Below are positions 1 through 64,000 of a stretch of DNA of 64,000 nt, one piece after another. The notes beneath the pieces are model-generated. The model did not search any database and was not told the origin of the DNA. It was given only the letters and a program-made list of their open reading frames with translations. This DNA comes from Natrialbaceae archaeon AArc-T1-2 (lineage in GTDB: Archaea; Halobacteriota; Halobacteria; Halobacteriales; Natrialbaceae), in assembly GCF_030273315.1 (NCBI RefSeq), contig NZ_CP127174.1, positions 2,914,001-2,978,000 of the forward strand, read 5' to 3'. The position numbers were made by a program, and so were the translations under genes. Within the stretch, counting starts at the first letter, position 1. Each line of letters begins with the position of its first letter.

Positions 1-365
1 TTTTCGGCCCCACCGACGACCAGAGCAAACACCACGGCTTCGCCTCCGAGGTCGGCCTGAAACAGCAGTCCAACGACGAACTCCGCACCGCCTTCCTCAA
101 CCAGTACATTCCGAAGGCCGAGAAGTACGGTCTCGAGATTCCCGACGAACCCCGCATCCGGAAAAACGACGAGGGCGACTACGAGGTCGTCGAGGACGAT
201 CTCGACTGGGAGGAGTTCTTCACGATCGCGAAAAACGAGTACGATCCCGGCGTCGGCCAGATCGACGGCCGCAAGGCCGCACAGGAGGCCGTCCAGTGGG
301 TTCGAGACACCATCGAGGGTGACGACATGCCCTCGGGCAGCCAGACGCCACAGGCCGCTGACTGA
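1..365 (+). CDS. paaA: Phenylacetyl-CoA epoxidase subunit PaaA, C-terminal part
   Basis: The frame is open from base 3 and ends at TGA 363-365, so only the last 120 codons of the gene are present. PaaA is the catalytic di-iron subunit of the ring 1,2-phenylacetyl-CoA epoxidase, which activates the aromatic ring after CoA ligation. The visible tail (DDQSKHHGFASE, later EEFFTIAKNEYDPGVGQ) fits the PaaA C-terminus; the iron ligands lie upstream of the window. Identification rests mainly on the tail plus the unmistakable paaB-C-D order directly downstream, two bases away. Confidence 0.85.
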   Translation, partial: FGPTDDQSKHHGFASEVGLKQQSNDELRTAFLNQYIPKAEKYGLEIPDEPRIRKNDEGDYEVVEDDLDWEEFFTIAKNEYDPGVGQIDGRKAAQEAVQWVRDTIEGDDMPSGSQTPQAAD

Positions 366-367
366 CC

Positions 368-688
368 ATGATCTGGGAAGTATTCAGACAGGAGAAACCG
401 GGCGAGTACCACACCCACTGTGGGAACGTCCACGCGCCGGACCGCGAGATGGCAAAGCAGTTCGCCGCGATCCAGCACGGCCGGCGCAAGCCGACGAACA
501 GCCTCTGGGTCGTCCCGAAAGACGAAATCGGCGAACTCGACGGCGAGGAGTACGCCTTCGGCGGAACGACCGACAAGAGCTACCGCTGGTCGACGGGCTA
601 CAACGTCACCGCCGACGACGCACGCGAGGTCGTCGAATCGTCGGACGAACAGGAAGACGCCGAGAGACGGCGCAGTGAGGTGGCGTGA
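368..688 (+). CDS. paaB: Phenylacetyl-CoA epoxidase subunit PaaB
   Basis: 106-aa small subunit of the phenylacetyl-CoA epoxidase complex. It starts MIWEVFRQEKPGEYHTHCGNVHA and contains the family stretch SLWVVPKDEIGELD, typical of PaaB. It has no known catalytic role; it bridges PaaAC heterodimers in the complex. The length is close to the family norm. It begins two bases after paaA stops, and its TGA (686-688) overlaps the paaC ATG by one base, so translation is coupled. Confidence 0.93.
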   Translation: MIWEVFRQEKPGEYHTHCGNVHAPDREMAKQFAAIQHGRRKPTNSLWVVPKDEIGELDGEEYAFGGTTDKSYRWSTGYNVTADDAREVVESSDEQEDAERRRSEVA

Positions 689-1584
689 TGAGCGAATTCG
701 ACTCCCCCGCCGACCTCGACGACGACCAGGCAGACGCCCTCGAGGCGCTCTTGCTGTCCCTGGCCGACGACGAGTACGTCCTCGCGGAACGGTACACCGA
801 GTGGCAGGTCCGTGCGCCCACCCTCGAGTCCGACCTGGCGTTCGCGAACAACGCCCAGGACGAACTGGGCCACGCTCGCCTCTGGTACGACGTCCTCGAG
901 GACCTCGGCCACGAGGAACACGAGCTGATCTACGAACGCGAGCCGGACGCGTGGCGACACAGCACGCTGGTCGAACAGCCCTTCGCCGAGGGCGACTGGG
1001 CCGACGCCATCCTCCGGCACTACCTCTACGACGTCGCCGAACAGCTGCGTCTCGAGGCACTCGAGGACTCGAGCTACGCAAAGATCGCAGACCGCGTCGG
1101 CAAGATCCAGAACGAGGAGGAGTACCACCGCGAACACGCAGAGAGCTGGATGGAACGGCTCGCCGACGGCGAGGAGGGCCACGAACGCCTGCAAGAGGCC
1201 GTCAATCGGCTGTTCCCGCACGCGCTGACGCTGTTCGAGCCGTGCGCGCCGCTTTCAGACGCGGGAGACAAAAGCGGCGACGAGGACCTCGAGGAGACGA
1301 TCGTCGAGGCCGGCTTCCGTGAGGTCTCCCTCGAGGAGCTTCGCGAGGAGTGGCTCTCGATCGTCGTCCCCTATCTCGACGAGCTCGGTCTCGTGACGCC
1401 AGTCTCGGAGATCCTCCACGACGACGACTACGACCTCGAGGTGACCGACGACACCCTCCCCGACGCTCGCGGCCGTGACGGTGACCACACCGACGCGTGG
1501 GAACAGCTCCAGGCGGAGTTCACCAACACCTACCGCGAGCTCGGACGGAGCGAAGCGACGAAGATCATGGCCAAACCCGAATAA
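688..1584 (+). CDS. paaC: Phenylacetyl-CoA epoxidase structural subunit PaaC
   Basis: 298 aa from the ATG at 688; an in-frame GTG one codon earlier (685) is possible, but the ATG overlaps the paaB stop in the usual coupled arrangement. PaaC is a ferritin-like, all-helical partner of PaaA. The helical stretch with DELGHARLWYDVLEDLG and a second E-EEYHREHAESWMERL helix is diagnostic. The end (TAA 1582-1584) overlaps the paaD ATG by one base. The protein is strongly acidic, as usual for a halophile. Confidence 0.93.
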   Translation: MSEFDSPADLDDDQADALEALLLSLADDEYVLAERYTEWQVRAPTLESDLAFANNAQDELGHARLWYDVLEDLGHEEHELIYEREPDAWRHSTLVEQPFAEGDWADAILRHYLYDVAEQLRLEALEDSSYAKIADRVGKIQNEEEYHREHAESWMERLADGEEGHERLQEAVNRLFPHALTLFEPCAPLSDAGDKSGDEDLEETIVEAGFREVSLEELREEWLSIVVPYLDELGLVTPVSEILHDDDYDLEVTDDTLPDARGRDGDHTDAWEQLQAEFTNTYRELGRSEATKIMAKPE

Positions 1585-2009
1585 TGACCAGCGATACTCC
1601 GGACACGGATTCGAACGCCGACGCCACGCCCTGTGCGTACACCGAGTACCGCGAGGGCGAGGATATCGAAGAGCTTCCCGCGATCGGCGAGGGAGCCACC
1701 GGCGTCGAGGCCGACGTGTGGGAGACCCTCTACGAGATCGACGACCCCGAGATGCCGGTCAGCATCGTCGACCTCGGACTGATATACGGCGTCTCCGTCG
1801 AAGACGGCGTCGCGACGGTCGACATGACGCTTACGTACTCCGGCTGCCCGGCCCGCGACATGCTGCTCGAACAGGTCGAGCGGGAAGTCAGCGAGGTCGA
1901 CGGCGTCGAAGCGGTCGACCTGCGGCTCGTCTGGAGTCCGGAGTGGACGATCGAGATGGTCACCGACCAGGGGAAAGCCGACCTGAAAGAGTTCGGCCTC
2001 AGCGTCTAA
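1584..2009 (+). CDS. paaD: PaaD, DUF59/MIP18-type protein of the epoxidase operon
   Basis: 141 aa with a DUF59 (MIP18/SufT-like) fold: ETLYEIDDPEMPVSIVDLGLIYGV followed by MTLTYSGCPARDMLLEQ, the conserved Cys motif of the family. PaaD is thought to help mature the iron centre of PaaA. The start at 1584 overlaps the paaC stop; in-frame starts further upstream lie inside paaC. Bacterial PaaD carries a C-terminal zinc ribbon, which is missing here and is encoded by the next small gene instead. Confidence 0.9.
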   Translation: MTSDTPDTDSNADATPCAYTEYREGEDIEELPAIGEGATGVEADVWETLYEIDDPEMPVSIVDLGLIYGVSVEDGVATVDMTLTYSGCPARDMLLEQVEREVSEVDGVEAVDLRLVWSPEWTIEMVTDQGKADLKEFGLSV

Positions 2010-2011
2010 GC

Positions 2012-2179
2012 ATGAACAAACCGGATCCAAGCGTGACGACAAGCGGCGAACAGGCGGGCGCGGAGTGTCCCTACTGCGGGTCGACGAACACGGTCCGTGA
2101 GCACCCGAAAGGGCCGTCGCTGTGCCGGTCGATGCACTACTGCAACGGCTGCGAACAGCCCTTCGAGAAGTTCGAGTAA
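2012..2179 (+). CDS. PaaD zinc-ribbon domain as a stand-alone 55-aa protein
   Basis: A 55-aa gene two bases after paaD. It has CPYCGSTNTV, then CRSMHYCNGC and QPFEKFE at the end, giving a C-x2-C / C-x5-C-x2-C zinc ribbon. This matches the C-terminal ribbon of bacterial PaaD (CPxC...C...CxxC...PFxxF) in motif order and in the closing aromatic residues. So PaaD appears split into two proteins. The reductase PaaE is not seen in this window; it may lie elsewhere or be replaced by another electron donor. Confidence 0.85.
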   Translation: MNKPDPSVTTSGEQAGAECPYCGSTNTVREHPKGPSLCRSMHYCNGCEQPFEKFE

Positions 2180-2403
2180 CCCCCGGATCACCACCAACCC
2201 CGTCACGAACGCATCCCTCGCGTAGCCGTCCGTCTCGAGAGCACGGAGTCGCTCCTCGAGCAGTCGCTCCCGGTTTCTCAGGCGTTCTGACGATTGCAAG
2301 AGGCGTACCCGATCGGGTCGACTGGCGCTTCGAGCGCGTTCCTCGGCGACCCAGAACGCTACGCTTGTCAGTCAGCCGGCTCGATCGCGACGGCACCGAC
2401 GCG

Positions 2404-3855
2404 TCATTCGAAGTTGATGTTCACGTTCTTCGCCTGGGTGTACTCCCGGACCGCCTCGTAGCCCTGTTCGCGGCCCTCGCCGCTTTCCTTGACGCCGCCG
2501 AACGGCGTCTGCGGGAACGTCACCGGGTACTCGTTGACGCTGACCATGCCGTACTCCAGCTCCTGGGCGAAGCGGTGGGCCCGCGAAAGGTCGTTCGTCC
2601 AGACGCCGGCGAGCAGGCCATAGGGCGAGTCGTTGGCGACCTCGAGGGCTTCGTCCTCGTCTTCGACCTCGATCACCGACAGCACGGGGCCGAAGATCTC
2701 CTCGCGGGCGACAGTCATCTCGTTCGTGACGTCGGTGAGGACGGTCGGCTCGAGGAAGTATCCCTCCGGTTTGTCGGCGGGAATCTCGCCGCCGGTCGCG
2801 AGGGTCGCTCCCTCCTCGAGACCGATCTCGACGTACTCCATGACCTCCTCGCGCTGGGCCTCGCTGACCAGCGGCCCCATCCGGGCGTCGTCGTCGATGC
2901 CGTCGCCGAGTGGGGTCGCCTCGGCACCGGCGACGACCTGCTCGACGACCTCGTCGTGGACGTCCTCGTGGACGACCAGCCGGGAGCCGGCCCAGCACAT
3001 CTGGCCGGCGTTCATGAAGATGCCGTAGTGGACGCCCTGGGCGGCGGCCTCGAGGTCGGCGTCGGGGAAGATAATGTTCGGTCCTTTCCCACCCAGCTCG
3101 AGGGTGACGCCGGTGACGTTCTCGGCGGCCTGGCCCATGACGCGCTTGCCGATCTCGGTGCTGCCGGTAAAGGCGAGGTGGTCGACGCCCGGGTGTTCGG
3201 CGAGTGCGTTGCCGGCGACGCTGCCACGGCCCGGCACCACGTTGAGGACGCCGTCGGGGAGGCCGACCGCCTCGGCGGCTTTCGCGTAGTACAGCGCCGA
3301 CAGCGGCGTCTGGCTCGAGGGCTTGACGACGGCGCTGTTGCCACAGGCAAGCGCCGGCGCGAGGCTGCGGCCGGCGAGCTGGAACGGGTAGTTCCAGGGG
3401 ACGATGTGGCCGGTGACGCCGACGGGTTCGCGGACGGTGAAATCGAGCCGGTCGCCGGGGACGGGAATCTGACTCCCCTCGAGTTTGTCGGCCCAGCCGG
3501 CGTAGTACCGGAACGTGTCGATCACCATCCCGACTTCCATCTTCGCCTCGAACAGCGTCTTGCCGTTGTCCCGGGACTCGACGAGAGCGATGTCGTCTTT
3601 CCAGGCTTCGATCTGCTCTGCGAGCTGGTGCATGTAGGAAGCACGCGCTGCCGGCGCGAGTTCGCACCACTCGCTTCCCCGCGAGACGGCCGCCTCGGCG
3701 GCGTCGACCGCCGCGTCGACGTCTCGGTCGCTCGCGGCCGCGACCGTCGCGTAGGGGACGTCCGTGGCCGGATCGACCGTCTCGATCGTCTCGTCGGTCT
3801 CGCCGTCGGTCCATTCGCCGTCGATGTAGCAACTCGTCGGTCCGTCGTAACTCAT
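2404..3855 (-). CDS. NAD(P)-dependent aldehyde dehydrogenase (ALDH superfamily)
   Basis: 483 aa, the usual ALDH length. It oxidises an aldehyde to the acid with NAD(P)+ in the cytoplasm. Visible features are the cofactor/substrate stretch PWNYPFQLAGRSLAPALACGN, the general-base Glu in TLELGGKGPN, the nucleophile Cys in NAGQMCWAGSRL, and the C-terminal FGGVKESGEGREQGYE of betaine-aldehyde-type enzymes. The substrate cannot be read from sequence. It faces the thioesterase at 3988 across a 130-bp divergent promoter region and sits beside the paa operon, so an aromatic or ring-opening aldehyde is possible. Confidence 0.92.
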   Translation of the reverse strand: MSYDGPTSCYIDGEWTDGETDETIETVDPATDVPYATVAAASDRDVDAAVDAAEAAVSRGSEWCELAPAARASYMHQLAEQIEAWKDDIALVESRDNGKTLFEAKMEVGMVIDTFRYYAGWADKLEGSQIPVPGDRLDFTVREPVGVTGHIVPWNYPFQLAGRSLAPALACGNSAVVKPSSQTPLSALYYAKAAEAVGLPDGVLNVVPGRGSVAGNALAEHPGVDHLAFTGSTEIGKRVMGQAAENVTGVTLELGGKGPNIIFPDADLEAAAQGVHYGIFMNAGQMCWAGSRLVVHEDVHDEVVEQVVAGAEATPLGDGIDDDARMGPLVSEAQREEVMEYVEIGLEEGATLATGGEIPADKPEGYFLEPTVLTDVTNEMTVAREEIFGPVLSVIEVEDEDEALEVANDSPYGLLAGVWTNDLSRAHRFAQELEYGMVSVNEYPVTFPQTPFGGVKESGEGREQGYEAVREYTQAKNVNINFE

Positions 3856-3987
3856 GCGTCCGTTCGGAGGGACCGAGCAATGTTATACGTTTATATTTCG
3901 ACCCCGTTCCGGCGGTCGTGTGATACGGAAAACAGTGTGACTCGCTGTAGTTTTATGTCGATTCCGAACGTCGGTGGGAGTATAGAC

Positions 3988-4374
3988 ATGGACGCCGAAG
4001 CCTTCTTCGAAGGGATGCCCTTCGCATCGCTGCTTGGTATCGACGTGACCGAATGCGCCGACGGTCACGCCGAGGGCTCCCTCGAGATGACAGAAGAGCT
4101 CTCCTGGAACGAGGATCGGCTCATGGCCCACGGCGGGGTCACGTTCACGCTCGCCGACACCGTCGGCGGCGCGGCGCTCGTCTCACTCGTCGATCGGCCG
4201 GTGCCGACGATCGACATGCGAATCGACTACCTCGAAGCCGGCACGGGCGACCTCTACGCCGAAGCCGACGTGCTCCGGTGTGGGGACGACGTCGGAACGG
4301 TCGACGTCGAGGTCTACGCGGCGGAGGACGAGACGCCGGTCGCGGACGCTCGAGGCGTCTACAAGACCGGTTAG
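3988..4374 (+). CDS. PaaI-family hotdog-fold acyl-CoA thioesterase
   Basis: 128 aa from the ATG at 3988. It is a single hotdog domain with the PaaI signature: MAHGGVTFTLADTVGGAAL, the helix containing the catalytic Asp, then PTIDMRIDYLEAG. Enzymes of this family hydrolyse acyl-CoA thioesters and in phenylacetate catabolism rescue CoA from dead-end products. Proximity to paaABCD supports that role, but it is transcribed from its own promoter, divergent from the aldehyde dehydrogenase. An in-frame reading upstream of 3988 has no coding character. Confidence 0.85.
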   Translation: MDAEAFFEGMPFASLLGIDVTECADGHAEGSLEMTEELSWNEDRLMAHGGVTFTLADTVGGAALVSLVDRPVPTIDMRIDYLEAGTGDLYAEADVLRCGDDVGTVDVEVYAAEDETPVADARGVYKTG

Positions 4375-4400
4375 CAGTTTTCGATCCGAGATCGCCCGCG

Positions 4401-5435
4401 TTACCGAAGTTCGGGAGCTACCTCGTCGCCGAGCCGACGCACGCACTCGATCATCTCCTCGGTGCCGACGCCGGGGTGGTAGGTCCGGAGGATGACGTGG
4501 ACGTCGTCGCCGACGGCTTCGCGGTAGGCCTCGAGGTCCTCAAGTACCTGCCCGGGTGTGCCGAAGATCGCCTGTGCTTTCAGCTCCTGTTTGCGCTCCT
4601 CGTCGAGTTCGTCGACGGACTCGCCGGAGAAGATCTCCTGGTAGCGTCGCTGGAGGTAGAGGTAGCCGTCGCACATGGTCTCCCAGGCCTCCTCGCGCGA
4701 GTCGCCGACCCAGCCGTGCTGGAGAACGTAGACGGTGAAATCGTCCTCGAGGCCTTCCTGCTCGCGCACGGTCCGGATGTCCTCGACGCGCTTGCGAACG
4801 CCCTCGACCGAGAGCGACGAGGGGGCACACCACCCCTCCGCCGTCCGGGCCGCACGCCTGACTGCGGGTTTGGCCGCGCCGCCGAGCATGATCGGCACCT
4901 CGCCGCCGACCGGCTTGGGCGTGATCGAGACGTCCGTCGGCACGTCATAGAACTCGGCGTCGTACGCGAGTTCGCCCTCGCTCCAGGCCCCTCTGAGGAA
5001 CGAGACGAGGTCTGCGAGGCGAGCGGCGCGTTCCGCTCGCGGGACGCCGAAGACGTCGAACTCCCGCGGGTTCGAGCCGATCGCCAGCCCGAGCGTGAGC
5101 CGGCCGGCCGAGAGCAGGTCGACGGTGGCGGCGTCTTCGGCCAGCCGGATGGGGTCATACAGCGGACCGAGCGCGACACAGGAGCCGATCTCGAGGTCGT
5201 CGGTGACGGCGGCCATCGCCCCGAGCGTGGGCATCGTCGCCGAGAGGTAGCCGTCGTCGGCGAAGTGGTGTTCGGAGACCCACGCGCTGTCGAGCCCCGC
5301 GTCCTCGATCTCACGGGTCAGCGTCAGTATCTCGTCGTAGCGTTCGCTCGCCTCGCGGTCGTCGTCGGGCCGTCGCTGGGCGGTGAACAGACCGGTCCCG
5401 AGTTGCATACGGAGTATCTCCGTCCGAACGTTCAT
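4401..5435 (-). CDS. LLM-class (luciferase-like, probably F420-dependent) oxidoreductase
   Basis: 344 aa TIM-barrel protein of the bacterial-luciferase family. It shows WVSEHHFADDGYLSATMPTLGAMAAVT, then LDLLSAGRLTLGLAIGSNPREFDVFG-type elements and EVPIMLGGAAKPAVRRAAR, all typical of LLM proteins. In haloarchaea these normally use F420 or FMN; the substrate is unknown. A start at 5408 (MQLGTGLF) would fit the family N-terminus slightly better than 5435. It is the last gene of a leftward unit that also holds the M24, epimerase and ThDP enzymes. Confidence 0.85.
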   Translation of the reverse strand: MNVRTEILRMQLGTGLFTAQRRPDDDREASERYDEILTLTREIEDAGLDSAWVSEHHFADDGYLSATMPTLGAMAAVTDDLEIGSCVALGPLYDPIRLAEDAATVDLLSAGRLTLGLAIGSNPREFDVFGVPRAERAARLADLVSFLRGAWSEGELAYDAEFYDVPTDVSITPKPVGGEVPIMLGGAAKPAVRRAARTAEGWCAPSSLSVEGVRKRVEDIRTVREQEGLEDDFTVYVLQHGWVGDSREEAWETMCDGYLYLQRRYQEIFSGESVDELDEERKQELKAQAIFGTPGQVLEDLEAYREAVGDDVHVILRTYHPGVGTEEMIECVRRLGDEVAPELR

Positions 5436-5481
5436 AACGGTTGGTGATGGCGCGGGTCGTCTGCTGTGAGTCGGTCCGCGA

Positions 5482-6756
5482 TCAGTGATCGACGACGGTG
5501 ATCTCCTCGATCGGCCACTGGCTCAAGATCTCGACGCCGTCTTCGCGGACGACGACCATCTCCTCGACGCGCACGCCCTGGCGATCCGCGGGTTCCTGGG
5601 TCTCGACGGCCATTGTCATCCCTTCCTCGATCTCGATGGGGTGCTCCGGCGAGAGGCCGCGCCAGATCAACGGCACTTCGTAGAGCTGTAGCCCGAGCCC
5701 GTGGGCCCAGTGGTTCGTCGTCAGCTGCCAGTGCTCGTCGGCGTCGTAGACGTCAGCGTGCTCGCCTTCCATGTCCGGAAAGCCCGTCGCGATCTCGTCG
5801 GTGGTCGCGCCGGGCTCGATACGCTCTAAGACGTCGTAGAGGTTGTCCCGGGCGGTCTCGTAGGCCTCCCTTTGCTCCCGGGTGGGCTCGCCCATGCTGA
5901 AGGTACGATAGTAACACGAGCGGTAGCCCAGATACCCGACGTTGTAGAAGTCAGCGTAGACGAGGTCGCCGGGGCGGATCATCCGGTCGGTCGTGTTCGC
6001 CTGATGTTTCGGCCACGTGTTCGGCCCCGACGTGAGGTAGCCGCCGCCGACGAACGCGCCGTGGCGCCAGAGTTCGCTCACGGCTTCGCCCCAGACCTCG
6101 GTCTCGCGCATGCCCGGCCTCGCGGTCTCCGTGATTTTCTGAAACCCCGCCTCGCAGATCGCCGCGACCATCCGCAGACACTCGATCTCGTCTTCGGTCT
6201 TTACCTTCCGGGCGTCTTCCATGATCGCGGTGCAGGTCTCGACGTCGGTTTCGAGGCCCTGGTTCTCGAGCGCCGAGACGAGCGCCTGATTGCCGACGTC
6301 GACACCGAGTGTCTCGTCGGCGACGCCGTACTCGGTCATCGCCTCGTTGACGCCGTCGGCCATCGTCTCGAGCAGAAACCGGCGGGCGGAGTCCCGACCC
6401 GAGGCCCGCGGGACGTTGCCCAGGCCGGGGCAGGCGTAGCGGATGTCAGAGAGCCACGGGCAGTTCGCCCGCTGGTTGCTCGCGTGGTCGGCGGTGTCCC
6501 AGTGGACGACGTCGCCTTCCTCGGTCAACAGCGTGTAGTGGTCCGCGCCGCTGCCGCCGGTCATCGCCAGCCCCGTGACGTAGCGGATGTTCGGATCAGA
6601 AAGCAGCAACATCGCCCCGAGGTCGGTCTCCTGTAAGCGCTCGAGTGCCCGTTCGCGCCGTTGCTCGCGCAGCCGCCTGACGTCGATCCGCTGTTCCCAG
6701 TCGACGGCCTGGGTCCCCAGCGTTCCCTCCATGAAGCTTCGCTCGTGGAATGACAT
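5482..6756 (-). CDS. M24 (creatinase/Xaa-Pro dipeptidase-like) hydrolase
   Basis: 424 aa from the ATG at 6756; the upstream extension is not conserved-looking. It has an N-terminal creatinase domain (LLLSDPNIRYVTGL) and a C-terminal pita-bread domain. The metal-ligand positions are incomplete: YADF has the first Asp, but the second Asp of the SDxTRT motif is Cys (RSCYYRTF). The His (HWAHGLGLQ), Glu (AVETQEPA) and final Glu (VRVEEMVVV) are kept. That pattern recalls creatinase/ectoine-hydrolase-type members more than true prolidases. In the same strand as its neighbours, it is probably a catabolic C-N hydrolase. Confidence 0.85.
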   Translation of the reverse strand: MSFHERSFMEGTLGTQAVDWEQRIDVRRLREQRRERALERLQETDLGAMLLLSDPNIRYVTGLAMTGGSGADHYTLLTEEGDVVHWDTADHASNQRANCPWLSDIRYACPGLGNVPRASGRDSARRFLLETMADGVNEAMTEYGVADETLGVDVGNQALVSALENQGLETDVETCTAIMEDARKVKTEDEIECLRMVAAICEAGFQKITETARPGMRETEVWGEAVSELWRHGAFVGGGYLTSGPNTWPKHQANTTDRMIRPGDLVYADFYNVGYLGYRSCYYRTFSMGEPTREQREAYETARDNLYDVLERIEPGATTDEIATGFPDMEGEHADVYDADEHWQLTTNHWAHGLGLQLYEVPLIWRGLSPEHPIEIEEGMTMAVETQEPADRQGVRVEEMVVVREDGVEILSQWPIEEITVVDH

Positions 6757-6822
6757 GTATGATCGTACCAACCCGGGCGCAGGGCTAAACTGTACCGCTT
6801 TCGGCCGATCCATCCGGGACAG

Positions 6823-6987
6823 CTACGACGAGTCGCCCCGGTTCATCGCTACCAACGCGCCGCCAGCGAGTGCGACCATCGCGACGGCCCACACCACCCA
6901 GAGCACGGGATCCTCTAGCCGATAGACGACGAACAGCGTCACGCAGAACAGGGCAGCCAGCGCGCCGACCGCGTGTGTGTCGTCCAT
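6823..6987 (-). CDS. Small two-helix membrane protein, unknown function
   Basis: 54 aa, starting MDDTHAVGALAALFCV and ending GDSS. Two hydrophobic helices (about residues 7-22 and 27-47) are joined by a short charged loop (YRLEDP). It lies between the epimerase and the M24 gene on the same strand, within intergenic distances that fit one transcription unit. No known family is recognised; small membrane proteins of this shape are common in haloarchaea. Confidence 0.6.
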   Translation of the reverse strand: MDDTHAVGALAALFCVTLFVVYRLEDPVLWVVWAVAMVALAGGALVAMNRGDSS

Positions 6988-7042
6988 CTCGAGCGAGCGG
7001 TGCGCAGGCGACGATAAAAAGCGTTCCGCCGAACCGACACGT

Positions 7043-8005
7043 CTAGACGGGCTCGAGCCCCTCCTCCTCCCGAAGCACGTTGACGTACGTGCGGAAGCCG
7101 GACTCGAGGTCGTACTGGGCCTCGTAGCCGAGGTCTTCCTGTGCTGCGGTCATGTCGAGGTTCTGAGTCCAGGGCAGTTCGCCCTCGTCTGAGACCTCGA
7201 CGTCTGCGTCGGGTACGATCGACGCGACAGTCTCGGCGGCCTCACGAACCGTCGCGAGGACGCCTCGGACGTTGTAGACTCGCTGGGTGAGCGCTGTCTC
7301 GGGCGTGAAGGTAGCCAACCGGAACGCCTGGGCGACGTCTTCGACGTGTTGCCAGTCGATTTCCTGGTCGCCGTAGTCGACGCTGTAGGACTCGCCGAGG
7401 GCGGGTTGTTCGACGATATTCGCGAGGAAGGCGGAGCCGCCGGTCTCGCGGTAGGGACCGTAGGCGACCGTCGGCCGGAGCGCGACGTGGTCGAGTCCGT
7501 AGTCCTCGTGGTAGACCCGCGCCTGGTGTTCGTTGTACTCCTTGGTCGCGCCGTAGAGGGTGTCGGGGTAGACGAGTTCGTCTTCGTCGACCCAGTCGGC
7601 GTCGTAGTTCTCGGGTGGCGCGTACGCCGCGGCCGAGGAGGCCCACGCGACGCGTTCGACCTGGTCGTCGAGGATGCGTGCGGCCTCGAAGACGTTGTTC
7701 GTGCCGACGACGTTGACGTTTGCTGCGGCTCGAGGCTCTTTCCGTGCCGCGGTCGTCAGCAACGCCGCGAGGTGGACGATATGGGTCGCTTTCGTCTCCT
7801 TGACCGTGCGGATCACGTCGGTCGGCTCGGAGACGTCGCCGCCTCGCACCTCGACGTCGTCGGCGACGCCGAGGTTCTCGAGGATCTTGGTGTCTCTCGA
7901 GCGGTCGTAGGCCACGACGTCGTGGCCGTGTTCGAGCAGGTCCTGTACCACGTAGGAACCGATGAAGCCGGTTCCGCCGGTGACGAGTACCGTGTCGTTG
8001 CTCAT
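7043..8005 (-). CDS. NAD-dependent epimerase/dehydratase (extended SDR)
   Basis: 320 aa extended short-chain dehydrogenase. It has the Rossmann motif GGTGFIGSYVVQDLL at residues 9-23, SSAAAY near residue 125 and the catalytic YGATK (Tyr-x3-Lys) near residue 155, plus the substrate-side ALRPTVAYGPYR. Relatives are UDP-sugar epimerases and dihydroflavonol-type reductases. Its place among catabolic oxidoreductases argues for a small-molecule dehydrogenase role rather than sugar nucleotides, but that is inference. Confidence 0.88.
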   Translation of the reverse strand: MSNDTVLVTGGTGFIGSYVVQDLLEHGHDVVAYDRSRDTKILENLGVADDVEVRGGDVSEPTDVIRTVKETKATHIVHLAALLTTAARKEPRAAANVNVVGTNNVFEAARILDDQVERVAWASSAAAYAPPENYDADWVDEDELVYPDTLYGATKEYNEHQARVYHEDYGLDHVALRPTVAYGPYRETGGSAFLANIVEQPALGESYSVDYGDQEIDWQHVEDVAQAFRLATFTPETALTQRVYNVRGVLATVREAAETVASIVPDADVEVSDEGELPWTQNLDMTAAQEDLGYEAQYDLESGFRTYVNVLREEEGLEPV

Positions 8006-8075
8006 ACGTCAGTCGTACTGGGCTCGGTGGTGATCTGTCCGTCGGTTCGTCCGGTCGCGCGATCGATCGTGGGGA

Positions 8076-9824
8076 CTACTCATGAAGTCCCCCGATCGAG
8101 TCGTAGAACGAGGACGAAAGCGTCTCGGCCATGTCCTCTTCGCGGTCGATGCGAACGTCGAGGACGTGGGGGACATCCGCCGCTTTGCCTTCCTCGAGGG
8201 CGTCGGCGAGTTCGTCAGGGGTCGTTATCCGGGTGCCGACCGCGCCGAAAGCCTCAGCGACGCTCACGAAGTCGGTGTCGTGAAACTCCACGCCCGCGAT
8301 ATCCTCGTCTTCGCTTTGCATCTGGCGAACCATCCCGAGGCTCGTGTCGTTCAAGACGACGACCGTCGGGGCCACGCCGTATTCGACGGCGGTCTCGACG
8401 CTCGTCATCGTCATCGCGAAGCCGCCGTCGCCGGCGACGGCGATCACGTCCGTGTCGGTCGAGAGTTCCGCGGAGACGGCAGCCGGGACCGACCACCCCA
8501 TCCCGCCGACGCCGCCGCTGCCGAAGTAGGTGCGGACGGCGGGCGTCTGCAGGTAGTACAGCAGCCAGAAGCGGTTGTTGCCGGAGTCAGCAGTGACGAT
8601 GGTGTCCTCGTCGACGACCCGCTGGATTTCTTTAACCGCGCGCTGGGGTTTGATCGGACTCGAGTCGTCCTCGCACTCGGACGCGGTGAACCACTCGCGG
8701 GCCTCGGCCGCGCGCTCTGTCGCCCAGTCGTTCGATGCGCTGCCGGCCTCGGCGAGTGCCGCCAGACACTCTGTAGCGTCGCCGATTAACCCCACGTCGG
8801 CCGGATAGACCCAGCCAGCGTTTCGCGTGTCGACGTCGGCGTGGATGATCGTCTGCTCGCCGGGCCGGACGAATCCGGGTGCCTGCCAGTTGGTGTCCAT
8901 CGGGTTCAGCCGACAGCCGACCACGAGCAGCGTGTCCGCCTCGCTGACGACCCGGTTCGCTCCTTCGTGGCCGAACGAGCCGATGACGCCGGCGGCCCGC
9001 TCGTCCGTCTCGGGGAACGTCGACTTTCCGAGGTAGGAGGTGGCGACCACGCAGTCGTACGTCTGCGCGACGGCCGCGAGCTCGTCGTAGGCTCCCGCGG
9101 CGTGGACGCCGTCGGAACGGCGTTCCGACGAGCCCCCGCTCGCTGCGCTCGCGTGGACGCCGTTTCCGGCGACGATGACTGGTCGGTCGGCGTCCTCGAG
9201 CGCCTCGACCGCCGCCGCGACGTCGTCGTCGGTCGGCGCGGCGTCCCACGTCCGCGTCTGCTCGGTCGGCTCCCACGTGGGCGGAATCGGCTCCTCGGGG
9301 ACGTCGTCGGTGATTGCGTCCCCGTCGAGGATGACCGCCGTTGGACCAGGCCGACCCGCGACGGCGTGTTTGAATGCCAACTGGACCGATCGGAGGGTCT
9401 CGGTGGGCGTCCGGGGGAACCACCACTCCTCGGCCACGCCGTCTAAGACGTTCGGGAGGCTGATGCCGCCGTAGTCCCCGCGGGCCTGCTGATACGGCGC
9501 GAGCGTCGAGTACTCGCCCCGCTCTGAGGCCTCGGTGAGGACGACCATCGGCGAGGACGCGAGCCGACTTTCCATCTGACCGATCATCCCGAGACTACCG
9601 ATCCAGGGACCCTGACCGGCCAACACCCCGGGGTTCCCGGTGAGTCGGCCGTACATCTCCGCCATTACGCTCGCCTCGCGTTCGTCGCGTGGCCGGACGA
9701 ACTCGATGTCTGACTCGGGGAGGTGATCGAACAGTTCGATCACCCGCCCACCCGGGTAGCCGAAGACGTACTCGACGCCGAGTTCCTCGAGCGTCTCGAC
9801 GAGTTCGGCGGCCGCGGTCGTCAT
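8076..9824 (-). CDS. Thiamine-diphosphate enzyme (acetolactate synthase/benzoylformate decarboxylase family)
   Basis: 582 aa with the three ThDP-enzyme domains. The N-terminal PYR domain has GVEYVFGYPGG and the activating Glu in RDEREASVMAEMYGRLTG. A central domain contains PVIVAGNGVHAS and LVVGCRLNP. The C-terminal PP domain has the GDGGFAMTMTS...VVLND ThDP/Mg motif. It catalyses decarboxylation or carboligation of a 2-oxoacid; lack of any small-subunit gene nearby argues against biosynthetic acetolactate synthase. Its ATG overlaps the TGA of the upstream EthD gene by four bases. Confidence 0.88.
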   Translation of the reverse strand: MTTAAAELVETLEELGVEYVFGYPGGRVIELFDHLPESDIEFVRPRDEREASVMAEMYGRLTGNPGVLAGQGPWIGSLGMIGQMESRLASSPMVVLTEASERGEYSTLAPYQQARGDYGGISLPNVLDGVAEEWWFPRTPTETLRSVQLAFKHAVAGRPGPTAVILDGDAITDDVPEEPIPPTWEPTEQTRTWDAAPTDDDVAAAVEALEDADRPVIVAGNGVHASAASGGSSERRSDGVHAAGAYDELAAVAQTYDCVVATSYLGKSTFPETDERAAGVIGSFGHEGANRVVSEADTLLVVGCRLNPMDTNWQAPGFVRPGEQTIIHADVDTRNAGWVYPADVGLIGDATECLAALAEAGSASNDWATERAAEAREWFTASECEDDSSPIKPQRAVKEIQRVVDEDTIVTADSGNNRFWLLYYLQTPAVRTYFGSGGVGGMGWSVPAAVSAELSTDTDVIAVAGDGGFAMTMTSVETAVEYGVAPTVVVLNDTSLGMVRQMQSEDEDIAGVEFHDTDFVSVAEAFGAVGTRITTPDELADALEEGKAADVPHVLDVRIDREEDMAETLSSSFYDSIGGLHE

Positions 9825-10144
9825 TCGCCGTCGTCGACGTGAACCGTCTCCTCGACGATCATTCGTGGTCCCGCACCGACGTCGACGAACTCAGCGGCGT
9901 CTTCCTGGACGGCCCGGCCGACCTCCGACCGGAACGCCTCGCCCAGTGCCTGCTCGCTCTCGAAGGTGAGCTCGAGGACGCCGTCGTACTCGACCGACTC
10001 GGGATCGGTCGGGACCGAGGTGCTGTAGCGAACCAGTCCCGGAAGCTCGCGCGCGATCTCGGCGTGTTCGCCCTGCCAGCGCGCGAGAAACTCCTCGTGG
10101 CTGTAGCCGTCTCTCCGGACGAGCAACTCGACCAGTTTGATCAT
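9821..10144 (-). CDS. EthD-domain protein (dimeric alpha/beta-barrel)
   Basis: 107 aa from the ATG at 10144, giving MIKLVELLVRRDGYSHEEFLARWQGEHAEIARELPG, the EthD signature with the W-x3-H segment. EthD proteins are small ferredoxin-like-fold dimers found in catabolic clusters for ethers and aromatics; some are lyases or decyclases. It is the first gene of the leftward unit, overlaps the ThDP enzyme start by four bases and is divergent from the IclR regulator, which likely controls it. Confidence 0.85.
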   Translation of the reverse strand: MIKLVELLVRRDGYSHEEFLARWQGEHAEIARELPGLVRYSTSVPTDPESVEYDGVLELTFESEQALGEAFRSEVGRAVQEDAAEFVDVGAGPRMIVEETVHVDDGE

Positions 10145-10299
10145 GCAGTTCACACCGTCGGGAGCGGGTGACTTTGCTCTATCGGTGTCTCTCGATTCGC
10201 CGTCCCGACGGCCTCGCGTCGCCGAAAGCGTGCCCGATCGCGACGCGGCTGTTCGGCTCTTCAAAACACCTAAGTTCGCCTTCTCCCTCGGGTTCGAGC

Positions 10300-11061
10300 A
10301 TGAACGAGGGGACACGGACGATAAATGCGGTCGAAACCGCGTTCGACATCGTCGAACATCTGAAGGAGGTCGACGGTGCCGGCGTCACCGAGTTGGCGAC
10401 GGAACTCGACCTCGCGAAGAGCACCGTTCACAACCACCTCGCGACGTTATACTCGAAGGGATACGTCGTCCGCGACGGCGACACCTACCGCGTGGCGCTT
10501 CGGTTTCTCGATCTCGGGAACTACGCTCGCGAGGAGGATCCACTCTACCAGGTCGGCCAGGAGAAAGTCGACGAGCTGGCCGCAGAAACCGGCGAGAAAG
10601 TCTGGATCCTGGCCGAAGAACACGGCAGGGCCGTTCACCTCTACGACGCGTCGGGCAAACGGTCGGTCCGAACCTACGCCCGCACCGGCCAACTCAACTA
10701 CCTCCACCAACTCGCTGCGGGGAAAGCAATTCTCGCATACCTCCCGGACGAACGGGTTATGGAGATCATCGATCGATACGGCCTCCCCGCCCGCACCGAC
10801 GACACCATCACCGACCCCGACGAACTCCGGGCAGACCTCGAGCGGATTCGTGAGCGAGGCTTCGCACAGAACCGTGAGGAGTCCATCCCTGGACTCCACG
10901 CCGTCGGAGTGCCGATTACGGATGAAGACGGTGTGGCGATCGGATCGCTAAGTCTCTCCGCGCCGGCGAAACGGCTTCGGGGAGAGCGATTCGACGAGAA
11001 GATCCCGAACCTGCTGCTCGGCGTCGCAAACGAGATCGAGATCAACATGGCGTACATCTAA
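10300..11061 (+). CDS. IclR-family transcriptional regulator
   Basis: 253 aa. An N-terminal winged helix (residues about 8-65, with GVTELATELDLAKSTVHNHLATLYSKGYV) is followed by the IclR effector domain (HQLAAGKAILAYLP, and IPGLHAVGVPITDEDGVAIGSLSLSAPAKRL). It probably controls the divergent EthD-ThDP-epimerase unit. A TATA-like stretch (AACACCTAAG, about 10264-10273) lies some 30 bases before the ATG, so the transcript may be leaderless. It is the closest relative in this window of the second IclR at 51111. Confidence 0.93.
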   Translation: MNEGTRTINAVETAFDIVEHLKEVDGAGVTELATELDLAKSTVHNHLATLYSKGYVVRDGDTYRVALRFLDLGNYAREEDPLYQVGQEKVDELAAETGEKVWILAEEHGRAVHLYDASGKRSVRTYARTGQLNYLHQLAAGKAILAYLPDERVMEIIDRYGLPARTDDTITDPDELRADLERIRERGFAQNREESIPGLHAVGVPITDEDGVAIGSLSLSAPAKRLRGERFDEKIPNLLLGVANEIEINMAYI

Positions 11062-11772
11062 CCAGGCGTTCGCATGTTGCGAACGGTTTCGAGCCGTACC
11101 GTTTCGCCGCCGTCGGCTCGACGAACCGAATTGGCCGCCGACGCCGGACGATACACTGGTTCCACGGCGACCGCGACGTCACTTTCGTTCCCGCCTGCCG
11201 AACGGCTATGGGTAGCCATTACGAGTGTATGTATGTAATACGTTCATTGCTATCGGATACCATAACTAGCGGAACGCATTAGTTACGTTGTCCGTTACGG
11301 ACCGGGTTTCGACGGTGGCCGAGACTGGAACCCGTTGCCAACTGCCGTGTCCGTCGCATTACACTCGTATATCTGTAACTCAATGTCAGGTCCAGAATTA
11401 TATTTTAAGATATGTGTTATAGGAATGCATGATGGTATTAATATATTTATTCAGTTACAGTGGTGGCATACTACGTTTCAAGCTCGAGCCGATCACGGAC
11501 GAAGACGGTTCGACCGGGACGTTTACCGGCCTCGAGTTTTCGGAATGGGGTTCTCGCACACTATCGGCTGTCGGATACGGCGCTGGCTGACTGAAGAGGG
11601 GCTCTTCCTCCAGAATACGGCCTTACTGCCACTTCCTCGGCGTTAGGCCAGTTGACCGCCGGTTTCTATAAAATCCCATACCTATTCATCTATCTGTCTG
11701 ATCTGATACTGTTCAATTTACACACGGATGTGAGCAGACGCGTCATTCGAGGATACGTCCGAAACGGCAGGC
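11062..11772. other. Intergenic region, 711 bp, no supported gene
   Basis: No reading frame here has haloarchaeal coding character. A GTTCGC-N5-GCGAAC hairpin right after the IclR stop (about 11068-11083) could be a processing or termination structure. From 11220 on the sequence is distinctly AT-rich with TATA-like words, which may be decayed mobile DNA; no terminal repeats are seen. Confidence 0.5.
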
Positions 11773-13404
11773 TCAGTTTTCGGTCTCGCGCTCGCGCAGA
11801 TCCAGCCGTCGGATCTTCCCGGTCGAGGTCGTCGGCAGCTCCGCGACGAACTCGATGTGGCGTGGATACTCGTACTCGGCGAGGTTCTCCCGGACCAGTT
11901 CTCTGATCTCCTCTCGGAGCGTCTCTGGGTCGAACTCGTCGACGGCGGGCTGGACGTACGCCTTGATCGCCTCGCCTCTCGTCTCGTCGGGTACGCCGAC
12001 GACGCCGGCCTGTTCGACCGCGTCGTGCTCGAGAATCGCCGATTCGACTTCCATCGGACCGACGCGATAGCCGCTCGTGAGGATGACGTCGTCGGCCCGC
12101 GAGTGAAACCAGAGGTAGCCGTCCTCGTCGCGGGAGACGAGGTCACTCGTCAGGAACCAGCCGTCATCGGTTTGTTTTGCGGCCGTCTTCTCGGGCAGTC
12201 CCCAGTACTCGTCGAAGAAGATCCGCCGATCGTCGGGTTTCAGGGCGAGTTCGCCGACCTCGCCCGTCGGCACCTCCTCGCGCGTCTCCGGATCGAGAAC
12301 GGTTGCCTCGTAGCCCGGCAGCGGTTTGCCCATGCTTTCAGGGCGGGTCTCGAACCAGTTCGAGGAGTTGGCGACGACGAGATTCAGCTCCGTCTGTCCG
12401 TAGACCTCGTTGATCTCGAGGTCCGCGAACGACTCGTCGGCCCACTCGAGGACCTCCGGGGTCAGCGGCTCACCGACGGAGGCGATCGTCTCGAGTGTGA
12501 GGTCGTACCGATCCTCGGGATCGTCGACGTTCATCAGCATTCGGATCGCTGTCGGCGGCATGAGCGCCTTCGAGATACCGTGGCGCTCGAGCAGGTCGAA
12601 CGCCTCCTCGGGATCGAAACTGTCGCGTGGCCAGCCGACGATCGTGCAGCCGTTGTGCCAGGCCGCAAACAGCGTGCCCCCCAGCGCAGCTCCCCAGGCC
12701 CAGTCCGCGGGCGTCCAAAGCGTCGCGTCGTGCAGTCCCTGGTCGAAGTAGTTGTACGCAGCGGCCGCACGACCGAGCCACAGCGCGTGGCTGTGTAAGA
12801 CGCCTTTCGGCGGCCCGGTCGACCCGCTCGTGTACATGATCGCCGTCGGCGTCTCCGGCGTCGCGTCGTAGACGTCGATCCCCGGCTCGTAGTCGGCCAC
12901 GAGGTCGTCGAACGCGTCGGCGTCGCCTGCGACGTCGTCCGCCGATCCCAGCTCGACGACGTGCTCGAGGTCGGGACAGTCTCCGCGGATCGCCTCGACC
13001 GTCTCGCGAACGTCGGGGTCGACGACGACCGCCGTCGCACCGCTGTCCTCGAGGCGGTACTGGAGCGCATCCGGGCCGAAGAGGACGGTCAACGGCACCG
13101 AGATTGCCCCGAGCTTCCAGTTCGCGAGGTGGGTCAACGGGTTTTCGGGTTTCTGCGGGACGACGACCCCGACACGGTCGCCCTCCGCGACGCCGAGGTC
13201 GGCGAGTGCGGCCGCCAGGCGGTCGGATCGCTCGTCGAGGTCACGAAACGTGTACGTCTCGAGACCTGCCGGAGACTCGTATCGCAACGCGACCCGATCG
13301 GTGTCGTCGTGTTTCCGCAGGAAGTCGACGGCGGGGTTGAACTCCGCTGGAAGGTCCCACTCGAACTCCTCGCGTGCCTGCTCGTACCGATCGTACGTCG
13401 GCAT
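11773..13404 (-). CDS. AMP-forming acyl-CoA synthetase (ACSM/medium-chain type)
   Basis: 543 aa from the ATG at 13404 (a second ATG five codons upstream, 13419, is possible). It activates a carboxylic acid to acyl-AMP and then acyl-CoA. The ANL motifs are in order: A3 loop IMYTSGSTGPPKGVLHSH, the A5 motif NEVYGQTELN, GWFLTSDL, the hinge SGYRVGPMEVESAI and the C-terminal catalytic Lys in STGKIRRLDLRE. The shape fits ACSM-type or benzoate-like ligases; the substrate is unknown. The nearby paa genes make an aryl- or medium-chain acid plausible. Confidence 0.88.
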   Translation of the reverse strand: MPTYDRYEQAREEFEWDLPAEFNPAVDFLRKHDDTDRVALRYESPAGLETYTFRDLDERSDRLAAALADLGVAEGDRVGVVVPQKPENPLTHLANWKLGAISVPLTVLFGPDALQYRLEDSGATAVVVDPDVRETVEAIRGDCPDLEHVVELGSADDVAGDADAFDDLVADYEPGIDVYDATPETPTAIMYTSGSTGPPKGVLHSHALWLGRAAAAYNYFDQGLHDATLWTPADWAWGAALGGTLFAAWHNGCTIVGWPRDSFDPEEAFDLLERHGISKALMPPTAIRMLMNVDDPEDRYDLTLETIASVGEPLTPEVLEWADESFADLEINEVYGQTELNLVVANSSNWFETRPESMGKPLPGYEATVLDPETREEVPTGEVGELALKPDDRRIFFDEYWGLPEKTAAKQTDDGWFLTSDLVSRDEDGYLWFHSRADDVILTSGYRVGPMEVESAILEHDAVEQAGVVGVPDETRGEAIKAYVQPAVDEFDPETLREEIRELVRENLAEYEYPRHIEFVAELPTTSTGKIRRLDLRERETEN

Positions 13405-14138
13405 GACTCGCCACGTCATTGGCTAGTTCGTTTCACTGCTGTGACTTAGAGCTTTTTGACATCCTCCAGCGCCGAAAGACGCGGGAATCCACGAAGTGGA
13501 TAGCAACTCACACACCGGTAGCGTTCGTCGGGTTTCGGAGTGCCGTCTCTGACAAATCAACATTCTAATATTTCGACAGTATGATAATATATATGATGTA
13601 TTTGTGGTGTCTGGGTTCGGCGTTTTCCGTATCGAAACCGGGGCCCGCGTCGGTTCAGCACAGCACGTACCGAATGTCGAATCAGTGAGGCGTGTGTGTC
13701 GCCTGCGTCGTGTTTCGGAGCGTTCGGAGAAGTCGATCTCCGCCGGATCAGTCGCTCGAGCTGAAGCAGACGCTGCAGGCTGGTATTCGTCGACCGCCGA
13801 GCCGTGACAGCGAACAGTTAGCATACCAGTTCGTGAACGGAGCCACGGTCGCCCGCTGTGACGCACTCTCGCCGGCTCGTCGCTAGACCTCTCTTTAAGA
13901 AATGAAATCTCTTGGAGAGACATATTATCGTATTGATTATGTCGCTCTCTCGTCTCGCCGCGTGGTCACGGACTCCCGGTACATTCCTTGAGGTGGTCGG
14001 GTTCTGTCGTCGATAGCCAGTTCCGGGAGCTGGCTCCGGGAGTGTATCGACACGGCCTCTCGGACGCAGCCTTGCTGTGCGACGTTTCGTGTACAAGCAG
14101 ACGAACTATCCCGGCAGGTGCCAGACTGTCTACACGAC
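13405..14138. other. Intergenic region with a solo IS200/IS605-type end
   Basis: No supported gene. Bases 13453-13503 (CTTTTTGACATCCTCC..., with GCGCC-GAAAGA-CGC and ATCCAC-GAA-GTGGAT foldbacks) resemble the right end of haloarchaeal IS1341/IS605 elements and match the end of the tnpB element at 15594 over TTTGAC[AG]TCCTCC. The remaining sequence to 14138 shows no transposase remains. Confidence 0.5.
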
Positions 14139-14573
14139 ATGGACCGACCTGAATTCACCGACAGCGGCGACAGCTTTACGGAAACGATCCAGTCCAGAAC
14201 GGGACTCGACTCGCGTGAGGCGGCACAGGACGCCATCGTGGCCACACTCTGGACACTCGGGGAGTGTATCCCGGAGCCGCGAGCGAGGGCCATCGCCGAG
14301 GACCTCTCAGACGAGTTCAAGACAGCGCTCGTCGACGCAGGCGGTACGGAGGAGGTGTTTCCGATCGACGAGTTCCTTGATCGGGTGAACGACCGCGAAC
14401 GCCGCTCGGATCACATCGACGAACCGGCCGCGTCGACGCACGTCGGATCGGTAATGGACGCGCTCTCGAATCGGATCGACCGGTCCGTCTGGCTCTCCGT
14501 GCTCGCTGGACTTCCACCGGAGTACCAACAGCGGTGGGGGGAGCGGTCGCCAGTCGGCGACCTCTCGGGATGA
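14139..14573 (+). CDS. DUF2267-family protein
   Basis: 144 aa from the ATG at 14139 (an earlier in-frame ATG at 14118 is less likely). The sequence DSREAAQDAIVATLWTLGECIPEPRARAIAEDLSDEFKTALVD is the DUF2267 helical repeat, and a partial second copy follows (DRSVWLSVLAGLPPEYQQRWG). The function of the family is not known; in haloarchaea these proteins are often stress associated. There is no operon partner; a 109-bp inverted-repeat element follows 58 bases downstream. Confidence 0.7.
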   Translation: MDRPEFTDSGDSFTETIQSRTGLDSREAAQDAIVATLWTLGECIPEPRARAIAEDLSDEFKTALVDAGGTEEVFPIDEFLDRVNDRERRSDHIDEPAASTHVGSVMDALSNRIDRSVWLSVLAGLPPEYQQRWGERSPVGDLSG

Positions 14574-14631
14574 GGTCGCCGACGATCCCGAGAAGGTCGT
14601 GACTGATCGTGCTCATCCGAGGATGTCAGTC

Positions 14632-14740
14632 ATACTGTCGATCATGGACCGGTGAACTGGTGTGTGCCAGAACCGGCGTTGCAGCGCATGTCAGCCCGCC
14701 CGCTCTCGCGGGTGGGTTACGTATGTATGACCGACAGTAT
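14632..14740. mobile_element. 109-bp inverted-repeat element, copy A (MITE-like)
   Basis: Exactly 109 bp bounded by ATACTGTCGATCAT on the left and ATGACCGACAGTAT on the right, a 14-bp inverted repeat with one mismatch. The second copy at 22661-22769 has the same length, the same ends, and GTGAAC at the same offset (21-26), while the middle differs. There is no open frame inside. The paired copies point to a miniature element mobilised by a transposase not present in this window. No clear target duplication is visible. Confidence 0.65.
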
Positions 14741-14827
14741 CATCAGACCCAGACCTTCACATCACATATACATACCACATGATTCCGAAAAGAAGTCAAA
14801 TACAGGCTCGTTGACGACTCATATGGG

Positions 14828-15103
14828 ATGAACGACCTCACCGGGTTCCAACGTGATCTGCTGTACGTGATTGCAGGTGCTGACCAGCCGTCCGGTCAGG
14901 ACGTCAAGGACGAAGTCGAAGCGTACTACAGCGCCGAAATCAATCACGGTCGCCTGTACCCGAACCTCGATACGCTCGTCAACAGGGAGTTGGTCGAGAA
15001 AGGACAGCTCGATCGCCGAACGAATTACTATGCCATCACCGATGCCGGTGAGAAAGAACTCGAGAAGCGGCGGGAGTGGGAGAACCAGTATGTAGAGGCC
15101 TAA
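14828..15103 (+). CDS. PadR-family transcriptional regulator
   Basis: 91 aa winged-helix protein: LTGFQRDLLYVIAGADQPSGQDVKDEVEAYYSAEINHGRLYPNLDTLVNRELVEKGQLDRRTNYYAITDAG-type order, with the PadR wing (NYYAIT) and recognition helix (NHGRLYPNLDTL). It is the short haloarchaeal form without the C-terminal dimerisation domain. The target is unknown; its own neighbours are small genes of unknown function. The start at 14828 follows an AT-rich TATA-bearing stretch. Confidence 0.9.
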   Translation: MNDLTGFQRDLLYVIAGADQPSGQDVKDEVEAYYSAEINHGRLYPNLDTLVNRELVEKGQLDRRTNYYAITDAGEKELEKRREWENQYVEA

Positions 15104-15197
15104 CGTGCGACGCGTATTCGGTTGCAGCGTACGTTCACCGAACCCGACGTTTTCATCGAAGAGAAGGCTTATACCGAGAGAATAGCCTCATCGGAGT

Positions 15198-15512
15198 ATG
15201 TCGAGCGAGACCGACGACAACCTATCAAACCTCGTTACCATCGTTGGGAGAGGCGTGCCTTCGAACTACGAAATCACCGTCGACGGCGACATCGAGCTAG
15301 CGGATGCGGACCCACTCGAGGAAGCGACCGTCGTCACAGACCACTCCGCCGAGGGTGCAGTCGATACCGGCGTGATGCGGTTCCAGTTCTCCGGCCAGCT
15401 GGCAAACGTCCACGTTGTCGACTGGAACGGTGTCTCCGCGCTGGAATCGTCGAGCACACCGGAAGTCCACATCGACTACGGTGCATCCGCTCGAAACGAG
15501 AGCGACTACTGA
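15198..15512 (+). CDS. Small conserved-looking haloarchaeal protein, unknown function
   Basis: 104 aa, acidic, starting MSSETDDNLSNLVTIVGRGVPSNYEITVDGDIEL and ending SARNESDY. It looks like a single beta-rich domain (alternating hydrophobic stretches TVVTDHS, MRFQFSGQLANVHVVDWNGVSAL). I do not recognise a named family. A TATA-like AGGCTTATA lies about 30 bases upstream, consistent with a real promoter. The tnpB element lies just downstream, pointing toward it. Confidence 0.6.
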   Translation: MSSETDDNLSNLVTIVGRGVPSNYEITVDGDIELADADPLEEATVVTDHSAEGAVDTGVMRFQFSGQLANVHVVDWNGVSALESSSTPEVHIDYGASARNESDY

Positions 15513-15653
15513 CGACGAAGGTTTCTTGCTCTCCGCATCCGGATACGTAGGACCCGAGGGTACAGGAGAAAGGAGTGTCGCAGGGAACCCCCATTTGACG
15601 TCCTCCACACGGCTGAGCCGTGGGATTCCTCCGTGGGCAATCCGGCCAGCAGA

Positions 15654-17116
15654 TTACCCCGGCTGTGAACTTGCGGGTTCGCCGACGCTGGTTTGGTCGG
15701 TCGGACTCGACTGTTCCCCAAACCGAGCGGGTGTCCAGTCGTGTCCGTTCCACTCCCAGTACGCCCCATCGGAGGGTGCGTCCCTGTCGCGTCCAGCGGA
15801 CAGGGCGGCGGGCCGCGCCATCGGCCCCTCCAACATCTTGGAGCAAATTCCACGCCCCGACGATGTCACTGTGGGCGTCCAACCCACAATCGTGACATCG
15901 GAACGAATCACCATCTCTCGACGCCTTTTCGCTTCCACACGCTGGACACTCACTGCTCGAATGAGCCTCGCTCACGTGCTCGACGCTGAGTCCAATATCG
16001 CCGAGTGTGAGCTCGAGTCGGTCGACGAGCTGTCGGTATGACCAGAACGCATGGGTTTTCTCGTTCACCGCTGCCGACCAGTGCGTGTCCAGCACGTCGG
16101 TGAGATCGCCGACGTAGACGGTGTCGACGTTGCGTTCGAGCAGCCAGTCTGCTGCGTGTTTCACCGCGGCATCCCGACTATGGTCGCGTTTCTCCCCACG
16201 TTTGTCGTACACGCGCTGCATCCGCTTGCTCGTATACTGGCCGTCGGGGAGTGTCGATTGCAACTGGGCAATCAGATCGGACAGGATCTGGAAGCGTTCA
16301 AACTCGGGTCGAGCGTGATAGACTGCGGTGTCTCCAGTGGTGGTGACGATCGCGAGCGTGTTGTTCGCGCCGATGTCGATCGCACCAGAGTGCGTCGTGT
16401 TCTCCGTTTTGAGTGTGTGAGTGAGGGCATCCCGTCGCTGTTCGCGTAGTTGGTCTGGCCGTATGCGAACCGGATGCGTGACACGAAGTCTATCTGCTGG
16501 GTCGTCGTAGACGAGTTCCAACCGCGCATCGTCACCATCCCACTGCGGGTTGCCGCGGACTTCGAGTGTGATGCGTTCCTGGTACTCGAAGTCGTACTTC
16601 GCTTCGAGTGCGTCACCGACGCCGAACTCCAAGGTACTCCGATTTTCGTCCCAGTCGAGGGTGTAGAGGTCGTTGCGGACGAGGCCGTGAAGTTCGTAGC
16701 CGTCGTCGCGGTTCCCCCAGTATCCGGACGGGGACGGTTTTTCGGTGACCGTCGGGTCCGAGTCGTCGTGGTATTTCTCGAGGAGGCGGAAGTGGCTTCG
16801 CCATGCGTCACTGTTCTTCCGGGCGACTTGCTGGCACGCAGCCTTCCCGAGTATCGGGGCGTACTCGTCGTACAGATCAGTGTACTCGGCGTCCCAGACG
16901 TCGCCGTCGTCATCGAAGTACTGCTGTCTGCGTCTCCAGACGCTTCGCGTCTGGATGGCCCACCAGAACTTCGTTCTGGGGACGTCGGTAGGTGATCTGG
17001 TTCCACAACGGAACGTGGGCGGCCAACCACTCGAACAAACACTGCCGATACCGGTCACTGGTGGGTTCGGCAGTGTACTCGTTCGTGCGTTGTGGTCGGT
17101 CGCTCACATCTAACAT
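15654..17116 (-). pseudogene. tnpB: TnpB (RuvC-like RNA-guided nuclease) pseudogene with two frame breaks
   Basis: The N-terminus starts at 17116 (MLDVSDRPQRTNEY...WNQITYRR). A 52-bp insertion at 16935-16986 shifts the frame; deleting it restores ITYRRRQQYFDDD exactly. The middle keeps the RuvC start GAIDIGANNTLAIV and the zinc ribbon CPACGSEK...CHDCGLDAHSDIVGAWNLL. Near 15838 a second frameshift (one extra base or two missing) moves the true C-terminus, EGPMARPAALSAGRDRD...EPASSQPG, into another frame that ends at TAA 15654-15656. The gene should not make a functional protein. Confidence 0.88.
16935..16986. mobile_element. 52-bp two-hairpin insertion inside tnpB
   Basis: Flanked by CGTC at 16931-16934 and 16983-16986 (the second inside the unit as drawn). 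It consists of two perfect foldbacks, CCAGACGCTTCGCGTCTGG and CCAGAACTTCGTTCTGG, separated by ATGGCC/CA. Removing one CGTC plus the insert restores the TnpB reading frame and amino-acid sequence, so this is a recent insertion with a 4-bp duplication. Confidence 0.7.
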
Positions 17117-17376
17117 GTCGGTTTCTAGTACTGTAAACGTTGGGATTGCGGTCGGGCAACGGTGTCGTGGTTGTCTTCAGCAGTGACGGATTCATCCGCA
17201 CGACTACAGTCGTGGGCATTCTCCTGTTGTTCCTGTAAGTTCAGAAACTCCCCTTCGGCTGGATTATCCAGCCGCTTGCGTCGGTGAGCAAGCGCTAATT
17301 TCCGCTCGTAGAAGCCGTAACTGTAGAACTACTCTTTCTCCATTCGCCCCGAGATACGTTGTCACCGAGCGTCTCC

Positions 17377-18606
17377 TTACTCCCCGTCGTCGAGCACCGC
17401 CAGTCGGGAGTCCCGGAGGAGGACCTTCTTCACAATCGACGGGTTCTCGAGCAGCCGGTGTTTCGCGTGAGCGCCGCGGCCACGGCCACGCCCCTCGCGT
17501 TCGGACTGGATCACGTTGAGGAAGTTCTGTTCCTGAAGGATTTCCTGGACGCGACGTTCCGAGAGGACGTCGAAATCGAGCTGGCGGGCGACTTCCTTGT
17601 ACTGGTTGTAGATAATCTTCGTCGGAAACTCCTTTTCGGTGCTGTTTTCGGTCAAAAGTGTCAGAGAATATAGAATCGCTTTGGCTTGTTGGGGCGACCC
17701 TTCGATCAGTTCGTTGAACCGGTCGGCTTCAGTCTTCTCTTTCGCGTCGCGGACGTGATCAGCGGTGACGCGGGCGTCGTTTTGCTTTTTGGCGATCCGG
17801 CCGGCGTTTCGAAGGATATCGATCGCCTTGCGTGCGTCGCCGTGTTCCTGGGCTGCGAGTGCCGAGGTCAGCGGGATCACGTCGTCGGCGAGAACGCCGT
17901 CGTGGAACGCGTCACGACGTTTCTCCAGGATTTCGACGAGCTGGTTCGCATCGTACGGCGAAAAGACGAGTTCGTCGCGCGAGAGGCTCGATTTGACCCG
18001 TTCGGAGAGATGATCCGGGAAGTCGATCTTGTTCGAGATACCGACGATGCCGATGCTCGCGCTCGATATTCGGCGGTTCTCGCCCGCTCGAGAGAGTTTT
18101 CGGAGCACCTCGTCGTCCTCGAGCATGTCGATCTCGTCGAGGATGACGATCGTGACGTCGGTACAGCTGTCGACGGCCTCCCAGAGTCGTTTGTAGTAGT
18201 CACCTGTTCCGAGACCCCGGTCGGGAACGCCGACCCCACTTTTGCCGGGTTCGTTGACGATCTGGGCGATCGTCTTGACGATCGACGCCTCGGTATTCTG
18301 TTCTCCGCAGTCGATGAAGGCGTACTTGACCGTGACGCCGTCGCGTTTGGCCTCCGAGATCACACGTTTGGTGACCGACCGGGAGATCAACGACTTGCCG
18401 GTGCCGGTCTTCCCGAAGATGAATAGGTGGTTGGGCTCGCTTCCAAAGATCGCCGGGTTCAACGCGTCCGCCACTCGTTGCATCTGCTCGTCGCGTCCGA
18501 CGATCCGGTCCGGGCCGGGGAGGTGGGTGATCTCGAGTAGTCGTTCGTCAGCAAAGACCGGATCGTCGTATCGAAAGAGCGGATCGCGGTCGTCGTCCGC
18601 AGCCAT
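17377..18606 (-). CDS. cdc6: Orc1/Cdc6-type replication initiator (AAA+ ATPase)
   Basis: 409 aa from the ATG at 18606; the further upstream open frame has no coding character. Walker A is FGKTGTGKS, Walker B is VTIVILDEIDML, sensor 1 is GISNKID, the sensor 2/arginine region is DARKAIDILRNAGRIA, and a C-terminal winged helix ends the protein. It binds origin recognition boxes and loads the replicative helicase. The gene points away from the ORB-like repeat cluster at 18641-19171, the usual arrangement where each haloarchaeal origin sits beside its own cdc6. Confidence 0.95.
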   Translation of the reverse strand: MAADDDRDPLFRYDDPVFADERLLEITHLPGPDRIVGRDEQMQRVADALNPAIFGSEPNHLFIFGKTGTGKSLISRSVTKRVISEAKRDGVTVKYAFIDCGEQNTEASIVKTIAQIVNEPGKSGVGVPDRGLGTGDYYKRLWEAVDSCTDVTIVILDEIDMLEDDEVLRKLSRAGENRRISSASIGIVGISNKIDFPDHLSERVKSSLSRDELVFSPYDANQLVEILEKRRDAFHDGVLADDVIPLTSALAAQEHGDARKAIDILRNAGRIAKKQNDARVTADHVRDAKEKTEADRFNELIEGSPQQAKAILYSLTLLTENSTEKEFPTKIIYNQYKEVARQLDFDVLSERRVQEILQEQNFLNVIQSEREGRGRGRGAHAKHRLLENPSIVKKVLLRDSRLAVLDDGE

Positions 18607-19300
18607 TGTCGTCTTCCTTTCTACCAGACCGGGATAAAGCCACGGGGATCGATCGCGGATGTAAATGCCGTCGTTGAGTGACTCGAAAAACGGGCTAAGT
18701 GGGGGAAGACGGGAGCACACGCTGACCGCTATCCTCGCGTTTCTAACGGTGACACCGAGCGTGTGACGGACCACCTGATCTCTGGTCGGATTCCGGGCAA
18801 CTGGCACCGACACCCCCGTCGCGGGTGTAACGGCCGTCGTTCGATCGAATCCATGTCCTCGCCGAGTCGAGCGTATCGATCGTCATCCCACCTCGAGTGG
18901 CCGACGTGTCCGAGATAGGAAGAACCGTCGCGTCGAACGGCCGGCAAACGTCGGTTCGAGCAGGTACTGACCCGCTCTCCGGTCGAGTGTGGTACACACA
19001 CACCCCCATCGCGGATGTAACGGGTTCGAACGTGGGTGAGTCAGGAACTCGGGTGGTTTCGAAGGGGAGACCGCTTAGTGACGCGAGTTTACATCCGCGA
19101 TGGTGGTGTGTTCCGGTAGAAGACCACCCCAGGCGTGGACGGCCTTACAAACGCGAGGGTGGTGTGTCCCCGTCTCAAACCGCTGATCACAAGCAATAGC
19201 CACTCCATATCTCTCATATTATAATGTATTCTTATATCATATATGGTTTACATCACGTATACACACAACATATAGTCAGTGGGATAGTCAAAAGAACGCC
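18607..19300. other. Probable replication origin with five ORB-like repeats
   Basis: Five copies of a motif close to ACACACCCCCATCGCGGATGT followed by AA: 18641-18667, 18805-18833 and 18992-19023 on the + strand, 19087-19114 and 19143-19171 on the - strand. The core TCGCGGATGTAA is exact in copies 3 and 4 and nearly so in 1; copies 2 and 5 differ at two or three bases. Forward and reverse sets face each other. An AT-rich stretch (about 19195-19275), a candidate unwinding element, follows the last copy. The cdc6 gene starts 35 bases to the left. No gene is supported here. Confidence 0.82.
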
Positions 19301-19408
19301 TCGAATCGGCGAGATCGACCGGCAAAACGTTTTTCGGGACCGATTACCAGTCAGAACGTTCGAGTACGACTGCGATAACTATGCATCCAATTCGCGTAGC
19401 GTAGACGC

Positions 19409-19591
19409 ATGTCACAGTCGAATAACCCGGAGATGCACGTTGGCTGTCCACGGTGTAACGCCACCGTGAACGCGACCGTCCCACCAGGTCCCGGCATCGA
19501 CGGTTCCCGAACCGACGAGGAAGACCGGCTTCGGGGAACGGAAACAGCCTGCGATCACTGCGGGCACGAACTCGAGTTATACTACTACTAG
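19409..19591 (+). CDS. Small zinc-finger protein, 60 aa
   Basis: 60 aa with CPRC at residues 13-16 and CDHCGHE near residue 49, forming one C4 zinc ribbon, then a tail LELYYY. Such tiny zinc fingers are abundant in haloarchaea, mostly of unknown function. It lies just past the origin repeats and AT-rich stretch, with no operon partner. Confidence 0.7.
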   Translation: MSQSNNPEMHVGCPRCNATVNATVPPGPGIDGSRTDEEDRLRGTETACDHCGHELELYYY

Positions 19592-20129
19592 GGATACCAG
19601 AACCATATCCACCTGATCCCTCCCGGCGTTCGCGCGGTGGGTGAAGCCGACCCCGTAAGAGCGCAGGAACGAGGCCGTCTCGAGCCGTCGAGTCGTTCTC
19701 TCGTAGATCGACCGCGTTTTCCGGGCGTGGTAAAGACTCGACCCCACCGAACGTAGTTTGGGAATGTTCCACGTGAAAGCGGACGAAGAATCATCGATCA
19801 GCATTGTCGGAGCGGTTGTGTCGAGTAATCGATCGAAGCTCGCACTCGATACCAGCAATACATGCCGAATGATACCATCCAACGAGATGTACTGATAGAA
19901 CGACTCTCGAGACGACCACTGGAATCGGTACCAGTCGGAACCTACGCTGTACGTCCGCCTGCAAGGATTCTCTTCGGCCGCCAGCATACGATCGTCGTCA
20001 CGGTAGTCGACGACGACGACTCCTGCAATTTACCAGAAGTTATTGCATTAATATTCTATATTGGATAGAATAGGAAGCTTTTGCACCTTTCGATGTCGTT
20101 ATGCTCCCTGTATATTGAAGTAAACGTGG
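19592..20129. other. Intergenic region, 538 bp, no supported gene
   Basis: Open frames exist on both strands (for example 19577-19987 minus) but are Ser/Arg/Thr-rich and not acidic, unlike neighbouring proteins. The last 100 bases are AT-rich and contain the promoter region of the halocyanin gene (TATATTGAA about 25 bases before its ATG). Confidence 0.4.
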
Positions 20130-20621
20130 ATGACAGACGACAGACACAGCCGTCGAAAGTACTTGAAATACGCAGGTCTGCTCAGTGCAGTCGGATTTGC
20201 AGGATGTCTCGGTGGGGACGAAGAACCGAGTGACGACCAGAATGCCGAACCGGACGACGATGGGCAAGACGACTCGGGATCGGACGACGACGCAGGTGAG
20301 GAAGACGAGAACAGAGTCATCGTCGCGCCGGACGGCAACTGGTCGTTCGAGCCAGAGGAACTCACGATCTCGGTCGGCGAAACGGTGACGTGGTACTTCG
20401 ACGCGCCGGGTCACAACGTGTCGTCCCATCCCGATGGATCGGACGTAAACGAAAATCCGGACGGTGCGGAGCCGTTCGCTTCCTACGAGGGAGAGAATCA
20501 CTTCGACCTGGACGAGCCGGGTACGGAGTACGAACACACGTTCGAGGTCCCAGGTGAGTACACGTACGTGTGTACCCCCCACGACGGAAGTATGATCGGC
20601 ACGATAATCGTCGAAGAGTAA
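20130..20621 (+). CDS. Halocyanin-like blue copper protein (lipoprotein)
   Basis: 163 aa. The N-terminus SRRKYLKYAGLLSAVGFAGC is a twin-arginine signal with a lipobox Cys at about residue 26, so the protein is exported folded and lipid-anchored outside. An Asp/Glu-rich linker follows (about residues 30-57), then a plastocyanin fold. Type 1 copper ligands are visible: His in PGHNVSSH, and Cys, His and Met in TYVCTPHDGSMIG. It is a mobile or anchored electron carrier for the respiratory chain. Single gene, own promoter. Confidence 0.92.
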   Translation: MTDDRHSRRKYLKYAGLLSAVGFAGCLGGDEEPSDDQNAEPDDDGQDDSGSDDDAGEEDENRVIVAPDGNWSFEPEELTISVGETVTWYFDAPGHNVSSHPDGSDVNENPDGAEPFASYEGENHFDLDEPGTEYEHTFEVPGEYTYVCTPHDGSMIGTIIVEE

Positions 20622-20840
20622 ACAGCGTTCTTCGGTATTGGCAGACGATCAACCCGTTGTTCGAACGGTATCGACGATGGTAGCCGCTCGTGTCGGCTCG
20701 AGCACCGACTGCTGTTCGTCGACGGAGTCAGTGCACGATCGATGAAATACACAAACTAGAATATATTCTACGAATGGTATGTATCGACATCGTGATCACG
20801 TGCTAACAGCTATCAGTGACGACGTGGTACGTCGCCTCGC

Positions 20841-21197
20841 ATGGCGCTACAACGGATGCTACGCGGCGACCCTGCGAAGAATTCGACGCTGTACCTGCTC
20901 GTGGGCGTCCTCTCGTTGGTGAAAGCGATCGCAGTGCGGGACGACCGTGATCGGTTCCGACGAGAGCTACTTGACGCCGGCCTGTTTATTGGCGTCGGAC
21001 TCGCTCTGCGACGGTACAGCACGCTCAAAGAAGAAAAGCGCGACGAACTACGCGAGACCGTTCCCGACTGGGTAACGGGAGAGCCAGGCGAATCGACAGG
21101 CCTGACCGAACTGGCGCGGAGTCGGTTGGAACGCGAGCCCGAGCCCGAACCGACGATTCGAGACCGAGCCATGAACTTCGTCGGCAACCAGCGATAA
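20841..21197 (+). CDS. Hypothetical protein with two short hydrophobic helices
   Basis: 118 aa, MALQRMLRGDPAKNST at the start. Residues about 16-31 (LYLLVGVLSLVKAIAV) and 48-57 (GLFIGVGLAL) could be membrane or buried helices; the rest is charged, ending EPEPEPTIRDRAMNFVGNQR. I recognise no family. It converges on the tryptophanase gene with four bases between stops. Confidence 0.65.
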   Translation: MALQRMLRGDPAKNSTLYLLVGVLSLVKAIAVRDDRDRFRRELLDAGLFIGVGLALRRYSTLKEEKRDELRETVPDWVTGEPGESTGLTELARSRLEREPEPEPTIRDRAMNFVGNQR

Positions 21198-21201
21198 GCG
21201 A

Positions 21202-22548
21202 TCAGGCGAGGATCGGCTCGAGTTCGGCGGTGAAGTGGCGCAACTCGGGGATGGCAGACTCGCTCTCGATTCGCAGCCCCCGAACGTCGTCGCCGTTTTC
21301 GAGGACCGCGGCGGCGGTGTCGACGACGTGTTCCAGGTGCTCGCGGTGGTACGTTCGCCTCGGAAGTGCGAGCCGGACGAGTTCCGGACGGTCGGCGTCG
21401 GGAAAGGCGAAGCTCCCGAGTTCGACGCCCCGAACTCCGCCCTCGCGGTAGAGTTCACAGACGAACGCCTGGCCCGGAAACTCCGATGGAGCGAGATGTG
21501 AAAGCGCCGTCTCGGCGTCGACGTAGACCGCGTGTCCACCCGTCGGTTCGTAGATCGGGACTCCCGCGTCCGTGAGCATCTCTCCGAGCGTCCGGACCTG
21601 CTCGAGGCGGTCCTCGACGTAGGCCTCCTCGACGGCCTCGCGGAGCCCGACGGCCATCGCCGCCAGGTCCCGGCCGGCCATCCCGCCGTAGGTCGGAAAC
21701 CCCTCGTAGAGGATCCCCCGTTGCTTGCACGTCTCGTACAGTGACGGGTCGTCTGTCGCGACGAAGCCGCCGGCGTTTGCGAGTCCGTCTTTTTTCCCGC
21801 TCATTACCACGGCGTCGGCATACGAGAGCTGTTCGCGAGCGATTTCTGCGACCGATACGTCGGCGAATTCGGGCTCACGACGCCCGACGAAGCAGGCATT
21901 CTCCGCGAATCGGCAGGCGTCGATCACGAACGTCGCATCGATCTCGTCGGCGAACGCACGGACCCGGCGGGTGTTCTCGACGCTGACCGGTTGTCCGGCC
22001 GCGGAGTTGTTCGTAATCGTCTGGATCACGACCGGAACTGCATCCGGGCCGACGTCGTCGACGACCGCGCGGGCGCACTCGAGCGAGACGTTCCCGTCGA
22101 AAGGGCTACCGTCGTCGGGATCGAACGCACCTGCGGCCGGACAGTCGACCGGCTCGGCTCCCTGATTGGCGACGTGAGCCCGCGTCGTATCGAAGTGGGT
22201 GTTGTTGAGTACGACATCGCCGTCCTCGAGCAGGCCTCCGTAGAGGACGTTCTCGGCACCTCGACCCTGGTGGGCCGGCACGACGTGAGAAAATCCCATC
22301 ACGTCTGCGACAGCTTCCTCGAGGCGCTCGAAGCTCCGGGAGCCGGCGTATGCTTCGTCGCCACGGATCAACGCGGCCCACTGGGCGTCGCTCATCGTTC
22401 CCGTTCCGCTGTCGGTCAGCAGATCGATGTAGACGTCCGCAGCGTCGAGATTGAAGACGTTGTAGCCGGCGGCCTCGAGGTTTCGCTCTCGAGTCTCGCG
22501 ATCGGGTAGCGTGATGCGCTCGACCATCCTGGATTTGTAGGCGACCAT
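21202..22548 (-). CDS. tnaA: Tryptophanase / tyrosine phenol-lyase family PLP enzyme
   Basis: 448 aa, close to the family length. PLP-dependent beta-eliminating lyase splitting an aromatic amino acid into ammonia, pyruvate and indole or phenol. It shows AHQGRGAENVL (phosphate loop), NNTHFDTTRAHV, FVIDACRFAENA (Asp contacting the PLP nitrogen) and the Schiff-base Lys in MSGKKDGLANAGGF; the end has LRIESESAIPELRHFTAE as in tryptophanase. Start 22548 (MVAYKSRMVERI) or 22527 is possible. Single gene with its own promoter; substrate choice between Trp and Tyr cannot be decided here. Confidence 0.92.
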   Translation of the reverse strand: MVAYKSRMVERITLPDRETRERNLEAAGYNVFNLDAADVYIDLLTDSGTGTMSDAQWAALIRGDEAYAGSRSFERLEEAVADVMGFSHVVPAHQGRGAENVLYGGLLEDGDVVLNNTHFDTTRAHVANQGAEPVDCPAAGAFDPDDGSPFDGNVSLECARAVVDDVGPDAVPVVIQTITNNSAAGQPVSVENTRRVRAFADEIDATFVIDACRFAENACFVGRREPEFADVSVAEIAREQLSYADAVVMSGKKDGLANAGGFVATDDPSLYETCKQRGILYEGFPTYGGMAGRDLAAMAVGLREAVEEAYVEDRLEQVRTLGEMLTDAGVPIYEPTGGHAVYVDAETALSHLAPSEFPGQAFVCELYREGGVRGVELGSFAFPDADRPELVRLALPRRTYHREHLEHVVDTAAAVLENGDDVRGLRIESESAIPELRHFTAELEPILA

Positions 22549-22660
22549 ACCCTAGCTAGAACGGACGAACAGTTCAAATCGAGTGTCGAACGCTGATCGC
22601 CACACGACTGTACTGGCGGCGAGCCGACGGACCGGGCGGTTGATGGACGGATCCAGCCAC

Positions 22661-22769
22661 ATACTGTCGGTCATACCGACGTGAACACGGCTGGTGACAG
22701 CACGGCCAGACACACGTTCAACGGCTGGATCAACCGGACACCAGCTCACAGGTCCATGACCGACAGTAT
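22661..22769. mobile_element. 109-bp inverted-repeat element, copy B (MITE-like)
   Basis: Bounded by ATACTGTCGGTCAT and its perfect reverse complement ATGACCGACAGTAT. Same length, ends and internal GTGAAC offset as copy A (14632-14740). The internal sequence is unrelated to copy A otherwise, and there is no open frame that continues past the ends. It lies between tryptophanase and the ferredoxin gene. Confidence 0.65.
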
Positions 22770-22912
22770 AACTGTCACCCGTTTCGGCTGTCGCGTTACG
22801 CGTCGCCACACCGACTCGGTCCGTCGAACCGGTAGCTCGGGTGGGTTGCTCCGCTGGCCCATCGAACGATCGGTCCGTCAAGGATTTACGCCGATCGGTC
22901 GAACGGTCAGCT

Positions 22913-23158
22913 ATGAAAGTCGAATTCGACCGCGAGACCTGTATCGGCATGTACCAGTGCGTCGCCGAGTGGGACGCCTTCGAGGAGGATACTACCGCCG
23001 GCAAAGCCGTCCTCGAGGGAAGCGAGGAAGTCGAAGACGGGATCTTCGTCCGCGAGGTTCCCGACGACGCCGAACTGGACGCGAAGTTCGCCGCTCGAAC
23101 CTGTCCCGTCGACGCGATCACGATCTACGACGACGACGGCGAACAGCTGATCCCCTAA
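22913..23158 (+). CDS. Small ferredoxin, probably [3Fe-4S]
   Basis: 81 aa. Cysteines sit at residues 10 and 16 (CIGMYQC) and 64 (TCPVD), the pattern of single-cluster ferredoxins in which the second Cys of CxxCxxC is replaced (here by Met-13). That arrangement normally binds [3Fe-4S], or [4Fe-4S] with a non-Cys ligand. Such ferredoxins feed electrons to oxygenases including P450s. The stop overlaps the start of the next gene (TAATG), so the two are coupled. Confidence 0.85.
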   Translation: MKVEFDRETCIGMYQCVAEWDAFEEDTTAGKAVLEGSEEVEDGIFVREVPDDAELDAKFAARTCPVDAITIYDDDGEQLIP

Positions 23159-23937
23159 TGCCGACCGCGTCGAACGACGGCGTCTCGCTGTACTACGAGA
23201 CCGCCGGCGACGGCGACGTCGTCGCGTTCGTCCCCGAGGCCGGCCTCGGTGGCTGGTCGTGGGGGTGGCAACACGCCGCCCTCGCGGGCCCCTACGAAGT
23301 CCTCGTCACCGACCTTCGGGGCACCGGTCGGTCTGACACCCCACCCGGTCCCTACGACCTCGAGATGCTCGCGGCCGATCTCGAGGCCGTCCTCGCCGAC
23401 CACAGAACGCGTACCGCCCACGTCGTCGGTGCCGGCCTCGGCGGGGCCGTTGCGCTTTCCGCTGCGCGGATCTCGAACCGGGTCGAGACGCTCACGCTGT
23501 TTGGCACCGGCGCCCGCGCTGAAGCGTTCGACCTCGAGCCATTGTTCGCCCCACCGGACGATCCCGACGCCCTCTATCGCTCCCTCGAGACTGCGTTCTC
23601 GGCCGACTTCCGGGAGCGCCAGCCCGACGTCCTCGAGGGGATCGTCGACTGGCGCGTCGACGGTGACGCCACCCGTGACGGCTGGGAATCACAGATCGCT
23701 GCTCTCGAGAACTTCGACGCCACCGATTGGGGGTACGAAGTCACCCAGCCGACGCTGGTCTGTCACGGGACGGCAGACGACCTCGTGTCCGCCGCTTCGG
23801 GTCGCGAGCTTGCCGATGCGCTCCCTCGCGGCGAGTTCGAACCGCTCGAGGCGGGGCATCTCTGTTTCGTCGAGCAATCGCGCGTCGTGAACGACCGGTT
23901 GATAGGCTGGCTCGAAGCGCATACCGTTACGGGATGA
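23158..23937 (+). CDS. Alpha/beta-hydrolase fold protein lacking the nucleophile Ser
   Basis: 259 aa alpha/beta-hydrolase. The strand before the nucleophile elbow reads AHVVGAGLGGAVAL (residues 87-100), so the expected G-x-S-x-G serine is Gly-93. The acid (HGTADDLV) and the late His (EAGHLCFVEQ) positions are conserved, and TDLRGTGRSDTP is typical of the fold. A standard serine hydrolysis is therefore unlikely; it may bind ligand, act as a chaperone, or use another chemistry. Translation is coupled to the ferredoxin upstream by a one-base overlap. Confidence 0.85.
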   Translation: MPTASNDGVSLYYETAGDGDVVAFVPEAGLGGWSWGWQHAALAGPYEVLVTDLRGTGRSDTPPGPYDLEMLAADLEAVLADHRTRTAHVVGAGLGGAVALSAARISNRVETLTLFGTGARAEAFDLEPLFAPPDDPDALYRSLETAFSADFRERQPDVLEGIVDWRVDGDATRDGWESQIAALENFDATDWGYEVTQPTLVCHGTADDLVSAASGRELADALPRGEFEPLEAGHLCFVEQSRVVNDRLIGWLEAHTVTG

Positions 23938-23993
23938 GAGTCGCGGGATCGGACAGCAAGGATTAACTATCGGCCTCCGTTTCTCTTACTCGA

Positions 23994-24068
23994 GGGCCCT
24001 TAGCTCAGTCTGGTAAGAGCGCTCGGCTCATAACCGAGTGGTCGATGGTTCGAATCCGTCAGGGCCCA
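23994..24068 (+). tRNA. tRNA-Met (CAU anticodon)
   Basis: 75 nt. Acceptor stem GGGCCCT/AGGGCCC with discriminator A; anticodon arm CTCGG-CTCATAA-CCGAG giving CAT; T-arm GATGG-TTCGAAT-CCGTC; no intron, no encoded CCA. It looks like the elongator tRNA-Met; the CAU anticodon alone does not exclude the Ile2 form. Low-GC DNA begins immediately after it, so it is the likely attachment site of the island. Confidence 0.95.
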
Positions 24069-24451
24069 TCCAGATTCTGCATGATTCTGAGCCACCGGAA
24101 TCACAGGTTACAACGCCTACAGCGCTCATTTTCCAAACTCCGGTGGTGGTCGAACCGTGAGTCGTATTTGGGGTTCATCCAGCTGCTAGACGGGGATCGC
24201 TGCCATCGTGCCTTCTATGATAGCCGATGGACTGGGGCCATTTAATCAATTAGCGGTTGAACCGTGGCGACTCCATTATCCAATAAAATCCTCTTCTTTA
24301 AGTTTGACTGATCGGTAAATCCACGGATTTCTTCGATGAGGACGTACCCATCAAAAAGTAGGAAGGAATGGATATAGCTGATCTTCATATCCATATCGGA
24401 GAAAACATTATGTCCATGGGGTTGTAGATGAGCTAGTATCACTGGTCATGC
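24069..24451. other. Left border of low-GC island, 383 bp, no supported gene
   Basis: GC falls sharply after the tRNA. A weak minus-strand frame (24242-24442, GTG start) encodes up to 66 aa and could be a gene fragment, but nothing identifies it. No repeat of the tRNA 3' end was found by eye elsewhere in the window. Confidence 0.4.
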
Positions 24452-25369
24452 ATGTCTGAGTCAACGATGAAGTCTTGGTCCAACGCTACCCTGATTGACC
24501 AAAAGGATCTCTTCGAATACATATTTGAAGGAGGAGCCTGGGATTACGATAACTGTCTGGATATTTCTATTTACTGTATTAAACCGGCTCCCGACTCACT
24601 TGATGAAACAGCATTTGTCCAATTTCTTTCCGAGAAGTATCCCTATTTTGTGATGCCTGAGGATGAGGTGGAAGATCATAAATATCCTTATAGAGAGGCA
24701 CAACGTCGGGCCGATTTCGATGAAGATTCTAGGTATGATGGAAAACTTGGGGAGCTGGTGCTGTTTGTCTTGGTAGACGCTCTTCTTGAACTCCCGTTAG
24801 TCTGCCACAAATTGGGTCAAATGCAGGAGCCGGTCCAGGATCAGAAGGGGGCAGATGCGCTGTTCTACGGCATTCACGAAGGAACTGAGTCATTGGGAGT
24901 CGGAGAAGCTAAAATCTACTCAAATCCGGACCAAGGCATTGACTCCGCTCTCGAAAGTACAGACCGTTTCCATGGTGCAGAGGGTGCGGCAAAGACTCAG
25001 CATGAACTTACCGTGGCCCGGAATAACCTCAGCGACAATCTAGACAAGGATCAAGTTGATAGACTTCTTGACGTCTTCTCCAGTCGACGCACCCAGTACA
25101 AACATCTTCATCCGATCTTTCTAGGTTATGAAGCCAATTGGCTGAAAGAGAAACAGAAGGAGTGTAGCGGCCCAGATGAACTGGAATCAGAAATTATCGA
25201 TGAGATCGAGGACTGTGGGATTCAAGACGATATCAAGGAAACCCTCGAATCTGACTATAGTGACCTTGAGAAATATGAATTGGTATTCCTGATGCTACCT
25301 CTAGAGGATGTCGATAGATTCCGTGAGAAGCTCCAAGAAGAAATCTTTCCTCATGCGGTGAGACACTAA
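24452..25369 (+). CDS. hamA: Hachiman defence protein HamA (DUF1837 nuclease)
   Basis: 305 aa. The DUF1837/HamA core is visible: Glu-101 in GKLGELVL, Asp-135 in QKGADALFYG and the E-x-K pair 152-154 in GVGEAKIYSN, together a PD-(D/E)xK-type active site. In the Hachiman system HamA is the nuclease effector that is held by the HamB helicase and released on sensing aberrant DNA. Low GC and codon use differ from flanking genes, a sign of transfer. The TAA overlaps the hamB ATG by one base (TAATG). Confidence 0.85.
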   Translation: MSESTMKSWSNATLIDQKDLFEYIFEGGAWDYDNCLDISIYCIKPAPDSLDETAFVQFLSEKYPYFVMPEDEVEDHKYPYREAQRRADFDEDSRYDGKLGELVLFVLVDALLELPLVCHKLGQMQEPVQDQKGADALFYGIHEGTESLGVGEAKIYSNPDQGIDSALESTDRFHGAEGAAKTQHELTVARNNLSDNLDKDQVDRLLDVFSSRRTQYKHLHPIFLGYEANWLKEKQKECSGPDELESEIIDEIEDCGIQDDIKETLESDYSDLEKYELVFLMLPLEDVDRFREKLQEEIFPHAVRH

Positions 25370-27408
25370 TGAGCACCTACGATACAATTGAAGAGTTAGA
25401 TGTCTTCAATCATTGTTTGGACGAGTTATCGATTGACTTGATTAAAAACGATCTTGGTGCAGAAGAAGTTCAGGGGACCAACGGTGAGATAGATTGGGGG
25501 AAATGGGGGAGCGGCGACGAAGAAATTCTTCCCGGTAGTTTGGACCACGAAGAAGTCGAAAAGGGTGCGTTGGCTGCTTCACTACTCGCCTCAAGTAACG
25601 ATGATGTTCACAAACGTAAGGCACTTGCTTTCGGAATACTGGCTTATCTAAAGTACCATCATGAAGAAGAATTTGAGGAGATGTATGAACGATACTTGTA
25701 CGTTATTCTTTCTCGGGTTGGGAATCTTCCTGCCTTCCAAAATGTGAAGCAAACTGAAGGTCGGGTTCAATTCGAATACGATCTTTTAGAGTCTCTTGAC
25801 TCCGTGCTGAGTACTGAAATTGACATGAACCTGAGCCGATACAGTATGGAAGACGGTGGAGTTCTCTCTGGGTTCCAACGGCAGATTTACGACTACCTTA
25901 TTGAGGGCAAAGACGTTGCTATTTCCGGCCCCACTTCTGCCGGAAAGTCTTTCATTCTCCGACGTTACATTGAACACAAGGCGGAGAGTGAATCTGACTT
26001 CGAGGCGATTTACGTCGTACCAACACGAGCCTTAATATCTGAAGTCAGTCAGAAACTCGCCGAGCTTAATGAAGAACTTGAGGAACCAGAGAAAGAATTC
26101 GAGGTGTTGACTGGTGCACACTTCTCTGATCAAGATACAGATGACGAGAGTGAAACGGATGCCACCACAAACAATCGTTTTCTCGTTGTTACTCCTGAGC
26201 GCTGTCTGAAGTTAATCGATCCAGAGGTAAGTCGTGAAATATCTCCTAACCTTGTTTTCTTCGATGAATTTCAAAACCTTGAGGATGACGAACGAGGCGT
26301 TCTTTTTGAGAGTATCATCCGAACGTTGCAAGAGAGTTATTCTAATGCACAGATCGTCGCAGCTGGTCCTTATCTTGAGGAACCGAAAAACACCCTTGAA
26401 AATCTTACGAATAATGAAGTGGAGCAGGTGACAACCAAGTTTACTCCTGTCTTACAGCTTAAATCTACTCTCAAATTTATTAGCCAGAGAAAATCTAGTG
26501 ATAGAAAACTGGAACTAACCATTCACAGTCCTTCAGGTAACAAAAAGTCACTCGATATTAGAGAACCTGAGGAAATCACATATTCCGATGTGAAGGGCAG
26601 TTACAAGCAGACTCTCCCAGTCATTATTGAGGAGTTCGGTGCGGGAAGCCAGAATCTGATATACAGCGGTCGGAAGGACTATGCAGAGGACCGAGCGAAG
26701 GCGCTAGCAGGTTCTAATGATCCCCGACCGCGATCCGAGCGTACTGAGAATCTCATGAATTTCCTCGAAGAAACGATTCATGAAGAGTACTCTCTCATCA
26801 GATGCCTGAAACGGGGCGTGGCCTTCCACCACGGGATGGTACCGAAAATAGCCAGAGAGGAAATTGAAAACATCTATAGCGAGTCTGCAGATATCAGAAC
26901 GATCGTTACTACTCCTACCCTAATGCAGGGTGTCAATCTCCCTGCGGAGAAAATTTTCTTAGTAGGTGCAAATCGGGGTCAGGACGAACTTAGTGACTTC
27001 GAATTCAATAATCTGATCGGACGTGTTGGCCGAATCGACGAGAAACTATACGGAGCCATCTACTGCATAGAAACTGAGGGCGACGAGTGGGCAGATGAGA
27101 AATTGGAAAACTCAGGCGAAAAGGAGATCGAGCCTGCGACTGATCAAGCAATTTCTGAATCCAATGAGTTGATAAATGCGCTACAGAAGCCAGATCTCGG
27201 AGATATCGATGAACCCTCGATTAAATATACTTCTGTACTACTTCGAGGTCGGTATTTGAAAGACAAAAGCGTGGACGATTACCTTGAAAAAAAGGGAATG
27301 AACTCAGAGGATATTAGCCGCGCCAAATCCGCACTTGAAAAGTCTGTGTCTAATATCTCGGTCCCGTCACAAACTCGTCTAGAGTTCGCCTCTGGTAGCG
27401 TCAACTGA
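25369..27408 (+). CDS. hamB: Hachiman helicase HamB, 3' end replaced by an IS
   Basis: 679 aa superfamily 2 helicase coupled to hamA. Walker A GPTSAGKS (187-194), DEFQ box (299-302), TTPTLMQGVNLPA and motif VI IGRVGRI (about 550-556) are intact, so the two RecA-like domains should be complete. The last 12 residues (from QTRLEF) and the stop are read from the inverted repeat of the ISH6-type element, so the natural C-terminal part is lost. The HamB proteins I know are clearly longer. Whether the truncated protein still works with HamA is open. Confidence 0.82.
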   Translation: MSTYDTIEELDVFNHCLDELSIDLIKNDLGAEEVQGTNGEIDWGKWGSGDEEILPGSLDHEEVEKGALAASLLASSNDDVHKRKALAFGILAYLKYHHEEEFEEMYERYLYVILSRVGNLPAFQNVKQTEGRVQFEYDLLESLDSVLSTEIDMNLSRYSMEDGGVLSGFQRQIYDYLIEGKDVAISGPTSAGKSFILRRYIEHKAESESDFEAIYVVPTRALISEVSQKLAELNEELEEPEKEFEVLTGAHFSDQDTDDESETDATTNNRFLVVTPERCLKLIDPEVSREISPNLVFFDEFQNLEDDERGVLFESIIRTLQESYSNAQIVAAGPYLEEPKNTLENLTNNEVEQVTTKFTPVLQLKSTLKFISQRKSSDRKLELTIHSPSGNKKSLDIREPEEITYSDVKGSYKQTLPVIIEEFGAGSQNLIYSGRKDYAEDRAKALAGSNDPRPRSERTENLMNFLEETIHEEYSLIRCLKRGVAFHHGMVPKIAREEIENIYSESADIRTIVTTPTLMQGVNLPAEKIFLVGANRGQDELSDFEFNNLIGRVGRIDEKLYGAIYCIETEGDEWADEKLENSGEKEIEPATDQAISESNELINALQKPDLGDIDEPSIKYTSVLLRGRYLKDKSVDDYLEKKGMNSEDISRAKSALEKSVSNISVPSQTRLEFASGSVN

Positions 27409-28790
27409 CACCTCCAATGTCATGGCTGTTTTGGCTGAACGCTCGAGCAGTTCGTCGGCGAACGCCGCGAACTGCTCGGAATCGGCATATCTCACGAGAT
27501 TGAGCCAGAGGAGCGATTCTAAGCCGGACTCTGTCCATCTCATCCACTGGTTTTTACACCGCTTCGAGATTTCGCCCATGGCTCGTTCAACCACGTTCGA
27601 TGTCCACAGAACCTCTTGTCCCTCGAGTGCGAGTTCGGCGAATGTGACGGTTGCTTGTGCCCATTTTCGGAGGTACGCCGCTGCTTTTGGAGAGTCCTGT
27701 TGCTCTAAGCGCCACGCCTCCTTCGTGAGGTTCTCGAGCGTTTGGTCGATCCGCTCGCGGATCGCCAAACGCTCATTCCTCGATGCATGGAGCGCAACCG
27801 AGTTTTTCAGATGGAACAAGTCGTTTGTGACGTCTGAGGCGATCGCTTTCCGCGTTTCGAGCGAAAAGGTACCGTCCTTCCACAGCTTGTATCCAAGCGT
27901 TCGACCGACATGAACGAGATCGAGCTGATGAGATCGATAGCTGGTCTCGAAGGCGTCGACGAGGGATTCCTCGGCGTCACTGACGACCGTCGCGTCGTCA
28001 GTGATCGCCTCGTTCTCTTCGAGATCTTCTGCTGTATCGTCCCACGGTTCGTTGACATTGACGTCTAAGAGCGTGGTTTCCGCGTTGTCTTCGGTGATCT
28101 GTCCGAGAGTGACGTTGACGTCGTGGTACGTGCAGTGATCGTCCTGGCTATGACACTTCGTTCCGTCAGGAACGACAGTGTCTGCATTCGTCCCAGGAAG
28201 CCGATCACGAACGAAGTCACCGAGTTTGCTGCCGTACTCACGGACTCGGCGGTTGATCGTGGTTCTCGAAGGCATCGGAGTGAAGCCGTCGCCGTGGGCA
28301 ACGGCATCACGAAAGCTGAGCGACGTAGCGAGTTCGGTACTCTGGAGCGAAATATCCTCTTGATAGATGCGCTGCCCGTCGAATTTGATGAGATCTTCGA
28401 GAGGGCGGAAGTAGGTAGGATCGTCACCGGTGGCAGCGGTGTCTTTGACGTGATGAAGGGAAAATTCGTGCTCTCCTGCGGTTGTCACAGCTGTTCGTGT
28501 TGTGGTTCCGGCGCGCTGGAAACGGCGATCGCCGTTTCCGCGCGCGTGTTTCTCCCCACAGTACGCCTCGACGAGGCGCTCGTCGAGGCTTTTGACAAGC
28601 TCCTCGAGGATCGTCGCCTCGAGGTGAAGCTCTGTGAGAGATTCAGCGAGAGTGGCAAGCGGTAGCGTTTTGTCTAAGTCGATGCTAACCGTGACTTGCG
28701 CGTCGATTGTGGCGTGCATGGGTCACTTCGGGGTAGGTACCAGAGGTGACCCTGTTTCCACAGGAGTCAGTTACGACTCTAGACGAGTTT
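27371..28790 (-). mobile_element. ISH6-family insertion sequence, about 1.42 kb
   Basis: Bounded by perfect 15-bp inverted repeats AAACTCGTCTAGAGT (27371-27385) and ACTCTAGACGAGTTT (28776-28790). It holds a single intact transposase gene. The 8 bases on either side (CCCGTCAC and GGGACACG) do not match, so the target duplication expected for this family is absent, which suggests a later deletion at one side. GC is higher than in the island it interrupts. Confidence 0.85.
27379..28719 (-). CDS. ISH6-family transposase
   Basis: 446 aa, MHATIDAQVTVSIDLDK at the start and VSVDATRGEL at the end, the full length of ISH6-type transposases. Acidic stretches with conserved Asp (VVPDGTKCHSQDD, TVVSDAEESLVDAF) and a late Glu (WTSNVVERAMGEISKR) fit a DDE transposase. 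The stop codon lies inside the inverted repeat. The frame is intact and no change in active-site residues is evident, so the element may still be mobile. Confidence 0.9.
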   Translation of the reverse strand: MHATIDAQVTVSIDLDKTLPLATLAESLTELHLEATILEELVKSLDERLVEAYCGEKHARGNGDRRFQRAGTTTRTAVTTAGEHEFSLHHVKDTAATGDDPTYFRPLEDLIKFDGQRIYQEDISLQSTELATSLSFRDAVAHGDGFTPMPSRTTINRRVREYGSKLGDFVRDRLPGTNADTVVPDGTKCHSQDDHCTYHDVNVTLGQITEDNAETTLLDVNVNEPWDDTAEDLEENEAITDDATVVSDAEESLVDAFETSYRSHQLDLVHVGRTLGYKLWKDGTFSLETRKAIASDVTNDLFHLKNSVALHASRNERLAIRERIDQTLENLTKEAWRLEQQDSPKAAAYLRKWAQATVTFAELALEGQEVLWTSNVVERAMGEISKRCKNQWMRWTESGLESLLWLNLVRYADSEQFAAFADELLERSAKTAMTLEVSVDATRGEL

Positions 28791-28792
28791 GG

Positions 28793-28927
28793 GACACGAC
28801 CAAACCGTTTCGCTTGTTCCATGGGTCAAGTACTGACGCCGATCTTCAAATTACTTTTCAAGAAACACTGAAAGATGCCAAACTTGGACCGAGAGTGGAT
28901 ATGCGCATCGACGGGATCGAGAATTGA
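28793..28927 (+). pseudogene. Possible 3' tail of a disrupted island gene
   Basis: Right of the IS, one plus-strand frame reads TTKPFRLFHGSSTD...LKDAKLGPRVDMRIDGIEN and stops at 28925-28927. It looks coding and has the low GC of the island, but has no start of its own. It could be the lost end of hamB or of another deleted gene. This is a weak call. Confidence 0.3.
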
Positions 28928-28977
28928 ACCTGTGCGTCTACTGGGGAAAACCGTACAACATCCAGAGAATGATTTTA

Positions 28978-29161
28978 AAAGGATGTCTCGCCCGCTGAAC
29001 TCGGTAAGGTTATCGATGCCGTCCTGTTCACACCACTGAACGAACTGCTTGAGTCGATACCGGTGAGATTGGATCGTCGCGTCCGCGAGTTCGTGTCGTC
29101 GTTCATCGAGGTACCTCTGCATGGCCTCTGCTGGTGCGAGGGGTTCGAGGGTGTCATTCAT
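28978..29161 (-). pseudogene. Integrase (tyrosine recombinase) N-terminal remnant
   Basis: From ATG 29161 it reads MNDTLEPLAPAEAMQRYLDE, then RRHELADATIQSHRYRLKQFVQWCEQDGIDNLTEFSGRDI, the N-terminal SAM-like DNA-binding domain of haloarchaeal XerC/D-like integrases. After about 61 residues similarity stops, and the catalytic domain (R-H-R-Y) is missing. A truncated integrase at the right side of a tRNA-linked low-GC block supports an old integrative element. Confidence 0.75.
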
Positions 29162-29939
29162 GGTCACTCACTGAAGGCCGAAGACAGCGAGTTCTAAACG
29201 CGCTTCTGAGTGCTTCTCGCGTGCACTAACAGCTGGATGAGACCCGGAAGATTCTGAATGTTCTCAATCAGCCACTATCCGGAACTTACTCAATCTGTGG
29301 GCAAAATAAAACCGGCCACTAACCGGATTCCGAACCACTCGAGAGAGACGCCTTTCGCTCTCGAAAGTGACAAAGTCTGAACACGAGCCGGCTAGCCACT
29401 AGTTTCGGGCTCTCGCCTGTCCTCTCCATCGAAACAATCTAAATACTGACCATTCGCCGAAACCATCTCTTCTAAATACTGTTTTGATAGCTGAGAGATC
29501 GGTACTATACACCGACGCTCAATCGTTCGTACTCGAAGCAGAAAACGCGCTGCAGCCAACCGGCGGCAAAAACACGGACCACAGTATATGAGATCGAAGC
29601 AGCCCAACGTCAGTACACTGGTTACGCCGCCGATCTCGAGACGAGCGGACTGTGTCATATCAGCACGGACGATTATGCGCCGCTACGTTTTCGGTGGCTC
29701 AAACGAACAATCCCTTCGGAAATACCGCCCTTTCGACGGTTCAGCGCCGTGGTTCATAGCTGTTCCTTACGGGCACAGACTCCCGTGCCGGTATAAATGA
29801 CATGGGGTTGAAACGAAAGTGGAGATATAATATGGAAAAGAGGCCCTAAAGATTTTGATACATTCTCTTAAAACATCGAAATACAATCATGTCATATTGT
29901 ATTCTGTGTTGGTAGACCGTCACTCCGTTCGTATCGGCT
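29162..29939. other. Right border of island, 778 bp, no supported gene
   Basis: Mixed composition. No frame has convincing coding character. The probable right end of the island lies here, but no copy of the tRNA-Met 3' end in the matching orientation was seen. Confidence 0.4.
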
Positions 29940-30857
29940 TTACTGCATTGCTTTCACCCAACCAGGGACGTGTGTCGGTTCGTCTTTTCCGTCTTCCCAG
30001 CCGTTCTCACGGAGGTACTCCTCGAGTGTCTGTGGCGTGAACCCGAAATCGCGCTCGATTCGACGAATGTTTGCCTCGAACGAGGTATGCCCGCCCTCGT
30101 TGATGAAGTGATCGCACATGACGGCGAACTCTTCGCCAAACTCCGCTTCGGCGTCCTCGAGTGGGACGTGATACGGATCGACGTGCTGACCAGTCACGTC
30201 ACTAATGACAGCAGCGGTTTCATCCAACGTCAGGAGGTCACTGGCGATAGTGTACGCCGTACCGGCGAACTCGTCCGTATTGTGGAGTGCGATGGCGGAT
30301 GCTCGCGCCGTATCGTAGTACGTCGTCTGGTGATGGTGCGTCTCTTCATCGAGCGGAAATGCGAGCATACCATCTTCGATGCCGATCGGTTCCCAGTTCT
30401 CCATGAAGTATACCGGCTTCAACGCGGTGTATGGGACACCAGTTTCGCGGAGGCGTTCGGAGACGACGTAATGGGAGTGGAGGTGTGGAACCTCCGTCTC
30501 TTCTTGTTGATCTCCGGCACCGCTGTAGACGACGTGCTCGAGGCCACCGACCGTTTCGATGGCATCTCCGAGGTTGTTACCCAACTCGATGTGAGCGTCG
30601 TAACCGACTGCCCAGAAGTTGATCGTCGCCCAGACTTTGTCGGCGCGCTCGAGATGCGGACGAAGGGTTTCCGGCTCTGTGAGATCGCCTTCCACGAGCT
30701 CGGCACCGAGTTCGGCAGTCGCCTGTGCGTGGGTGGTCGACGCGTCCCGTGTCAGGGCGATGATTTCGTCCCCAATTCCGAGATCGGTCAATCGATCGAT
30801 CACGGCGCGGCCCTGGTTGCCGGTTCCGCCGACGACGAGGATCGTATCAGTTGACAT
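29940..30857 (-). CDS. NmrA-like NAD(P)-binding protein (atypical SDR)
   Basis: 305 aa. Rossmann motif VVGGTGNQGRAVIDRL at the N-terminus, then EGDLTEPETLRPHLERADKVWATIN, VVYSGAGDQ and VYFMENW, the NmrA/HSCARG pattern with no classical YxxxK. Members act as redox-state sensors or quinone/NADPH oxidoreductases. It is a stand-alone gene on the minus strand; its ATG is followed upstream by an AT-rich promoter region (ACTACTACTAAAAG). Confidence 0.9.
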   Translation of the reverse strand: MSTDTILVVGGTGNQGRAVIDRLTDLGIGDEIIALTRDASTTHAQATAELGAELVEGDLTEPETLRPHLERADKVWATINFWAVGYDAHIELGNNLGDAIETVGGLEHVVYSGAGDQQEETEVPHLHSHYVVSERLRETGVPYTALKPVYFMENWEPIGIEDGMLAFPLDEETHHHQTTYYDTARASAIALHNTDEFAGTAYTIASDLLTLDETAAVISDVTGQHVDPYHVPLEDAEAEFGEEFAVMCDHFINEGGHTSFEANIRRIERDFGFTPQTLEEYLRENGWEDGKDEPTHVPGWVKAMQ

Positions 30858-31090
30858 GAGCCTACTCGAGATATGAACAAACTACTACTAAAAGTCTCGT
30901 CCTTGCCGGTCGCCGGTCGTTCGCTCGTGTAGGTTGTTGGCAGTGGTTAACGGCGAGTGAAGAAGAAACGACGTAAGCTGTCAGGGTTCGCATCAGAGAT
31001 TGTCTCGTCAAGTATGTTACTATTCGATCGTCGATTATATTTCTAACCGGCGTCGCGACGCGGCGATCACCCGGCCGCGATGGGTCAGTA

Positions 31091-31777
31091 CTACTTCTCG
31101 AGCGCCTCAACCAGACCAGTTAGGTCGTCGACGATCAGATCCGGATCGCCGTTGTACACTTCCCAGGGGCGGTTGCGTCTGTTAACCCAGACGGTCTGCA
31201 TACCCGCATTCATTGCGCCGAAGACGTCATACCAGGGCGTCGCGACGTGAAGTACGTTCGCAACCGGGGTATCGGTTCGATCCGAAGCGTGGTCGTAGAT
31301 TGCCACGTCCGGTTTGTAGGTCTCGATTTCGTCGGCGCTGATCGTGTCGAGAACGAAGTCGGTAACGTCTGCGCGTTCGACGATCGCGTCGAGGAGGCCG
31401 GGCTCGCCGTTCGAGACGATATAGAGGTCGTATCCCGCCTCGTCGAGTCGTTCGAAGCTGTCCGTTACGTCTTCGAATACGTCGAGGTCGTGGAAGACGC
31501 CGGCGATCTCGTCGATCGCTGTCTCCGGAAGGTCCACTCCATGAACCGCCAGCGCGTACTCCAGCGCCTGTCGTGTCGTCTTCTGGTACGGTTCGTACAT
31601 CCCCACGAAGTTACACAACATCCGGTACTCGACGGCCCTCGTCCGCCAGCGGTCGACGATCGGGTCGGGCTCGTCGACGTACTGCTCGAGGACGCTGTGT
31701 GTCGACCCGAGCACGTCGACGAGGGTGGTAAACGAGTCGAACGTCACCGTTTCGATGTCGTCTACGGTCAGTTCCAT
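31091..31777 (-). CDS. HAD-superfamily hydrolase, type II haloacid-dehalogenase-like
   Basis: 228 aa. HAD motif I is TVTFDSFTTLVDV (nucleophile Asp-14), motif II YIVSNGEPGLL, motif III Lys in ETYKPDVAIYDHA, motif IV VLHVATPWYDVFGAMNAGM, with the DxxxGxxxAG spacing partly changed. The cap domain matches L-2-haloacid dehalogenases. It would hydrolyse a C-halogen or phosphate bond of a small acid. It lies at the left edge of the putative sulfonate region on the same strand as the MFS transporter. Confidence 0.85.
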   Translation of the reverse strand: MELTVDDIETVTFDSFTTLVDVLGSTHSVLEQYVDEPDPIVDRWRTRAVEYRMLCNFVGMYEPYQKTTRQALEYALAVHGVDLPETAIDEIAGVFHDLDVFEDVTDSFERLDEAGYDLYIVSNGEPGLLDAIVERADVTDFVLDTISADEIETYKPDVAIYDHASDRTDTPVANVLHVATPWYDVFGAMNAGMQTVWVNRRNRPWEVYNGDPDLIVDDLTGLVEALEK

Positions 31778-31973
31778 ACTGGCTCATGTACGCCAACCTG
31801 TAACAACATATCGGCCAACGCATTTCCGGGTACTGTCAAGGGATCGAACGTCACTCGAAGGAGCAACTTCGACGAGTCGCCGTCGGCGTCAGTCTCGAGT
31901 CACGGTATTTCGTGGTGTGGTGACCGCGAGTGAGGTTACCGCCGGAGCGTCGAGAGCACTGTGACCGGCAGAA

Positions 31974-33170
31974 TCATTCTTTCATCGCCGGCTGCTCCGT
32001 CGTCGACTCGACCCGGATGACCTGAAGAAGTAACAGAGCCGCGACCACACATCCGGTCGCGAGAAAGAGCCAGCCCGCTCTGTAGCCGACCGCGTCGGCG
32101 AGGTATCCGAACACTGGCGGCGCGAGGAGTCCGCCGGTGGTGAGTGTGAGCTGCCCGCCAGCGGTGGCGCTACCGATCTCTTCGACTTCGACGAGCGTCG
32201 CCATACAGGAGTAGTAGATACCCGTTAGACCGAGGACGAAGAACCCAAGTATCGCGAAAGCGATCGCGGCGAACAGCGGCGTCGACGATATCGAAACGAA
32301 GACGAAAAGTACGACACTAGCGAGTGTCTGTGCGAGCAGTATACCGCCAATTCGAGCCTGGGGGTCTCCTGGAAGGACGTCACTCAGCCACCCCATCACG
32401 ACCCGTCCCACACTGCCGAAGATCTGCAAGAGAGCGAGTACGACGCCGCCAAAGACGACCGAAGTTCCGATCGACTCCTCGACGTACAGGACGGTGTATC
32501 CAGTCGTCGTGAAAACTGCTGCACCCAAAAACAGTCCTGCGAGGACGAGACTCCGGTACGGGCGGTTCGACAACAGCGCACGGAAGTCGGGACGTCGCGA
32601 CGATCCGTCCGTGTCGCCACTCCGATAGTGAACGTAGAACAACACGGCAACGACGAGACCAACGCCTGCGATGACGAGAAACCCGGACTGCCAGAACAGG
32701 ATACCTGCAAGCCCCGTGATCAGCAGCGCACTGGCTCCGCTCCCGGCTGTGACTCCCACCTGTTTAATTCCGATTGCAGTGTTCTGACGCCCCGCCGTTA
32801 CGTTGTCGTAGATCGCCTTGTTGGTACCGGGCATCGCCGTTCCGTATAGCGATCCAAGACAGAAGGCCGCGACCAACAGGAGTACGAACGTCGGCGCGAC
32901 AGCGACGGCCAGCAGTGCAGTCGATAACCCGATCAGACCGATCGTGAGTATTCGCCGTTCGCCGAGCTGATCGGTCAGTGCGCCCAGCGGAAGCAAAAAG
33001 ACGGCGTACCCGAACGTGACCATCATGATCACGATACCAACGCGAAACCGCGTGAGTCCGAACGCGTCTCGAAAGAACGGAGTAGCGGCGTACACGGAAT
33101 AGTAACACAGACTCGCAGCAACCTGCCACGACAGTACGAGACCGACCGTTCGCCAATACGACTGCGCCAT
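31974..33170 (-). CDS. Major facilitator superfamily transporter
   Basis: 398 aa with 12 predicted membrane helices and the MFS motif between helices 2 and 3 (GALTDQLGERRILTIG). A second copy-like stretch MGWLSDVLPGDPQARIGG follows helix 8. The type resembles oxalate/formate or monocarboxylate antiporters (OFA/MCT-like), but the substrate is not readable. It is divergent from the gamma-glutamyltransferase gene across 145 bp. Confidence 0.88.
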   Translation of the reverse strand: MAQSYWRTVGLVLSWQVAASLCYYSVYAATPFFRDAFGLTRFRVGIVIMMVTFGYAVFLLPLGALTDQLGERRILTIGLIGLSTALLAVAVAPTFVLLLVAAFCLGSLYGTAMPGTNKAIYDNVTAGRQNTAIGIKQVGVTAGSGASALLITGLAGILFWQSGFLVIAGVGLVVAVLFYVHYRSGDTDGSSRRPDFRALLSNRPYRSLVLAGLFLGAAVFTTTGYTVLYVEESIGTSVVFGGVVLALLQIFGSVGRVVMGWLSDVLPGDPQARIGGILLAQTLASVVLFVFVSISSTPLFAAIAFAILGFFVLGLTGIYYSCMATLVEVEEIGSATAGGQLTLTTGGLLAPPVFGYLADAVGYRAGWLFLATGCVVAALLLLQVIRVESTTEQPAMKE

Positions 33171-33315
33171 TGTATCGGGGTGATTCGTGAGAGGAAAAAA
33201 TCGTATCGGCTTCGGCTAGAAGTGCGTCGCCGATAGAGACCGAGACGTTTTCACCACCGCTTCGGTCGTGGAAATCGCCCCGAGTTACTAATATCCTGCT
33301 CTCTCAACGGTAGCC

Positions 33316-34932
33316 ATGGTCGATCCTGACCTCGATAGATTCTCGTCGCGCCGATCGACGGTGTATGCCACCCACGGAGTCGTAGCGACTAGCCAACCGT
33401 TGGCAGCCGAAGCTGGCGTTGACATCCTGCGTTCGGGCGGAAACGCTTTCGACGCCGCCGTCGGAACCGCCGCCACGTTGAACGTGGTTGAGCCGGCTTA
33501 CACGGGACTCGGCGGGGACGTCTTTGCGCTGTATCGGACGGCCAGCGGGGAAACCGGTGCGATGCGAGCCTGTGGTGGTGCACCTGCCGAGGCCACTATC
33601 GAACGAGTCCGGGACGCAGTCAGCGATGGACACCCGTCCACGGCTACGATGCCGATGACCGGACCGCACACCGTCACAGTCCCCGGCACCGCTCGAGGGT
33701 GGGAGGCGACCGTCGAGGAGTTCGGTAACCTGACCCTTTCCGACGTACTTCAGCCGGCAATAAACTATGCCGTGGACGGATACCCGGTCACGGAAGTGAT
33801 CGCCGAGGCGTGGAAACAAGCCGAGGATCTATTTACAGACGAACACGCCCGCGAGGCGTACCTCGTCAACGGGGAGCGAGCGCCGAGGGTCGGTGAAACC
33901 GTCCGCTTTCCGGAGTTAGGTGAGTCGTTACGATCGATCGCCGACCACGGGGCGGACGTGGTGTACGAGGGCGAGATCGGAGAGGCTATCGTCGAAGAGG
34001 TACGGTCGAAAGGCGGGTTTCTCACGATCGACGATCTCGCCGACTTCGACGTCGAATTCCCGGAGCCAGTTTCGACGACCTATCGCGGTGCCGAAGTCTA
34101 CGAACTACCGCCGAACAACCAGGGACTGATCGCCCTCGAGGCGCTGAACATCGCCGCCGAGCTCGAGGCAGGCGCCGAACCGACGGGATCGGCCGCCCGG
34201 ATCCATAAACTCGTGGAGGCGATGAAGCTGGCCTTTCACGACGGCCACCGTTACATCACGGATCCCGACTACGAGCCGATCCCGCCGCTTGCTTCTCGAG
34301 GATGGGCTCGCAAGCGAGCGACGGCGGTCGGCCAGGAGGCGCTCGAGGACGTCTCGGTTGGCGTCCCGAATGCGAACGCAGAGGACGCGGATACGGTTTT
34401 ACTCTGTGTCGCCGACGACGAAGGCAACGTGGTCTCGTACATCAACTCCCGGTTCAAAGGCTTCGGATCGGGGTTGGTCGCTGGCGATACGGGGATCGCG
34501 CTCCAGAACCGAGGAGGATCGTTCTCTCTGGATCCGGATCATCCGAATCGGCTCGAGCCGGGAAAGCGTCCGTTCCATACGCTGATTCCCGGCCTCGTCC
34601 GATTCGAGGACGACGACTGGGCTGCCTTCGGCGTCATGGGTGGATACATGCAGCCACAGGGCCACTTGCAGGTTCTCTCACACGTTCTCGACGACGACCT
34701 CCCGCTTCAGCGTGCGCTCGACCAGCCGCGGTGGCGGTATCGTGAAGACGGCACGCTGGCAGTCGAAGACCGCTTCAGCGGTTCCCTCACGGCCAAACTC
34801 GTTCGGCGCGGTCACGACGTACGAATCGATCTGCCCTCGGGATTTGGGGGAGCACAGATCGCCCGAACCGACAGCGGAACGCTTTCGGCTGCCACCGATC
34901 CCCGGAAAGACGGTAACGCGACAGGGTACTGA
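33316..34932 (+). CDS. Gamma-glutamyltransferase-family Ntn hydrolase
   Basis: 538 aa, the normal precursor size. It starts with SSRRSTVYATHGVVATSQPLAAEAG and DILRSGGNAFDAAVGTAATLNVVEP, typical of GGT. The autocatalytic cleavage Thr is most likely in EDADTVLLCVADDEGNVVSYINS, and RFKGFGSGLVAGDTGIALQNRGGSF follows. There is no export signal, so it is probably cytoplasmic, like the YwrD-type branch. These enzymes split or transfer gamma-glutamyl or other acyl groups. Its role in the cluster is unknown; release of an amino compound before the following pathway is one option. Confidence 0.9.
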   Translation: MVDPDLDRFSSRRSTVYATHGVVATSQPLAAEAGVDILRSGGNAFDAAVGTAATLNVVEPAYTGLGGDVFALYRTASGETGAMRACGGAPAEATIERVRDAVSDGHPSTATMPMTGPHTVTVPGTARGWEATVEEFGNLTLSDVLQPAINYAVDGYPVTEVIAEAWKQAEDLFTDEHAREAYLVNGERAPRVGETVRFPELGESLRSIADHGADVVYEGEIGEAIVEEVRSKGGFLTIDDLADFDVEFPEPVSTTYRGAEVYELPPNNQGLIALEALNIAAELEAGAEPTGSAARIHKLVEAMKLAFHDGHRYITDPDYEPIPPLASRGWARKRATAVGQEALEDVSVGVPNANAEDADTVLLCVADDEGNVVSYINSRFKGFGSGLVAGDTGIALQNRGGSFSLDPDHPNRLEPGKRPFHTLIPGLVRFEDDDWAAFGVMGGYMQPQGHLQVLSHVLDDDLPLQRALDQPRWRYREDGTLAVEDRFSGSLTAKLVRRGHDVRIDLPSGFGGAQIARTDSGTLSAATDPRKDGNATGY

Positions 34933-35118
34933 CGAACTCGGCACGCGGGAGATGTCGTCATCTCCGTCTCCCTACCCAAGTAATTTATACGAGATACGTC
35001 AACTAACGGGACGCCTGTCCAGACGAGCACCGACTGATGCCAGCCGGTGAACTGATAGCCGAACCTGTGACAGGGGAACCGTCGGTACAAACAATTAAAC
35101 GTCAGAGATACACTACCA

Positions 35119-36132
35119 ATGCAAATCGATCGGGAACACGCAGAAGCGATCGCCACCAAAGCGTTTCGTACGAAAGGTCTACAGGTAGACGATGCATCGT
35201 TGGTTGCGGACGTCCTCGTTACGGCGGACGCATCCGGGAAAAGTTCACACGGACTGCTTCGATTACCTCGCTACGTCCGTGGAATCGAACACGGAAACGT
35301 CAATCCTGAGGGGGCCATCGAAATCGTCCGTGAGAGCGGGGCGACAGCGACGATAGATGGTGGTTCGCGCCCAGGACCAGTTGTTGCAGCGACGGCGATG
35401 GGGGAGGCCATGGACCGCGCAGACGAGTTCGGAATTGGCGCCGTCGGCGTCCACAACAGCAATCATCTCGGAATGCTGGGGTACTATACTCAGAAGGCTC
35501 GATCGGAAGGGTACATCGGCGTCGGTATGACGAATACCGAACCGGCGATGCCCCCGTACGGGGGAGCCGAACCCGTCCTGGGAACCAATCCGATTGCGAT
35601 CGGCCTCCCGACGGAGCCACCGTTTAATCTCGACATGAGTACGTCTGCAATCGCGCGTGGAACGGTACTCAAAGAGAAAGAAGCGGACGGCGCGATTCCG
35701 GACGACGTCGCGCTCGATGCAGACGGTGAGCCGACGACCGACCCCGAGGCTGCCCTGGACGGGACGATTCTCCCGTTCGGTGGGCCGAAGGGATCCGGTT
35801 TAGCGATCGCGGTAGAGGTTCTTGCCGGTGGACTCGTTGGGGCAGCTATGGGTCGCGACGTCACCGGAACGTATCACACCGAAGACCCCTGTACGAAAGG
35901 AGACCTGTTCCTCGCGATCGATCCAACAGCGTTCGCTGGAGACGGGTTCGTAGAACAGGCGAGTAGCTTTCTCTCCAATCTGAAAGACGAACCGACGGCT
36001 GCCGGGGTCGACAGTATCCGTCTCCCGGGAGAAGCCGCCCTCGAGCGCGAACGCGACGCAACGACCGTCTCGGTTGGTGACGATCTCTGGGAAACTGTCC
36101 GTTCGATCGCCGACGGTGAGACGGACGAGTAA
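35119..36132 (+). CDS. Ldh/ComC-family NAD(P)-dependent 2-hydroxyacid dehydrogenase
   Basis: 337 aa of the malate/L-sulfolactate/ureidoglycolate dehydrogenase family, which has a unique NAD fold: SSHGLLRLPRYVRGIEHG near the start, VGVHNSNHLGMLGYYTQKA, then GTNPIAIGLPTEP and FGGPKGSGLAIAVEVLAGGL. ComC of this family interconverts (R)-sulfolactate and sulfopyruvate. With SuyAB-type and D-2-hydroxyacid dehydrogenase genes close by, a sulfolactate role is attractive, but malate- or lactate-type substrates cannot be excluded. Plus strand, 186 bp after the GGT gene. Confidence 0.9.
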   Translation: MQIDREHAEAIATKAFRTKGLQVDDASLVADVLVTADASGKSSHGLLRLPRYVRGIEHGNVNPEGAIEIVRESGATATIDGGSRPGPVVAATAMGEAMDRADEFGIGAVGVHNSNHLGMLGYYTQKARSEGYIGVGMTNTEPAMPPYGGAEPVLGTNPIAIGLPTEPPFNLDMSTSAIARGTVLKEKEADGAIPDDVALDADGEPTTDPEAALDGTILPFGGPKGSGLAIAVEVLAGGLVGAAMGRDVTGTYHTEDPCTKGDLFLAIDPTAFAGDGFVEQASSFLSNLKDEPTAAGVDSIRLPGEAALERERDATTVSVGDDLWETVRSIADGETDE

Positions 36133-36205
36133 GTGAACCTGGAGATCACTCGGTCGGAATAGTTGTTTTGCAGCCACCCCGGATAAATATCCGGGTGTTC
36201 GGGAG

Positions 36206-36460
36206 TTATTCCCCGTCAGGCCGAGCTGATAGGGTACTTTTCTTGAATTTTATCCCTGCAGTGATAGCGAACAGTACGACGAACGCGAGTATCGCCACCA
36301 GCGCACTCGGCTCGAACGGAAGGGGGAGAAAGCCACCCTCGTAGAATATTGCCACTGCGAAGACGATGAGGCCACCCAGAACGAGAGCCTCGAGCAGTGC
36401 TAGCCATGCCAAAATGACGGAGTCCGGAACGGGAAAGTCCCAATCGTCAAGGTCTACCAT
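36206..36460 (-). CDS. Small two-helix membrane protein of the TRAP unit
   Basis: 84 aa with two membrane helices (about residues 15-41 and 50-70) and charged ends (MVDLDDWDFPVPD...KKSTLSARPDGE). It lies 61 bases downstream of the TAXI binding-protein gene on the same strand, so it is probably co-transcribed. No family is recognised; a small accessory role in transport is a guess. Confidence 0.6.
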   Translation of the reverse strand: MVDLDDWDFPVPDSVILAWLALLEALVLGGLIVFAVAIFYEGGFLPLPFEPSALVAILAFVVLFAITAGIKFKKSTLSARPDGE

Positions 36461-36521
36461 ATTTTGTCTGTATTATCCTGGTGTTCGTTTCACAACGGCA
36501 AAAGTCTGAGGGTCGACCTCC

Positions 36522-37580
36522 TCACATCAGGCCGGCGTCCTCGTAGGCCTGTTCAGCGGCCGGATGGAGTTCGAACGGCGTATCGTCGAACATCGCTTCG
36601 TCGGCTTCGAACATCTCGAGCGTATCGGTGGTCTGTGGAACCTGCTCGGCTTCCTCTATAACGCCGGAGACGAACATCTCGATTGCCTCGTCTGGCGCGT
36701 CGACGTGGGTTGCGATGTGGCCGCCATCGATCATGGTGTCGAGATCACGCTCGAGTCCGGGCAGTCCGCCCTCTTCTAGCGTGTGCGGATCGAGGCCGTA
36801 ATTGTCCTCGAAGAACTCCTGATCGTCCTCGGTCCAGTCGAGGAAGCGGGGGTCCCGGGTTGCTGTGATGTTTTCCAGCCACCCGACTGATCGACCACTC
36901 ACTGCCAGGATCGCATCGAGGTCCTCATCGAGGAACATATCTGCTGCGTCGTCCCACTCCGTCCGGACGAAACGGCCACCGTAGTCTTCGATCTGTTCCT
37001 GACCGTAGTTCGCCTCCTCGAGGACGGTGTCCCAGACGAAGCCACCGAACGTACCATCGGCTTGGTTCATCACCTCGATCGGGTACTCGTCGTCGGCTGC
37101 TTCCTGTAAGGAATCGTACGGGAAGTCAGGCTGTGTGAGGACGTAGTAGAACTGCTCTGACTGGTCGTTTATCACTGACCGAATGTTCGATGGTGGCGTG
37201 TCCCAGTCTTCCTCGTCGTATGGATCTTGGCCGGTTGCAGCCAGCGTTGCAGCAACGACCGTCGTGTGTGCCATATCGACTTCCTGGTCCTGCAGCCGGT
37301 TGTTGTTCCCGAGCCATCCACCCGGAAGCACGTTGTATCCGAGATCCGGATGCGCTGAGGATGCCGTAGAAAGCATCGACGTCATAATGACATATCCGGT
37401 TCCCCCGGGCGAGCCAGCAGCCGTCTGAAGCATGACGTCGCCTTCGGCCATTTCGGAATCGTCATCACCAGTTCCGGCCTCACCATTGAGATCCCCTTCG
37501 GTACACCCAGCGGCAGCTATCGCGCCTGCACTACCGATCGCTGTAAGCATCTGACGTCGATTGAGCTTGTTATTTTTCAT
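36522..37580 (-). CDS. TAXI-family TRAP transporter solute-binding lipoprotein
   Basis: 352 aa. Signal NRRQMLTAIGSAGAIAAAGC has twin Arg and a lipobox Cys, so it is anchored outside. The mature part follows the TAXI pattern: LQTAAGSPGGTGYVIMTSMLSTA, QDQEVDMAHTTVVAATLAATGQ, LTQPDFPYDSLQEA and a late EMFVSGVIEEAEQVPQ. TAXI proteins deliver organic acids to fused DctQM permeases by sodium-coupled transport. The matching permease starts at 38131 on the other strand. The substrate is inferred only from the neighbourhood (a hydroxy- or sulfo-acid). Confidence 0.92.
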   Translation of the reverse strand: MKNNKLNRRQMLTAIGSAGAIAAAGCTEGDLNGEAGTGDDDSEMAEGDVMLQTAAGSPGGTGYVIMTSMLSTASSAHPDLGYNVLPGGWLGNNNRLQDQEVDMAHTTVVAATLAATGQDPYDEEDWDTPPSNIRSVINDQSEQFYYVLTQPDFPYDSLQEAADDEYPIEVMNQADGTFGGFVWDTVLEEANYGQEQIEDYGGRFVRTEWDDAADMFLDEDLDAILAVSGRSVGWLENITATRDPRFLDWTEDDQEFFEDNYGLDPHTLEEGGLPGLERDLDTMIDGGHIATHVDAPDEAIEMFVSGVIEEAEQVPQTTDTLEMFEADEAMFDDTPFELHPAAEQAYEDAGLM

Positions 37581-37607
37581 TGTTGAGTAAGTCGCGTGTT
37601 GGAATTA

Positions 37608-37925
37608 TCACTCGTAACTCGTGCCACCCATCTCTGGCTCTTCGTGGAGCTGGTCCCGACTTCGCATCAGCTGCAGATACAACAGGAACCCGATCGTCAT
37701 CACCCCCAGGGTAAGCCAGACGTTGAATCGGCTTCGGCTAATCGTGACACTAACGGCCCATGTTAGGATTGCTCCACCAGTTATCACCCCCATCAGTACC
37801 CACTCGTACCGACTTTGGATACCCTCGTTTCGTAGCGTGTTTATGACCGGGAGGAGCCCGAACACGAATACGAACAACAGCTCCATGGGGACGATCGCCA
37901 GTACGTCGATGTCAACCCCTAACAT
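37608..37925 (-). CDS. Small three-helix membrane protein upstream of TAXI protein
   Basis: 105 aa from the ATG at 37925; a TTG start at 37952 would add nine residues. Three membrane helices (about residues 5-27, 40-62 and 67-87) and a hydrophilic tail ending EPEMGGTSYE. It stops 27 bases before the binding-protein ATG, so the two are one transcription unit. It could be a small TRAP-linked subunit, but I recognise no family, and the DctQ part appears to be fused in the large permease. Confidence 0.6.
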   Translation of the reverse strand: MLGVDIDVLAIVPMELLFVFVFGLLPVINTLRNEGIQSRYEWVLMGVITGGAILTWAVSVTISRSRFNVWLTLGVMTIGFLLYLQLMRSRDQLHEEPEMGGTSYE

Positions 37926-38094
37926 GGGATGTTCGATTTTTCTCCTAACCAAATATAAAGGTTTCCATTATTTATTGATCGGTAATATAAATTACAATAA
38001 CGCAAACCCGTGAGACACTGTCCAGTAGCTGAAACTATATCTTTATGACATGAATAGAGCGTTGCAAGTACGTACTTCGAAGTTAGACAAAAGG

Positions 38095-38108
38095 TTTAAG
38101 TATAAAAG
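38095..38108 (+). promoter_or_regulatory. TATA box of the TRAP permease gene
   Basis: TTTAAGTATAAAAG lies 23-36 bases before the ATG at 38131. That spacing places the transcription start at or next to the ATG, so a leaderless mRNA is likely. This also decides the start codon: the frame is open upstream to 38050, but that stretch contains this promoter. Confidence 0.7.
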
Positions 38109-38130
38109 GCAGAGTTCTAAGCATAGTGCC

Positions 38131-40056
38131 ATGGATACTATTACCATAGGAAGATACGAGTCTAATCTTCGAACGATCGGCGCATATGGTATTTCAGCAC
38201 TTGCCATTATCACGTCGCTATTTCACCTTTATACGGGCGCGTTTGGTGTGTTTGGGGCGCTCATTCAACGACCCGTCCACGTGTACCTCCTCGCTGCCCT
38301 GACGTTTGCAATCGTTCCGTTCATGGGGGAGGAGAGAATCCGGTACCGAATCGTCGATCTCGTCCTCGTTACCTGTTCTCTCGGTGCGATGGGATACGTC
38401 CTCGTCGAATACTCCCGGCTTCTAAACGCGACCCCGTACGTCGGGATGCCCGAGACGATGGACTGGGTTGTCGGCGTCCTAAGCGTTATACTCGTAATTG
38501 AAGCGACGCGACGAATCGTGGGTCGGTTACTCGCTGCAGTGGCGATTCTCATACTCGTCGCCACGTTCTACGCGGACGTACTTCCGGCACCGCTTACGGC
38601 ACCCCGACTTCCTGCGTCGAACTGGATCGATGGGCTGTTCGTTACAACACAAGGGTTGTGGAGCGTCCCTGTTCGTGTCAGTGCATCGTTCATTTTCCTC
38701 TTCGTGGTCCTGGCAGCGTTCCTCGAGGCGACTGGTGCAGGCCGATTCTTGCTCGATCTGGCAAACGCCTTGGTCGGACACCTCGTCGGTGGTGCAGCGA
38801 AGGTGTCCGTCGTTGCGAGTTCGATCTTCGGGAGTCTCTCCGGAAGTGCGGCTGCTAACGTATACGGAACCGGGATATTCACGATCCCGACGATGAAAAA
38901 GTTCGGGTTCTCCTCTCGAATGGCTGGTGCGACGGAGGTGTCGGCTTCGAACGGCGGTCAGCTAATGCCGCCGATCATGGGAGCAGGTGCCTTCATTATG
39001 GCACAATTCCTCGGGACGGAGTACATCGTCATTGCACTCGCCGCGATCATTCCGGCGGCGTTGTACTACTTATCAGTGTACTTCTCTATCCACGCACAGG
39101 CGATCAAGCTGGATATCGATCCGGTACCAAAAGAGGAGCAAAAGAACGCACTCAACGTGCTGAAAGAAAAACCCGGTCAGGCGTCCACGCTCGCTCTTAC
39201 GGTCGGTGTATTGTTCTTCATGCTCATGCAGGGATACACGATCTACCGTTCGATCTTCTTCTCGATCGCGGTCATGATGATCGTGAGTTCCCTGCAACCG
39301 GATTCGAGACTCGGCGTCAAGGAACTCGTCGTCGCATTCGATAAAGGAGCCCGCAACGCCACGCAGATCGCGATGGCCTGTGCCGCCGCTGCGATTGTCC
39401 TCGGGGCGTTGAACATTTCTGGACTCGGCGTCGTCTTCGGTCAGATCGTGGTCGCGCTCTCTCAAGGAATCATTCCGCTGCTGTTGATACTCGTTGCAGC
39501 CTTCTCCATCATTCTCGGGTTCGGGATGCCGACGACGGCGGCATACATTTTGGCTGCCTCCCTTCTAGCGCCCGGACTTGCGGAGGTGGGACTCGCAGGA
39601 CTGCCGGGGCATTTCTTCATCTTCACGTTCGCCGTGTATTCGACGCTCACACCGCCCGTCGCTCTCGCAGCGTTCGCCGCCGGTCAGATCGCGGATGCAG
39701 ACCCCATCAGAATCGCTCTCATCGCGATGAAGATCGTTCTCCCCACCTTTATCATTCCAGCCCGGTACGTCCTCTACCCGGCAATTCTACTGGAGATGGC
39801 GTGGGCGTACGTGCTTCTTGACGTCTTCATCCTCTCGGTCGCCGTCATCGCGATCCAGGCGGGTATCTGGGGATGGCCGGTCAAAAACAAGATGGCACGC
39901 GGGTTCGCGACGTTCGGTGCACTGGTTTTGATCGTTCCACCACCGCTCCTTCCGATCGGCGTCATCGAACTGGCCGCTCTCGGCCTCGTGCTCGTGGCTT
40001 TCGCTGGCGTCTTACACGTCACGGCTGAACGTCGTGCACAGCAGCCAACGGCGTAA
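38131..40056 (+). CDS. TRAP transporter permease, fused DctQM (TAXI type)
   Basis: 641 aa from the ATG at 38131. A first block of four to five helices (DctQ-like, about residues 15-140) is followed by the large DctM-like part with GSAAANVYGTGIFTIPTMKKFGFSSRMAGATEVSASNGGQLMPPIMGAGAF and GMPTTAAYILAASLLAPGL, both hallmarks of TRAP fused permeases. It drives uptake of an organic anion with sodium. Its TAXI partner is divergent at 37580. A 77-aa membrane protein follows. Confidence 0.93.
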   Translation: MDTITIGRYESNLRTIGAYGISALAIITSLFHLYTGAFGVFGALIQRPVHVYLLAALTFAIVPFMGEERIRYRIVDLVLVTCSLGAMGYVLVEYSRLLNATPYVGMPETMDWVVGVLSVILVIEATRRIVGRLLAAVAILILVATFYADVLPAPLTAPRLPASNWIDGLFVTTQGLWSVPVRVSASFIFLFVVLAAFLEATGAGRFLLDLANALVGHLVGGAAKVSVVASSIFGSLSGSAAANVYGTGIFTIPTMKKFGFSSRMAGATEVSASNGGQLMPPIMGAGAFIMAQFLGTEYIVIALAAIIPAALYYLSVYFSIHAQAIKLDIDPVPKEEQKNALNVLKEKPGQASTLALTVGVLFFMLMQGYTIYRSIFFSIAVMMIVSSLQPDSRLGVKELVVAFDKGARNATQIAMACAAAAIVLGALNISGLGVVFGQIVVALSQGIIPLLLILVAAFSIILGFGMPTTAAYILAASLLAPGLAEVGLAGLPGHFFIFTFAVYSTLTPPVALAAFAAGQIADADPIRIALIAMKIVLPTFIIPARYVLYPAILLEMAWAYVLLDVFILSVAVIAIQAGIWGWPVKNKMARGFATFGALVLIVPPPLLPIGVIELAALGLVLVAFAGVLHVTAERRAQQPTA

Positions 40057-40096
40057 ACACCGTTAGCGTTTTGGTTCCCCTTTCACTGTATTATCT

Positions 40097-40330
40097 ATGG
40101 CACCCGCAGATGACGCCTCGAACAACGAAAACCCAATTGCCGAATTCCTGGGGCTGATTCCGACGTCACTGTTCGTTATTTTCATCACCTTTCTCTGGGC
40201 GGGCTCACTGTATCAATCGCTCGAGCAGTACGATCTCGCACCGGTACTGACGTACAGCATTATCGTCGGCAGTGCAATTCCCGTTGGCATGCTGTTTCGG
40301 CGTCTCCACGTACGTATCAAAGAGCGATAA
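40097..40330 (+). CDS. Small two-helix membrane protein after TRAP permease
   Basis: 77 aa with two membrane helices (about residues 20-38 and 47-66) and a basic end FRRLHVRIKER. It starts 40 bases after the permease stop on the same strand, so co-transcription is likely. No family recognised. Confidence 0.6.
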   Translation: MAPADDASNNENPIAEFLGLIPTSLFVIFITFLWAGSLYQSLEQYDLAPVLTYSIIVGSAIPVGMLFRRLHVRIKER

Positions 40331-40495
40331 GCTGTTCTTTCCGCTCACGCGATGTTCGTTCGGCTGAGACGGACCCCTCGTCCTCCAAGATGCCGACGAG
40401 GACGGGTTCGGACACCAGTTCTGACCGACGATCCAGATACAACGGGGTGAAACCTGCCGTTCCGGCAGATCGCTACAGCAGACCGTACCCAGCGG

Positions 40496-40933
40496 TTACG
40501 CGTCCTGTTCGTCGATAACGGAAACCGTTGGAGCTGGCGAATTCAGCAGGACCTGCTGTGCTACGCTCCCGAAGATGGCTTTTCCGGTCGGAGATTTCTT
40601 TCGGGGACCGATAACGACGTACCTCGCGTCAACGTCCCCAGCGTATTCGACGATCTCCGTGCTCGGTTCGCCGACCAGCCCAACACACTCCAACTGATCG
40701 GAGCGGTCACCGACCACGTCTTCAGCCGCTCGAGCAGCGATATTCTGTTCGTCGATGTCGTCAATCGGTCCACCTTCCTGATTCGCTGTTGCCCGCCGTC
40801 GTTCGTTTGCTTCGGATTCGGCCATCACGTGAACGACGTGAACTGGATCGTCGAACGCCATCGATAGTGACAGCGCCTCGTCGATGACCGAAGTCGCGTG
40901 CTCGTCCGGGTCGATTGCAGCGACGATTACCAT
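40496..40933 (-). CDS. Universal stress protein (UspA family)
   Basis: 145 aa from the ATG at 40933 (MVIVAAIDPDEHATSVIDEALSLS). The C-terminal ATP-binding motif is VIGPRKKSPTGKAIFGSVAQQVLLNSPAPTVSV, with the G-x2-G-x9-G-S/T pattern changed by two Lys but largely kept. UspA genes are often attached to TRAP transporters (as TeaD is to the ectoine TRAP), where they tune transport. It is convergent with the permease unit. Confidence 0.9.
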   Translation of the reverse strand: MVIVAAIDPDEHATSVIDEALSLSMAFDDPVHVVHVMAESEANERRRATANQEGGPIDDIDEQNIAARAAEDVVGDRSDQLECVGLVGEPSTEIVEYAGDVDARYVVIGPRKKSPTGKAIFGSVAQQVLLNSPAPTVSVIDEQDA

Positions 40934-41054
40934 AGAGGCTATGTTGTGCAAGAATGACCATTAACCTTCCGCCCCACGTCCTCAGAGCCACCGATCGCCG
41001 ACGCCGAGACGTGTGTGAACTTTTTTATACTTTCCGTGCGACTGCAACGATCGA

Positions 41055-42305
41055 ATGGACGACGATCACAACGCAGAACGGACGCTGCCGACCGACGTCG
41101 ACAAACGAGTCGAAGAGGTACCGGATCCGAACGAGCGGTACACCTGTCTCGGGCCGGAGTCGAGACGGGTGTTCGCCGACTGGCTCACCCCGATCGAGAA
41201 CCACTACGTTCTCCATCGTTCGAACACGCCCGATCTCGACGCGTCCTCGTGGACGGTGTCACTGACGGGAGCACTCGATGGAGTGACGCTCTCGGTCGAG
41301 GAGCTCAAGACGGAGTATCCGACGCTCACCGTCGCTCACACGATGGAGTGTGCGGGGAACTGCCGGGCGTACTTCGATCCGCCCGTTTCCAGCGTCGAGT
41401 GGGGACTCGAGGGCGTCAGCACCGCGGTGTGGACGGGTGCGTCCCTGCAAGCGGTGTTGACTGACCACGGGCTCGAGAACGAGGACACGTGGGTGACGGC
41501 GATCGGCGGTGACGATCCGGGAACGGACGGGGACGCCTTCGCTCGCTCGATTCCGACGTCGAAGGCTCTGAAGGACTGCATCCTCGCCTACGAGATGAAC
41601 GGCACGGAGCTTCCCAGAGAGCACGGTGCTCCCGTCAGACTGCTCGTTCCTGGCTGGTACGGCGTCAACAGCGTGAAGTGGCTCGAGGAACTCCGCGTCA
41701 TGGACACGATGGTCTACGGTCCGGAGTGGGACCAGCGACGCGGTGAACCGTACTACACGCGATGGCAACAGGAGGGGTATCGGATCGTCCCGGCCGGGGA
41801 AGAGCCGGAGCCGAACCCGTCCGTGCCGGTCTTCGATACCTGGGACCAGCTTCGCCACGACGAGATCGACCATCCATATACCTTCGACGCGAACGTCAAA
41901 TCGATCATCGCACACCCGACGGGCGAAGAACCGGTCACGCAACGCGAGGACGGGACCGTCGAGGTGCTTGGCGTCGCGTGGGCCGGGGACGACGACGTGA
42001 CGACGGTCGAGATCTCGACTGACGGAGGGGAGACGTGGGAGACGGGACGATTCCTCCACCCACCCGTCCCGAACGCGTGGCGCACGTTCCGGTATCTCTG
42101 GGAGCCGGAGCCGGGGGCGTACACGCTCACATCGCGGGCGACCGACGACCGTGGACGGACACAGCCTGCCACGATTGGGTCGCCGGAGACGGGGCTCGAG
42201 ACGTTCGAGGACGACGTGTATCCATGGAACGAGGGCGGGTACGCGGCAAACGCGTACGAGCCACTCACCGTCGACGTAACCGTCCGCTCGGCCTCGTCGA
42301 CGTAA
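41055..42305 (+). CDS. Sulfite-oxidase-family molybdopterin enzyme
   Basis: 416 aa. The oxidoreductase molybdopterin domain shows AHTMECAGNCRAYF with the molybdenum-ligand Cys-99, GASLQAVLTDHGL, YEMNGTELPREHGAPVRLLVPGWYGVNSVKWLEEL, followed by a Mo-co dimerisation domain (VEVLGVAWAGDDDVTTVEISTDGGETW). No Tat signal is present, so it acts in the cytoplasm. The family oxidises sulfite to sulfate; a sulfite-releasing lyase gene pair lies 2 kb away, which fits. The electron acceptor is not encoded beside it. Confidence 0.88.
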   Translation: MDDDHNAERTLPTDVDKRVEEVPDPNERYTCLGPESRRVFADWLTPIENHYVLHRSNTPDLDASSWTVSLTGALDGVTLSVEELKTEYPTLTVAHTMECAGNCRAYFDPPVSSVEWGLEGVSTAVWTGASLQAVLTDHGLENEDTWVTAIGGDDPGTDGDAFARSIPTSKALKDCILAYEMNGTELPREHGAPVRLLVPGWYGVNSVKWLEELRVMDTMVYGPEWDQRRGEPYYTRWQQEGYRIVPAGEEPEPNPSVPVFDTWDQLRHDEIDHPYTFDANVKSIIAHPTGEEPVTQREDGTVEVLGVAWAGDDDVTTVEISTDGGETWETGRFLHPPVPNAWRTFRYLWEPEPGAYTLTSRATDDRGRTQPATIGSPETGLETFEDDVYPWNEGGYAANAYEPLTVDVTVRSASST

Positions 42306-42317
42306 CCCGCGAACCGC

Positions 42318-43289
42318 TCACCCCCCGAGTGCGTCCTCGTTGACCAGGTTTGGTGGGCGCTGCCCCTCCAATGCCCGCCGGACACACCTCGCTGCGGTTC
42401 GCCGCCGTTCCGCGTTGGCTTCTTCGGAGTACCAGCCGACGTGTGGCGTCGAGAGCACGGCGTCGTGATCCCGAAGCGGGTCGTCCACCGCTGGCGGTTC
42501 CTCGGGGAAGACGTCCAGCCCGGCACCGCTTATCTCGCCGGCATCGAGTGCATCCACGAGCGCTGCCCGATCGACTATCGGACCGCGAGACGCGTTGATT
42601 AGATATGCGCTGTCGCGCATTCGGTCGAACGCTTCCTCGTCGAACATTCCCCGTGTCGAATCTGTCAGTGGCGAGTGCACCGAGACGACATCGGCGTGCT
42701 CGAGAAGCTCTTCGAATTCGAGCAACTCGACGTCGTACTCGACGACGGCGTCGTCGTCGACGTACGGATCGGATGCGACGATGTCGGCACCTAAAGCGGC
42801 GGCTCGCTCTCCGAACGCCCGTCCGATCGCTCCGAACCCGACGACGCCGACAGTCTGTGTCGAGAATCGACGAACAGGCGCCCCAACGTCTCTGTCCCAC
42901 TCGCCGGCGGCGACGGAACGGTCGTACTGAGGGAGCGACCGGGTTAGCGAGATAGCCATGCCGAGAGCGTGTGTGGCGACCTCTTCCAGGCAGTACTCGG
43001 GGACGTTCGTGACGTAGATCCCCCGCTCGCCAGCCGCGTCGACGTTCACATTGTCGACACCGATTCCGTATCGGGCGATGATTCTGCAGGCGTCGAGGTC
43101 GGTAATCGTCGATCGATCCAGCTCCGCACGGAGGGTGAGTATCCCGTCGGTGCCGGCGGGAAGATCGCGAGTGACGTCGCCGACGTCCTCGGCCAACGGC
43201 TGCACCTCGGCGATGCCGTCGAGAACGTCACGTTCGATCGACAGATCGTCGAAATCGTGATCCGTCACGACCACGAGATAGTCTCCCAT
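42318..43289 (-). CDS. D-isomer-specific 2-hydroxyacid dehydrogenase
   Basis: 323 aa from the ATG at 43289; the open frame upstream has no coding character. NAD motif VGVVGFGAIGRAFGERAAALGADIVASDP, catalytic Arg in LINASRGPIVDRAALVDAL, Glu in GAGLDVFPEEPP and His in STPHVGWYS are all present. In bacterial sulfolactate breakdown, SlcC of this family oxidises (S)-sulfolactate to sulfopyruvate, working with ComC. That role is plausible here given ComC- and SuyAB-type neighbours, but glyoxylate/hydroxypyruvate-type substrates remain possible. Confidence 0.92.
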   Translation of the reverse strand: MGDYLVVVTDHDFDDLSIERDVLDGIAEVQPLAEDVGDVTRDLPAGTDGILTLRAELDRSTITDLDACRIIARYGIGVDNVNVDAAGERGIYVTNVPEYCLEEVATHALGMAISLTRSLPQYDRSVAAGEWDRDVGAPVRRFSTQTVGVVGFGAIGRAFGERAAALGADIVASDPYVDDDAVVEYDVELLEFEELLEHADVVSVHSPLTDSTRGMFDEEAFDRMRDSAYLINASRGPIVDRAALVDALDAGEISGAGLDVFPEEPPAVDDPLRDHDAVLSTPHVGWYSEEANAERRRTAARCVRRALEGQRPPNLVNEDALGG

Positions 43290-43464
43290 AGTGGTAAGCT
43301 GACGAGTTGGATCCAGAAAACTCCACCGATCGTCGGGACGTCTACGATCTCTCCGGCCGAACGGAAGCGTCACGGGCGGGAAACGTACATCGGCAGCTTC
43401 GCCCACTGGGCGAGAATGCCAGGGAAGTCGGATAGAAGATAGTATCGCGCTCGCCCGTGGACCG

Positions 43465-43794
43465 TCAGACCAGCAATCGGACGGCAAAGAGCAGGAAGAA
43501 CGCAGCGCCGAACAGCCAGACGACGAGGCTCGTTCGCCGGGGTGAAAGCCGCGTTTCGATCACGGTCGATCGAACTCCGAGGAAGGCATGGAGCAACACC
43601 AGCCCGAGTGTGAGATCGAGTATCGGCCGATAGATTCCCCACTCGACGAGTACAACGAACCCGTACTCCGGGTACAGCTGGACACCGACGTGAGCCGCAA
43701 GAAGCGCCACGAGGGCGAGTGCGCTCACCCGGTGCAGTACCCAGGGGAGGTATCCGATCGTCGCTGGCCCTCGGGTCGGCGTATCGGTGCTCAT
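43465..43794 (-). CDS. sdhD: Succinate dehydrogenase-like membrane anchor, SdhD type
   Basis: 109 aa from the ATG at 43794, overlapping the sdhC stop by four bases. Three helices; LPWVLHRVSALALVALLAAHVGVQL carries a His-Arg pair near the quinone site and a possible heme ligand, and LLHAFLGVRSTVIE is the second SDH-anchor motif. It would anchor the SdhAB-like catalytic part, whose genes are 4.7 kb away on the opposite strand. It is the last gene of the suyA-suyB-sdhC-sdhD strand. Confidence 0.85.
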   Translation of the reverse strand: MSTDTPTRGPATIGYLPWVLHRVSALALVALLAAHVGVQLYPEYGFVVLVEWGIYRPILDLTLGLVLLHAFLGVRSTVIETRLSPRRTSLVVWLFGAAFFLLFAVRLLV

Positions 43795-44150
43795 AGGCTC
43801 ACCCCCATGAGGATGACGAGTGCCGCCGATGCGCCGACTGTCAGCCAGAACGACAGCCGGTTCCCCGATGCGGTGAGCCCACCCAGTTCGACGATTACGA
43901 GGCGGATACCGTTGAACGAGTGAAAGACGAGGACCGCCAGGAGCGCGACGATTATCCACGTCGATGTTGGGTTGTAGACGCTCGATGGCGACGCCTGCAG
44001 GATCGGAACGAGTAGGTGAATGCCGATCCAAGCAAGTAATAGCCACCCCGTCAGCCGATGGAGCGTAAACGCTACGTGTCCAACCGCGAAGTTTCGCCAA
44101 CTGCGAGCGGCCAGTAGATCCCGCCCGTAGATGAGTTGCTCGTCATCCAT
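43791..44150 (-). CDS. sdhC: Succinate dehydrogenase-like cytochrome b subunit, SdhC type
   Basis: 119 aa from the ATG at 44150 (an upstream in-frame ATG adds 14 unlikely residues). Three helices with FTLHRLTGWLLLAWIGIHLLV and VFHSFNGIRLVIVELGG, the SdhC heme-b and quinone motifs. It pairs with SdhD, whose start overlaps its stop. It lies 104 bases downstream of suyB on the same strand, so anchor and lyase genes may share a transcript, an unusual arrangement for an SDH. Confidence 0.88.
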   Translation of the reverse strand: MDDEQLIYGRDLLAARSWRNFAVGHVAFTLHRLTGWLLLAWIGIHLLVPILQASPSSVYNPTSTWIIVALLAVLVFHSFNGIRLVIVELGGLTASGNRLSFWLTVGASAALVILMGVSL

Positions 44151-44254
44151 GTGTATGCTGTGAGTCGTCGAGTGGTGTGATTTGTATGACACCAGTGACG
44201 CCTGTATCGCCCAGGTGTCGTGATGGTCGTATACTGTGCGCCGATCGAAACCGT

Positions 44255-45418
44255 TCAGGTCGAGGGACCGATTCTGTGGATCGCGAACTGGCTTTCGCCG
44301 AGGACTTCCGAGAGCGTGTACTTCCCGTTTGCGACCTCCATAATCTCCTCCCAGAGCTGGTCGGTCGCCCAGTCGATGGGCTTGTCGCCGACTAACGCCT
44401 CGCTGACGTCGACGTCGGTCTCTTCGGGCACCCGTTCGGCGCTTCCGGGGTTCCCCGTAATCTTGATCGTCGGCATGATCGCGTTCGAGAGGGTGTGTCC
44501 CTGGCCGGTCGAGATGACCATGAAGTGAGCGCCGCCGGCACCGATACCGGTCACGCTCTCTGCGCCGTGTCCGGGCGTGTCCATGATGTACATTCCGGAT
44601 TCGTCGGGGATCTCCTCGCCGTAGTCGACGAGGTCCTGAATCGGGCCGTCACCGGACTTGACCAGCGCACCGAGAGACTTCTCCTCGATCGTCGTCAGCC
44701 CACCGTCCATGTTGTCGGGCGTCGGCTGGGCACCCCGGACGTCGTAGCCGGTCGCCTGGAGGCGTTTGTCCCAGTTGTCGACGTACTCGAGGATCTTTTC
44801 GGCGACGTCGTCGTTGACGGCACGCTCGGCCAGCCCTTCTTCACCACCGAAGAACTCCGGCGTCTCAGCGAAGACACCCCGTCCACCCTGCTCGATCAGC
44901 CGCCAGACGGCCCCTGCGGTCGCGTAGTGCTGACAGAGTCCGCTGGTCGTATCGGAGGTGGCGCAGTTGATTCCGAATGTGAGATTCGAGATGTCGTGTG
45001 GCTCTCGCTGCTGTGCGGAGGCGTCCTGGACCATCTCCTGGGCGGCCTCGACGGTCGCTTGCAGTCCGTTCATCACGCCTTTTTCACCGTGGATGTTGAC
45101 GCTTTCTGCGGGACGCCCCGTCTCCGCGACGTCTGCAGCCAGCTCGTCCCCGTCGACGCTCTCGCCAGCGTGTGCGACGACGACTGCACCGTAGCTGTTC
45201 GGATGCGTGGCATACCCCAGCAACGTCCGGTACGTCTGGAACACGTCCGGCTTGGTCTGACAGCGCCCCAGGGGGTGGGTGATCGGGACCGTTCCCTCGA
45301 CGATGTCGGCAGCGCGCTTTACCGTGTCGTTTGCGTACGGTGCCGTCGAGATGATCGGGACGTGGTTTCGGATGCCGATACTACCGTCGGGTCGCTCGTA
45401 TCCTAAGAATTCAGTCAT
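44255..45418 (-). CDS. suyB: UxaA/SuyB-family lyase, large subunit
   Basis: 387 aa. The UxaA/altronate-dehydratase fold starts EFLGYERPDGSIGIRNHVPIISTAPYAND and has THPLGRCQTKP, FGINCATSDTTSGLCQHYATAGAVWRLIEQGGRGVFAETPEFFGGE and MDTPGHGAESVTGIGAGGAHFMVISTGQGH. Family members eliminate water from sugar acids or, as SuyB with SuyA, sulfite from (R)-sulfolactate to give pyruvate. Separate large and small subunits plus nearby sulfite oxidase and exporter genes favour the Suy reading. Altronate- or galactarate-like dehydration is the main alternative. Confidence 0.8.
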   Translation of the reverse strand: MTEFLGYERPDGSIGIRNHVPIISTAPYANDTVKRAADIVEGTVPITHPLGRCQTKPDVFQTYRTLLGYATHPNSYGAVVVAHAGESVDGDELAADVAETGRPAESVNIHGEKGVMNGLQATVEAAQEMVQDASAQQREPHDISNLTFGINCATSDTTSGLCQHYATAGAVWRLIEQGGRGVFAETPEFFGGEEGLAERAVNDDVAEKILEYVDNWDKRLQATGYDVRGAQPTPDNMDGGLTTIEEKSLGALVKSGDGPIQDLVDYGEEIPDESGMYIMDTPGHGAESVTGIGAGGAHFMVISTGQGHTLSNAIMPTIKITGNPGSAERVPEETDVDVSEALVGDKPIDWATDQLWEEIMEVANGKYTLSEVLGESQFAIHRIGPST

Positions 45419-45436
45419 TATTCGTCTCCGTGATAG

Positions 45437-45760
45437 TCACTCGCTAATCCCTTCGATCGCTTCACTGTCGGACTGGTCGCCACGGCCGTAGTTGCTATCG
45501 ACGTTGTGTGTATGTACCCAGTCGCCAGCCTCGATATCTTGGCTGGCGTAGCCGATGCTCAATCCGTACTTGCATACAGTGTCACCTTCGTCGATGTCGG
45601 TGAGAGCCACTTTGTGTCCAAACGGAATGTCCTCGTTAACAGTGACCGTTCGAACTTCGTCGCCGACGGGGACGTCGACGACCTCACCCTCCTCAACCTC
45701 TCTGATGAAGGTCCCGACGTTGTCCTCCGGTGTGACGACTTCGATGTATTGCTCTGCCAT
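45437..45760 (-). CDS. suyA: UxaA/SuyA-family lyase, small SAF-domain subunit
   Basis: 107 aa from the ATG at 45760; the longer upstream frame lacks coding character and contains the promoter. The SAF domain reads VNEDIPFGHKVALTDIDEGDTVCKYGLSIGYASQDIEAGDWVHTHNVDSNYG, as in SuyA and the UxaA N-terminal domain; the H-x-H pair near the end is the expected metal or substrate contact. It stops 18 bases before suyB starts. Partner and caveats as for suyB. Confidence 0.85.
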   Translation of the reverse strand: MAEQYIEVVTPEDNVGTFIREVEEGEVVDVPVGDEVRTVTVNEDIPFGHKVALTDIDEGDTVCKYGLSIGYASQDIEAGDWVHTHNVDSNYGRGDQSDSEAIEGISE

Positions 45761-45761
45761 T

Positions 45762-45823
45762 GCATACCGGCCTTCTGGTCGATAGACCATATATGTTTCG
45801 GAGAGGTGGCATTCACGGTATGC
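45762..45823. promoter_or_regulatory. Inverted repeat spanning the suyA promoter
   Basis: GCATACCG (45762-45769) and CGGTATGC (45816-45823) form an 8-bp inverted repeat, 46 bases apart. Between them, read on the minus strand, AAACATATATGG is TATA-like about 30 bases before the suyA ATG. Half-sites on both sides of the promoter could be a repressor-loop operator, perhaps for the IclR at 51111. No second copy was seen. Confidence 0.4.
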
Positions 45824-46008
45824 GAACACGATTAGCTCCGGAGACGATGAACCGGACGTCGTCGAGATCCGTCGTGATTCGGTAAGGACCGATGCATCGC
45901 GGCGTCCTGACTTCGGAAGCGTGAAACGGCGAACGGCCTGGATAGTCGACGTCATTCACCGGAGACAAAACATATACTTCGTAGCCGATACGAGTGTACC
46001 GCCGTGAC

Positions 46009-46809
46009 ATGGTAACAGCTACTCTGGCCGCGTCGAGCGTCTACACCGTCGCTGGGATCGAACTCACCGCGTTCGAGGCCGTCCTCGCGCTTGGAATTCT
46101 TCTCCTCGGTGGTTTCGTCAAAGGCACCGTTGGGTTCGCAGTCGGTCTCATCACGGTGGCTGGACTCGTCCAGGTATTCCCTCCCCAGATCGCCTTAGTA
46201 GCGCTCTCGATCCCGTTTTTCGTATCGAACGTCGTCGTACTGGCCGGAGACGGTGTTCCTGTGGGGTTTCTCCGGGAGCAGATCCCGTTCGTGGTCGCTC
46301 TCGTCGTCGGTCTGTTCGCAGGTGTCTGGTTGCTCACCGTCCTTTCGCCGGAACTTCTGTACCTGTTCATCGCCGGGTACGTGATGCTCTTTCTCGGGTT
46401 CCAGCACGTCGAAGAGCGGATACAGGAACACGCCTCCAGCGACAGCGCGGGAGCGTTCTCGGGATCGCTTAGCGGTCTCCTCGGCGGCGCGGTGAGCGCA
46501 CCGGGCCCACCGCTTGTCATTCATACGTACCTGAACACGATCACGGATCGTCGGGCGGTGTTCGTAACCGGTGTCTCTGCACTGTTTCTCATCGCCCACG
46601 CCGTTCGAGTCCTCTTTCTCGCCCGCGCGGGTCTGTTACACGTCAGAGAGATCCTGCTTGGCGCTGTCTTTACCGTCCCGATCTTCGTCGGGGTGACGCT
46701 CGGAATCGCCTTCCGACCGCACATCGACGACGAGACGTTCACGCTGTTGATCAAGGTACTCCTGGCCGTGATCGGTATTCGGCTACTTCTGAACGGGTTC
46801 GGCTGGTAG
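46009..46809 (+). CDS. TauE/SafE-family membrane exporter
   Basis: 266 aa from the ATG at 46009 with about eight helices. The TauE/SafE repeats are LGGFVKGTVGFAVGLITVAGL in the N-half and GSLSGLLGGAVSAPGPPLVIHTYL in the C-half. Members export sulfite or sulfoacetate in sulfonate-degrading bacteria, among other anions. It lies beside the suyAB pair, divergent from it, which supports sulfite export. It converges on the lyase gene with ten bases between stops. Confidence 0.88.
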   Translation: MVTATLAASSVYTVAGIELTAFEAVLALGILLLGGFVKGTVGFAVGLITVAGLVQVFPPQIALVALSIPFFVSNVVVLAGDGVPVGFLREQIPFVVALVVGLFAGVWLLTVLSPELLYLFIAGYVMLFLGFQHVEERIQEHASSDSAGAFSGSLSGLLGGAVSAPGPPLVIHTYLNTITDRRAVFVTGVSALFLIAHAVRVLFLARAGLLHVREILLGAVFTVPIFVGVTLGIAFRPHIDDETFTLLIKVLLAVIGIRLLLNGFGW

Positions 46810-46819
46810 GGCCCGCAGG

Positions 46820-48322
46820 CTACGAGCGGATCGTATCGACGCAGTCGGCGAGTTCGTCACTGGCGTTCTCGAGCGCTTCGCGCCGTCCGTTGATGGTGAC
46901 AGCGTCCTCGTCGAGGTTTGCCCGTCGGTCCTGGATCATCCGCTGGACTTCTCTCGGAGCTGGACCGCCAGGAACGTCGTGAGCCTCGACGAACTCCCGA
47001 GGATCGAGCGCGGACTGAACGAACTCGTCGTCGATGTCGAGTTCGTCTCCGGTTATCTCGACGGCCGATTCGTTGACGAGGTCTGCGTCGACCTCGGTTG
47101 CGTCGAGGTTCCGATCCAGTGCACGCCCGACTAGATCGCCCACGATTCGGTGGGCCGTGCGGTACGTCAGGTCTGTCCGGCGGTCGATCTTGGCCGCGAG
47201 TTCGCTGCAAGATGCGAACCCTTCGGCCGCGAGTCGCTCCATCTCCTCGGCGTTGAACGTCGCGCTTCCGACGGTCCCATCGAGAAGCGTAAGCGACCGT
47301 TCAACCTCCTCGAACGCGTCGAACAGGGGGTGGACCGCGTTCTCTTCGACGTCTTTGATGTCCTGGAAGTTGGTGTTGTGAAGCGTCTCGAAGACGGCAG
47401 ACACGTGCCCTACCGCGTACGCTGCCCGCCCACGGACGTACTCGAACGGGTACGGGTTTTTCTTCTGTGGCATGAGACTGCTCGAGCCGGAGTATTCGTC
47501 GCCGATCTCGACGAAGTCGAACTCCCAGGTGTGCCACGTATAGAGGTCCTGGCAGAACCGGCTCAACGTCACCATCATGTTCGCCATCGCCGTGGCCGGC
47601 TCCATGTGATGGTCGCCACCGGAGACACAGTCTATCGTGTTCTCTTTGTAGCCGTCGAACCCCAGCAGATCTGCCACGAGCTGTCGATCAAGATCGTACG
47701 ACGCTCCGGAGAGGGCACCACAGCCGAGGGTGCACTCGTTTACCGTCTCGTACGCACCGAGCAGCCGCCGGGTGTCGCGTTCGAGCGAGTCGACGATTCC
47801 CAGCAGGTAGTGAGCGACCGTCGACACCTGCGCGTGCTGGTAGTGGGTCCACTGTGGCATGACCGTCTCGATCTCCCGTTCGGCGAGATCGAGGAGCGTG
47901 CTCCGTAGCGAAACGACGCACTCGAGCACGTCGAGTAACGACTCGCGTTCGACCATTCTGGCGAGCGGTTCGGGACGGGTTCGCCCGATGTTGATGTTGC
48001 CGGCCACGTCTTCGCCGACCCGTTCGTTGAGCTGGTACTCCATGTGCGAGTAGAAGTACTCGAGGCTCGGGTTGTACTCCCCGAGTACCTCCGGCCCTTC
48101 GTCCTCGAGATCCGCGAGTGCGTTCAGCAGTTGTGCGCCGTCGTCCTCGTCGACGATGCCCGATTCGACGAGCATCACCGTCCAGGCCTTGTTCGTCTCG
48201 ATGAGCGGGTAGAAGTAGTGGTCGCGCTTGAACTCGTACGTCGGTTGCTGGATCGTTTCCGTGTACACTTCGCCCGGTGCGGTCTCTAGTCGTTCCCGTG
48301 AGATTTTCTCGTCTGACGACAT
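46820..48322 (-). CDS. Argininosuccinate lyase-like protein (fumarase/aspartase superfamily)
   Basis: 500 aa from the ATG at 48322. Superfamily motifs: NINIGRTRPEPLARMVER, TVMPQWTHYQHAQVST (catalytic His), ALSGASYDLDRQLVADLLGF, and the signature loop GSSSLMPQKKNPYPFEYVRGRA with the catalytic Ser. The enzymes split C-N (or other) bonds, usually releasing fumarate. No argininosuccinate synthetase is nearby, and length and context argue against arginine synthesis. The neighbouring SDH-like complex could handle a fumarate product. Some superfamily members act on sulfonated acids in coenzyme M synthesis, so a sulfo-substrate is possible. Confidence 0.85.
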   Translation of the reverse strand: MSSDEKISRERLETAPGEVYTETIQQPTYEFKRDHYFYPLIETNKAWTVMLVESGIVDEDDGAQLLNALADLEDEGPEVLGEYNPSLEYFYSHMEYQLNERVGEDVAGNINIGRTRPEPLARMVERESLLDVLECVVSLRSTLLDLAEREIETVMPQWTHYQHAQVSTVAHYLLGIVDSLERDTRRLLGAYETVNECTLGCGALSGASYDLDRQLVADLLGFDGYKENTIDCVSGGDHHMEPATAMANMMVTLSRFCQDLYTWHTWEFDFVEIGDEYSGSSSLMPQKKNPYPFEYVRGRAAYAVGHVSAVFETLHNTNFQDIKDVEENAVHPLFDAFEEVERSLTLLDGTVGSATFNAEEMERLAAEGFASCSELAAKIDRRTDLTYRTAHRIVGDLVGRALDRNLDATEVDADLVNESAVEITGDELDIDDEFVQSALDPREFVEAHDVPGGPAPREVQRMIQDRRANLDEDAVTINGRREALENASDELADCVDTIRS

Positions 48323-48434
48323 CGACTTTCGCTTGTCGTCCGGACAGTATAAATCCAGGGGGTGACGTCGGGACCGATCACGGAGACGCGAACCGGAGAT
48401 CGAAGTCGTCGGCAGCAGGGTTAGACTCAAATAC

Positions 48435-48450
48435 CTACAGTTTGTTGTAG
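48435..48450. promoter_or_regulatory. Palindrome in the sdhA-like promoter
   Basis: CTACA-GTTTGT-TGTAG, 9 bases before the ATG at 48459 and just after a TATA-like CTCAAATA (about 48426-48433). Position between TATA and start fits repressor binding. The transcript is probably leaderless or nearly so. Confidence 0.4.
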
Positions 48451-48458
48451 CAAATCAC

Positions 48459-50216
48459 ATGGTTCAGTACGCTGAGCGAGCAACCGATGTAGCGATCATC
48501 GGTGCCGGAGGTGCAGGGCTGTTCGCGGCGATGTATGCCGACGATAACACCCCCGATGATCTCGACGTGACCGTCGTCGTCAAGAAACTCGCCGGGAAAA
48601 GCGGCTGCACCCGCATGGTGCAGGGAGGGTACAACGCAGTACTCCATCCAGACGACTCGATCGAGGACCACTACGTAGACACCATCGAGGGCGGAAAGTG
48701 GATCAACGACCAGGAGCTAGCGTGGACGCTGGTCGAGAACGCGCCGAAGGTCATTCGGAAACTGGAAAACGATCTCGGGGTCTTCTTCGACCGAGACGAG
48801 GACGGTAACATCCATCAAAAGCCGTTCGCGGGACAGTCGTTCGACCGGACGGTCCACAAGGGCGATCTGACCGGGATCGAGATCATGACGAAGATCCGTG
48901 ACGAGCTGTTGACCCGCGACGTGACGTTCCTCGAGGAGACCCGGGCCGTCGACCTCCTGACTCGAGACGGTGAGGTCGTCGGCGTCGTCGTGTTGGACAT
49001 GCGCTCCGGCGAGTTCGAGGTGATTACCGCCAAGGCCGTCGTCCTCGCTACCGGTGCCGGCGCGACGATGTACCGTATCTCGACGCCAGCTCTCGAGAAG
49101 TCTGCGGACGGACAGGCGATGGCGTACCGTCGAGACGCTCCGCTGCAGGACATGGAGATGATGCAGTTTCACCCGACTGGGTTGCTGGCGGGAGATACGA
49201 AACTCACGGGTGGCGTCATCGAAGAGGGAATCCGTGGGGAAGGAGCACATCTCTACAACGCCGAAGACGAGCGGTTCATGGAAAAGTACGCGCCCGAGGA
49301 GATGGAACGGGCGACGCGAGATATCGTTTCCCGGGCGAGCTACCAGGAGATCATCGACGGTCGAGGAACGGAACGCGGCGGTGTGTTACTCGATGCGACC
49401 CACCTCGGAACCGAGTTCGTCGAGGAGACGTTCCCCGGAATGACGGAGCGAACGCGAAACGTCGGACAGGATCTCTCGACCCAGCGAGTCGAGGTATCGC
49501 CGACGTCTCACTATCACATGGGAGGCGTCACCATCGACTCCGACTGTGGGACGGAACTGCCGGGACTGTTCGTCGCTGGGGAAGACGCTGGCGGTGCCCA
49601 CGGGGCGAACAGACTGGGCGGAAACGGCGTCGTCGACTCGACGGTACTCGGCAAGCAAGCCGGGGAGGCCGTCGCGGACTACGTCGAGGACCGACCGCGC
49701 CCGTCGTACGACTCAGAACAAGTAGAACGCGTGATCGAACGGGTCACAGCGCCTCTCGACCGGGAGGACGGAGCCGACGTATACGACCTCCGTGACGAAC
49801 TCGAGGACGTGATGTGGGAGCACGTCGGCGTCGTCCGAACCGGGGAGAAACTCGACACGGGAATCGAACGTATTTGCGGGATTCGCGACGCACTCGACGA
49901 CGTCGCGGTGTCGGGGACCCGCAGGTACAACCTGGAGTGGAACGAGTACATGGACCTCGAGAACCTCTCGCTGATCGCGGAGACGGTCGCACGAAGTGCC
50001 CGCTACCGGACGGAGAGCCGGGGGGCACACTACCGCGACGACTACCCCGAGCGCGACGACGACGAGTGGATCGCCAACGTCTACGTCAGGCGCACCGACG
50101 ACGGAATGGAGCTTTGGAAGGAAAACGCCGCGTTCAGTCGGACGCACCCGAACGACGTCGAGGACGCCCTCGTGACCGTGTCGGACGCTGACGACAGACG
50201 GGCAAAGAGTGACTGA
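48459..50216 (+). CDS. sdhA: Succinate dehydrogenase/fumarate reductase-like flavoprotein, Cys in place of FAD-linking His
   Basis: 585 aa. FAD motif VAIIGAGGAGLFAAM; substrate residues kept: MQFHPTGLL, RDIVSRAS (base Arg), SHYHMGGV and GANRLGGNGVVDSTVLGKQAGE. So it should act on a C4-dicarboxylate-like acid. In the segment that normally reads SHTVxAQGG, it has SGCTRMVQGG: Cys-50 replaces the His that holds FAD covalently, so flavin is either non-covalent or thioether-linked. That raises the possibility of fumarate reduction or a substituted succinate. Twenty bases before sdhB; anchors are on the other strand at 43.5-44.2 kb. Confidence 0.88.
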   Translation: MVQYAERATDVAIIGAGGAGLFAAMYADDNTPDDLDVTVVVKKLAGKSGCTRMVQGGYNAVLHPDDSIEDHYVDTIEGGKWINDQELAWTLVENAPKVIRKLENDLGVFFDRDEDGNIHQKPFAGQSFDRTVHKGDLTGIEIMTKIRDELLTRDVTFLEETRAVDLLTRDGEVVGVVVLDMRSGEFEVITAKAVVLATGAGATMYRISTPALEKSADGQAMAYRRDAPLQDMEMMQFHPTGLLAGDTKLTGGVIEEGIRGEGAHLYNAEDERFMEKYAPEEMERATRDIVSRASYQEIIDGRGTERGGVLLDATHLGTEFVEETFPGMTERTRNVGQDLSTQRVEVSPTSHYHMGGVTIDSDCGTELPGLFVAGEDAGGAHGANRLGGNGVVDSTVLGKQAGEAVADYVEDRPRPSYDSEQVERVIERVTAPLDREDGADVYDLRDELEDVMWEHVGVVRTGEKLDTGIERICGIRDALDDVAVSGTRRYNLEWNEYMDLENLSLIAETVARSARYRTESRGAHYRDDYPERDDDEWIANVYVRRTDDGMELWKENAAFSRTHPNDVEDALVTVSDADDRRAKSD

Positions 50217-50235
50217 TCCAAACCGAAATCTACCA

Positions 50236-50967
50236 ATGACCGAACAAGAATTCACCGTTCATCGCTACGATCCGGAGACCGACGATGAGGCACAGTTCGA
50301 ATCCTACGATGTCCCGATCACCGAATCGACGTCGGTACTCGACGGGCTGTTCTACATCCAGGAAACGCTCAACGAGAACCTCTCGATGCGGTTTTCCTGT
50401 CGGCAGGGTGTCTGTGGGAGCTGCTGTATGGAGATAAATGGAAAGGCGCGGCTCGCCTGTCAGACGCCAGTCACCGATCTCGCTGACCAGGACGTCACCG
50501 TCCGACCCATGTACAACTTACCAGTCATCAAGGATCTCGTCGTCGACATGGATCCGTTTTTCGAGAGCTTCGAGGAGATCGATCCATCCTTCGAAGCCGA
50601 CGGGAGAGACGAGGACAGCGAAACCGCAGTGATACCCCCCGATTCTCGAGAACGAGAAGTCATCGATCCTCGAACGGACTGTGTCGGGTGTGGTGCGTGT
50701 TACTCGAGTTGTAGCGTTGCGGGCGAGACGTATCTCGGCCCAGCCGCCATAAACAAGGCCGTAACGCTTCTGAAGGACTCGCGGGAGACGAAAACTGACG
50801 AACGTCTCGCTCGGCTCTCCGAGACCGATGGCGTCTGGGGCTGTCACGTCCAGGGCGAGTGTAGTGACGTGTGTCCCAAGGATATCCCCGTCTCGGAGGG
50901 TATCCAACTGCTCAAACGGGACGCCGTCAAACGTGGAATCAAAGCACGTCTCTTTTCCTCGGACTGA
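50236..50967 (+). CDS. sdhB: Succinate dehydrogenase/fumarate reductase-like iron-sulfur subunit
   Basis: 243 aa from the ATG at 50236 (a GTG at 50209 would overlap sdhA). The [2Fe-2S] site is SCRQGVCGSCCMEINGKARLAC, the [4Fe-4S] site CVGCGACYSSC and the [3Fe-4S] site CHVQGECSDVCPKDIP, so the full electron wire is present. An acidic insertion rich in Asp/Glu (about residues 125-150) links the two domains. It transfers electrons between the flavoprotein and the SdhCD-like anchor. Confidence 0.92.
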   Translation: MTEQEFTVHRYDPETDDEAQFESYDVPITESTSVLDGLFYIQETLNENLSMRFSCRQGVCGSCCMEINGKARLACQTPVTDLADQDVTVRPMYNLPVIKDLVVDMDPFFESFEEIDPSFEADGRDEDSETAVIPPDSREREVIDPRTDCVGCGACYSSCSVAGETYLGPAAINKAVTLLKDSRETKTDERLARLSETDGVWGCHVQGECSDVCPKDIPVSEGIQLLKRDAVKRGIKARLFSSD

Positions 50968-51076
50968 GAGCGATAGACGTACTGCTTCCAACTCTACAAT
51001 CGGAATTGTATCCGCCCTTCGAACGGGTAGCTATGCGTTGCTTTACCACTCCTCTCGATTCGATAGGATCGAACAC

Positions 51077-51096
51077 GTGATTTATATTCTGGTCAC
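51077..51096. promoter_or_regulatory. Inverted repeat over the TATA box of the IclR gene
   Basis: GTGA (51077-51080) and TCAC (51093-51096) flank TTTATATTC, which lies about 25 bases before the ATG at 51111. A short inverted repeat on the promoter is a candidate self-regulation site. Confidence 0.35.
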
Positions 51097-51110
51097 TGTT
51101 ATTGGCGCCT

Positions 51111-51890
51111 ATGCCAGAAAACAACGCGCGGGGGCGTGCAGTGAAGTCCGACGAGCGGTTGTTCGACATAGTCGAATTTATCAGGGAGCAGGATGGTGCA
51201 GGCGTCACCGAGATCGCGTCGGAGGTCGGACTCGCAAAGAGTACCGTCCACGGTCACCTGACCTCGCTTCGCCGACGGGGATACGTCGTCAAAACCGACG
51301 ACGGATACCGCCTCGGGCTGGAGTTTCTGAATCACGGTAAATACGTTCAGACCTCGTACAGCCTGTACACGATCGGTCAACAGAAGGTCAAACAGCTGGC
51401 GGCAAAGACCGACGAACGGGCGTGGTGTGTCGTCGAGGAAAACGGACTGGGATATTACCTTACGGGAGCCGAGGGGGACCATCCGGTACATCCGCCAGCC
51501 CGTATCGGGCAACGCGTTCACTTACACCCGCTGGCGTCCGGGAAGGCGATTCTCGCGCACTTACCGGAGTCACGCGTCGACGAAATCGTCGATCAGCACG
51601 GCCTGCCGGAGATCACATCGAACACGATCACCGACGAGGACGAGCTGTTCGCGGAGTTAGAGCGGACAAGAGAGCGTGGCTACGCCGTCAACAACATGGA
51701 GTCCCTATCCGGATTGTACGCGATCGGCGCGCCGGTCGTCGACGAGACCGGCGTCGTCAGGGGTGCACTATCGATTTCCGGACCCAAAAACCGACTGAAA
51801 GCCGAGAACAAGCAACACCGGTTCGTCGATCTCTTGCTCGGCGCGACGAACGAACTCGAGATCAACATTCGCAACCACCGTTCGATGTAG
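51111..51890 (+). CDS. IclR-family transcriptional regulator
   Basis: 259 aa from the ATG at 51111 rather than the upstream TTG. The winged helix reads EQDGAGVTEIASEVGLAKSTVHGHLTSLRRRGYVV; the effector domain has VHLHPLASGKAILAHLP and ESLSGLYAIGAPVVDETGVVRGALSISGPKNRL. It closes the putative sulfonate region, 143 bp after sdhB on the same strand, and is the best candidate for its regulator. It is close in length and motifs to the IclR at 10300, which suggests a shared origin. Confidence 0.93.
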   Translation: MPENNARGRAVKSDERLFDIVEFIREQDGAGVTEIASEVGLAKSTVHGHLTSLRRRGYVVKTDDGYRLGLEFLNHGKYVQTSYSLYTIGQQKVKQLAAKTDERAWCVVEENGLGYYLTGAEGDHPVHPPARIGQRVHLHPLASGKAILAHLPESRVDEIVDQHGLPEITSNTITDEDELFAELERTRERGYAVNNMESLSGLYAIGAPVVDETGVVRGALSISGPKNRLKAENKQHRFVDLLLGATNELEINIRNHRSM

Positions 51891-53718
51891 TCGAACCGGC
51901 ACTGGATTACTGAGATCCGAGCGGTTCGTCTACGTCACGAGCGGACGCGCACACAGAGGAGAGGTAGCGACGTCGTCCGGCATTCAGGAGCAGTCGGTAT
52001 CGAGCCAGACGAAGTGAGTAAGTCGTGTATCCGTTGTTGCACTGTTCGTGGCCGCTACCGGCAACGGCAGATACTTGGGCAGGAGCTCGAGCGAGATGCG
52101 TCCGTAGTTCGATACCAACGAACAGCTCGACTGCGACGCTGTCACCGACTCTCTCGCTCGAGTATCGTCGGGGCGATACCACGAGAACGTTGGCGGGTTC
52201 GACTTTCGCCTCTGACGCTCGTGGCCGAGGACTCTCGGAAGAATTACAAGCATATTGTTGTAATGGGAGTGTCTGCTTGGACAGAGGTAGATCGACAGTG
52301 CCTCGGTACCGAATCTCCCAATTAGATCACATACATATGACTGTAACAGCCTTGTCGGATAGAACCGATGAAACAGCACGGTTTGTTATCGTACGTAATC
52401 TCGAGCCTGCGCTGCTACTGCGATGGATATCCCTCGTCACTTCCTCCTTTCGAACGGGTCAGTATAGACATGCTATAGTAACAGATAATAAATATTATTT
52501 TCTGGCTTTATTTCCCATCAGCCATCGTCGATCCAGGCTCGAGTGGTCGACCACACCATCTCAAATTTCACATACTATGTGCTATACACTATATGGCCAA
52601 TATATAATCTAGGTTAGGTATGGCTAAGCTGGTGAATATTTGGAAGTGAATTATCTAGCCACATGCCAATACAGGGTGTTAAATCCTAAACTTCCGGCCT
52701 CAACATCACACTCGGATGTCGTCGAAGACTATATCAATATTACTATAGTAGCGTTCCAATGGTAGACTAATATTATTTCGAGGAGAAGAATATGCCTCCC
52801 ATATTGGACACATAAATAAAGTAGTTATATTATTGTTTCCATAGGTTGGCAGAGAGTCGAAAGAAGTCCGACGAAAACGTCATTAGATATATTTCATGCG
52901 TTTGGGTTTGCTACGATTGGCGGAGGTGGGCTGAAACCGATGGCAAATGTAGCATACACCGCGAGAACCAGTGGAGAGATTCACTTCCTGGACGGTGCTT
53001 CGGCGCAACCGTATCTATCGTGCGTTCGTAGCACTAGCGTGCCTTCGGCGGTGACGTCTCGCTGTAACCAGTCTCCGGGATCGACGATAAACACAGCATC
53101 TCGAGCCGCGCTCCGTCGACGGGTTCGTCGAAGAAAGTCTCATCGAGGGATCGTTGAGAAGGGCCGTACGTGACTGTCCTCCGACGGCTGCTGGAGTGTG
53201 GTCCTATAATATTCATAGATCTGCTATATCTCCTTTACTATTTCTAAAATGGTATTTCTGTGGTCGTTTGGCTCACACGGTTTCGTACCGAGACTGAAAG
53301 CTGTAATCAAAACGCATATCTGCAGAATATGGCATTAAACCGACCGAGATCGGCATTCCCGGTGTAGTCTCTTTCGACATTTCATCGAGAAACGTCGAGG
53401 TGTGCGTGACCGCTCGCGCTGGATAGATACTGCGTCGTGAGGCCTGTCACTTGCTATATCTCGTCCTTCATCGTTCAGGCACGGTCGGTCCGCCGAACCC
53501 ATATGATATTATATATGTTTATGAGAAAAGTTGTATTTGAATATGATATATTTGTGACCGAGATACGAACCGGAGCCGTCGATAGACGAACTACCATACT
53601 CCCTGCTGGAGAGCGTGCAGATTGCGTACTTTCGTGGTGGGGTCCCAGGCCGGAGTAGTGTCTGAACACGGTCAGACCGACCGAACATTGACGGGGTACT
53701 ACGAAAACGGTTATCATA
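51891..53718. other. Long non-coding gap, 1.83 kb, partly AT-rich
   Basis: No gene is supported. From about 52440 to 52850 the DNA is strongly AT-rich with no long frame. A minus-strand frame at 53034-53216 (…SLDETFFDEPVDGARLEMLC…) has a coding look at its end and could be a gene remnant, but it is too short to name. No transposase, tRNA or long inverted repeat was seen. Confidence 0.5.
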
Positions 53719-55617
53719 ATGTCTATCACGCCAACTCGAGTCGCAGTCGGTCTCGCCCTCGCTCTCGCAGTCGGCGTCGCGTGGTACGTCGACGGGCGCG
53801 GGCGGTGGCGAACGGCCGCTTCGGACCGGTTGCTCTACGGCGTACCGTGGGGAACCGCCGTCACCGTCGTGGTGGTCGTTGCTTTCTACCTGTTGGTCCA
53901 GGGCGGACTGGATCACTGGGACGACCCCGTCACGTACGCGTTCGTCACGTGGTCGTACTTCTATCCGGAGGGGCTTCTCACGGCGGGGCTCGCTCACGGT
54001 GGCCCGAATCACCTGCTCTCGAATATGACCGCGACGGCTGTCTTCGGGGTGATCGCCGAGTACGCCTGGGGTCATTATCCCGGGCCGGACCGACGGAACA
54101 GCGAACCGACCGAAGAATCCGAGGGTCGGGCCGACGGCGGACGGGACGGCTTGCTAGTGCATCCTGGGTTCCGAGCGTTCGTGGCGTTTCCGGCGGCGTT
54201 GCTCGTGGTCGCGTTCTTCACGGCTGCGTTCTCGCTCGGACCGGGGCTCGGCTTTTCGGGAGCCGTCTACGCCGTCGTCGGGTTCGCGGTCGTCGTCTAT
54301 CCGCTCGCGACAGTCGTCGGTCTCGCGGTTACCTCGAGCCTGTCGGTGGTGATCGACGCGCTCGCCAGCCCCGTCGTCCGCGAGACCGTCGAGGTGGGGC
54401 CGCCGATGCCGCCGGGGTGGGCCGGCGTCGGCTTTCAGGCGCACTTGCTCGGGTTTCTCGTCGGCGCGCTCGCCGCCGTCGCGTTGCTGTCGCGTCGCGG
54501 GCGTCGCCCGTCGTTCGCGACGCTCGCGTTCGGCGTGCTCGTCGTCGGCGCTGTCCAGGCGCTGTGGCTGTTGCCCCTGGGCGGTAGCGCCGACGAGTAC
54601 GTCCTCTATCGAGGCGTCGGCGTCGTGATGGTCGTCGGGGTGACGCTGGTAGTTGCGGGAGCCGCCGCGGGTAGCGATCGGCGGATTCCACGACCGTTCG
54701 GAGGGGTCGACTGGATACCCTCGAGGCGAACGCTGTCGATCGCCTGGCTCGCGGTGGTCCTCGTCGGCTTCCTGCTCGGCGTCGGTGGTGTCTTCTTCGT
54801 CGGTGACGCGATCGTGCTGTCGATCGGCGTGTTGGTGGTCCTCGCAGCGGTACTCGCCGTGCCCGGACTCACGGTGGTGCTTCCGGATCACGTCATTCCG
54901 ACGCCGGTCTCGCGGCGACACGCCGCAGCTACCGTTCTCGTGGTAGTCACTGCTCTCGTCGCGCTCGTGAGCGTCCCGATGGGGTTGACCGTCGTCGGGG
55001 ACGACGCGGTGCCGGAGACGAACGCGATGGCCGTCGACGACTACGCGGTGACCTACGCCGAGAACACGACCAGCGGACAGAGCTGGGTCATCGACGTCAG
55101 CGAAGAGGAAGACGCCGAGAACGGCACCGTAAGCGGCGTCATCGTCGTCAACGACGAACGCGAGATGTGGACCCTTGGTGTCACCGATGAGTTGCTCGCG
55201 TTCGAAGGCGAGGGCAACGTCACGGTGGGTGGCGTCGACTGGCGAGAGACGATCCACGTCGAACGTACCGGCTGGGAGGTCCTCGGCAACGACACGGTTT
55301 ACGCGGTCGACGTAGCGCGAGAGGGTGACGGAGAAACGACCCGGGCGTTTACCTCCGAGTCGGCCAGTGCAGCGGCGGAACTCGACGGTCACACCGTCGA
55401 CGTCGTCCCGACCGACGACGGGTTCGACCTCGAGGTCAGTGCCGACGGCGAGGACGTCGGCACCGCGTCGGTGCCGGACGTCGGCGAGTCGACGAGCGTG
55501 GGTGACCTCTCGTTCTCGACGGTCGAGTCGGGCGACGCAGCACGCGTCGTGGCAGCGACCGACGACGCACGCGTCCAGATCGCCGAACGAGAGACGTACC
55601 CGAGCGCGACGAACTAG
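53719..55617 (+). CDS. Rhomboid-family membrane protein with large C-terminal extension
   Basis: 632 aa. The rhomboid core has AHGGPNHLLSNMTATAVFG (His and Asn of the oxyanion site), GLGFSGAVYAVVGFAV (G-F-S-G, nucleophile Ser near residue 179) and AHLLGFLVGALAA (catalytic His). It is followed by four to five more helices (to about residue 425) and an extracytoplasmic acidic C-terminal domain of about 200 residues. It would cleave membrane proteins within the bilayer; the substrate is unknown. The stop overlaps that of the convergent M24-like gene by four bases. Confidence 0.85.
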   Translation: MSITPTRVAVGLALALAVGVAWYVDGRGRWRTAASDRLLYGVPWGTAVTVVVVVAFYLLVQGGLDHWDDPVTYAFVTWSYFYPEGLLTAGLAHGGPNHLLSNMTATAVFGVIAEYAWGHYPGPDRRNSEPTEESEGRADGGRDGLLVHPGFRAFVAFPAALLVVAFFTAAFSLGPGLGFSGAVYAVVGFAVVVYPLATVVGLAVTSSLSVVIDALASPVVRETVEVGPPMPPGWAGVGFQAHLLGFLVGALAAVALLSRRGRRPSFATLAFGVLVVGAVQALWLLPLGGSADEYVLYRGVGVVMVVGVTLVVAGAAAGSDRRIPRPFGGVDWIPSRRTLSIAWLAVVLVGFLLGVGGVFFVGDAIVLSIGVLVVLAAVLAVPGLTVVLPDHVIPTPVSRRHAAATVLVVVTALVALVSVPMGLTVVGDDAVPETNAMAVDDYAVTYAENTTSGQSWVIDVSEEEDAENGTVSGVIVVNDEREMWTLGVTDELLAFEGEGNVTVGGVDWRETIHVERTGWEVLGNDTVYAVDVAREGDGETTRAFTSESASAAAELDGHTVDVVPTDDGFDLEVSADGEDVGTASVPDVGESTSVGDLSFSTVESGDAARVVAATDDARVQIAERETYPSATN

Positions 55618-56750
55618 TATTTCGAAGCGACGTCAGCCGCCGACTCGACGAGTGCGTCCGGCGCGAGCGACCGTGACGGCGCGGCAAGCGGACGCGTCTC
55701 GGCTCCGTCGACGACGACCAGATCCGCGATCCTGACGGCTCCGCCCTCGAGGTCGGTCACCGCCGCCTCGAGTCGGACCACCGCGCCCGTCTGGACGGTC
55801 TCGTCACGGCCGGGCCGTTCGTGGGGCTCGAGGCCGACGCCGTGGACCGTCGTCTCGATACCGTCGTCGAAACCGAAGGCCATGACCTCCGCCTCGAGGT
55901 CGCCTCTGATGGCCGGAACCGACGTCTCGCCACCGGCGAGCATCGCACGGGCCGATTTCAGTGCGCCCGTGACGGCGACGTGGGCGCGTCGCTCCCGTCC
56001 GCCGTCGCCGTCGACGACGACCGTGCGAGCGAGTCCGCCGCGGTAGCCGTCGGGACCGCGGGGAGCGAGTGCGACCGTGATCGCCTCGCCGGGACGAACT
56101 TCCTCGTCGGCCGCCCGGCCGCCCGCGTCGACGACGGTGGTTCCCGCGGGGTAGGCGCCGGCGGCGACGACGGCCTCGTCGGCCGTCCGGCGCAGTCGCT
56201 GTGGGGTCAGTACCGTTCCGTCGACCGCGAGACGGTCGTGGCCGTGATCGTCGACGACCGACGCATCGGCAAGCGACGACGCGACCGCTCGAACGCCTTC
56301 GCTTGCGGCGGCCTGAACCCGTTCGATGGCCTGCCGCTCCGCGGGCGTCTTGACCGCACGCGCTCGCTCGAGAGCGTCGCTCGAGGCGAGTTCGAACCCT
56401 GCCTGCTCGAGGTAGCACGCGGCGTCGTGGGGAATCGTCCGGGGCGTGAGAACCGGTCCGGAGATCCCGCGGTCAGACAGCCGGGTGGCGAGTTCCTGGG
56501 TGGGGTGGGCGGTTCCGACTCCGTTCTCGTCCGCACTGACGTGCTCGAGTCCGTCGTCTGCGGTGACGGCGACGGCGTGGCGGCCGACGCCGGAGAGCGC
56601 GCTCGAGCTGTCCGTCTCGCTTGCGTCACTCTCGAGGCAGTACCGAACCGACGGATTGGCTGCCGGACCGACGTGTACGAACGCGCCTGCGTCACGATCT
56701 GTGAGCGTCGTCTCGATCGTTTCCTGGAGATGCGTCCGCCGATCGGTCAC
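55614..56750 (-). CDS. M24-like protein with lost metal ligands
   Basis: 378 aa, GTG start at 56750 overlapping the helicase TGA. The fold is M24 (pita bread): VVDAGGRAADEEVRPGEAITVALAPRGPDGYRGGLARTVVVDG and TTVHGVGLEPHERPG. Compared with active enzymes, the second Asp (SDxTRT) is GLARTV, and the final Glu of R-x-E is Ala (VRIADLVVV), so the two-metal site is broken. It is probably a pseudo-peptidase with a binding role. Translational coupling to a UvrD-type helicase suggests a link to DNA or to shared regulation only. Confidence 0.82.
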   Translation of the reverse strand: MTDRRTHLQETIETTLTDRDAGAFVHVGPAANPSVRYCLESDASETDSSSALSGVGRHAVAVTADDGLEHVSADENGVGTAHPTQELATRLSDRGISGPVLTPRTIPHDAACYLEQAGFELASSDALERARAVKTPAERQAIERVQAAASEGVRAVASSLADASVVDDHGHDRLAVDGTVLTPQRLRRTADEAVVAAGAYPAGTTVVDAGGRAADEEVRPGEAITVALAPRGPDGYRGGLARTVVVDGDGGRERRAHVAVTGALKSARAMLAGGETSVPAIRGDLEAEVMAFGFDDGIETTVHGVGLEPHERPGRDETVQTGAVVRLEAAVTDLEGGAVRIADLVVVDGAETRPLAAPSRSLAPDALVESAADVASKY

Positions 56751-58612
56751 GGCGCTTCGGCTTCGAGTTCGTCCTCGACTGGCTGTTGGGCCTGCTCGAC
56801 GAGTTCCTCCAGGTCGTCGTCGGTCAGACGGTTGTACAACAGGACGTCGACCGGCAGCGTCGGTGCGCCGTCGACGAGGTTCTCGAGTAAGACGAGCCGT
56901 TCGCGGGCACGGGACATGCCGACGTAGAAGACGCGCCGTTCGTTGTCGGTGAGAATCGGCACGGGGTTGGTCGACTTGGTGAACTCCTCACAGCCGGGAA
57001 CGGCTTTGGGATCTTCGACCGTGGCGGCCATCTGTTCGACGACCTTCTCGGTGAGGTCGGTCGCGACGAAGACGTGGTCGGCCTCGCGGCCCTTCGCGGA
57101 GTGGATCGTGCCGATGCGGACGCGATCGGTGTCCATCCTCTGGTACTCGCCGATGGCGAAGTACGCCTGCACCGACTTTTTCTGGAAGTTCGTTACCTTC
57201 CGGACCATGTCGGAGGCCGAGGCGGGACCGGGCATAAACGGCGCGTACTCCTCGATGACGTCTGCCGGAATCGTCAGGTCCTCGAGGTCGTCGACGCCGG
57301 CGTCTTCCTGTCGTTCGTCGATCTCGTCGAACAGGTCGTCGCGATCGTTGGTGCCGAACGCCGAGTCCATCAGCATGTCCGCAAGTCGGCGGGCCTGCAG
57401 CCCGTCGACGTCCTCACCGGCGTCGATCGCCTCAACGGCGCGGACGTACTGTGTGAGCCGGTCGGTCCACATCCGCTGATCGGTCAACGCGGTAAAGGGA
57501 ACCCCCTCGGTGATGAACTCGTCGACGAACTGGAACATCTGGTAGCGGGCCCGAAACAGCAACATGATGGTGCCCTCGCCCTCGTCCTCGACGAGGGTTC
57601 GACGGACCATCCGAACGAGATCGAGCATCGACGGGCCGGCGTAGGCCTCGACCGAACCGCCCTCCTTGCGTGGTTTGAGGTCTTTGTCCTGTCGTTTGTC
57701 GATGTGGCGAATCTCCTGGTTGACCGCGTGTAATACGTTCGAGGGGAGTCGATAGGAGTTTGGCAGAATGACGTCCTCGTCGACCTCTTCGTCGAGCAAG
57801 AGTGCGGGGTCAGCCCCCTGCCAGGAGTAGACGACCTGGTCGTCGTCGCCGGCGATCAACACCCGGTCGACGTGGGGTTTCCACTCCTGGTAGACACCGT
57901 ACTGCAGCGTCGTGATGTCCTGGAACTCGTCGATGACGAGGTAGTCGACGTTCGGAACGAGCGAGCGCTGTTTGACCCGCTCTAACATGTCCGCGAAGCC
58001 GATCTTGCCCTCCTGGCCCTTGTAGGAGCGCCAGGCACGGATCGCTTCCGGGACGTCGATCCGATCGTCGTCGCTCGGCCAGGTCGGCGTGTACTTGTTC
58101 CCTTCCTGGGCGTTCGGATCGATCTCGGGGGGGAGACGGACCTCCTCTTCGTTCCACTGGAAGGGGACGTCGTACCAGTCCGCGACGTCGCGGTTGGTCC
58201 GCTGGAGCCACTGGCTCGTCGCGATGATCTTGTTGCCGATTGTCGTCGACCGCGCCGTTCGTCGGCCGGCTCCGCTGTACTCGTCTTCGTACTCGAGGCC
58301 GTACTCCTCGCAGAACTCCTCTTTGTCGGATTCGTCGATAACGTCACCACGGGAGAGATCCAACAGCTCGTAGGCTTTCGCGTGCATCGTACAGACGTTC
58401 CCCTGTAACGCCCGCGGACTCACCTCGAGGCGTTCGGCGAGTCGTTCGCGGACCTCCTGGGCGGCAGCGCGCGTGTAGGAGACGACGAGCACGTCCCGAA
58501 AGCTCACCTCGTCGTCCTCGAGAATCTCTTCGACGTGGTCGAGCAACGCTGTCGTCTTCCCGCTTCCCGGACCCCCGAACAGCCGGGTTATCTCCGTCTC
58601 CGTGGTAGCCAT
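56747..58612 (-). CDS. UvrD/PcrA-like superfamily 1 DNA helicase
   Basis: 621 aa. Walker A LFGGPGSGKTTALLDHV, motif Ia VVSYTRAAAQEVRERL, motif II VDYLVIDEFQDITTLQ, motif III AGDDDQVVYSWQGADP, motif V IGTIHSAKGREADHVFV and motif VI RRVFYVGMSRARERLVLL are all present. It is a 3'-5' helicase for repair or displacement of proteins from DNA. The size is near the small archaeal version. It shares a four-base overlap with the M24-like gene downstream. Confidence 0.92.
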   Translation of the reverse strand: MATTETEITRLFGGPGSGKTTALLDHVEEILEDDEVSFRDVLVVSYTRAAAQEVRERLAERLEVSPRALQGNVCTMHAKAYELLDLSRGDVIDESDKEEFCEEYGLEYEDEYSGAGRRTARSTTIGNKIIATSQWLQRTNRDVADWYDVPFQWNEEEVRLPPEIDPNAQEGNKYTPTWPSDDDRIDVPEAIRAWRSYKGQEGKIGFADMLERVKQRSLVPNVDYLVIDEFQDITTLQYGVYQEWKPHVDRVLIAGDDDQVVYSWQGADPALLLDEEVDEDVILPNSYRLPSNVLHAVNQEIRHIDKRQDKDLKPRKEGGSVEAYAGPSMLDLVRMVRRTLVEDEGEGTIMLLFRARYQMFQFVDEFITEGVPFTALTDQRMWTDRLTQYVRAVEAIDAGEDVDGLQARRLADMLMDSAFGTNDRDDLFDEIDERQEDAGVDDLEDLTIPADVIEEYAPFMPGPASASDMVRKVTNFQKKSVQAYFAIGEYQRMDTDRVRIGTIHSAKGREADHVFVATDLTEKVVEQMAATVEDPKAVPGCEEFTKSTNPVPILTDNERRVFYVGMSRARERLVLLENLVDGAPTLPVDVLLYNRLTDDDLEELVEQAQQPVEDELEAEAP

Positions 58613-58690
58613 TGCTCACATGCAAGCGCGCGATACCTATAAGTGACGTGGGTTTCACGCGACGATTCGTCGGGCGGTCACGCCAGCCCC

Positions 58691-58849
58691 TTAGTTGTCC
58701 CGCGGCGAGCGCGCCGTTCTGACGTCTGCACCGTCGCGGATCTTGTCCTCACAGTCGGGACACACGCGCGGGTTCTCGACGTCTCGAGGCGTAAACACGC
58801 GAGCGTACGCTTCCGTTACAAAAGCACCACAGTTCTGACATTCCGGCAT
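58691..58849 (-). CDS. DUF7563-like small zinc-ribbon protein
   Basis: 52 aa from the ATG at 58849 (the upstream frame is promoter DNA). CQNCGAFVTEAYARVFTPRD and RVCPDCEDKIRDG give a C4 zinc ribbon, the layout of the DUF7563 family of haloarchaeal proteins. The function is not known. Single gene on the minus strand, before the helicase promoter. Confidence 0.72.
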   Translation of the reverse strand: MPECQNCGAFVTEAYARVFTPRDVENPRVCPDCEDKIRDGADVRTARSPRDN

Positions 58850-58989
58850 CGTATCTCTCCAGTTCGGTATAGGGAAATGATAGGTAATAATTGTGCCGGA
58901 TGATGGAGCGGTAAAATACACGAACGGCTCCGCTCGGCCAGGACGGTGGAGCAAAAAACGCGACGGTGGTCAGTCGACGATACGTCGGA

Positions 58990-59172
58990 TCAGCCTCGAG
59001 GCTCCCACCCGCAGACGGCACACGACGTCGCGGTTGTATCGTGGAGTCCGCCACACTCCGGACACTGTTTCTTGTTATACTCCCGTTCCCAACCTACTCG
59101 TTCGACGTCGTGGCCGCGGTCGGTCAGGAACTGGTCAAACACGTCGTCGGCACCGTCGGGTGCGGATGCCAT
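58990..59172 (-). CDS. HVO_0416-type small zinc-finger protein
   Basis: 60 aa from the ATG at 59172: DDVFDQFLTDRGHDVERVGW, then KKQCPECGGLHDTTATSCAVCGWEP, one C4 ribbon. This arrangement is that of the HVO_0416 haloarchaeal zinc-finger family, whose role is still open. Divergent from the E1-like gene with about 126 bp between. Confidence 0.75.
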   Translation of the reverse strand: MASAPDGADDVFDQFLTDRGHDVERVGWEREYNKKQCPECGGLHDTTATSCAVCGWEPRG

Positions 59173-59298
59173 AGGCGTGTTATCGCACACCACAATAATA
59201 AATCGCCCGGTCGTGGCAGGCGTTACCAACTCTCAAAGATAGTGGTAGTCAGTGAACACTACCCACGAACTTTTCTCGTCGCCCGTCAAAGTAGGTGT

Positions 59299-60123
59299 AT
59301 GAGCGATCTCCGTCTCGACGCGACACAGCTCGATCGGTACTCGAGACACGTCATCATGGACGAGGTCGGTCCCGAGGGACAGAAGCGGCTGCTCGAGGGA
59401 TCGGTACTCGTCGTCGGTGCCGGTGGGCTCGGCTCGCCGGCGATCCAGTATCTCGCTGCGGCCGGCGTCGGCCGGCTCGGTATCGTCGACGACGACGACG
59501 TCGAACGATCGAACCTCCAGCGCCAGATCGTCCACGGCGACGACGACGTCGGCCGTCCGAAAGTCGACAGCGCCGCCGACTTCGTCGCCGCGTTGAACCC
59601 CGACGTCGACGTCGACCGCCACGAGACGCGACTCACCGCCGACAACGTGGGCGACCTCGTCGACGACTACGACCTTGTCCTCGACGCCAGCGACAACTTC
59701 GCGACCCGGTACCTGCTCAACGACTACTGTACGCTCTCCGGTGTCCCGCTCTCACACGGCGCGATCTACCGGTTCGAGGGACAGGTTACGACGTTCACGA
59801 ACGACGGCGACGGCCCGTGTTATCGCTGTATCTTCCCTGAAGCGCCCGAGCCCGGCACCGTCCCGGACTGTGCGACGACGGGCGTCCTCGGCGTCTTACC
59901 CGGCACCGTCGGCTGTATCCAGGCGACGGAGGCTGTCAAGTACATACTCGGCGACGGCGAGTTGCTCGAGGGACGGCTGTTGATGTACGATGCGATGAAC
60001 ATGAGCTTCGAGACCGTCGAGGTGCGACAGAACCCGGCCTGTCCGGTCTGTGGCGACGAGCCTGCTATCGAGTCGGTCCGGGACGCGGAGTACGAAGGAA
60101 CCTGTACACTCTCGGCGGACTGA
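59299..60123 (+). CDS. ubaA: SAMP-activating E1-like enzyme (UbaA/MoeB/ThiF)
   Basis: 274 aa from the ATG at 59299. ATP-binding VLVVGAGGLGSPAIQYLAAAGVGRLGIVDDDDVERSNLQRQI, the zinc Cys pairs CYRC and CPVC, and the thioester Cys in PDCATTGVLGVLPG are present. In haloarchaea UbaA adenylates the SAMP ubiquitin-like proteins for protein sampylation, tRNA thiolation and molybdopterin synthesis. No rhodanese domain is attached, as usual for archaeal forms. The molybdopterin link is relevant to the sulfite-oxidase-like enzyme in the window only in a general way. Confidence 0.93.
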   Translation: MSDLRLDATQLDRYSRHVIMDEVGPEGQKRLLEGSVLVVGAGGLGSPAIQYLAAAGVGRLGIVDDDDVERSNLQRQIVHGDDDVGRPKVDSAADFVAALNPDVDVDRHETRLTADNVGDLVDDYDLVLDASDNFATRYLLNDYCTLSGVPLSHGAIYRFEGQVTTFTNDGDGPCYRCIFPEAPEPGTVPDCATTGVLGVLPGTVGCIQATEAVKYILGDGELLEGRLLMYDAMNMSFETVEVRQNPACPVCGDEPAIESVRDAEYEGTCTLSAD

Positions 60124-60203
60124 CGGACGACCCTGGCGGCCGGTCGTCAATGGGCGTGCGCTTGCATGACAACCCTTTTCCGATCCGGAACAGAAGCCCA
60201 GAC

Positions 60204-60554
60204 ATGGCCGAGGACAACGATACCAACGACGACAGCGACGAGGAAAAATCGTTCCGCGAACGCGTCGAGGAGATCCGCGAGAAACGCGCCGAGGAGGGCG
60301 AAGAGGGCGACCGCCCCGACGATCCGTTCGGCGGCGGCCCCGGCGGTCCCGGCGGTATGGGCGGTAACCCGTTCGCACAGATGATGGGCGGCATGATGGG
60401 CGGCGGCCCCGGCGGCCCCGGCGGAGCCGGCGGAGCCGGCGCGGAGGAAGTCGGCAACGAAGAACTCGTCCGGGAGGTGCGCCAGCTCCGCGACGAGATG
60501 CGCGATCAGACGCGAGCGCTCAAGCGCATCGCCGACGCTCTCGAAGACGAGTAG
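60204..60554 (+). CDS. Acidic, Gly/Met-rich small protein with C-terminal coiled coil
   Basis: 116 aa from the ATG at 60204 (an ATG at 60150 is possible but less likely). A charged N-terminal half (DEEKSFRERVEEIREKRAEEGEEG) is followed by a low-complexity Gly/Pro/Met stretch (about residues 43-80, with GGPGG and MMGG repeats) and a C-terminal amphipathic helix (LVREVRQLRDEMRDQTRALKRIADALEDE) that looks like a coiled coil. I recognise no function. Plus strand, 80 bases after ubaA. Confidence 0.75.
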   Translation: MAEDNDTNDDSDEEKSFRERVEEIREKRAEEGEEGDRPDDPFGGGPGGPGGMGGNPFAQMMGGMMGGGPGGPGGAGGAGAEEVGNEELVREVRQLRDEMRDQTRALKRIADALEDE

Positions 60555-60617
60555 CCGGCGACGATCGACACACCGATACGTTTCGTAGAGCGAGTTGCGA
60601 CAGGTTCGCGTGACCGA

Positions 60618-61484
60618 TCACCGACGGTGCCTGGAGAGTCGCTGTGTCCGACTCGATATCGACTCCACCAGCTCCGAGACCGACCAGTTCTCGACGAGTC
60701 GTACCGAGAGTGCGACGCTTACGACCGCGAGGGCGAGTCCGGCGACGACGTCGACCGCCCAGTGGATACCGAGGTAGACCGTCGAGACAGTGACGCTCGC
60801 TGCCAGCGCGACCGCGAGATAGTACCACGACGGATAGACGTCCCGCGTCCGGTAGGCGAGCAAGGCGGCTGTGGCCGCAAGCGACGTATGTAACGAGGGG
60901 AAGACGTTGGTGTTGCGGTTGACCTGCCGGGTGAGATGCTGATACTGCGGGTACGTCTCGTACAACAGGGCCTCGACCGGCATCACGTTCCGTGGTCCGT
61001 AGGCGATCACCAGGACGTAACAGACCAGCCCGAGTACGTAGTTGAGCGTGTACGCGGTCAGAAGCTCCCGGAGTGGTCGCATCCTCGACAGCGCGAAGTA
61101 CGCGACGAGCGGGAACACGAGCAAGAAGACGTAGCCGTAGACGTAGACGAACGAGAAATACGCCGTCGCTTGCGGCGTCGCGTACGACTGTACCCAGAGA
61201 ACGAACTCTCCCTCGAGGTCGTGGATCGAATCGGTCAGCCCCCAGCCGATTAGCCACGAGAGGTCGTACCCGATCTGTCTGGCGGCGCTGTTGAAAAGCA
61301 AGACGGCGGCGAGGACGGCAACGATCGGAGCGATGGACCGGAGCCGTCCCAGCCACTCCGCACGAGCTCTCGCGAGCCTGTCGCGGCCGACGACGAGCAC
61401 GATCGCGACGACGAGCATGATCGCAACGACGACGATCACCTGGAGGAGGACGCGATAGTACTCGGGAGCCCATTCGTCTATCAT
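60618..61484 (-). CDS. PAP2-family membrane phosphatase
   Basis: 288 aa with about six membrane helices. Active-site motifs are NTNVFPSLHTSLAATAALL (P-S-L-H) and SVTVSTVYLGIHWAVDVVAGLALA (the H-x3-D motif); the arrangement fits the inositol-phosphorylceramide-synthase-like branch of PAP2. It would dephosphorylate or transfer a phospholipid headgroup at the membrane surface. It follows the peptide-binding lipoprotein gene by six bases, so both are likely on one transcript. Confidence 0.88.
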   Translation of the reverse strand: MIDEWAPEYYRVLLQVIVVVAIMLVVAIVLVVGRDRLARARAEWLGRLRSIAPIVAVLAAVLLFNSAARQIGYDLSWLIGWGLTDSIHDLEGEFVLWVQSYATPQATAYFSFVYVYGYVFLLVFPLVAYFALSRMRPLRELLTAYTLNYVLGLVCYVLVIAYGPRNVMPVEALLYETYPQYQHLTRQVNRNTNVFPSLHTSLAATAALLAYRTRDVYPSWYYLAVALAASVTVSTVYLGIHWAVDVVAGLALAVVSVALSVRLVENWSVSELVESISSRTQRLSRHRR

Positions 61485-61490
61485 AGTTTG

Positions 61491-63245
61491 TCAGTGTCTC
61501 GCCAGAAGGCGACCCTCGTCGTCGTACTCGAATCCCGCTTCTTCGAACGCCGTTCTCGCGACCGTCTCGTTGAACTCGCCATCCGTTCCAAGAAACGGCA
61601 CTGCCGGATCCGTACCGTCCCACGCCAGCTTCTCGGGAACCCACTCGCCGGTCATGGGCGTTCCGACCGGGATCGCCTGTCCCTCGAACACCTCCTCGAC
61701 GATCCAGGCCTTATCGAGCAGCCTGGCGACGGTTCGACGGAAGTAGGGATTGCTACAGGGTGCGTTCCGGGCGTTGAACCCGACGTGATAGAACGCCCGG
61801 GAGGGCGACTCGAGCAGCCGAATCGGCGCTGATTCGTTCACGCCGCCGGCCAAACCGGGCGCAAGCGGCGTGATCGTGACGTCGACGTCGCCGTCTTTGA
61901 CGGCCTCGATCGCCGACGCGCTCCGTGGGTGGACGACGATCCGAACCGTCTCGGCCGTCGCCGCGGGAAGGGTCATCGATCGTCGACTGAAGTGATCGTC
62001 GAACTGCTCGAGAACGAGCGATTCCCGCTCGGTTCGTTCGACGAACTGGAACGGGCCGCTGCCGATCGGCGGGACGTTGTCGGTGACGACGGCCTCCGTC
62101 GTTCCCGGTGTGGTGCCGAATCCGGCCACGTCGGCGTCGTTTGTCCGGTCGGTCCAGACGTGTTCCGGCAGAATCGGGACGGTAAACGCCCGCTCGCCGA
62201 CCGCGGGGGTGGCGTCGACGTCGATGGTGAGAGTCAGAGTATCTTCGGGGTCGACAGCAACCGACGAGACGGCTGCGGCCCGGCCACGATACAGCGGCGG
62301 CGGTGACGGGGCCTCGCTCTCGCCGAGCGACGTGTCCTCGAGGAACCGGTAGGTGAACGCGACGTCGTCGGCCGTCAGCACCTCGCCGTCGTGCCACCGG
62401 CAGTCGTCCCGGAGCGTGACCGTCGCGGTCGAGCCGTCCCACTCCCACTCCGACGCGAGCCACGGTCTGACCTCGTCGTCGACGGCCGTCCCGAGCGAAT
62501 CGTAGACGAGCGAGACGAGCGGCCCCTCACCCCGATACTCGACCGAGAGCGGGTTGAGATTTATGGTCGGACGCGTGTCGGTGATCGCACCGGCAAACGA
62601 GTCGTCGTTTGCGAGCGGGTCGAGACCGAGATAGCCGAGTCGGGTCGTCGGGTGATCGTCGCCCCACCCTTCGAAGCGATCCGTCCGGACGATGCGTCGT
62701 TCGATCGGCATGCAGATCGGGACGAACGGCTGTTCGTTCGCGACTCCGGTGAGGATTTCGGCGACTTCTTCCCGCCGCTGGTCACCGTCGAGGTCGCGCT
62801 GGGCCTCGAGACGCTCGTCGAACGCCATGCTGGTAAAGCCGAACGGATTTTGCCAGCCGGACTCGTCGGCGTACCTCGAGTGTAACAACTCGTAGAGAAA
62901 GTCGGGATCGACGTCGCCCGGATGACGGCCGACGTAGAGGTCGAAGTCGTGGTTGACGAGGACGGTTCGCAGAAATTCGACCTGTGCGAGGTACTCGATC
63001 GAGACGTCGATGCCGACTGCCTCGAGAGCGTCACCGAGCAACGAGGCGAGCTGGACCAGCTCGGTGTCGTAGTCCGAGGGGACGGTCGCGATCGTCATCG
63101 ACAACTGATCGGTCGGGTTTCGCCCGAGCACATTTCGGGTCTGGCGGACGCAGCCACTCGCCGCGACCGTCAGTCCGGTCGCTGTAGCTGAGAGGAGGGA
63201 TCGACGGCTCGGAGAGCCGTTCGAACGGGGGGTGGCGGGTGCCAT
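61491..63245 (-). CDS. Peptide/nickel-type ABC substrate-binding lipoprotein (SBP family 5)
   Basis: 584 aa from the ATG at 63245; the open frame further upstream is not coding-like. Signal SRRSLLSATATGLTVAASGC has twin Arg and a lipobox. The family 5 pattern appears in the second half: LASEWEWDGSTATVTLRDDCRWHDGEVLTADDVAFTYRFLEDTSLG, then VKDGDVDVTIT and VGFNARNAPCSNPYFRRTVARLLDKAWIV. The order is unusual because a partial SBP-like segment (residues about 50-225, YEL...IPVERRI-type) precedes this block. No permease or ATPase genes are beside it. Confidence 0.82.
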   Translation of the reverse strand: MAPATPRSNGSPSRRSLLSATATGLTVAASGCVRQTRNVLGRNPTDQLSMTIATVPSDYDTELVQLASLLGDALEAVGIDVSIEYLAQVEFLRTVLVNHDFDLYVGRHPGDVDPDFLYELLHSRYADESGWQNPFGFTSMAFDERLEAQRDLDGDQRREEVAEILTGVANEQPFVPICMPIERRIVRTDRFEGWGDDHPTTRLGYLGLDPLANDDSFAGAITDTRPTINLNPLSVEYRGEGPLVSLVYDSLGTAVDDEVRPWLASEWEWDGSTATVTLRDDCRWHDGEVLTADDVAFTYRFLEDTSLGESEAPSPPPLYRGRAAAVSSVAVDPEDTLTLTIDVDATPAVGERAFTVPILPEHVWTDRTNDADVAGFGTTPGTTEAVVTDNVPPIGSGPFQFVERTERESLVLEQFDDHFSRRSMTLPAATAETVRIVVHPRSASAIEAVKDGDVDVTITPLAPGLAGGVNESAPIRLLESPSRAFYHVGFNARNAPCSNPYFRRTVARLLDKAWIVEEVFEGQAIPVGTPMTGEWVPEKLAWDGTDPAVPFLGTDGEFNETVARTAFEEAGFEYDDEGRLLARH

Positions 63246-63449
63246 TTGCCTTTTCTGTAGATTCGGGGCTGCGATACAACAGTATTGCGTCTCTCTTTTT
63301 TGTATGTCTAGTATAACGTTCCGAGTGTACGAGTACGCGTGTGTTAGAAATGTAACCCAGCGAGCAAAACGGTTCTGGAACGTCGTACGCGTCTCTGACC
63401 GTCGGGCCGAAGAGCAAGACAGATAGGACGTCCCTCCTAACGGCCGACA

Positions 63450-64000
63450 ATGGCTACTGCAGACGCGCAACGGCGGCTGCGAGAGAACCCCCTCGGTGCG
63501 ACGGCGATCCTGACGGTCGTCGGGTACGTGCTGGTGATCGGGACGTTCCTCGTCGACGTTCCGATATATCCCGATCTCACGCTCGCCGAAGTCAACGCCC
63601 TGACACACGCGATCGCGGTCATCAACGCCGCGACGACGGTGTTGCTCGTGGCGGGGTGGTACTGGATTCGAAACGACGAGGTCGACAAACACCGACTCGC
63701 GATGGTCGGAGCGTTCGGACTCATCTTGCTTTTTCTCGTCGTCTACCTGGTCCGGGTCGGTGGCGGCGGCGAGAAGTACATCACGGGCGTCTCCGATCCC
63801 GTCTACTACTCGTATCTCGCCATGCTCGGGATCCACATCCTGCTGTCGATCGTCGCCGTTCCGGTCGTCCTCTATGCGCTGATTCTCGGGCTGACGCACA
63901 CGCCGGCCGAGCTGCGCGGAACTGCCCACGCGAGCGTCGGTCGGATCGCCGCTGCCTCGTGGATCCTGAGCCTCGTCCTCGGGGTCGTCACCTACGTGAT
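63450..64000 (+). CDS. DUF420-family membrane protein, cut by the window end
   Basis: At least 183 aa from the ATG at 63450; the 3' end is outside. Five or more helices; HAIAVINAATTVLLVAGWYWIRNDEVDKHRLAM and YYSYLAMLGIHILLSIVAVPVVLYAL carry the conserved His residues of DUF420, a group related to heme/copper-oxidase assembly factors. Function in haloarchaea is not proven. Divergent from the binding protein, with an AT-rich promoter gap of about 200 bp. Confidence 0.88.
   Translation, partial: MATADAQRRLRENPLGATAILTVVGYVLVIGTFLVDVPIYPDLTLAEVNALTHAIAVINAATTVLLVAGWYWIRNDEVDKHRLAMVGAFGLILLFLVVYLVRVGGGGEKYITGVSDPVYYSYLAMLGIHILLSIVAVPVVLYALILGLTHTPAELRGTAHASVGRIAAASWILSLVLGVVTYV

Follow-up and report, generated by a model that had tools for sequence, protein, structure and literature searches.

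The region at positions 31974–51890 of the window (the whole 64,000-nucleotide stretch of the genome of Natrialbaceae archaeon AArc-T1-2 that was analysed) is very probably a catabolic island for a C3 sulfonate. We consider it fairly probable that the island takes up and dissimilates such a compound, most likely 3-sulfopropionate, through sulfoacrylate and sulfolactate. Comparative genomics identified an SdhA-like and an ArgH-like gene as core genes of the island, which points to 3-sulfopropionate as the substrate. This compound is the sulfonate analogue of succinate and originates from homotaurine and from the fermentation of sulfoquinovose in the gut. All substrates, reaction directions and transport roles given below were inferred from gene content, protein families, conservation and co-occurrence.

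Gene content and proposed route

Profile matches recovered every gene named by the first-pass annotation (TAXI-TRAP transport genes, dehydrogenases, a two-subunit lyase, a sulfite-oxidase-like enzyme and TauE) at the position given there, and two small membrane proteins were added to its list. The ComC-like to TauE genes span 11.7 kb. The predicted genes are:

31974..33170, minus strand: MFS transporter, accessory (Pfam MFS_1, 153.6 bits)
33316..34932, plus strand: gamma-glutamyltransferase-like (GGT) Ntn hydrolase (PF01019, 468.3 bits; TIGR00066, 368.5 bits, cut-off 357.85)
35119..36132, plus strand: ComC-like sulfolactate/sulfopyruvate dehydrogenase, Ldh_2 family, (R)-type (NF040650, 349.8 bits)
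36522..37580, minus strand: TAXI solute-binding protein (PF16868, 68.8 bits, above cut-off)
38050..40056, plus strand: fused TRAP permease (TIGR02123, 530.6 bits, cut-off 320.65)
41055..42305, plus strand: SorT/SoxC-like sulfite dehydrogenase-type molybdoenzyme (NF052247, 201.7 bits, below cut-off 570)
42318..43289, minus strand: SlcC-like D-2-hydroxyacid dehydrogenase (Pfam 2-Hacid_dh_C)
43465..43794, minus strand: SDH-like membrane anchor, 109 aa (enclosing ORF: Sdh_cyt, 28.3 bits)
43791..44192, minus strand: SDH-like membrane anchor, 133 aa (assigned from position and size)
44255..45418, minus strand: SuyB-type lyase large subunit (PF20629, 235 bits; PF04295, 93 bits; trees)
45437..45760, minus strand: SuyA-type lyase small (SAF) subunit (PF08666, 35 bits)
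45994..46809, plus strand: TauE/SafE-type exporter (PF01925, 61.4 bits; sulfite export inferred)
46820..48322, minus strand: ArgH-family enzyme, proposed sulfoacrylate hydratase (TIGR00838, 328.2 bits)
48459..50216, plus strand: SdhA-like flavoprotein, proposed 3-sulfopropionate dehydrogenase (distinct subfamily)
50209..50967, plus strand: SdhB-like iron-sulfur subunit (NF004616, 243.8 bits, and TIGR00384, 222.9 bits, both above cut-off)
51102..51890, plus strand: IclR-type regulator, putative regulator of the island (PF01614/PF09339)

In the proposed route, the TAXI-TRAP system, perhaps together with the MFS transporter, would import the substrate, and the SdhABCD-like enzyme would oxidise 3-sulfopropionate to sulfoacrylate and deliver the electrons to the quinones of the membrane. 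Sulfoacrylate would then be hydrated to 3-sulfolactate by the ArgH-family enzyme, a step that a class-I Fe-S fumarase would perform in the bacterial versions, and SuyAB would cleave 3-sulfolactate to pyruvate and sulfite. ComC and the SlcC-like dehydrogenase would interconvert the sulfolactate enantiomers via sulfopyruvate, TauE would export sulfite, which the SorT-like enzyme may oxidise, and IclR would regulate the island. We lean, by a modest degree, towards a broader reading in which the steps from succinate via fumarate to malate would have a sulfonate counterpart. In this reading, a dedicated complex-II paralogue whose flavin site is altered would oxidise 3-sulfopropionate to sulfoacrylate, and the hydratase would have been recruited on two independent occasions, as a class-I Fe-S fumarase in most bacteria and as an ArgH-family enzyme in haloarchaea and some actinomycetes. 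The product would feed SuyAB, and the route would be present in archaea.

Among five NCBIfam models, the ComC-like protein matched that of L-sulfolactate dehydrogenase best, although below its cut-off of 500 bits, followed by ureidoglycolate dehydrogenase (224.3 bits); its best PDB match was L-sulfolactate dehydrogenase 2x06. It resembles the ComC sulfolactate dehydrogenase and would work like it, while formal membership is not claimed. The SlcC-like dehydrogenase had 60–62% matches in two haloarchaeal sulfo-ED-like islands (L007 and L134); its query, like those for SuyA and ArgH, lacked one or two N-terminal residues. The TAXI protein stayed below the cut-off of TIGR02122 (57.7 versus 84.35 bits), and a search for PDB matches at E 0.01 returned none. 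GGT was found near SuyB in five of the six loci of the window's type (see below) and fits nowhere in the proposed scheme; the MFS gene also adjoins it in locus L133 (genome G386).

Conserved core genes and co-occurrence

SuyB was present in 15 of 391 haloarchaeal genomes. We read 29 loci of the haloarchaeal SuyB clade, comprising 18 sulfo-ED-like, four HpsN-like/DHPS-type and six window-type loci and one unclassified locus near a contig end, so that the clade belongs to sulfonate-type islands in 28/29 cases. For the GH31 enzyme of locus L004, the only one tested, a sulfoquinovosidase label was weakened: it scored above the cut-off of an alpha-xylosidase model (610.6 versus 606 bits) and below that of NF007746, presumably the YihQ model (303.5 versus 553 bits). 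In all six window-type loci, SuyA, TauE, the ArgH-like gene, SdhA, SdhB, both anchors, IclR and the TRAP permease lay within at most about 10 kb of SuyB. An SdhA-like (at least 71%) and an ArgH-like protein (at least 68%) occurred in the same 4/391 haloarchaeal genomes, the window's included, all of which carry SuyB. The neighbourhood survey called for by the first-pass annotation placed the lyase clade in sulfonate-type islands, and the SDH-like and ArgH-like genes, regarded there as extras, turned out to be part of the core.

The same annotation had the island import 3-sulfolactate or cysteate, which ComC and SlcC would racemise and SuyAB would cleave, with the SDH-like and ArgH-like genes as accessories. 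Its C3-sulfonate island is supported, and so are the SuyAB-type lyase, the dehydrogenases of ComC-like and SlcC-like type, the handling of sulfite and uptake by TAXI-TRAP, but sulfolactate as the likely import substrate is not supported, as the conserved SdhA-like/ArgH-like core indicates 3-sulfopropionate. Both dehydrogenase genes are present in the window and the SuyAB clade also occurs in other sulfonate-type islands, which would suit sulfolactate import; however, ComC was found in four of the six window-type stretches and the SlcC-like gene in one, against six of six for the SdhA-like and ArgH-like genes, and an SdhA-like gene and a hydratase recur beside SuyAB across bacteria. We therefore regard sulfolactate import as unlikely. 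The sulfite-oxidase-like gene was found in the window only (1/6), and in locus L148 (genome G336), also window-type, a CTBP-type D-2-hydroxyacid dehydrogenase lies just beyond GGT.

The bacterial survey scanned named genomes of many phyla for SdhA-like loci; of at least 561 loci the 80 best were kept, with up to 10 kb on each side, and the counts therefore describe the closest relatives. A class-I fumarase subunit was found in 70 of these and SuyB in 29; among the 49 loci of at least 15 kb within this set, the counts were 47 and 22. Where a long locus lacked SuyB in the stretch (27 cases), the genome carried SuyB (at least 61%) elsewhere in 18 cases and none at that level in nine. The SdhA-like gene with fumarase could also serve ordinary succinate metabolism; SuyB is missing from 27/49 long loci among these 80 best. 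In Burkholderiaceae, SuyB was present in 34/200 genomes and the SdhA-like gene in 19/200, all 19 among the 34 (P = 1e-17 assuming independent genomes, which genomes are not); both genes lay on one contig within 11 kb in 17 of the 19, and three of the 19 SdhA-like genes contained one in-frame stop. Near the NT-26 cluster lies a succinate-semialdehyde dehydrogenase-like gene, which would suit 3-sulfopropionaldehyde; the R. jostii cluster has a less similar match in its vicinity. Clusters of this kind, found in many bacteria, suggest that the pathway is shared with the window island.

Another succinate-like sulfonate would fit the same enzyme classes. Sulfosuccinate, for example, could be dehydrogenated and hydrated to a sulfomalate, which ComC would oxidise with decarboxylation to sulfopyruvate, followed by sulfolactate and SuyAB, and ComC was found in 30 of the 80 best SdhA-like loci (out of at least 561). 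This would demand an oxidation step everywhere, but the stretches of loci L002 and L133 had no ComC or SlcC match; we know of no natural sulfosuccinate route of this kind and rate it as improbable, somewhat more so than sulfolactate import.

The SDH-like complex, the ArgH-family enzyme and the lyase

The genes of the two small membrane proteins overlap by 4 bases, and the proteins resemble the two anchor subunits of an SDH-like complex with four subunits. The SdhA-like protein is 36% identical to the SdhA of its own genome and is a member of a distinct complex-II subfamily present in many bacterial phyla, usually close to a two-subunit class-I fumarase. H238, E256 and R287 (window numbering) were kept in 91/91 SdhA-like rows, and H351 and R385 in 88/91, the other three rows being cut off there; we take these five to be the catalytic residues of succinate dehydrogenase/fumarate reductase. 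The FAD-linking His of complex II, the position that presumably carries the covalent FAD, was replaced by Cys in 91/91 rows, which were partly selected via the search pattern, and a Thr/Ser at a carboxylate site was replaced by Glu, a change that does not seem an obvious adaptation to sulfonate. Loss of the FAD-linking His has been linked to poor succinate oxidation, which leaves the direction of the reaction uncertain. Enzymes that lack this covalent link perform better in the reducing direction, and the His-to-Cys change would therefore suit a reverse route in which sulfolactate is dehydrated to sulfoacrylate, which then accepts electrons to give 3-sulfopropionate. However, SuyAB and TauE are clustered in all six window-type loci, which suggests sulfite release, and several carriers of the SdhA-like gene belong to what we take to be largely aerobic groups, so that we give this reversal very little credence.

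For the forward route, the hydratase would be the ArgH-like protein, which passed the NCBIfam argininosuccinate-lyase cut-off (279.5 bits). A role as the housekeeping enzyme was ruled out by a second ArgH elsewhere in the genome, which scored 477 bits against 328 for the divergent window copy. An assignment to XcbC was likewise rejected, the score being far below the cut-off of NF052535 (258 versus 575 bits); the NCBIfam XcbC and XcbD models concern, by name, coenzyme M synthesis from C3 sulfonates. The protein keeps the GSSxMPQKKN loop and the TH motif, while GRTRPEP replaces GRSRND, presumably the substrate-carboxylate motif of argininosuccinate lyase, in 8/8 members of its clade (comparison ArgH rows: ARSRND in three of four, GRSRTD in the fourth). 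To our knowledge, hydratase activity has not been described for any lyase of this subgroup. Among the 80 best SdhA-like loci (out of at least 561), FumA or FumB occurred in 70, the ArgH-like gene in three and both in none; FumAB was sought in the six window-type loci and found in none, and FumA matches in the two actinomycete genomes with the ArgH-like gene reached only 27–29%. We propose that the ArgH-like enzyme may take the place of class-I fumarase in the haloarchaeal and these two actinomycete loci.

The lyase has the SuyAB architecture, with a SAF small subunit separate from the GD_AH large subunit (Pfam), and neighbours that by family include sulfolactate-forming and sulfite-export type genes. 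Its large subunit falls within a haloarchaeal clade (81–89% identity) that shares 32–37% identity with the classical bacterial SuyB rows used for comparison and 46% with one Bacillus outlier (L058). In two unrooted trees with long branches, haloarchaeal lyases and bacterial SuyB (38 rows) split from the dehydratases with 99/95 support. A 100/100 branch also separated the 16 haloarchaeal-type from the 22 classical SuyB rows. A grouping with haloarchaeal UxaA was only marginally rejected by an unrooted AU test (p = 0.043); a second AU test, on the split of haloarchaeal-type rows plus dehydratases from classical SuyB, is void, as the tree itself contains that split. An outgroup search by Pfam scan of 59 haloarchaea gave a match in four genomes. 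Of the phylogenetic check proposed by the first-pass annotation, the lack of a firm grouping with sugar-acid dehydratases stood, while the AU result fell short of a clear separation. Ordinary carbohydrate or dicarboxylate catabolism with a sugar-acid dehydratase, to which the sole NCBIfam match (galactarate dehydratase, 133.8 bits, cut-off 730.85), the sole PDB match (GarD 6u7l) and the marginal AU value could be credited, is hardly believable and the least probable reading, given the 99/95 split and the fact that related loci contain sulfite/sulfate exporters and partner genes of ComC-like and HpsN-like type.

Relation to known systems

For the conversion of homotaurine via 3-sulfopropionate and sulfoacrylate to sulfolactate in Roseovarius nubinhibens, PMC11489063 (2024) cites a thesis; it describes bacterial degradation of 3-sulfopropionate as otherwise unreported, apart from its own result that Bilophila respires the compound. 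The mechanism of the latter was called unclear in a 2026 review, and the open-access literature searched assigned no genes to the Roseovarius route. The present work offers candidate genes for each 3-sulfopropionate step, archaeal and bacterial, and makes the route directly testable; if it is correct, archaea join the mineralisers of organosulfonates.

With complex II/fumarate reductase, the window system shares the flavoprotein, the iron-sulfur subunit, two anchors and the catalytic His/Glu/Arg/His/Arg set, but differs by the FAD-His to Cys and Thr/Ser to Glu changes and by its tie to SuyAB. The ArgH-family enzyme has the family, GSSxMPQKKN loop and TH motif in common with the argininosuccinate lyase/EDDS lyase/XcbC branch of the fumarase-aspartase superfamily, but carries GRTRPEP for GRSRND and occurs where class-I fumarase is absent. 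The lyase shares with the SuyAB (2R)-sulfolactate sulfo-lyase of Paracoccus and Cupriavidus pinatubonensis the two-subunit SAF and GD_AH organisation, the sulfonate context and, with marginal support, the tree placing, whereas the haloarchaeal clade sits on a long separate branch. Both dehydrogenase families of the sulfolactate racemisation reportedly described in Chromohalobacter (SlcC/ComC) are also present, with TAXI-TRAP in place of the bacterial importer. The proposed route would follow the same chemistry as that outlined for Roseovarius nubinhibens in PMC11489063, and the window provides candidate genes for it, in archaea.

Gene content of the island and its surroundings

Pfam and NCBIfam scans bore out the gene list of the first-pass annotation, which had read 31974-51890 as a catabolic island for a C3 sulfonate, and added further genes to it. 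The island is real: it encodes MFS, TAXI, fused TRAP permease, SorT-like and TauE proteins on the transport and sulfur side, together with a GGT-like protein, ComC-like and D-2-hydroxyacid dehydrogenases, a SuyA/SuyB-type lyase (small and large subunits), an ArgH-like enzyme, SdhA, SdhB and an IclR regulator. Two small membrane proteins encoded between the D-2-hydroxyacid dehydrogenase and the lyase look like anchors of the SDH-like complex, and have matches in all six window-type loci (SuyAB islands with SdhA-like and ArgH-like genes). The lyase family has a single match in the organism's genome, which also encodes a further ArgH (477 bits).

Features of the window
15334-17058, OrfB/IS605-type gene, left of the island
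17377-18813, Orc1/Cdc6-like replication protein, left of the island
21202-22548, tryptophanase/tyrosine phenol-lyase-like gene (628 bits, tryptophanase subfamily model), outside the island
24452-27408, Hachiman-type defence pair (HamA 149.6 bits, HamB 704.4 bits)
27379-28719, putative insertion-sequence ORF, without a Pfam match at E 1e-10
33316-34932, GGT-like Ntn hydrolase
48459-50216, SdhA-like protein, conserved Cys at position 50

The HamB match stops at profile position 631 of 871, in a low-GC stretch where the HamB end adjoins the ORF at 27379-28719. The Orc1/Cdc6-like and OrfB/IS605-type genes, together with plasmid-borne homologous islands elsewhere, hint at an integrated replicon. 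The GGT-like hydrolase, tied to the island in five of the six window-type loci, has no place in the scheme proposed below; one possibility is that it frees the sulfonate from a conjugate, either an amide or a gamma-glutamyl one.

One lyase clade in three kinds of island

SuyB was matched on ten haloarchaeal plasmids at 83-87% by tblastn, the next matches falling to 42%, and was found in 15 of 391 haloarchaeal genomes (E 1e-100 or better; 20 copies at 81-100%, the window's own counted). A total of 29 loci with haloarchaeal-clade SuyB were read for gene context.

Loci with haloarchaeal-clade SuyB, by island type (L plus number, locus read for comparison)
Sulfo-Entner-Doudoroff-like: L003, L004, L005, L007, L008, L009, L011, L132, L134, L135, L138-L141, L143-L145, L147
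DHPS-type (same SuyAB clade): L010, L131, L136, L142
Window-type: the window, L002, L006, L051, L133, L137

The sulfo-Entner-Doudoroff-like set (GH31, enolase-superfamily dehydratase, Gfo6-type dehydrogenase, dihydrodipicolinate-synthase-like aldolase, aldehyde dehydrogenase, ComC and sugar ABC transporter) was found in 18 of the 29, though in some loci it is truncated where the record or contig stops, or is missing a member. In four, an SDR and a TRAP transporter accompany a histidinol-dehydrogenase homologue of HpsN-like type, a set resembling DHPS catabolism. Six loci are window-type; the last lies close to the end of its contig and was left unclassified. The sugar substrate of the first type is unsure because the GH31 enzyme of L004, the one tested, scores as an alpha-xylosidase; a 2026 review (PMC12890257) reports no characterised sulfoquinovose pathway in archaea. 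All three types lie within about 70 kb in genome G386 (contig C1, about 690-760 kb) and are spread over three replicons (C2, C3, C5) in genome G336. That one lyase would be fed by three different upstream modules is our main argument that it acts on sulfolactate, and with its clade in three kinds of sulfonate-type locus, the C3-sulfonate role proposed for the island is well supported by comparison.

The lyase phylogeny gave a more divided answer. In two samplings a branch (99/95) put haloarchaeal lyases and bacterial SuyB, 38 rows together, on one side and the dehydratases on the other. These trees are unrooted, however; a 100/100 branch parts the haloarchaeal rows from the 22 classical SuyB rows, and the AU test of a grouping in which they join haloarchaeal UxaA gave p = 0.043. 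The tree agrees with a sulfolactate lyase without settling the point. The tree places the SuyB of a Bacillus locus (L058) with the haloarchaeal rows, flagged for a long branch; this SuyB is closer to the haloarchaeal one (46%) than other bacterial SuyB and lies within an SdhA-FumAB cluster. PMC10468875 notes suyAB in Halorubrum.

SdhA-like flavoprotein, fumarase and a proposed route

Bacterial relatives of the SdhA-like protein were found on plasmids at 47-57% (next matches 38% or less), where SdhB, SdhC, SdhD and SdhA-like genes adjoin the two-subunit class-I fumarase FumAB (TtdA/FumA family, two tested), TauE and TTT, TRAP or other transporters; a Methylobacterium neighbourhood adds SuyAB, an SlcC-like oxidoreductase and ComC. 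The best 80 of at least 561 loci came from Acidobacteria, Bacillota, Actinomycetota, Chloroflexota, Planctomycetota, Verrucomicrobia, Pseudomonadota and others (named genomes).

Marker genes in the best 80 SdhA-like loci, and in the 49 of these of at least 15 kb
SdhB: 72; 47
FumA: 68; 47
FumB: 70; 47
SuyB: 29; 22
ComC: 30; 22
SlcC: 21; 12

SuyB and fumarase occur jointly in 27 of the 80, and the 27 bacterial SuyB loci other than L058 are at least 58% identical to bacterial SuyB. Where a locus of at least 15 kb lacks SuyB (27 cases), the genome carries a match elsewhere in 19 (E 1e-60 or better), at 61% or more in 18 of them and at 36% only in G402; in eight there is none at that threshold. Among 200 Burkholderiaceae genomes, all 19 with the SdhA-like gene (three with one in-frame stop) fall inside the 34 with SuyB (P = 1e-17 if genomes were independent, which they are not), and in 17 of the 19 the two lie on one contig at most 11 kb apart.

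The catalytic residues are kept in the 91 aligned SdhA-like sequences (last two sites 88/91, three rows being cut off). The subfamily has Cys, for which the search pattern partly selected, in place of the FAD-linking His, and Glu, which was not selected, for Thr/Ser at a carboxylate site; the corresponding residues are His and Ser in the genome's own SdhA, and Ser and Ser in its NadB-like protein. The Cys could mean cysteinyl-FAD or a non-covalent flavin, and makes the reaction direction given below tentative.

Enzymes that would dehydrogenate succinate-like acids, hydrate fumarate-like acids and cleave sulfolactate, all encoded in one cluster, fit a route in which the SdhA-like complex would convert 3-sulfopropionate to sulfoacrylate, the hydratase would yield sulfolactate, and SuyAB would release pyruvate and sulfite. 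From these gene sets we infer that 3-sulfopropionate is the best candidate substrate, and a reasonably likely one. PMC11489063 calls its degradation by bacteria previously unreported and cites a thesis for this same route in Roseovarius nubinhibens, and PMC12890257 calls its breakdown in Bilophila unclear. The best 80 SdhA-like loci include none from R. nubinhibens ISM. No gene assignment for the route was found in the available parts of the open-access literature on sulfoacrylate/sulfopropionate and homotaurine, nor was an open-access paper joining sulfolactate with succinate dehydrogenase and fumarase.

An ArgH-like enzyme proposed to replace fumarase

Within about 10 kb of SuyB, all six window-type loci carry SuyA, TauE, ArgH-like, SdhA, SdhB, both anchors, IclR and the TRAP permease. 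FumAB was searched for in these six loci and found in none. TAXI, like GGT, is present in five and ComC in four; SlcC-like and sulfite-oxidase-like genes occur, among the six, in the window only, and in G336 (L148) a CTBP-type D-2-hydroxyacid dehydrogenase lies directly beyond GGT. SdhA-like (at least 71%; next best 41%) and ArgH-like (at least 68%; next best 39%) genes were found in the identical four of the 391 haloarchaeal genomes, all with SuyB.

Of the best 80 SdhA-like loci, 70 have FumA or FumB and three have the ArgH-like gene (at least 53%) without FumAB: Haloarcula amylovorans (L051), a Pseudonocardiaceae MAG (L066) and Tamaricihabitans halophyticus (L068), the last two genomes having FumA matches of only 27-29%. 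In the remaining seven neither gene was found, and five of those stretches are shorter than 13 kb. Because the ArgH-like enzyme is present where FumAB is absent, it would most simply fill the proposed fumarase role, hydrating a fumarate-like alkene.

All eight members of its clade (six archaeal, two actinomycete) carry GRTRPEP where argininosuccinate lyase has GRSRND, while the catalytic loop is kept. Its superfamily relatives XcbC and XcbD are placed by their NCBIfam names in coenzyme M synthesis, acting on C3 sulfonates, and their chemistry passes through sulfoacrylate.

Follow-up and report, generated by a model that had tools for sequence, protein, structure and literature searches.

The 64,000-nucleotide stretch of haloarchaeal DNA analysed here (the window) carries a gene cluster that most likely encodes a rare, horizontally spread variant of respiratory complex II, starting the breakdown of 3-sulfopropanoate. 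The membrane-bound SdhABCD-like complex would probably oxidise this sulfonate (-O3S-CH2-CH2-COO-) and so feed the desulfonation of sulfolactate. Gene content, conservation, phylogeny and active-site substitutions are the observations on which we build our proposals for the substrate, the direction, each enzymatic step and the flavin status.

The flavoprotein gene (48459-50216, + strand) opens with an ATG and encodes an SdhA-like protein of 585 aa with the Pfam domains FAD_binding_2 and Succ_DH_flav_C of SDH/FRD flavoproteins, predicted to be the catalytic subunit of a 3-sulfopropanoate dehydrogenase. It carries Cys50 (codon 48606-48608, + strand, within the segment SGCTRMVQGG) in place of the FAD-linking His, and Glu255 in place of the substrate Thr. 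The initial annotation had pointed to the Cys and doubted that this is the housekeeping succinate dehydrogenase, and both points are borne out. A PF00890 search of the host genome (haloarchaeal, 3.36 Mb in three contigs, 99% complete) returned three full-length family members including the window protein: a His-type SdhA (G000:C1:647940-649088, RSHTGAAEGG), with which AGKSGCTRMVQGGYNA aligns so that Cys50 faces the His of SHT, and a third member (C1:2436566) with Ser at this position, taken as L-aspartate oxidase. The window flavoprotein is therefore the second SDH-like flavoprotein of this genome and not its housekeeping enzyme, since the His-type SdhA is encoded separately. Nor is the Cys common to all haloarchaeal SdhA. 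In an alignment of 74 relatives it is found in all 22 orthologues and in 15/15 methanogen TfrA sequences, every one of which passes the TfrA model. His stands here in the 26 other haloarchaeal SdhA-like proteins (around 40% identity) and in the housekeeping SdhA. The window protein thus lacks the His of the SHT/AHT motif that carries covalent 8-alpha-histidyl FAD. In TfrA the FAD is non-covalent. Inheritance from a common ancestor with TfrA is the simplest account of Cys50, which probably characterises this part of the family rather than representing a covalent-flavin novelty, and the FAD is likely to be non-covalent, as had been suggested from the sequence at the outset.

An AlphaFold2 model of the flavoprotein (mean pLDDT 80, pTM 0.85) has the SDH fold, and among PDB structures it matches SDH and FRD best, with a TM-score of about 0.85 to 1kf6 and 7d6v. 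The model supports the fold only, with pLDDT below 50 at residues 45-49, 247-251 and 383-389; we draw no argument from geometry for Cys50 or Glu255 because confidence is poor around Cys50 and the substrate loop.

Glu255 (codon 49221-49223, + strand) is the hallmark proper to the orthologue family. The substrate loop xTEGxRGEG reads VIEEGIRGEG in the window protein, and the exchanged residue corresponds to T254 of E. coli SdhA (alignment to 1nek); the Thr or Ser that precedes the conserved loop Glu in SdhA is missing. All 22 orthologues have Glu here and all 52 other sequences of the alignment have Thr or Ser. The early statement that every dicarboxylate-binding residue is kept therefore stands for H238, R287, H351 and R385, the catalytic Arg and substrate-binding His and Arg, which are invariant in all 74 sequences, and fails for the substrate-loop position. 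Glu255 is likely a specificity change, and the invariance of both Cys50 and Glu255 in 22 orthologues from four phyla is more than chance would give. The residue brings another negative charge close to a substrate that is itself an anion, a point that counts against our preferred reading. The exchange offers a Thr-to-Glu experiment made by nature in an active site known in great detail.

The orthologues come from haloarchaea, Bacillota, Actinomycetota and Pseudomonadota and form one clade (support 100/100), all with Cys50 and Glu255. Its sister is the TfrA clade (support 100/100), which combines Cys with Thr; the join has support 99/94 and is a point where the program warns of long branches meeting. 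The family is rare, patchy and frequently plasmid-borne. A copy of at least 70% identity occurs in 4 of 391 haloarchaeal genomes including the host, all other matches lying near 40%, and the family is carried by 4 of 299 genomes sampled from the order to which Halalkalibacter belongs. In 72,556 plasmid records, haloarchaeal copies turned up on two (Natribaculum luteum and Haloarcula sp. GH36) and bacterial ones, with 47-57% identity, on 15, in Rhodococcus jostii RHA1, Methylobacterium, Sulfitobacter, Paracoccus, Pseudomonas sp. MPC6, Cupriavidus and two arsenite-oxidising rhizobia; proteobacterial coverage is by plasmids. Such a distribution is as expected for an accessory catabolic trait.

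In the window the sdhA stop is overlapped by a gene for an SdhB-like iron-sulfur subunit (50209-50967, + strand; 252 aa) with a 2Fe-2S N-terminal and a 4Fe-4S dicluster domain, followed by an IclR-family regulator (51102-51890, +), which adjoins SdhAB in the haloarchaeal clusters. Two membrane anchors lie on the other strand, an SdhC-like cytochrome b556 (43791-44192, −) with an HRLTG motif and an SdhD-like protein (43465-43794, −; Sdh_cyt). Around them are a TauE/SafE-family protein predicted to export sulfite or a sulfonate (45994-46809, +), a TAXI-family TRAP solute receptor (36522-37580, −) and a fused TRAP permease (38050-40056, +) as candidate importer parts, and a sulfite-oxidase-family molybdoprotein (41055-42305, +), a candidate for sulfite oxidation whose best match is SorT (202 bits, below the cut-off). 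We compared six haloarchaeal clusters: that of the window, L041, Natribaculum (L042/L063), L043, Haloarcula amylovorans (L046) and Haloarcula GH36 (L064), of which L043, L046 and L064 are closely related. SdhA, SdhB, IclR, a lyase of the argininosuccinate lyase (ASL) superfamily, a UxaA-family pair and TauE are kept in all six, SdhC and SdhD in all five tested, and TAXI-TRAP genes in five, none being seen in L041. A gamma-glutamyltransferase gene accompanies four clusters (window 33316-34932; L043:14378-15994; L046:13301-14914; L064:19543-21159), and nicotinamide nucleotide transhydrogenase genes lie near two (L064:4246-7229; L041:16621-19625). Elsewhere in the window, two adjoining ORFs (24452-27408), a helicase-like one (25369-27408) and a small partner (24452-25369), form what we take to be a pair resembling Hachiman-type anti-phage defence.

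The lyase (46820-48322, − strand; about 500 aa, with the signature GSSSLMPQKKNP) is predicted to be a sulfoacrylate hydratase. All six haloarchaeal clusters have it and have no fumarase; all 16 bacterial clusters have a two-gene class-I fumarase beside the flavoprotein and sdhB, and no lyase. The lyase would thus take the slot of the bacterial fumarase pair, and we read it as the hydratase of the dehydrogenase product because two unrelated families, both able to hydrate a fumarate-like double bond, fill the same position beside the same dehydrogenase. Public records annotate the haloarchaeal gene as argH, and it passes the ArgH model TIGR00838 (328 bits, cut-off 279.5). It is ruled out as the ArgH of arginine biosynthesis, as the genome has a better-scoring one (477 bits) and the lyase travels with the SDH-like cluster. 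Its closest solved relative, 6g3d/6rx8, is labelled argininosuccinate lyase and is otherwise known as EDDS lyase. The XcbC model of coenzyme M biosynthesis is matched over its full length with 258 bits, below the cut-off of 575. XcbC forms sulfoacrylate in an elimination reaction, of which the hydration we propose would be the mirror image.

A second element kept in all six haloarchaeal clusters is a UxaA-family pair, an SAF-domain small subunit (45437-45760, − strand; SuyA-like) and a GD_AH large subunit (44255-45418, −), predicted to be a SuyB-like sulfolactate sulfo-lyase. The pair has the two-gene make-up of SuyAB, an Fe(II)-dependent enzyme that cleaves (R)-sulfolactate, and SlcC-like, ComC-like and sulfite exporter genes stand near it in the window and several relatives, although SlcC and ComC were not seen in every stretch examined. 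NCBIfam and Pfam hold no SuyAB-specific model, and the predicted SuyAB-like identity rests on this context and on the ComC-like neighbour, which is itself below its cut-off. That neighbour, an Ldh-family dehydrogenase (35119-36132, +), has L-sulfolactate dehydrogenase as its best NCBIfam match (NF040650, 349.8 bits against a cut-off of 500; next family 224); in the Haloarcula-type clusters an Ldh dehydrogenase stands directly behind the UxaA gene. The SlcC-like protein belongs to the D-2-hydroxyacid dehydrogenase family (42318-43289, −) and shares 62-63% identity with its equivalent in haloarchaeal sulfosugar-type clusters with SuyAB. The window SuyB-like protein shares 83-89% identity with its counterparts from the other haloarchaeal clusters, and haloarchaeal SuyB-like proteins are 85-87% identical to those of the sulfosugar-type clusters. 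A module of SlcC, ComC, SuyAB and TauE that turns sulfolactate into pyruvate and exported sulfite has been published (PMC12421959), and SuyAB chemistry is also described in PMC12890257.

The sulfosugar-type islands, seen on plasmids of Halomarina and Haloarcula pelagica (L065, L066) and in Natribaculum luteum (L063, where about 15 kb separate a GH31/GH3 stretch and the SDH-like gene), are a possible archaeal sulfosugar degradation cluster. They combine GH31, Gfo6, a sugar-acid dehydratase, an aldolase, an aldehyde dehydrogenase, a SuyAB-like pair, Ldh, a C-terminal-binding-protein-like dehydrogenase and YeiH, an enzyme order that by analogy resembles an Entner-Doudoroff-type sulfosugar route ending in sulfolactate. 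We do not call them proven sulfoquinovose clusters and keep the term “sulfosugar-type”, since their GH31 enzyme passes the alpha-xylosidase cut-off and lacks QQRWY, a motif ascribed to sulfoquinovosidases. According to a 2026 review, no archaeal sulfoquinovose pathway has been characterised (PMC12890257).

In those bacterial clusters for which annotation existed, sdhC and sdhD were present. Sulfite exporters (YeiH/TauE), SoxC or sulfite dehydrogenase, and importers of the TTT, TRAP or dicarboxylate type are common. A SuyAB-like pair together with dehydrogenases resembling SlcC and ComC occurs in 6 of the 16 (all four Bacillota, RHA1 and Methylobacterium radiotolerans), and none was seen in the other 10 within the flank examined, mostly 12 kb. 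Three clusters, each without SuyAB, have a homologue of methylmalonate/malonate-semialdehyde dehydrogenase: in Pseudomonas MPC6 (L061:13617-16776) its gene begins on the final base of the fumarase gene, and it is also near the clusters of two Cupriavidus (L095, L099), which suggests a second exit from sulfoacrylate. The fumarase tree separates clusters with SuyAB from the rest; this is a single change on the tree, with flanks mostly of 12 kb, and carries no weight alone. Another gene recurring near bacterial clusters (L058:13609-15234, L059:7278-8879, L095:8798-10408) encodes a thiamine-diphosphate enzyme that scores under every cut-off; its relatives are acetolactate synthase and 2-hydroxyacyl-CoA lyase, and it is possibly a sulfopyruvate decarboxylase or carboligase. 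On the plasmid of Sulfitobacter THAF37 a 3-sulfinopropanoyl-CoA desulfinase (above the NCBIfam cut-off; L059:24364-25536) lies about 11 kb from the SDH-like gene.

Read together, these genes suggest the following route. 3-Sulfopropanoate would enter, probably through the TAXI-TRAP transporter, and the SdhABCD-like complex would remove two hydrogens to give 3-sulfoacrylate, the electrons passing from a non-covalent FAD through the iron-sulfur clusters of SdhB and the SdhCD anchor to the quinone pool. The ASL-superfamily lyase, or class-I fumarase in bacteria, would add water to form 3-sulfolactate, SlcC/ComC-like dehydrogenases may adjust its stereochemistry via sulfopyruvate, and the SuyAB-like lyase would split it into pyruvate and sulfite, which would be exported by TauE or oxidised. 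In the alternative exit, sulfoacrylate may be hydrated at the sulfonate carbon to an unstable adduct that falls apart into sulfite and malonate semialdehyde, the latter to be taken up by the semialdehyde dehydrogenase of the three clusters that have it. We favour 3-sulfopropanoate because dehydrogenase, hydratase and SuyAB in series would turn the sulfonate analogue of succinate into the known substrate of SuyAB. We also lean, though by little, towards the wider view of a distinct branch of complex II for sulfonate analogues of succinate (“sulfo-complex II”), in which Glu255 would be the specificity residue and which, with a fumarase or an ASL-type hydratase, would mineralise 3-sulfopropanoate as a sulfonate segment of the TCA cycle and has spread on archaeal and bacterial plasmids and genomes. 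In the initial annotation a modified substrate had been considered, and its hint at a sulfonate was, by the neighbouring genes, probably in the right direction.

The same gene set would also serve sulfosuccinate, one of the substrates proposed at that stage: dehydrogenation to sulfofumarate and hydration to sulfomalate would be followed by cleavage into oxaloacetate and sulfite by the SuyAB-like lyase, and H351 and R385, which bind carboxylate, are both kept. We nevertheless consider it unlikely. The haloarchaeal SuyB-like proteins are close (85-87% identity) to those of sulfosugar-type clusters, in which sulfolactate would be the expected intermediate; the malonate-semialdehyde dehydrogenase of the bacterial operons fits a C3 product, as 3-sulfopropanoate would give, and would not be needed for a C4 one; and the literature searched yielded neither gene nor pathway for sulfosuccinate. 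Methylsuccinate, another early suggestion, likewise suits the neighbouring genes less well than 3-sulfopropanoate. It belongs with N-substituted aspartate and similar compounds to a reading in which the substrate is a modified dicarboxylate with no sulfonate and the lyase is a C-N lyase like EDDS lyase, as its closest solved relative would suggest; the fumarase pair that stands in its place in 16/16 bacterial clusters points to hydration instead, and the SlcC/ComC/SuyAB-like module and sulfite genes would be left with no role, so that we give this reading little credence. Improbable as well, if not to quite that degree, is the reverse direction, in which sulfolactate would be dehydrated to sulfoacrylate, reduced with menaquinol and excreted as 3-sulfopropanoate. 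A non-covalent FAD and a TfrA sister clade are typical of fumarate reductases, and haloarchaea use menaquinone. E. coli FrdA, once deprived of covalent FAD, loses succinate oxidation and keeps fumarate reduction, which leaves the reductase some weight; an oxidising role for a non-covalent flavin would need a more favourable redox couple, and this too counts against our preferred reading. The clusters, however, are catabolic in outlook, with importers, a sulfo-lyase-type protein that would compete for sulfolactate, and either exporters or dehydrogenases for sulfite. Homologues are also present in the aerobes Sulfitobacter, Paracoccus and Methylobacterium, which use ubiquinone. It is because of these neighbours and the occurrence in aerobic alphaproteobacteria that we favour oxidation, and the role in fumarate reduction first envisaged finds no support.

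Two simpler readings of the flavoprotein itself are far less probable. A thioether between Cys50 and FAD, which would be a new type of flavinylation in complex II and had been raised in the initial annotation, could be argued from the invariance of the Cys and its alignment with the FAD-linking His; the presence of the same Cys in all 15 TfrA, with their non-covalent FAD, makes it very unlikely, and we set it aside. A redundant but ordinary succinate dehydrogenase, to which the shared fold and catalytic residues and the SDH and FRD structural matches would lead, is just as hard to credit beside a separate His-type SdhA, a strict Glu255, sulfonate-type genes constantly alongside in several phyla and a presence in just 4/391 haloarchaeal genomes.

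Should oxidation of 3-sulfopropanoate be confirmed, no respiratory complex II would, to our knowledge, have been assigned to a sulfonate before this one, and the 3-sulfopropanoate pathway would have its first set of genes, archaea included. It would provide the genes for one aerobic route of 3-sulfopropanoate degradation, tie a respiratory complex directly to sulfonate turnover, extend organosulfonate desulfonation to haloarchaea and correct the annotations “FAD-binding protein”, “succinate dehydrogenase”, “argininosuccinate lyase”, “fumarate hydratase” and “UxaA family hydrolase”. Homotaurine is one source of 3-sulfopropanoate, and gut bacteria also produce it out of sulfoquinovose by way of DHPS. 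It can serve as a feed for H2S-producing Bilophila, along a route described as unclear in a 2026 review (PMC12890257). In the literature searched, with a thesis on the route and subscription papers outside that scope, we found no gene assignment for the 3-sulfopropanoate route, and an earlier assignment by others is possible.

The nearest precedent for the chemistry is Roseovarius nubinhibens, which degrades homotaurine via 3-sulfopropanoate, sulfoacrylate and sulfolactate according to that thesis, cited by PMC11489063; the intermediates are those predicted here, and the genes are not given as the work is cited there. The downstream part resembles the sulfolactate module of PMC12421959 in its UxaA-family two-gene lyase, D-hydroxyacid and Ldh-type dehydrogenases, TauE and transporter, and differs in that an SDH-like complex and a hydratase precede it as a new predicted feeder route, and in its occurrence in archaea too. 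XcbC and XcbD of bacterial coenzyme M biosynthesis share the ASL superfamily with the haloarchaeal lyase, whose full-length XcbC match stays below the cut-off; no coenzyme M gene context was seen around it, and ArgH and the 6g3d lyase are closer. For the flavoprotein the best NCBIfam match is TfrA of methanogen thiol:fumarate reductase (NF004900, 575.7 bits), short of the cut-off of 718 that the methanogen sequences pass. The two, as sister clades, share the Cys for FAD-His and the H/R/H/R catalytic set, but TfrA has Thr where the window protein has Glu255, and the neighbourhood of the latter is sulfonate-type. TfrB, in turn, is longer (model of 488 positions) and has no SdhC/D anchors, unlike the 252-aa SdhB with its SdhC and SdhD genes. 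In subunit make-up, fold and catalytic Arg and His the complex is that of complex II (SdhABCD), from which it departs by the missing FAD-linking His, the Thr-to-Glu exchange in the substrate loop and its position as a second copy in a catabolic cluster.
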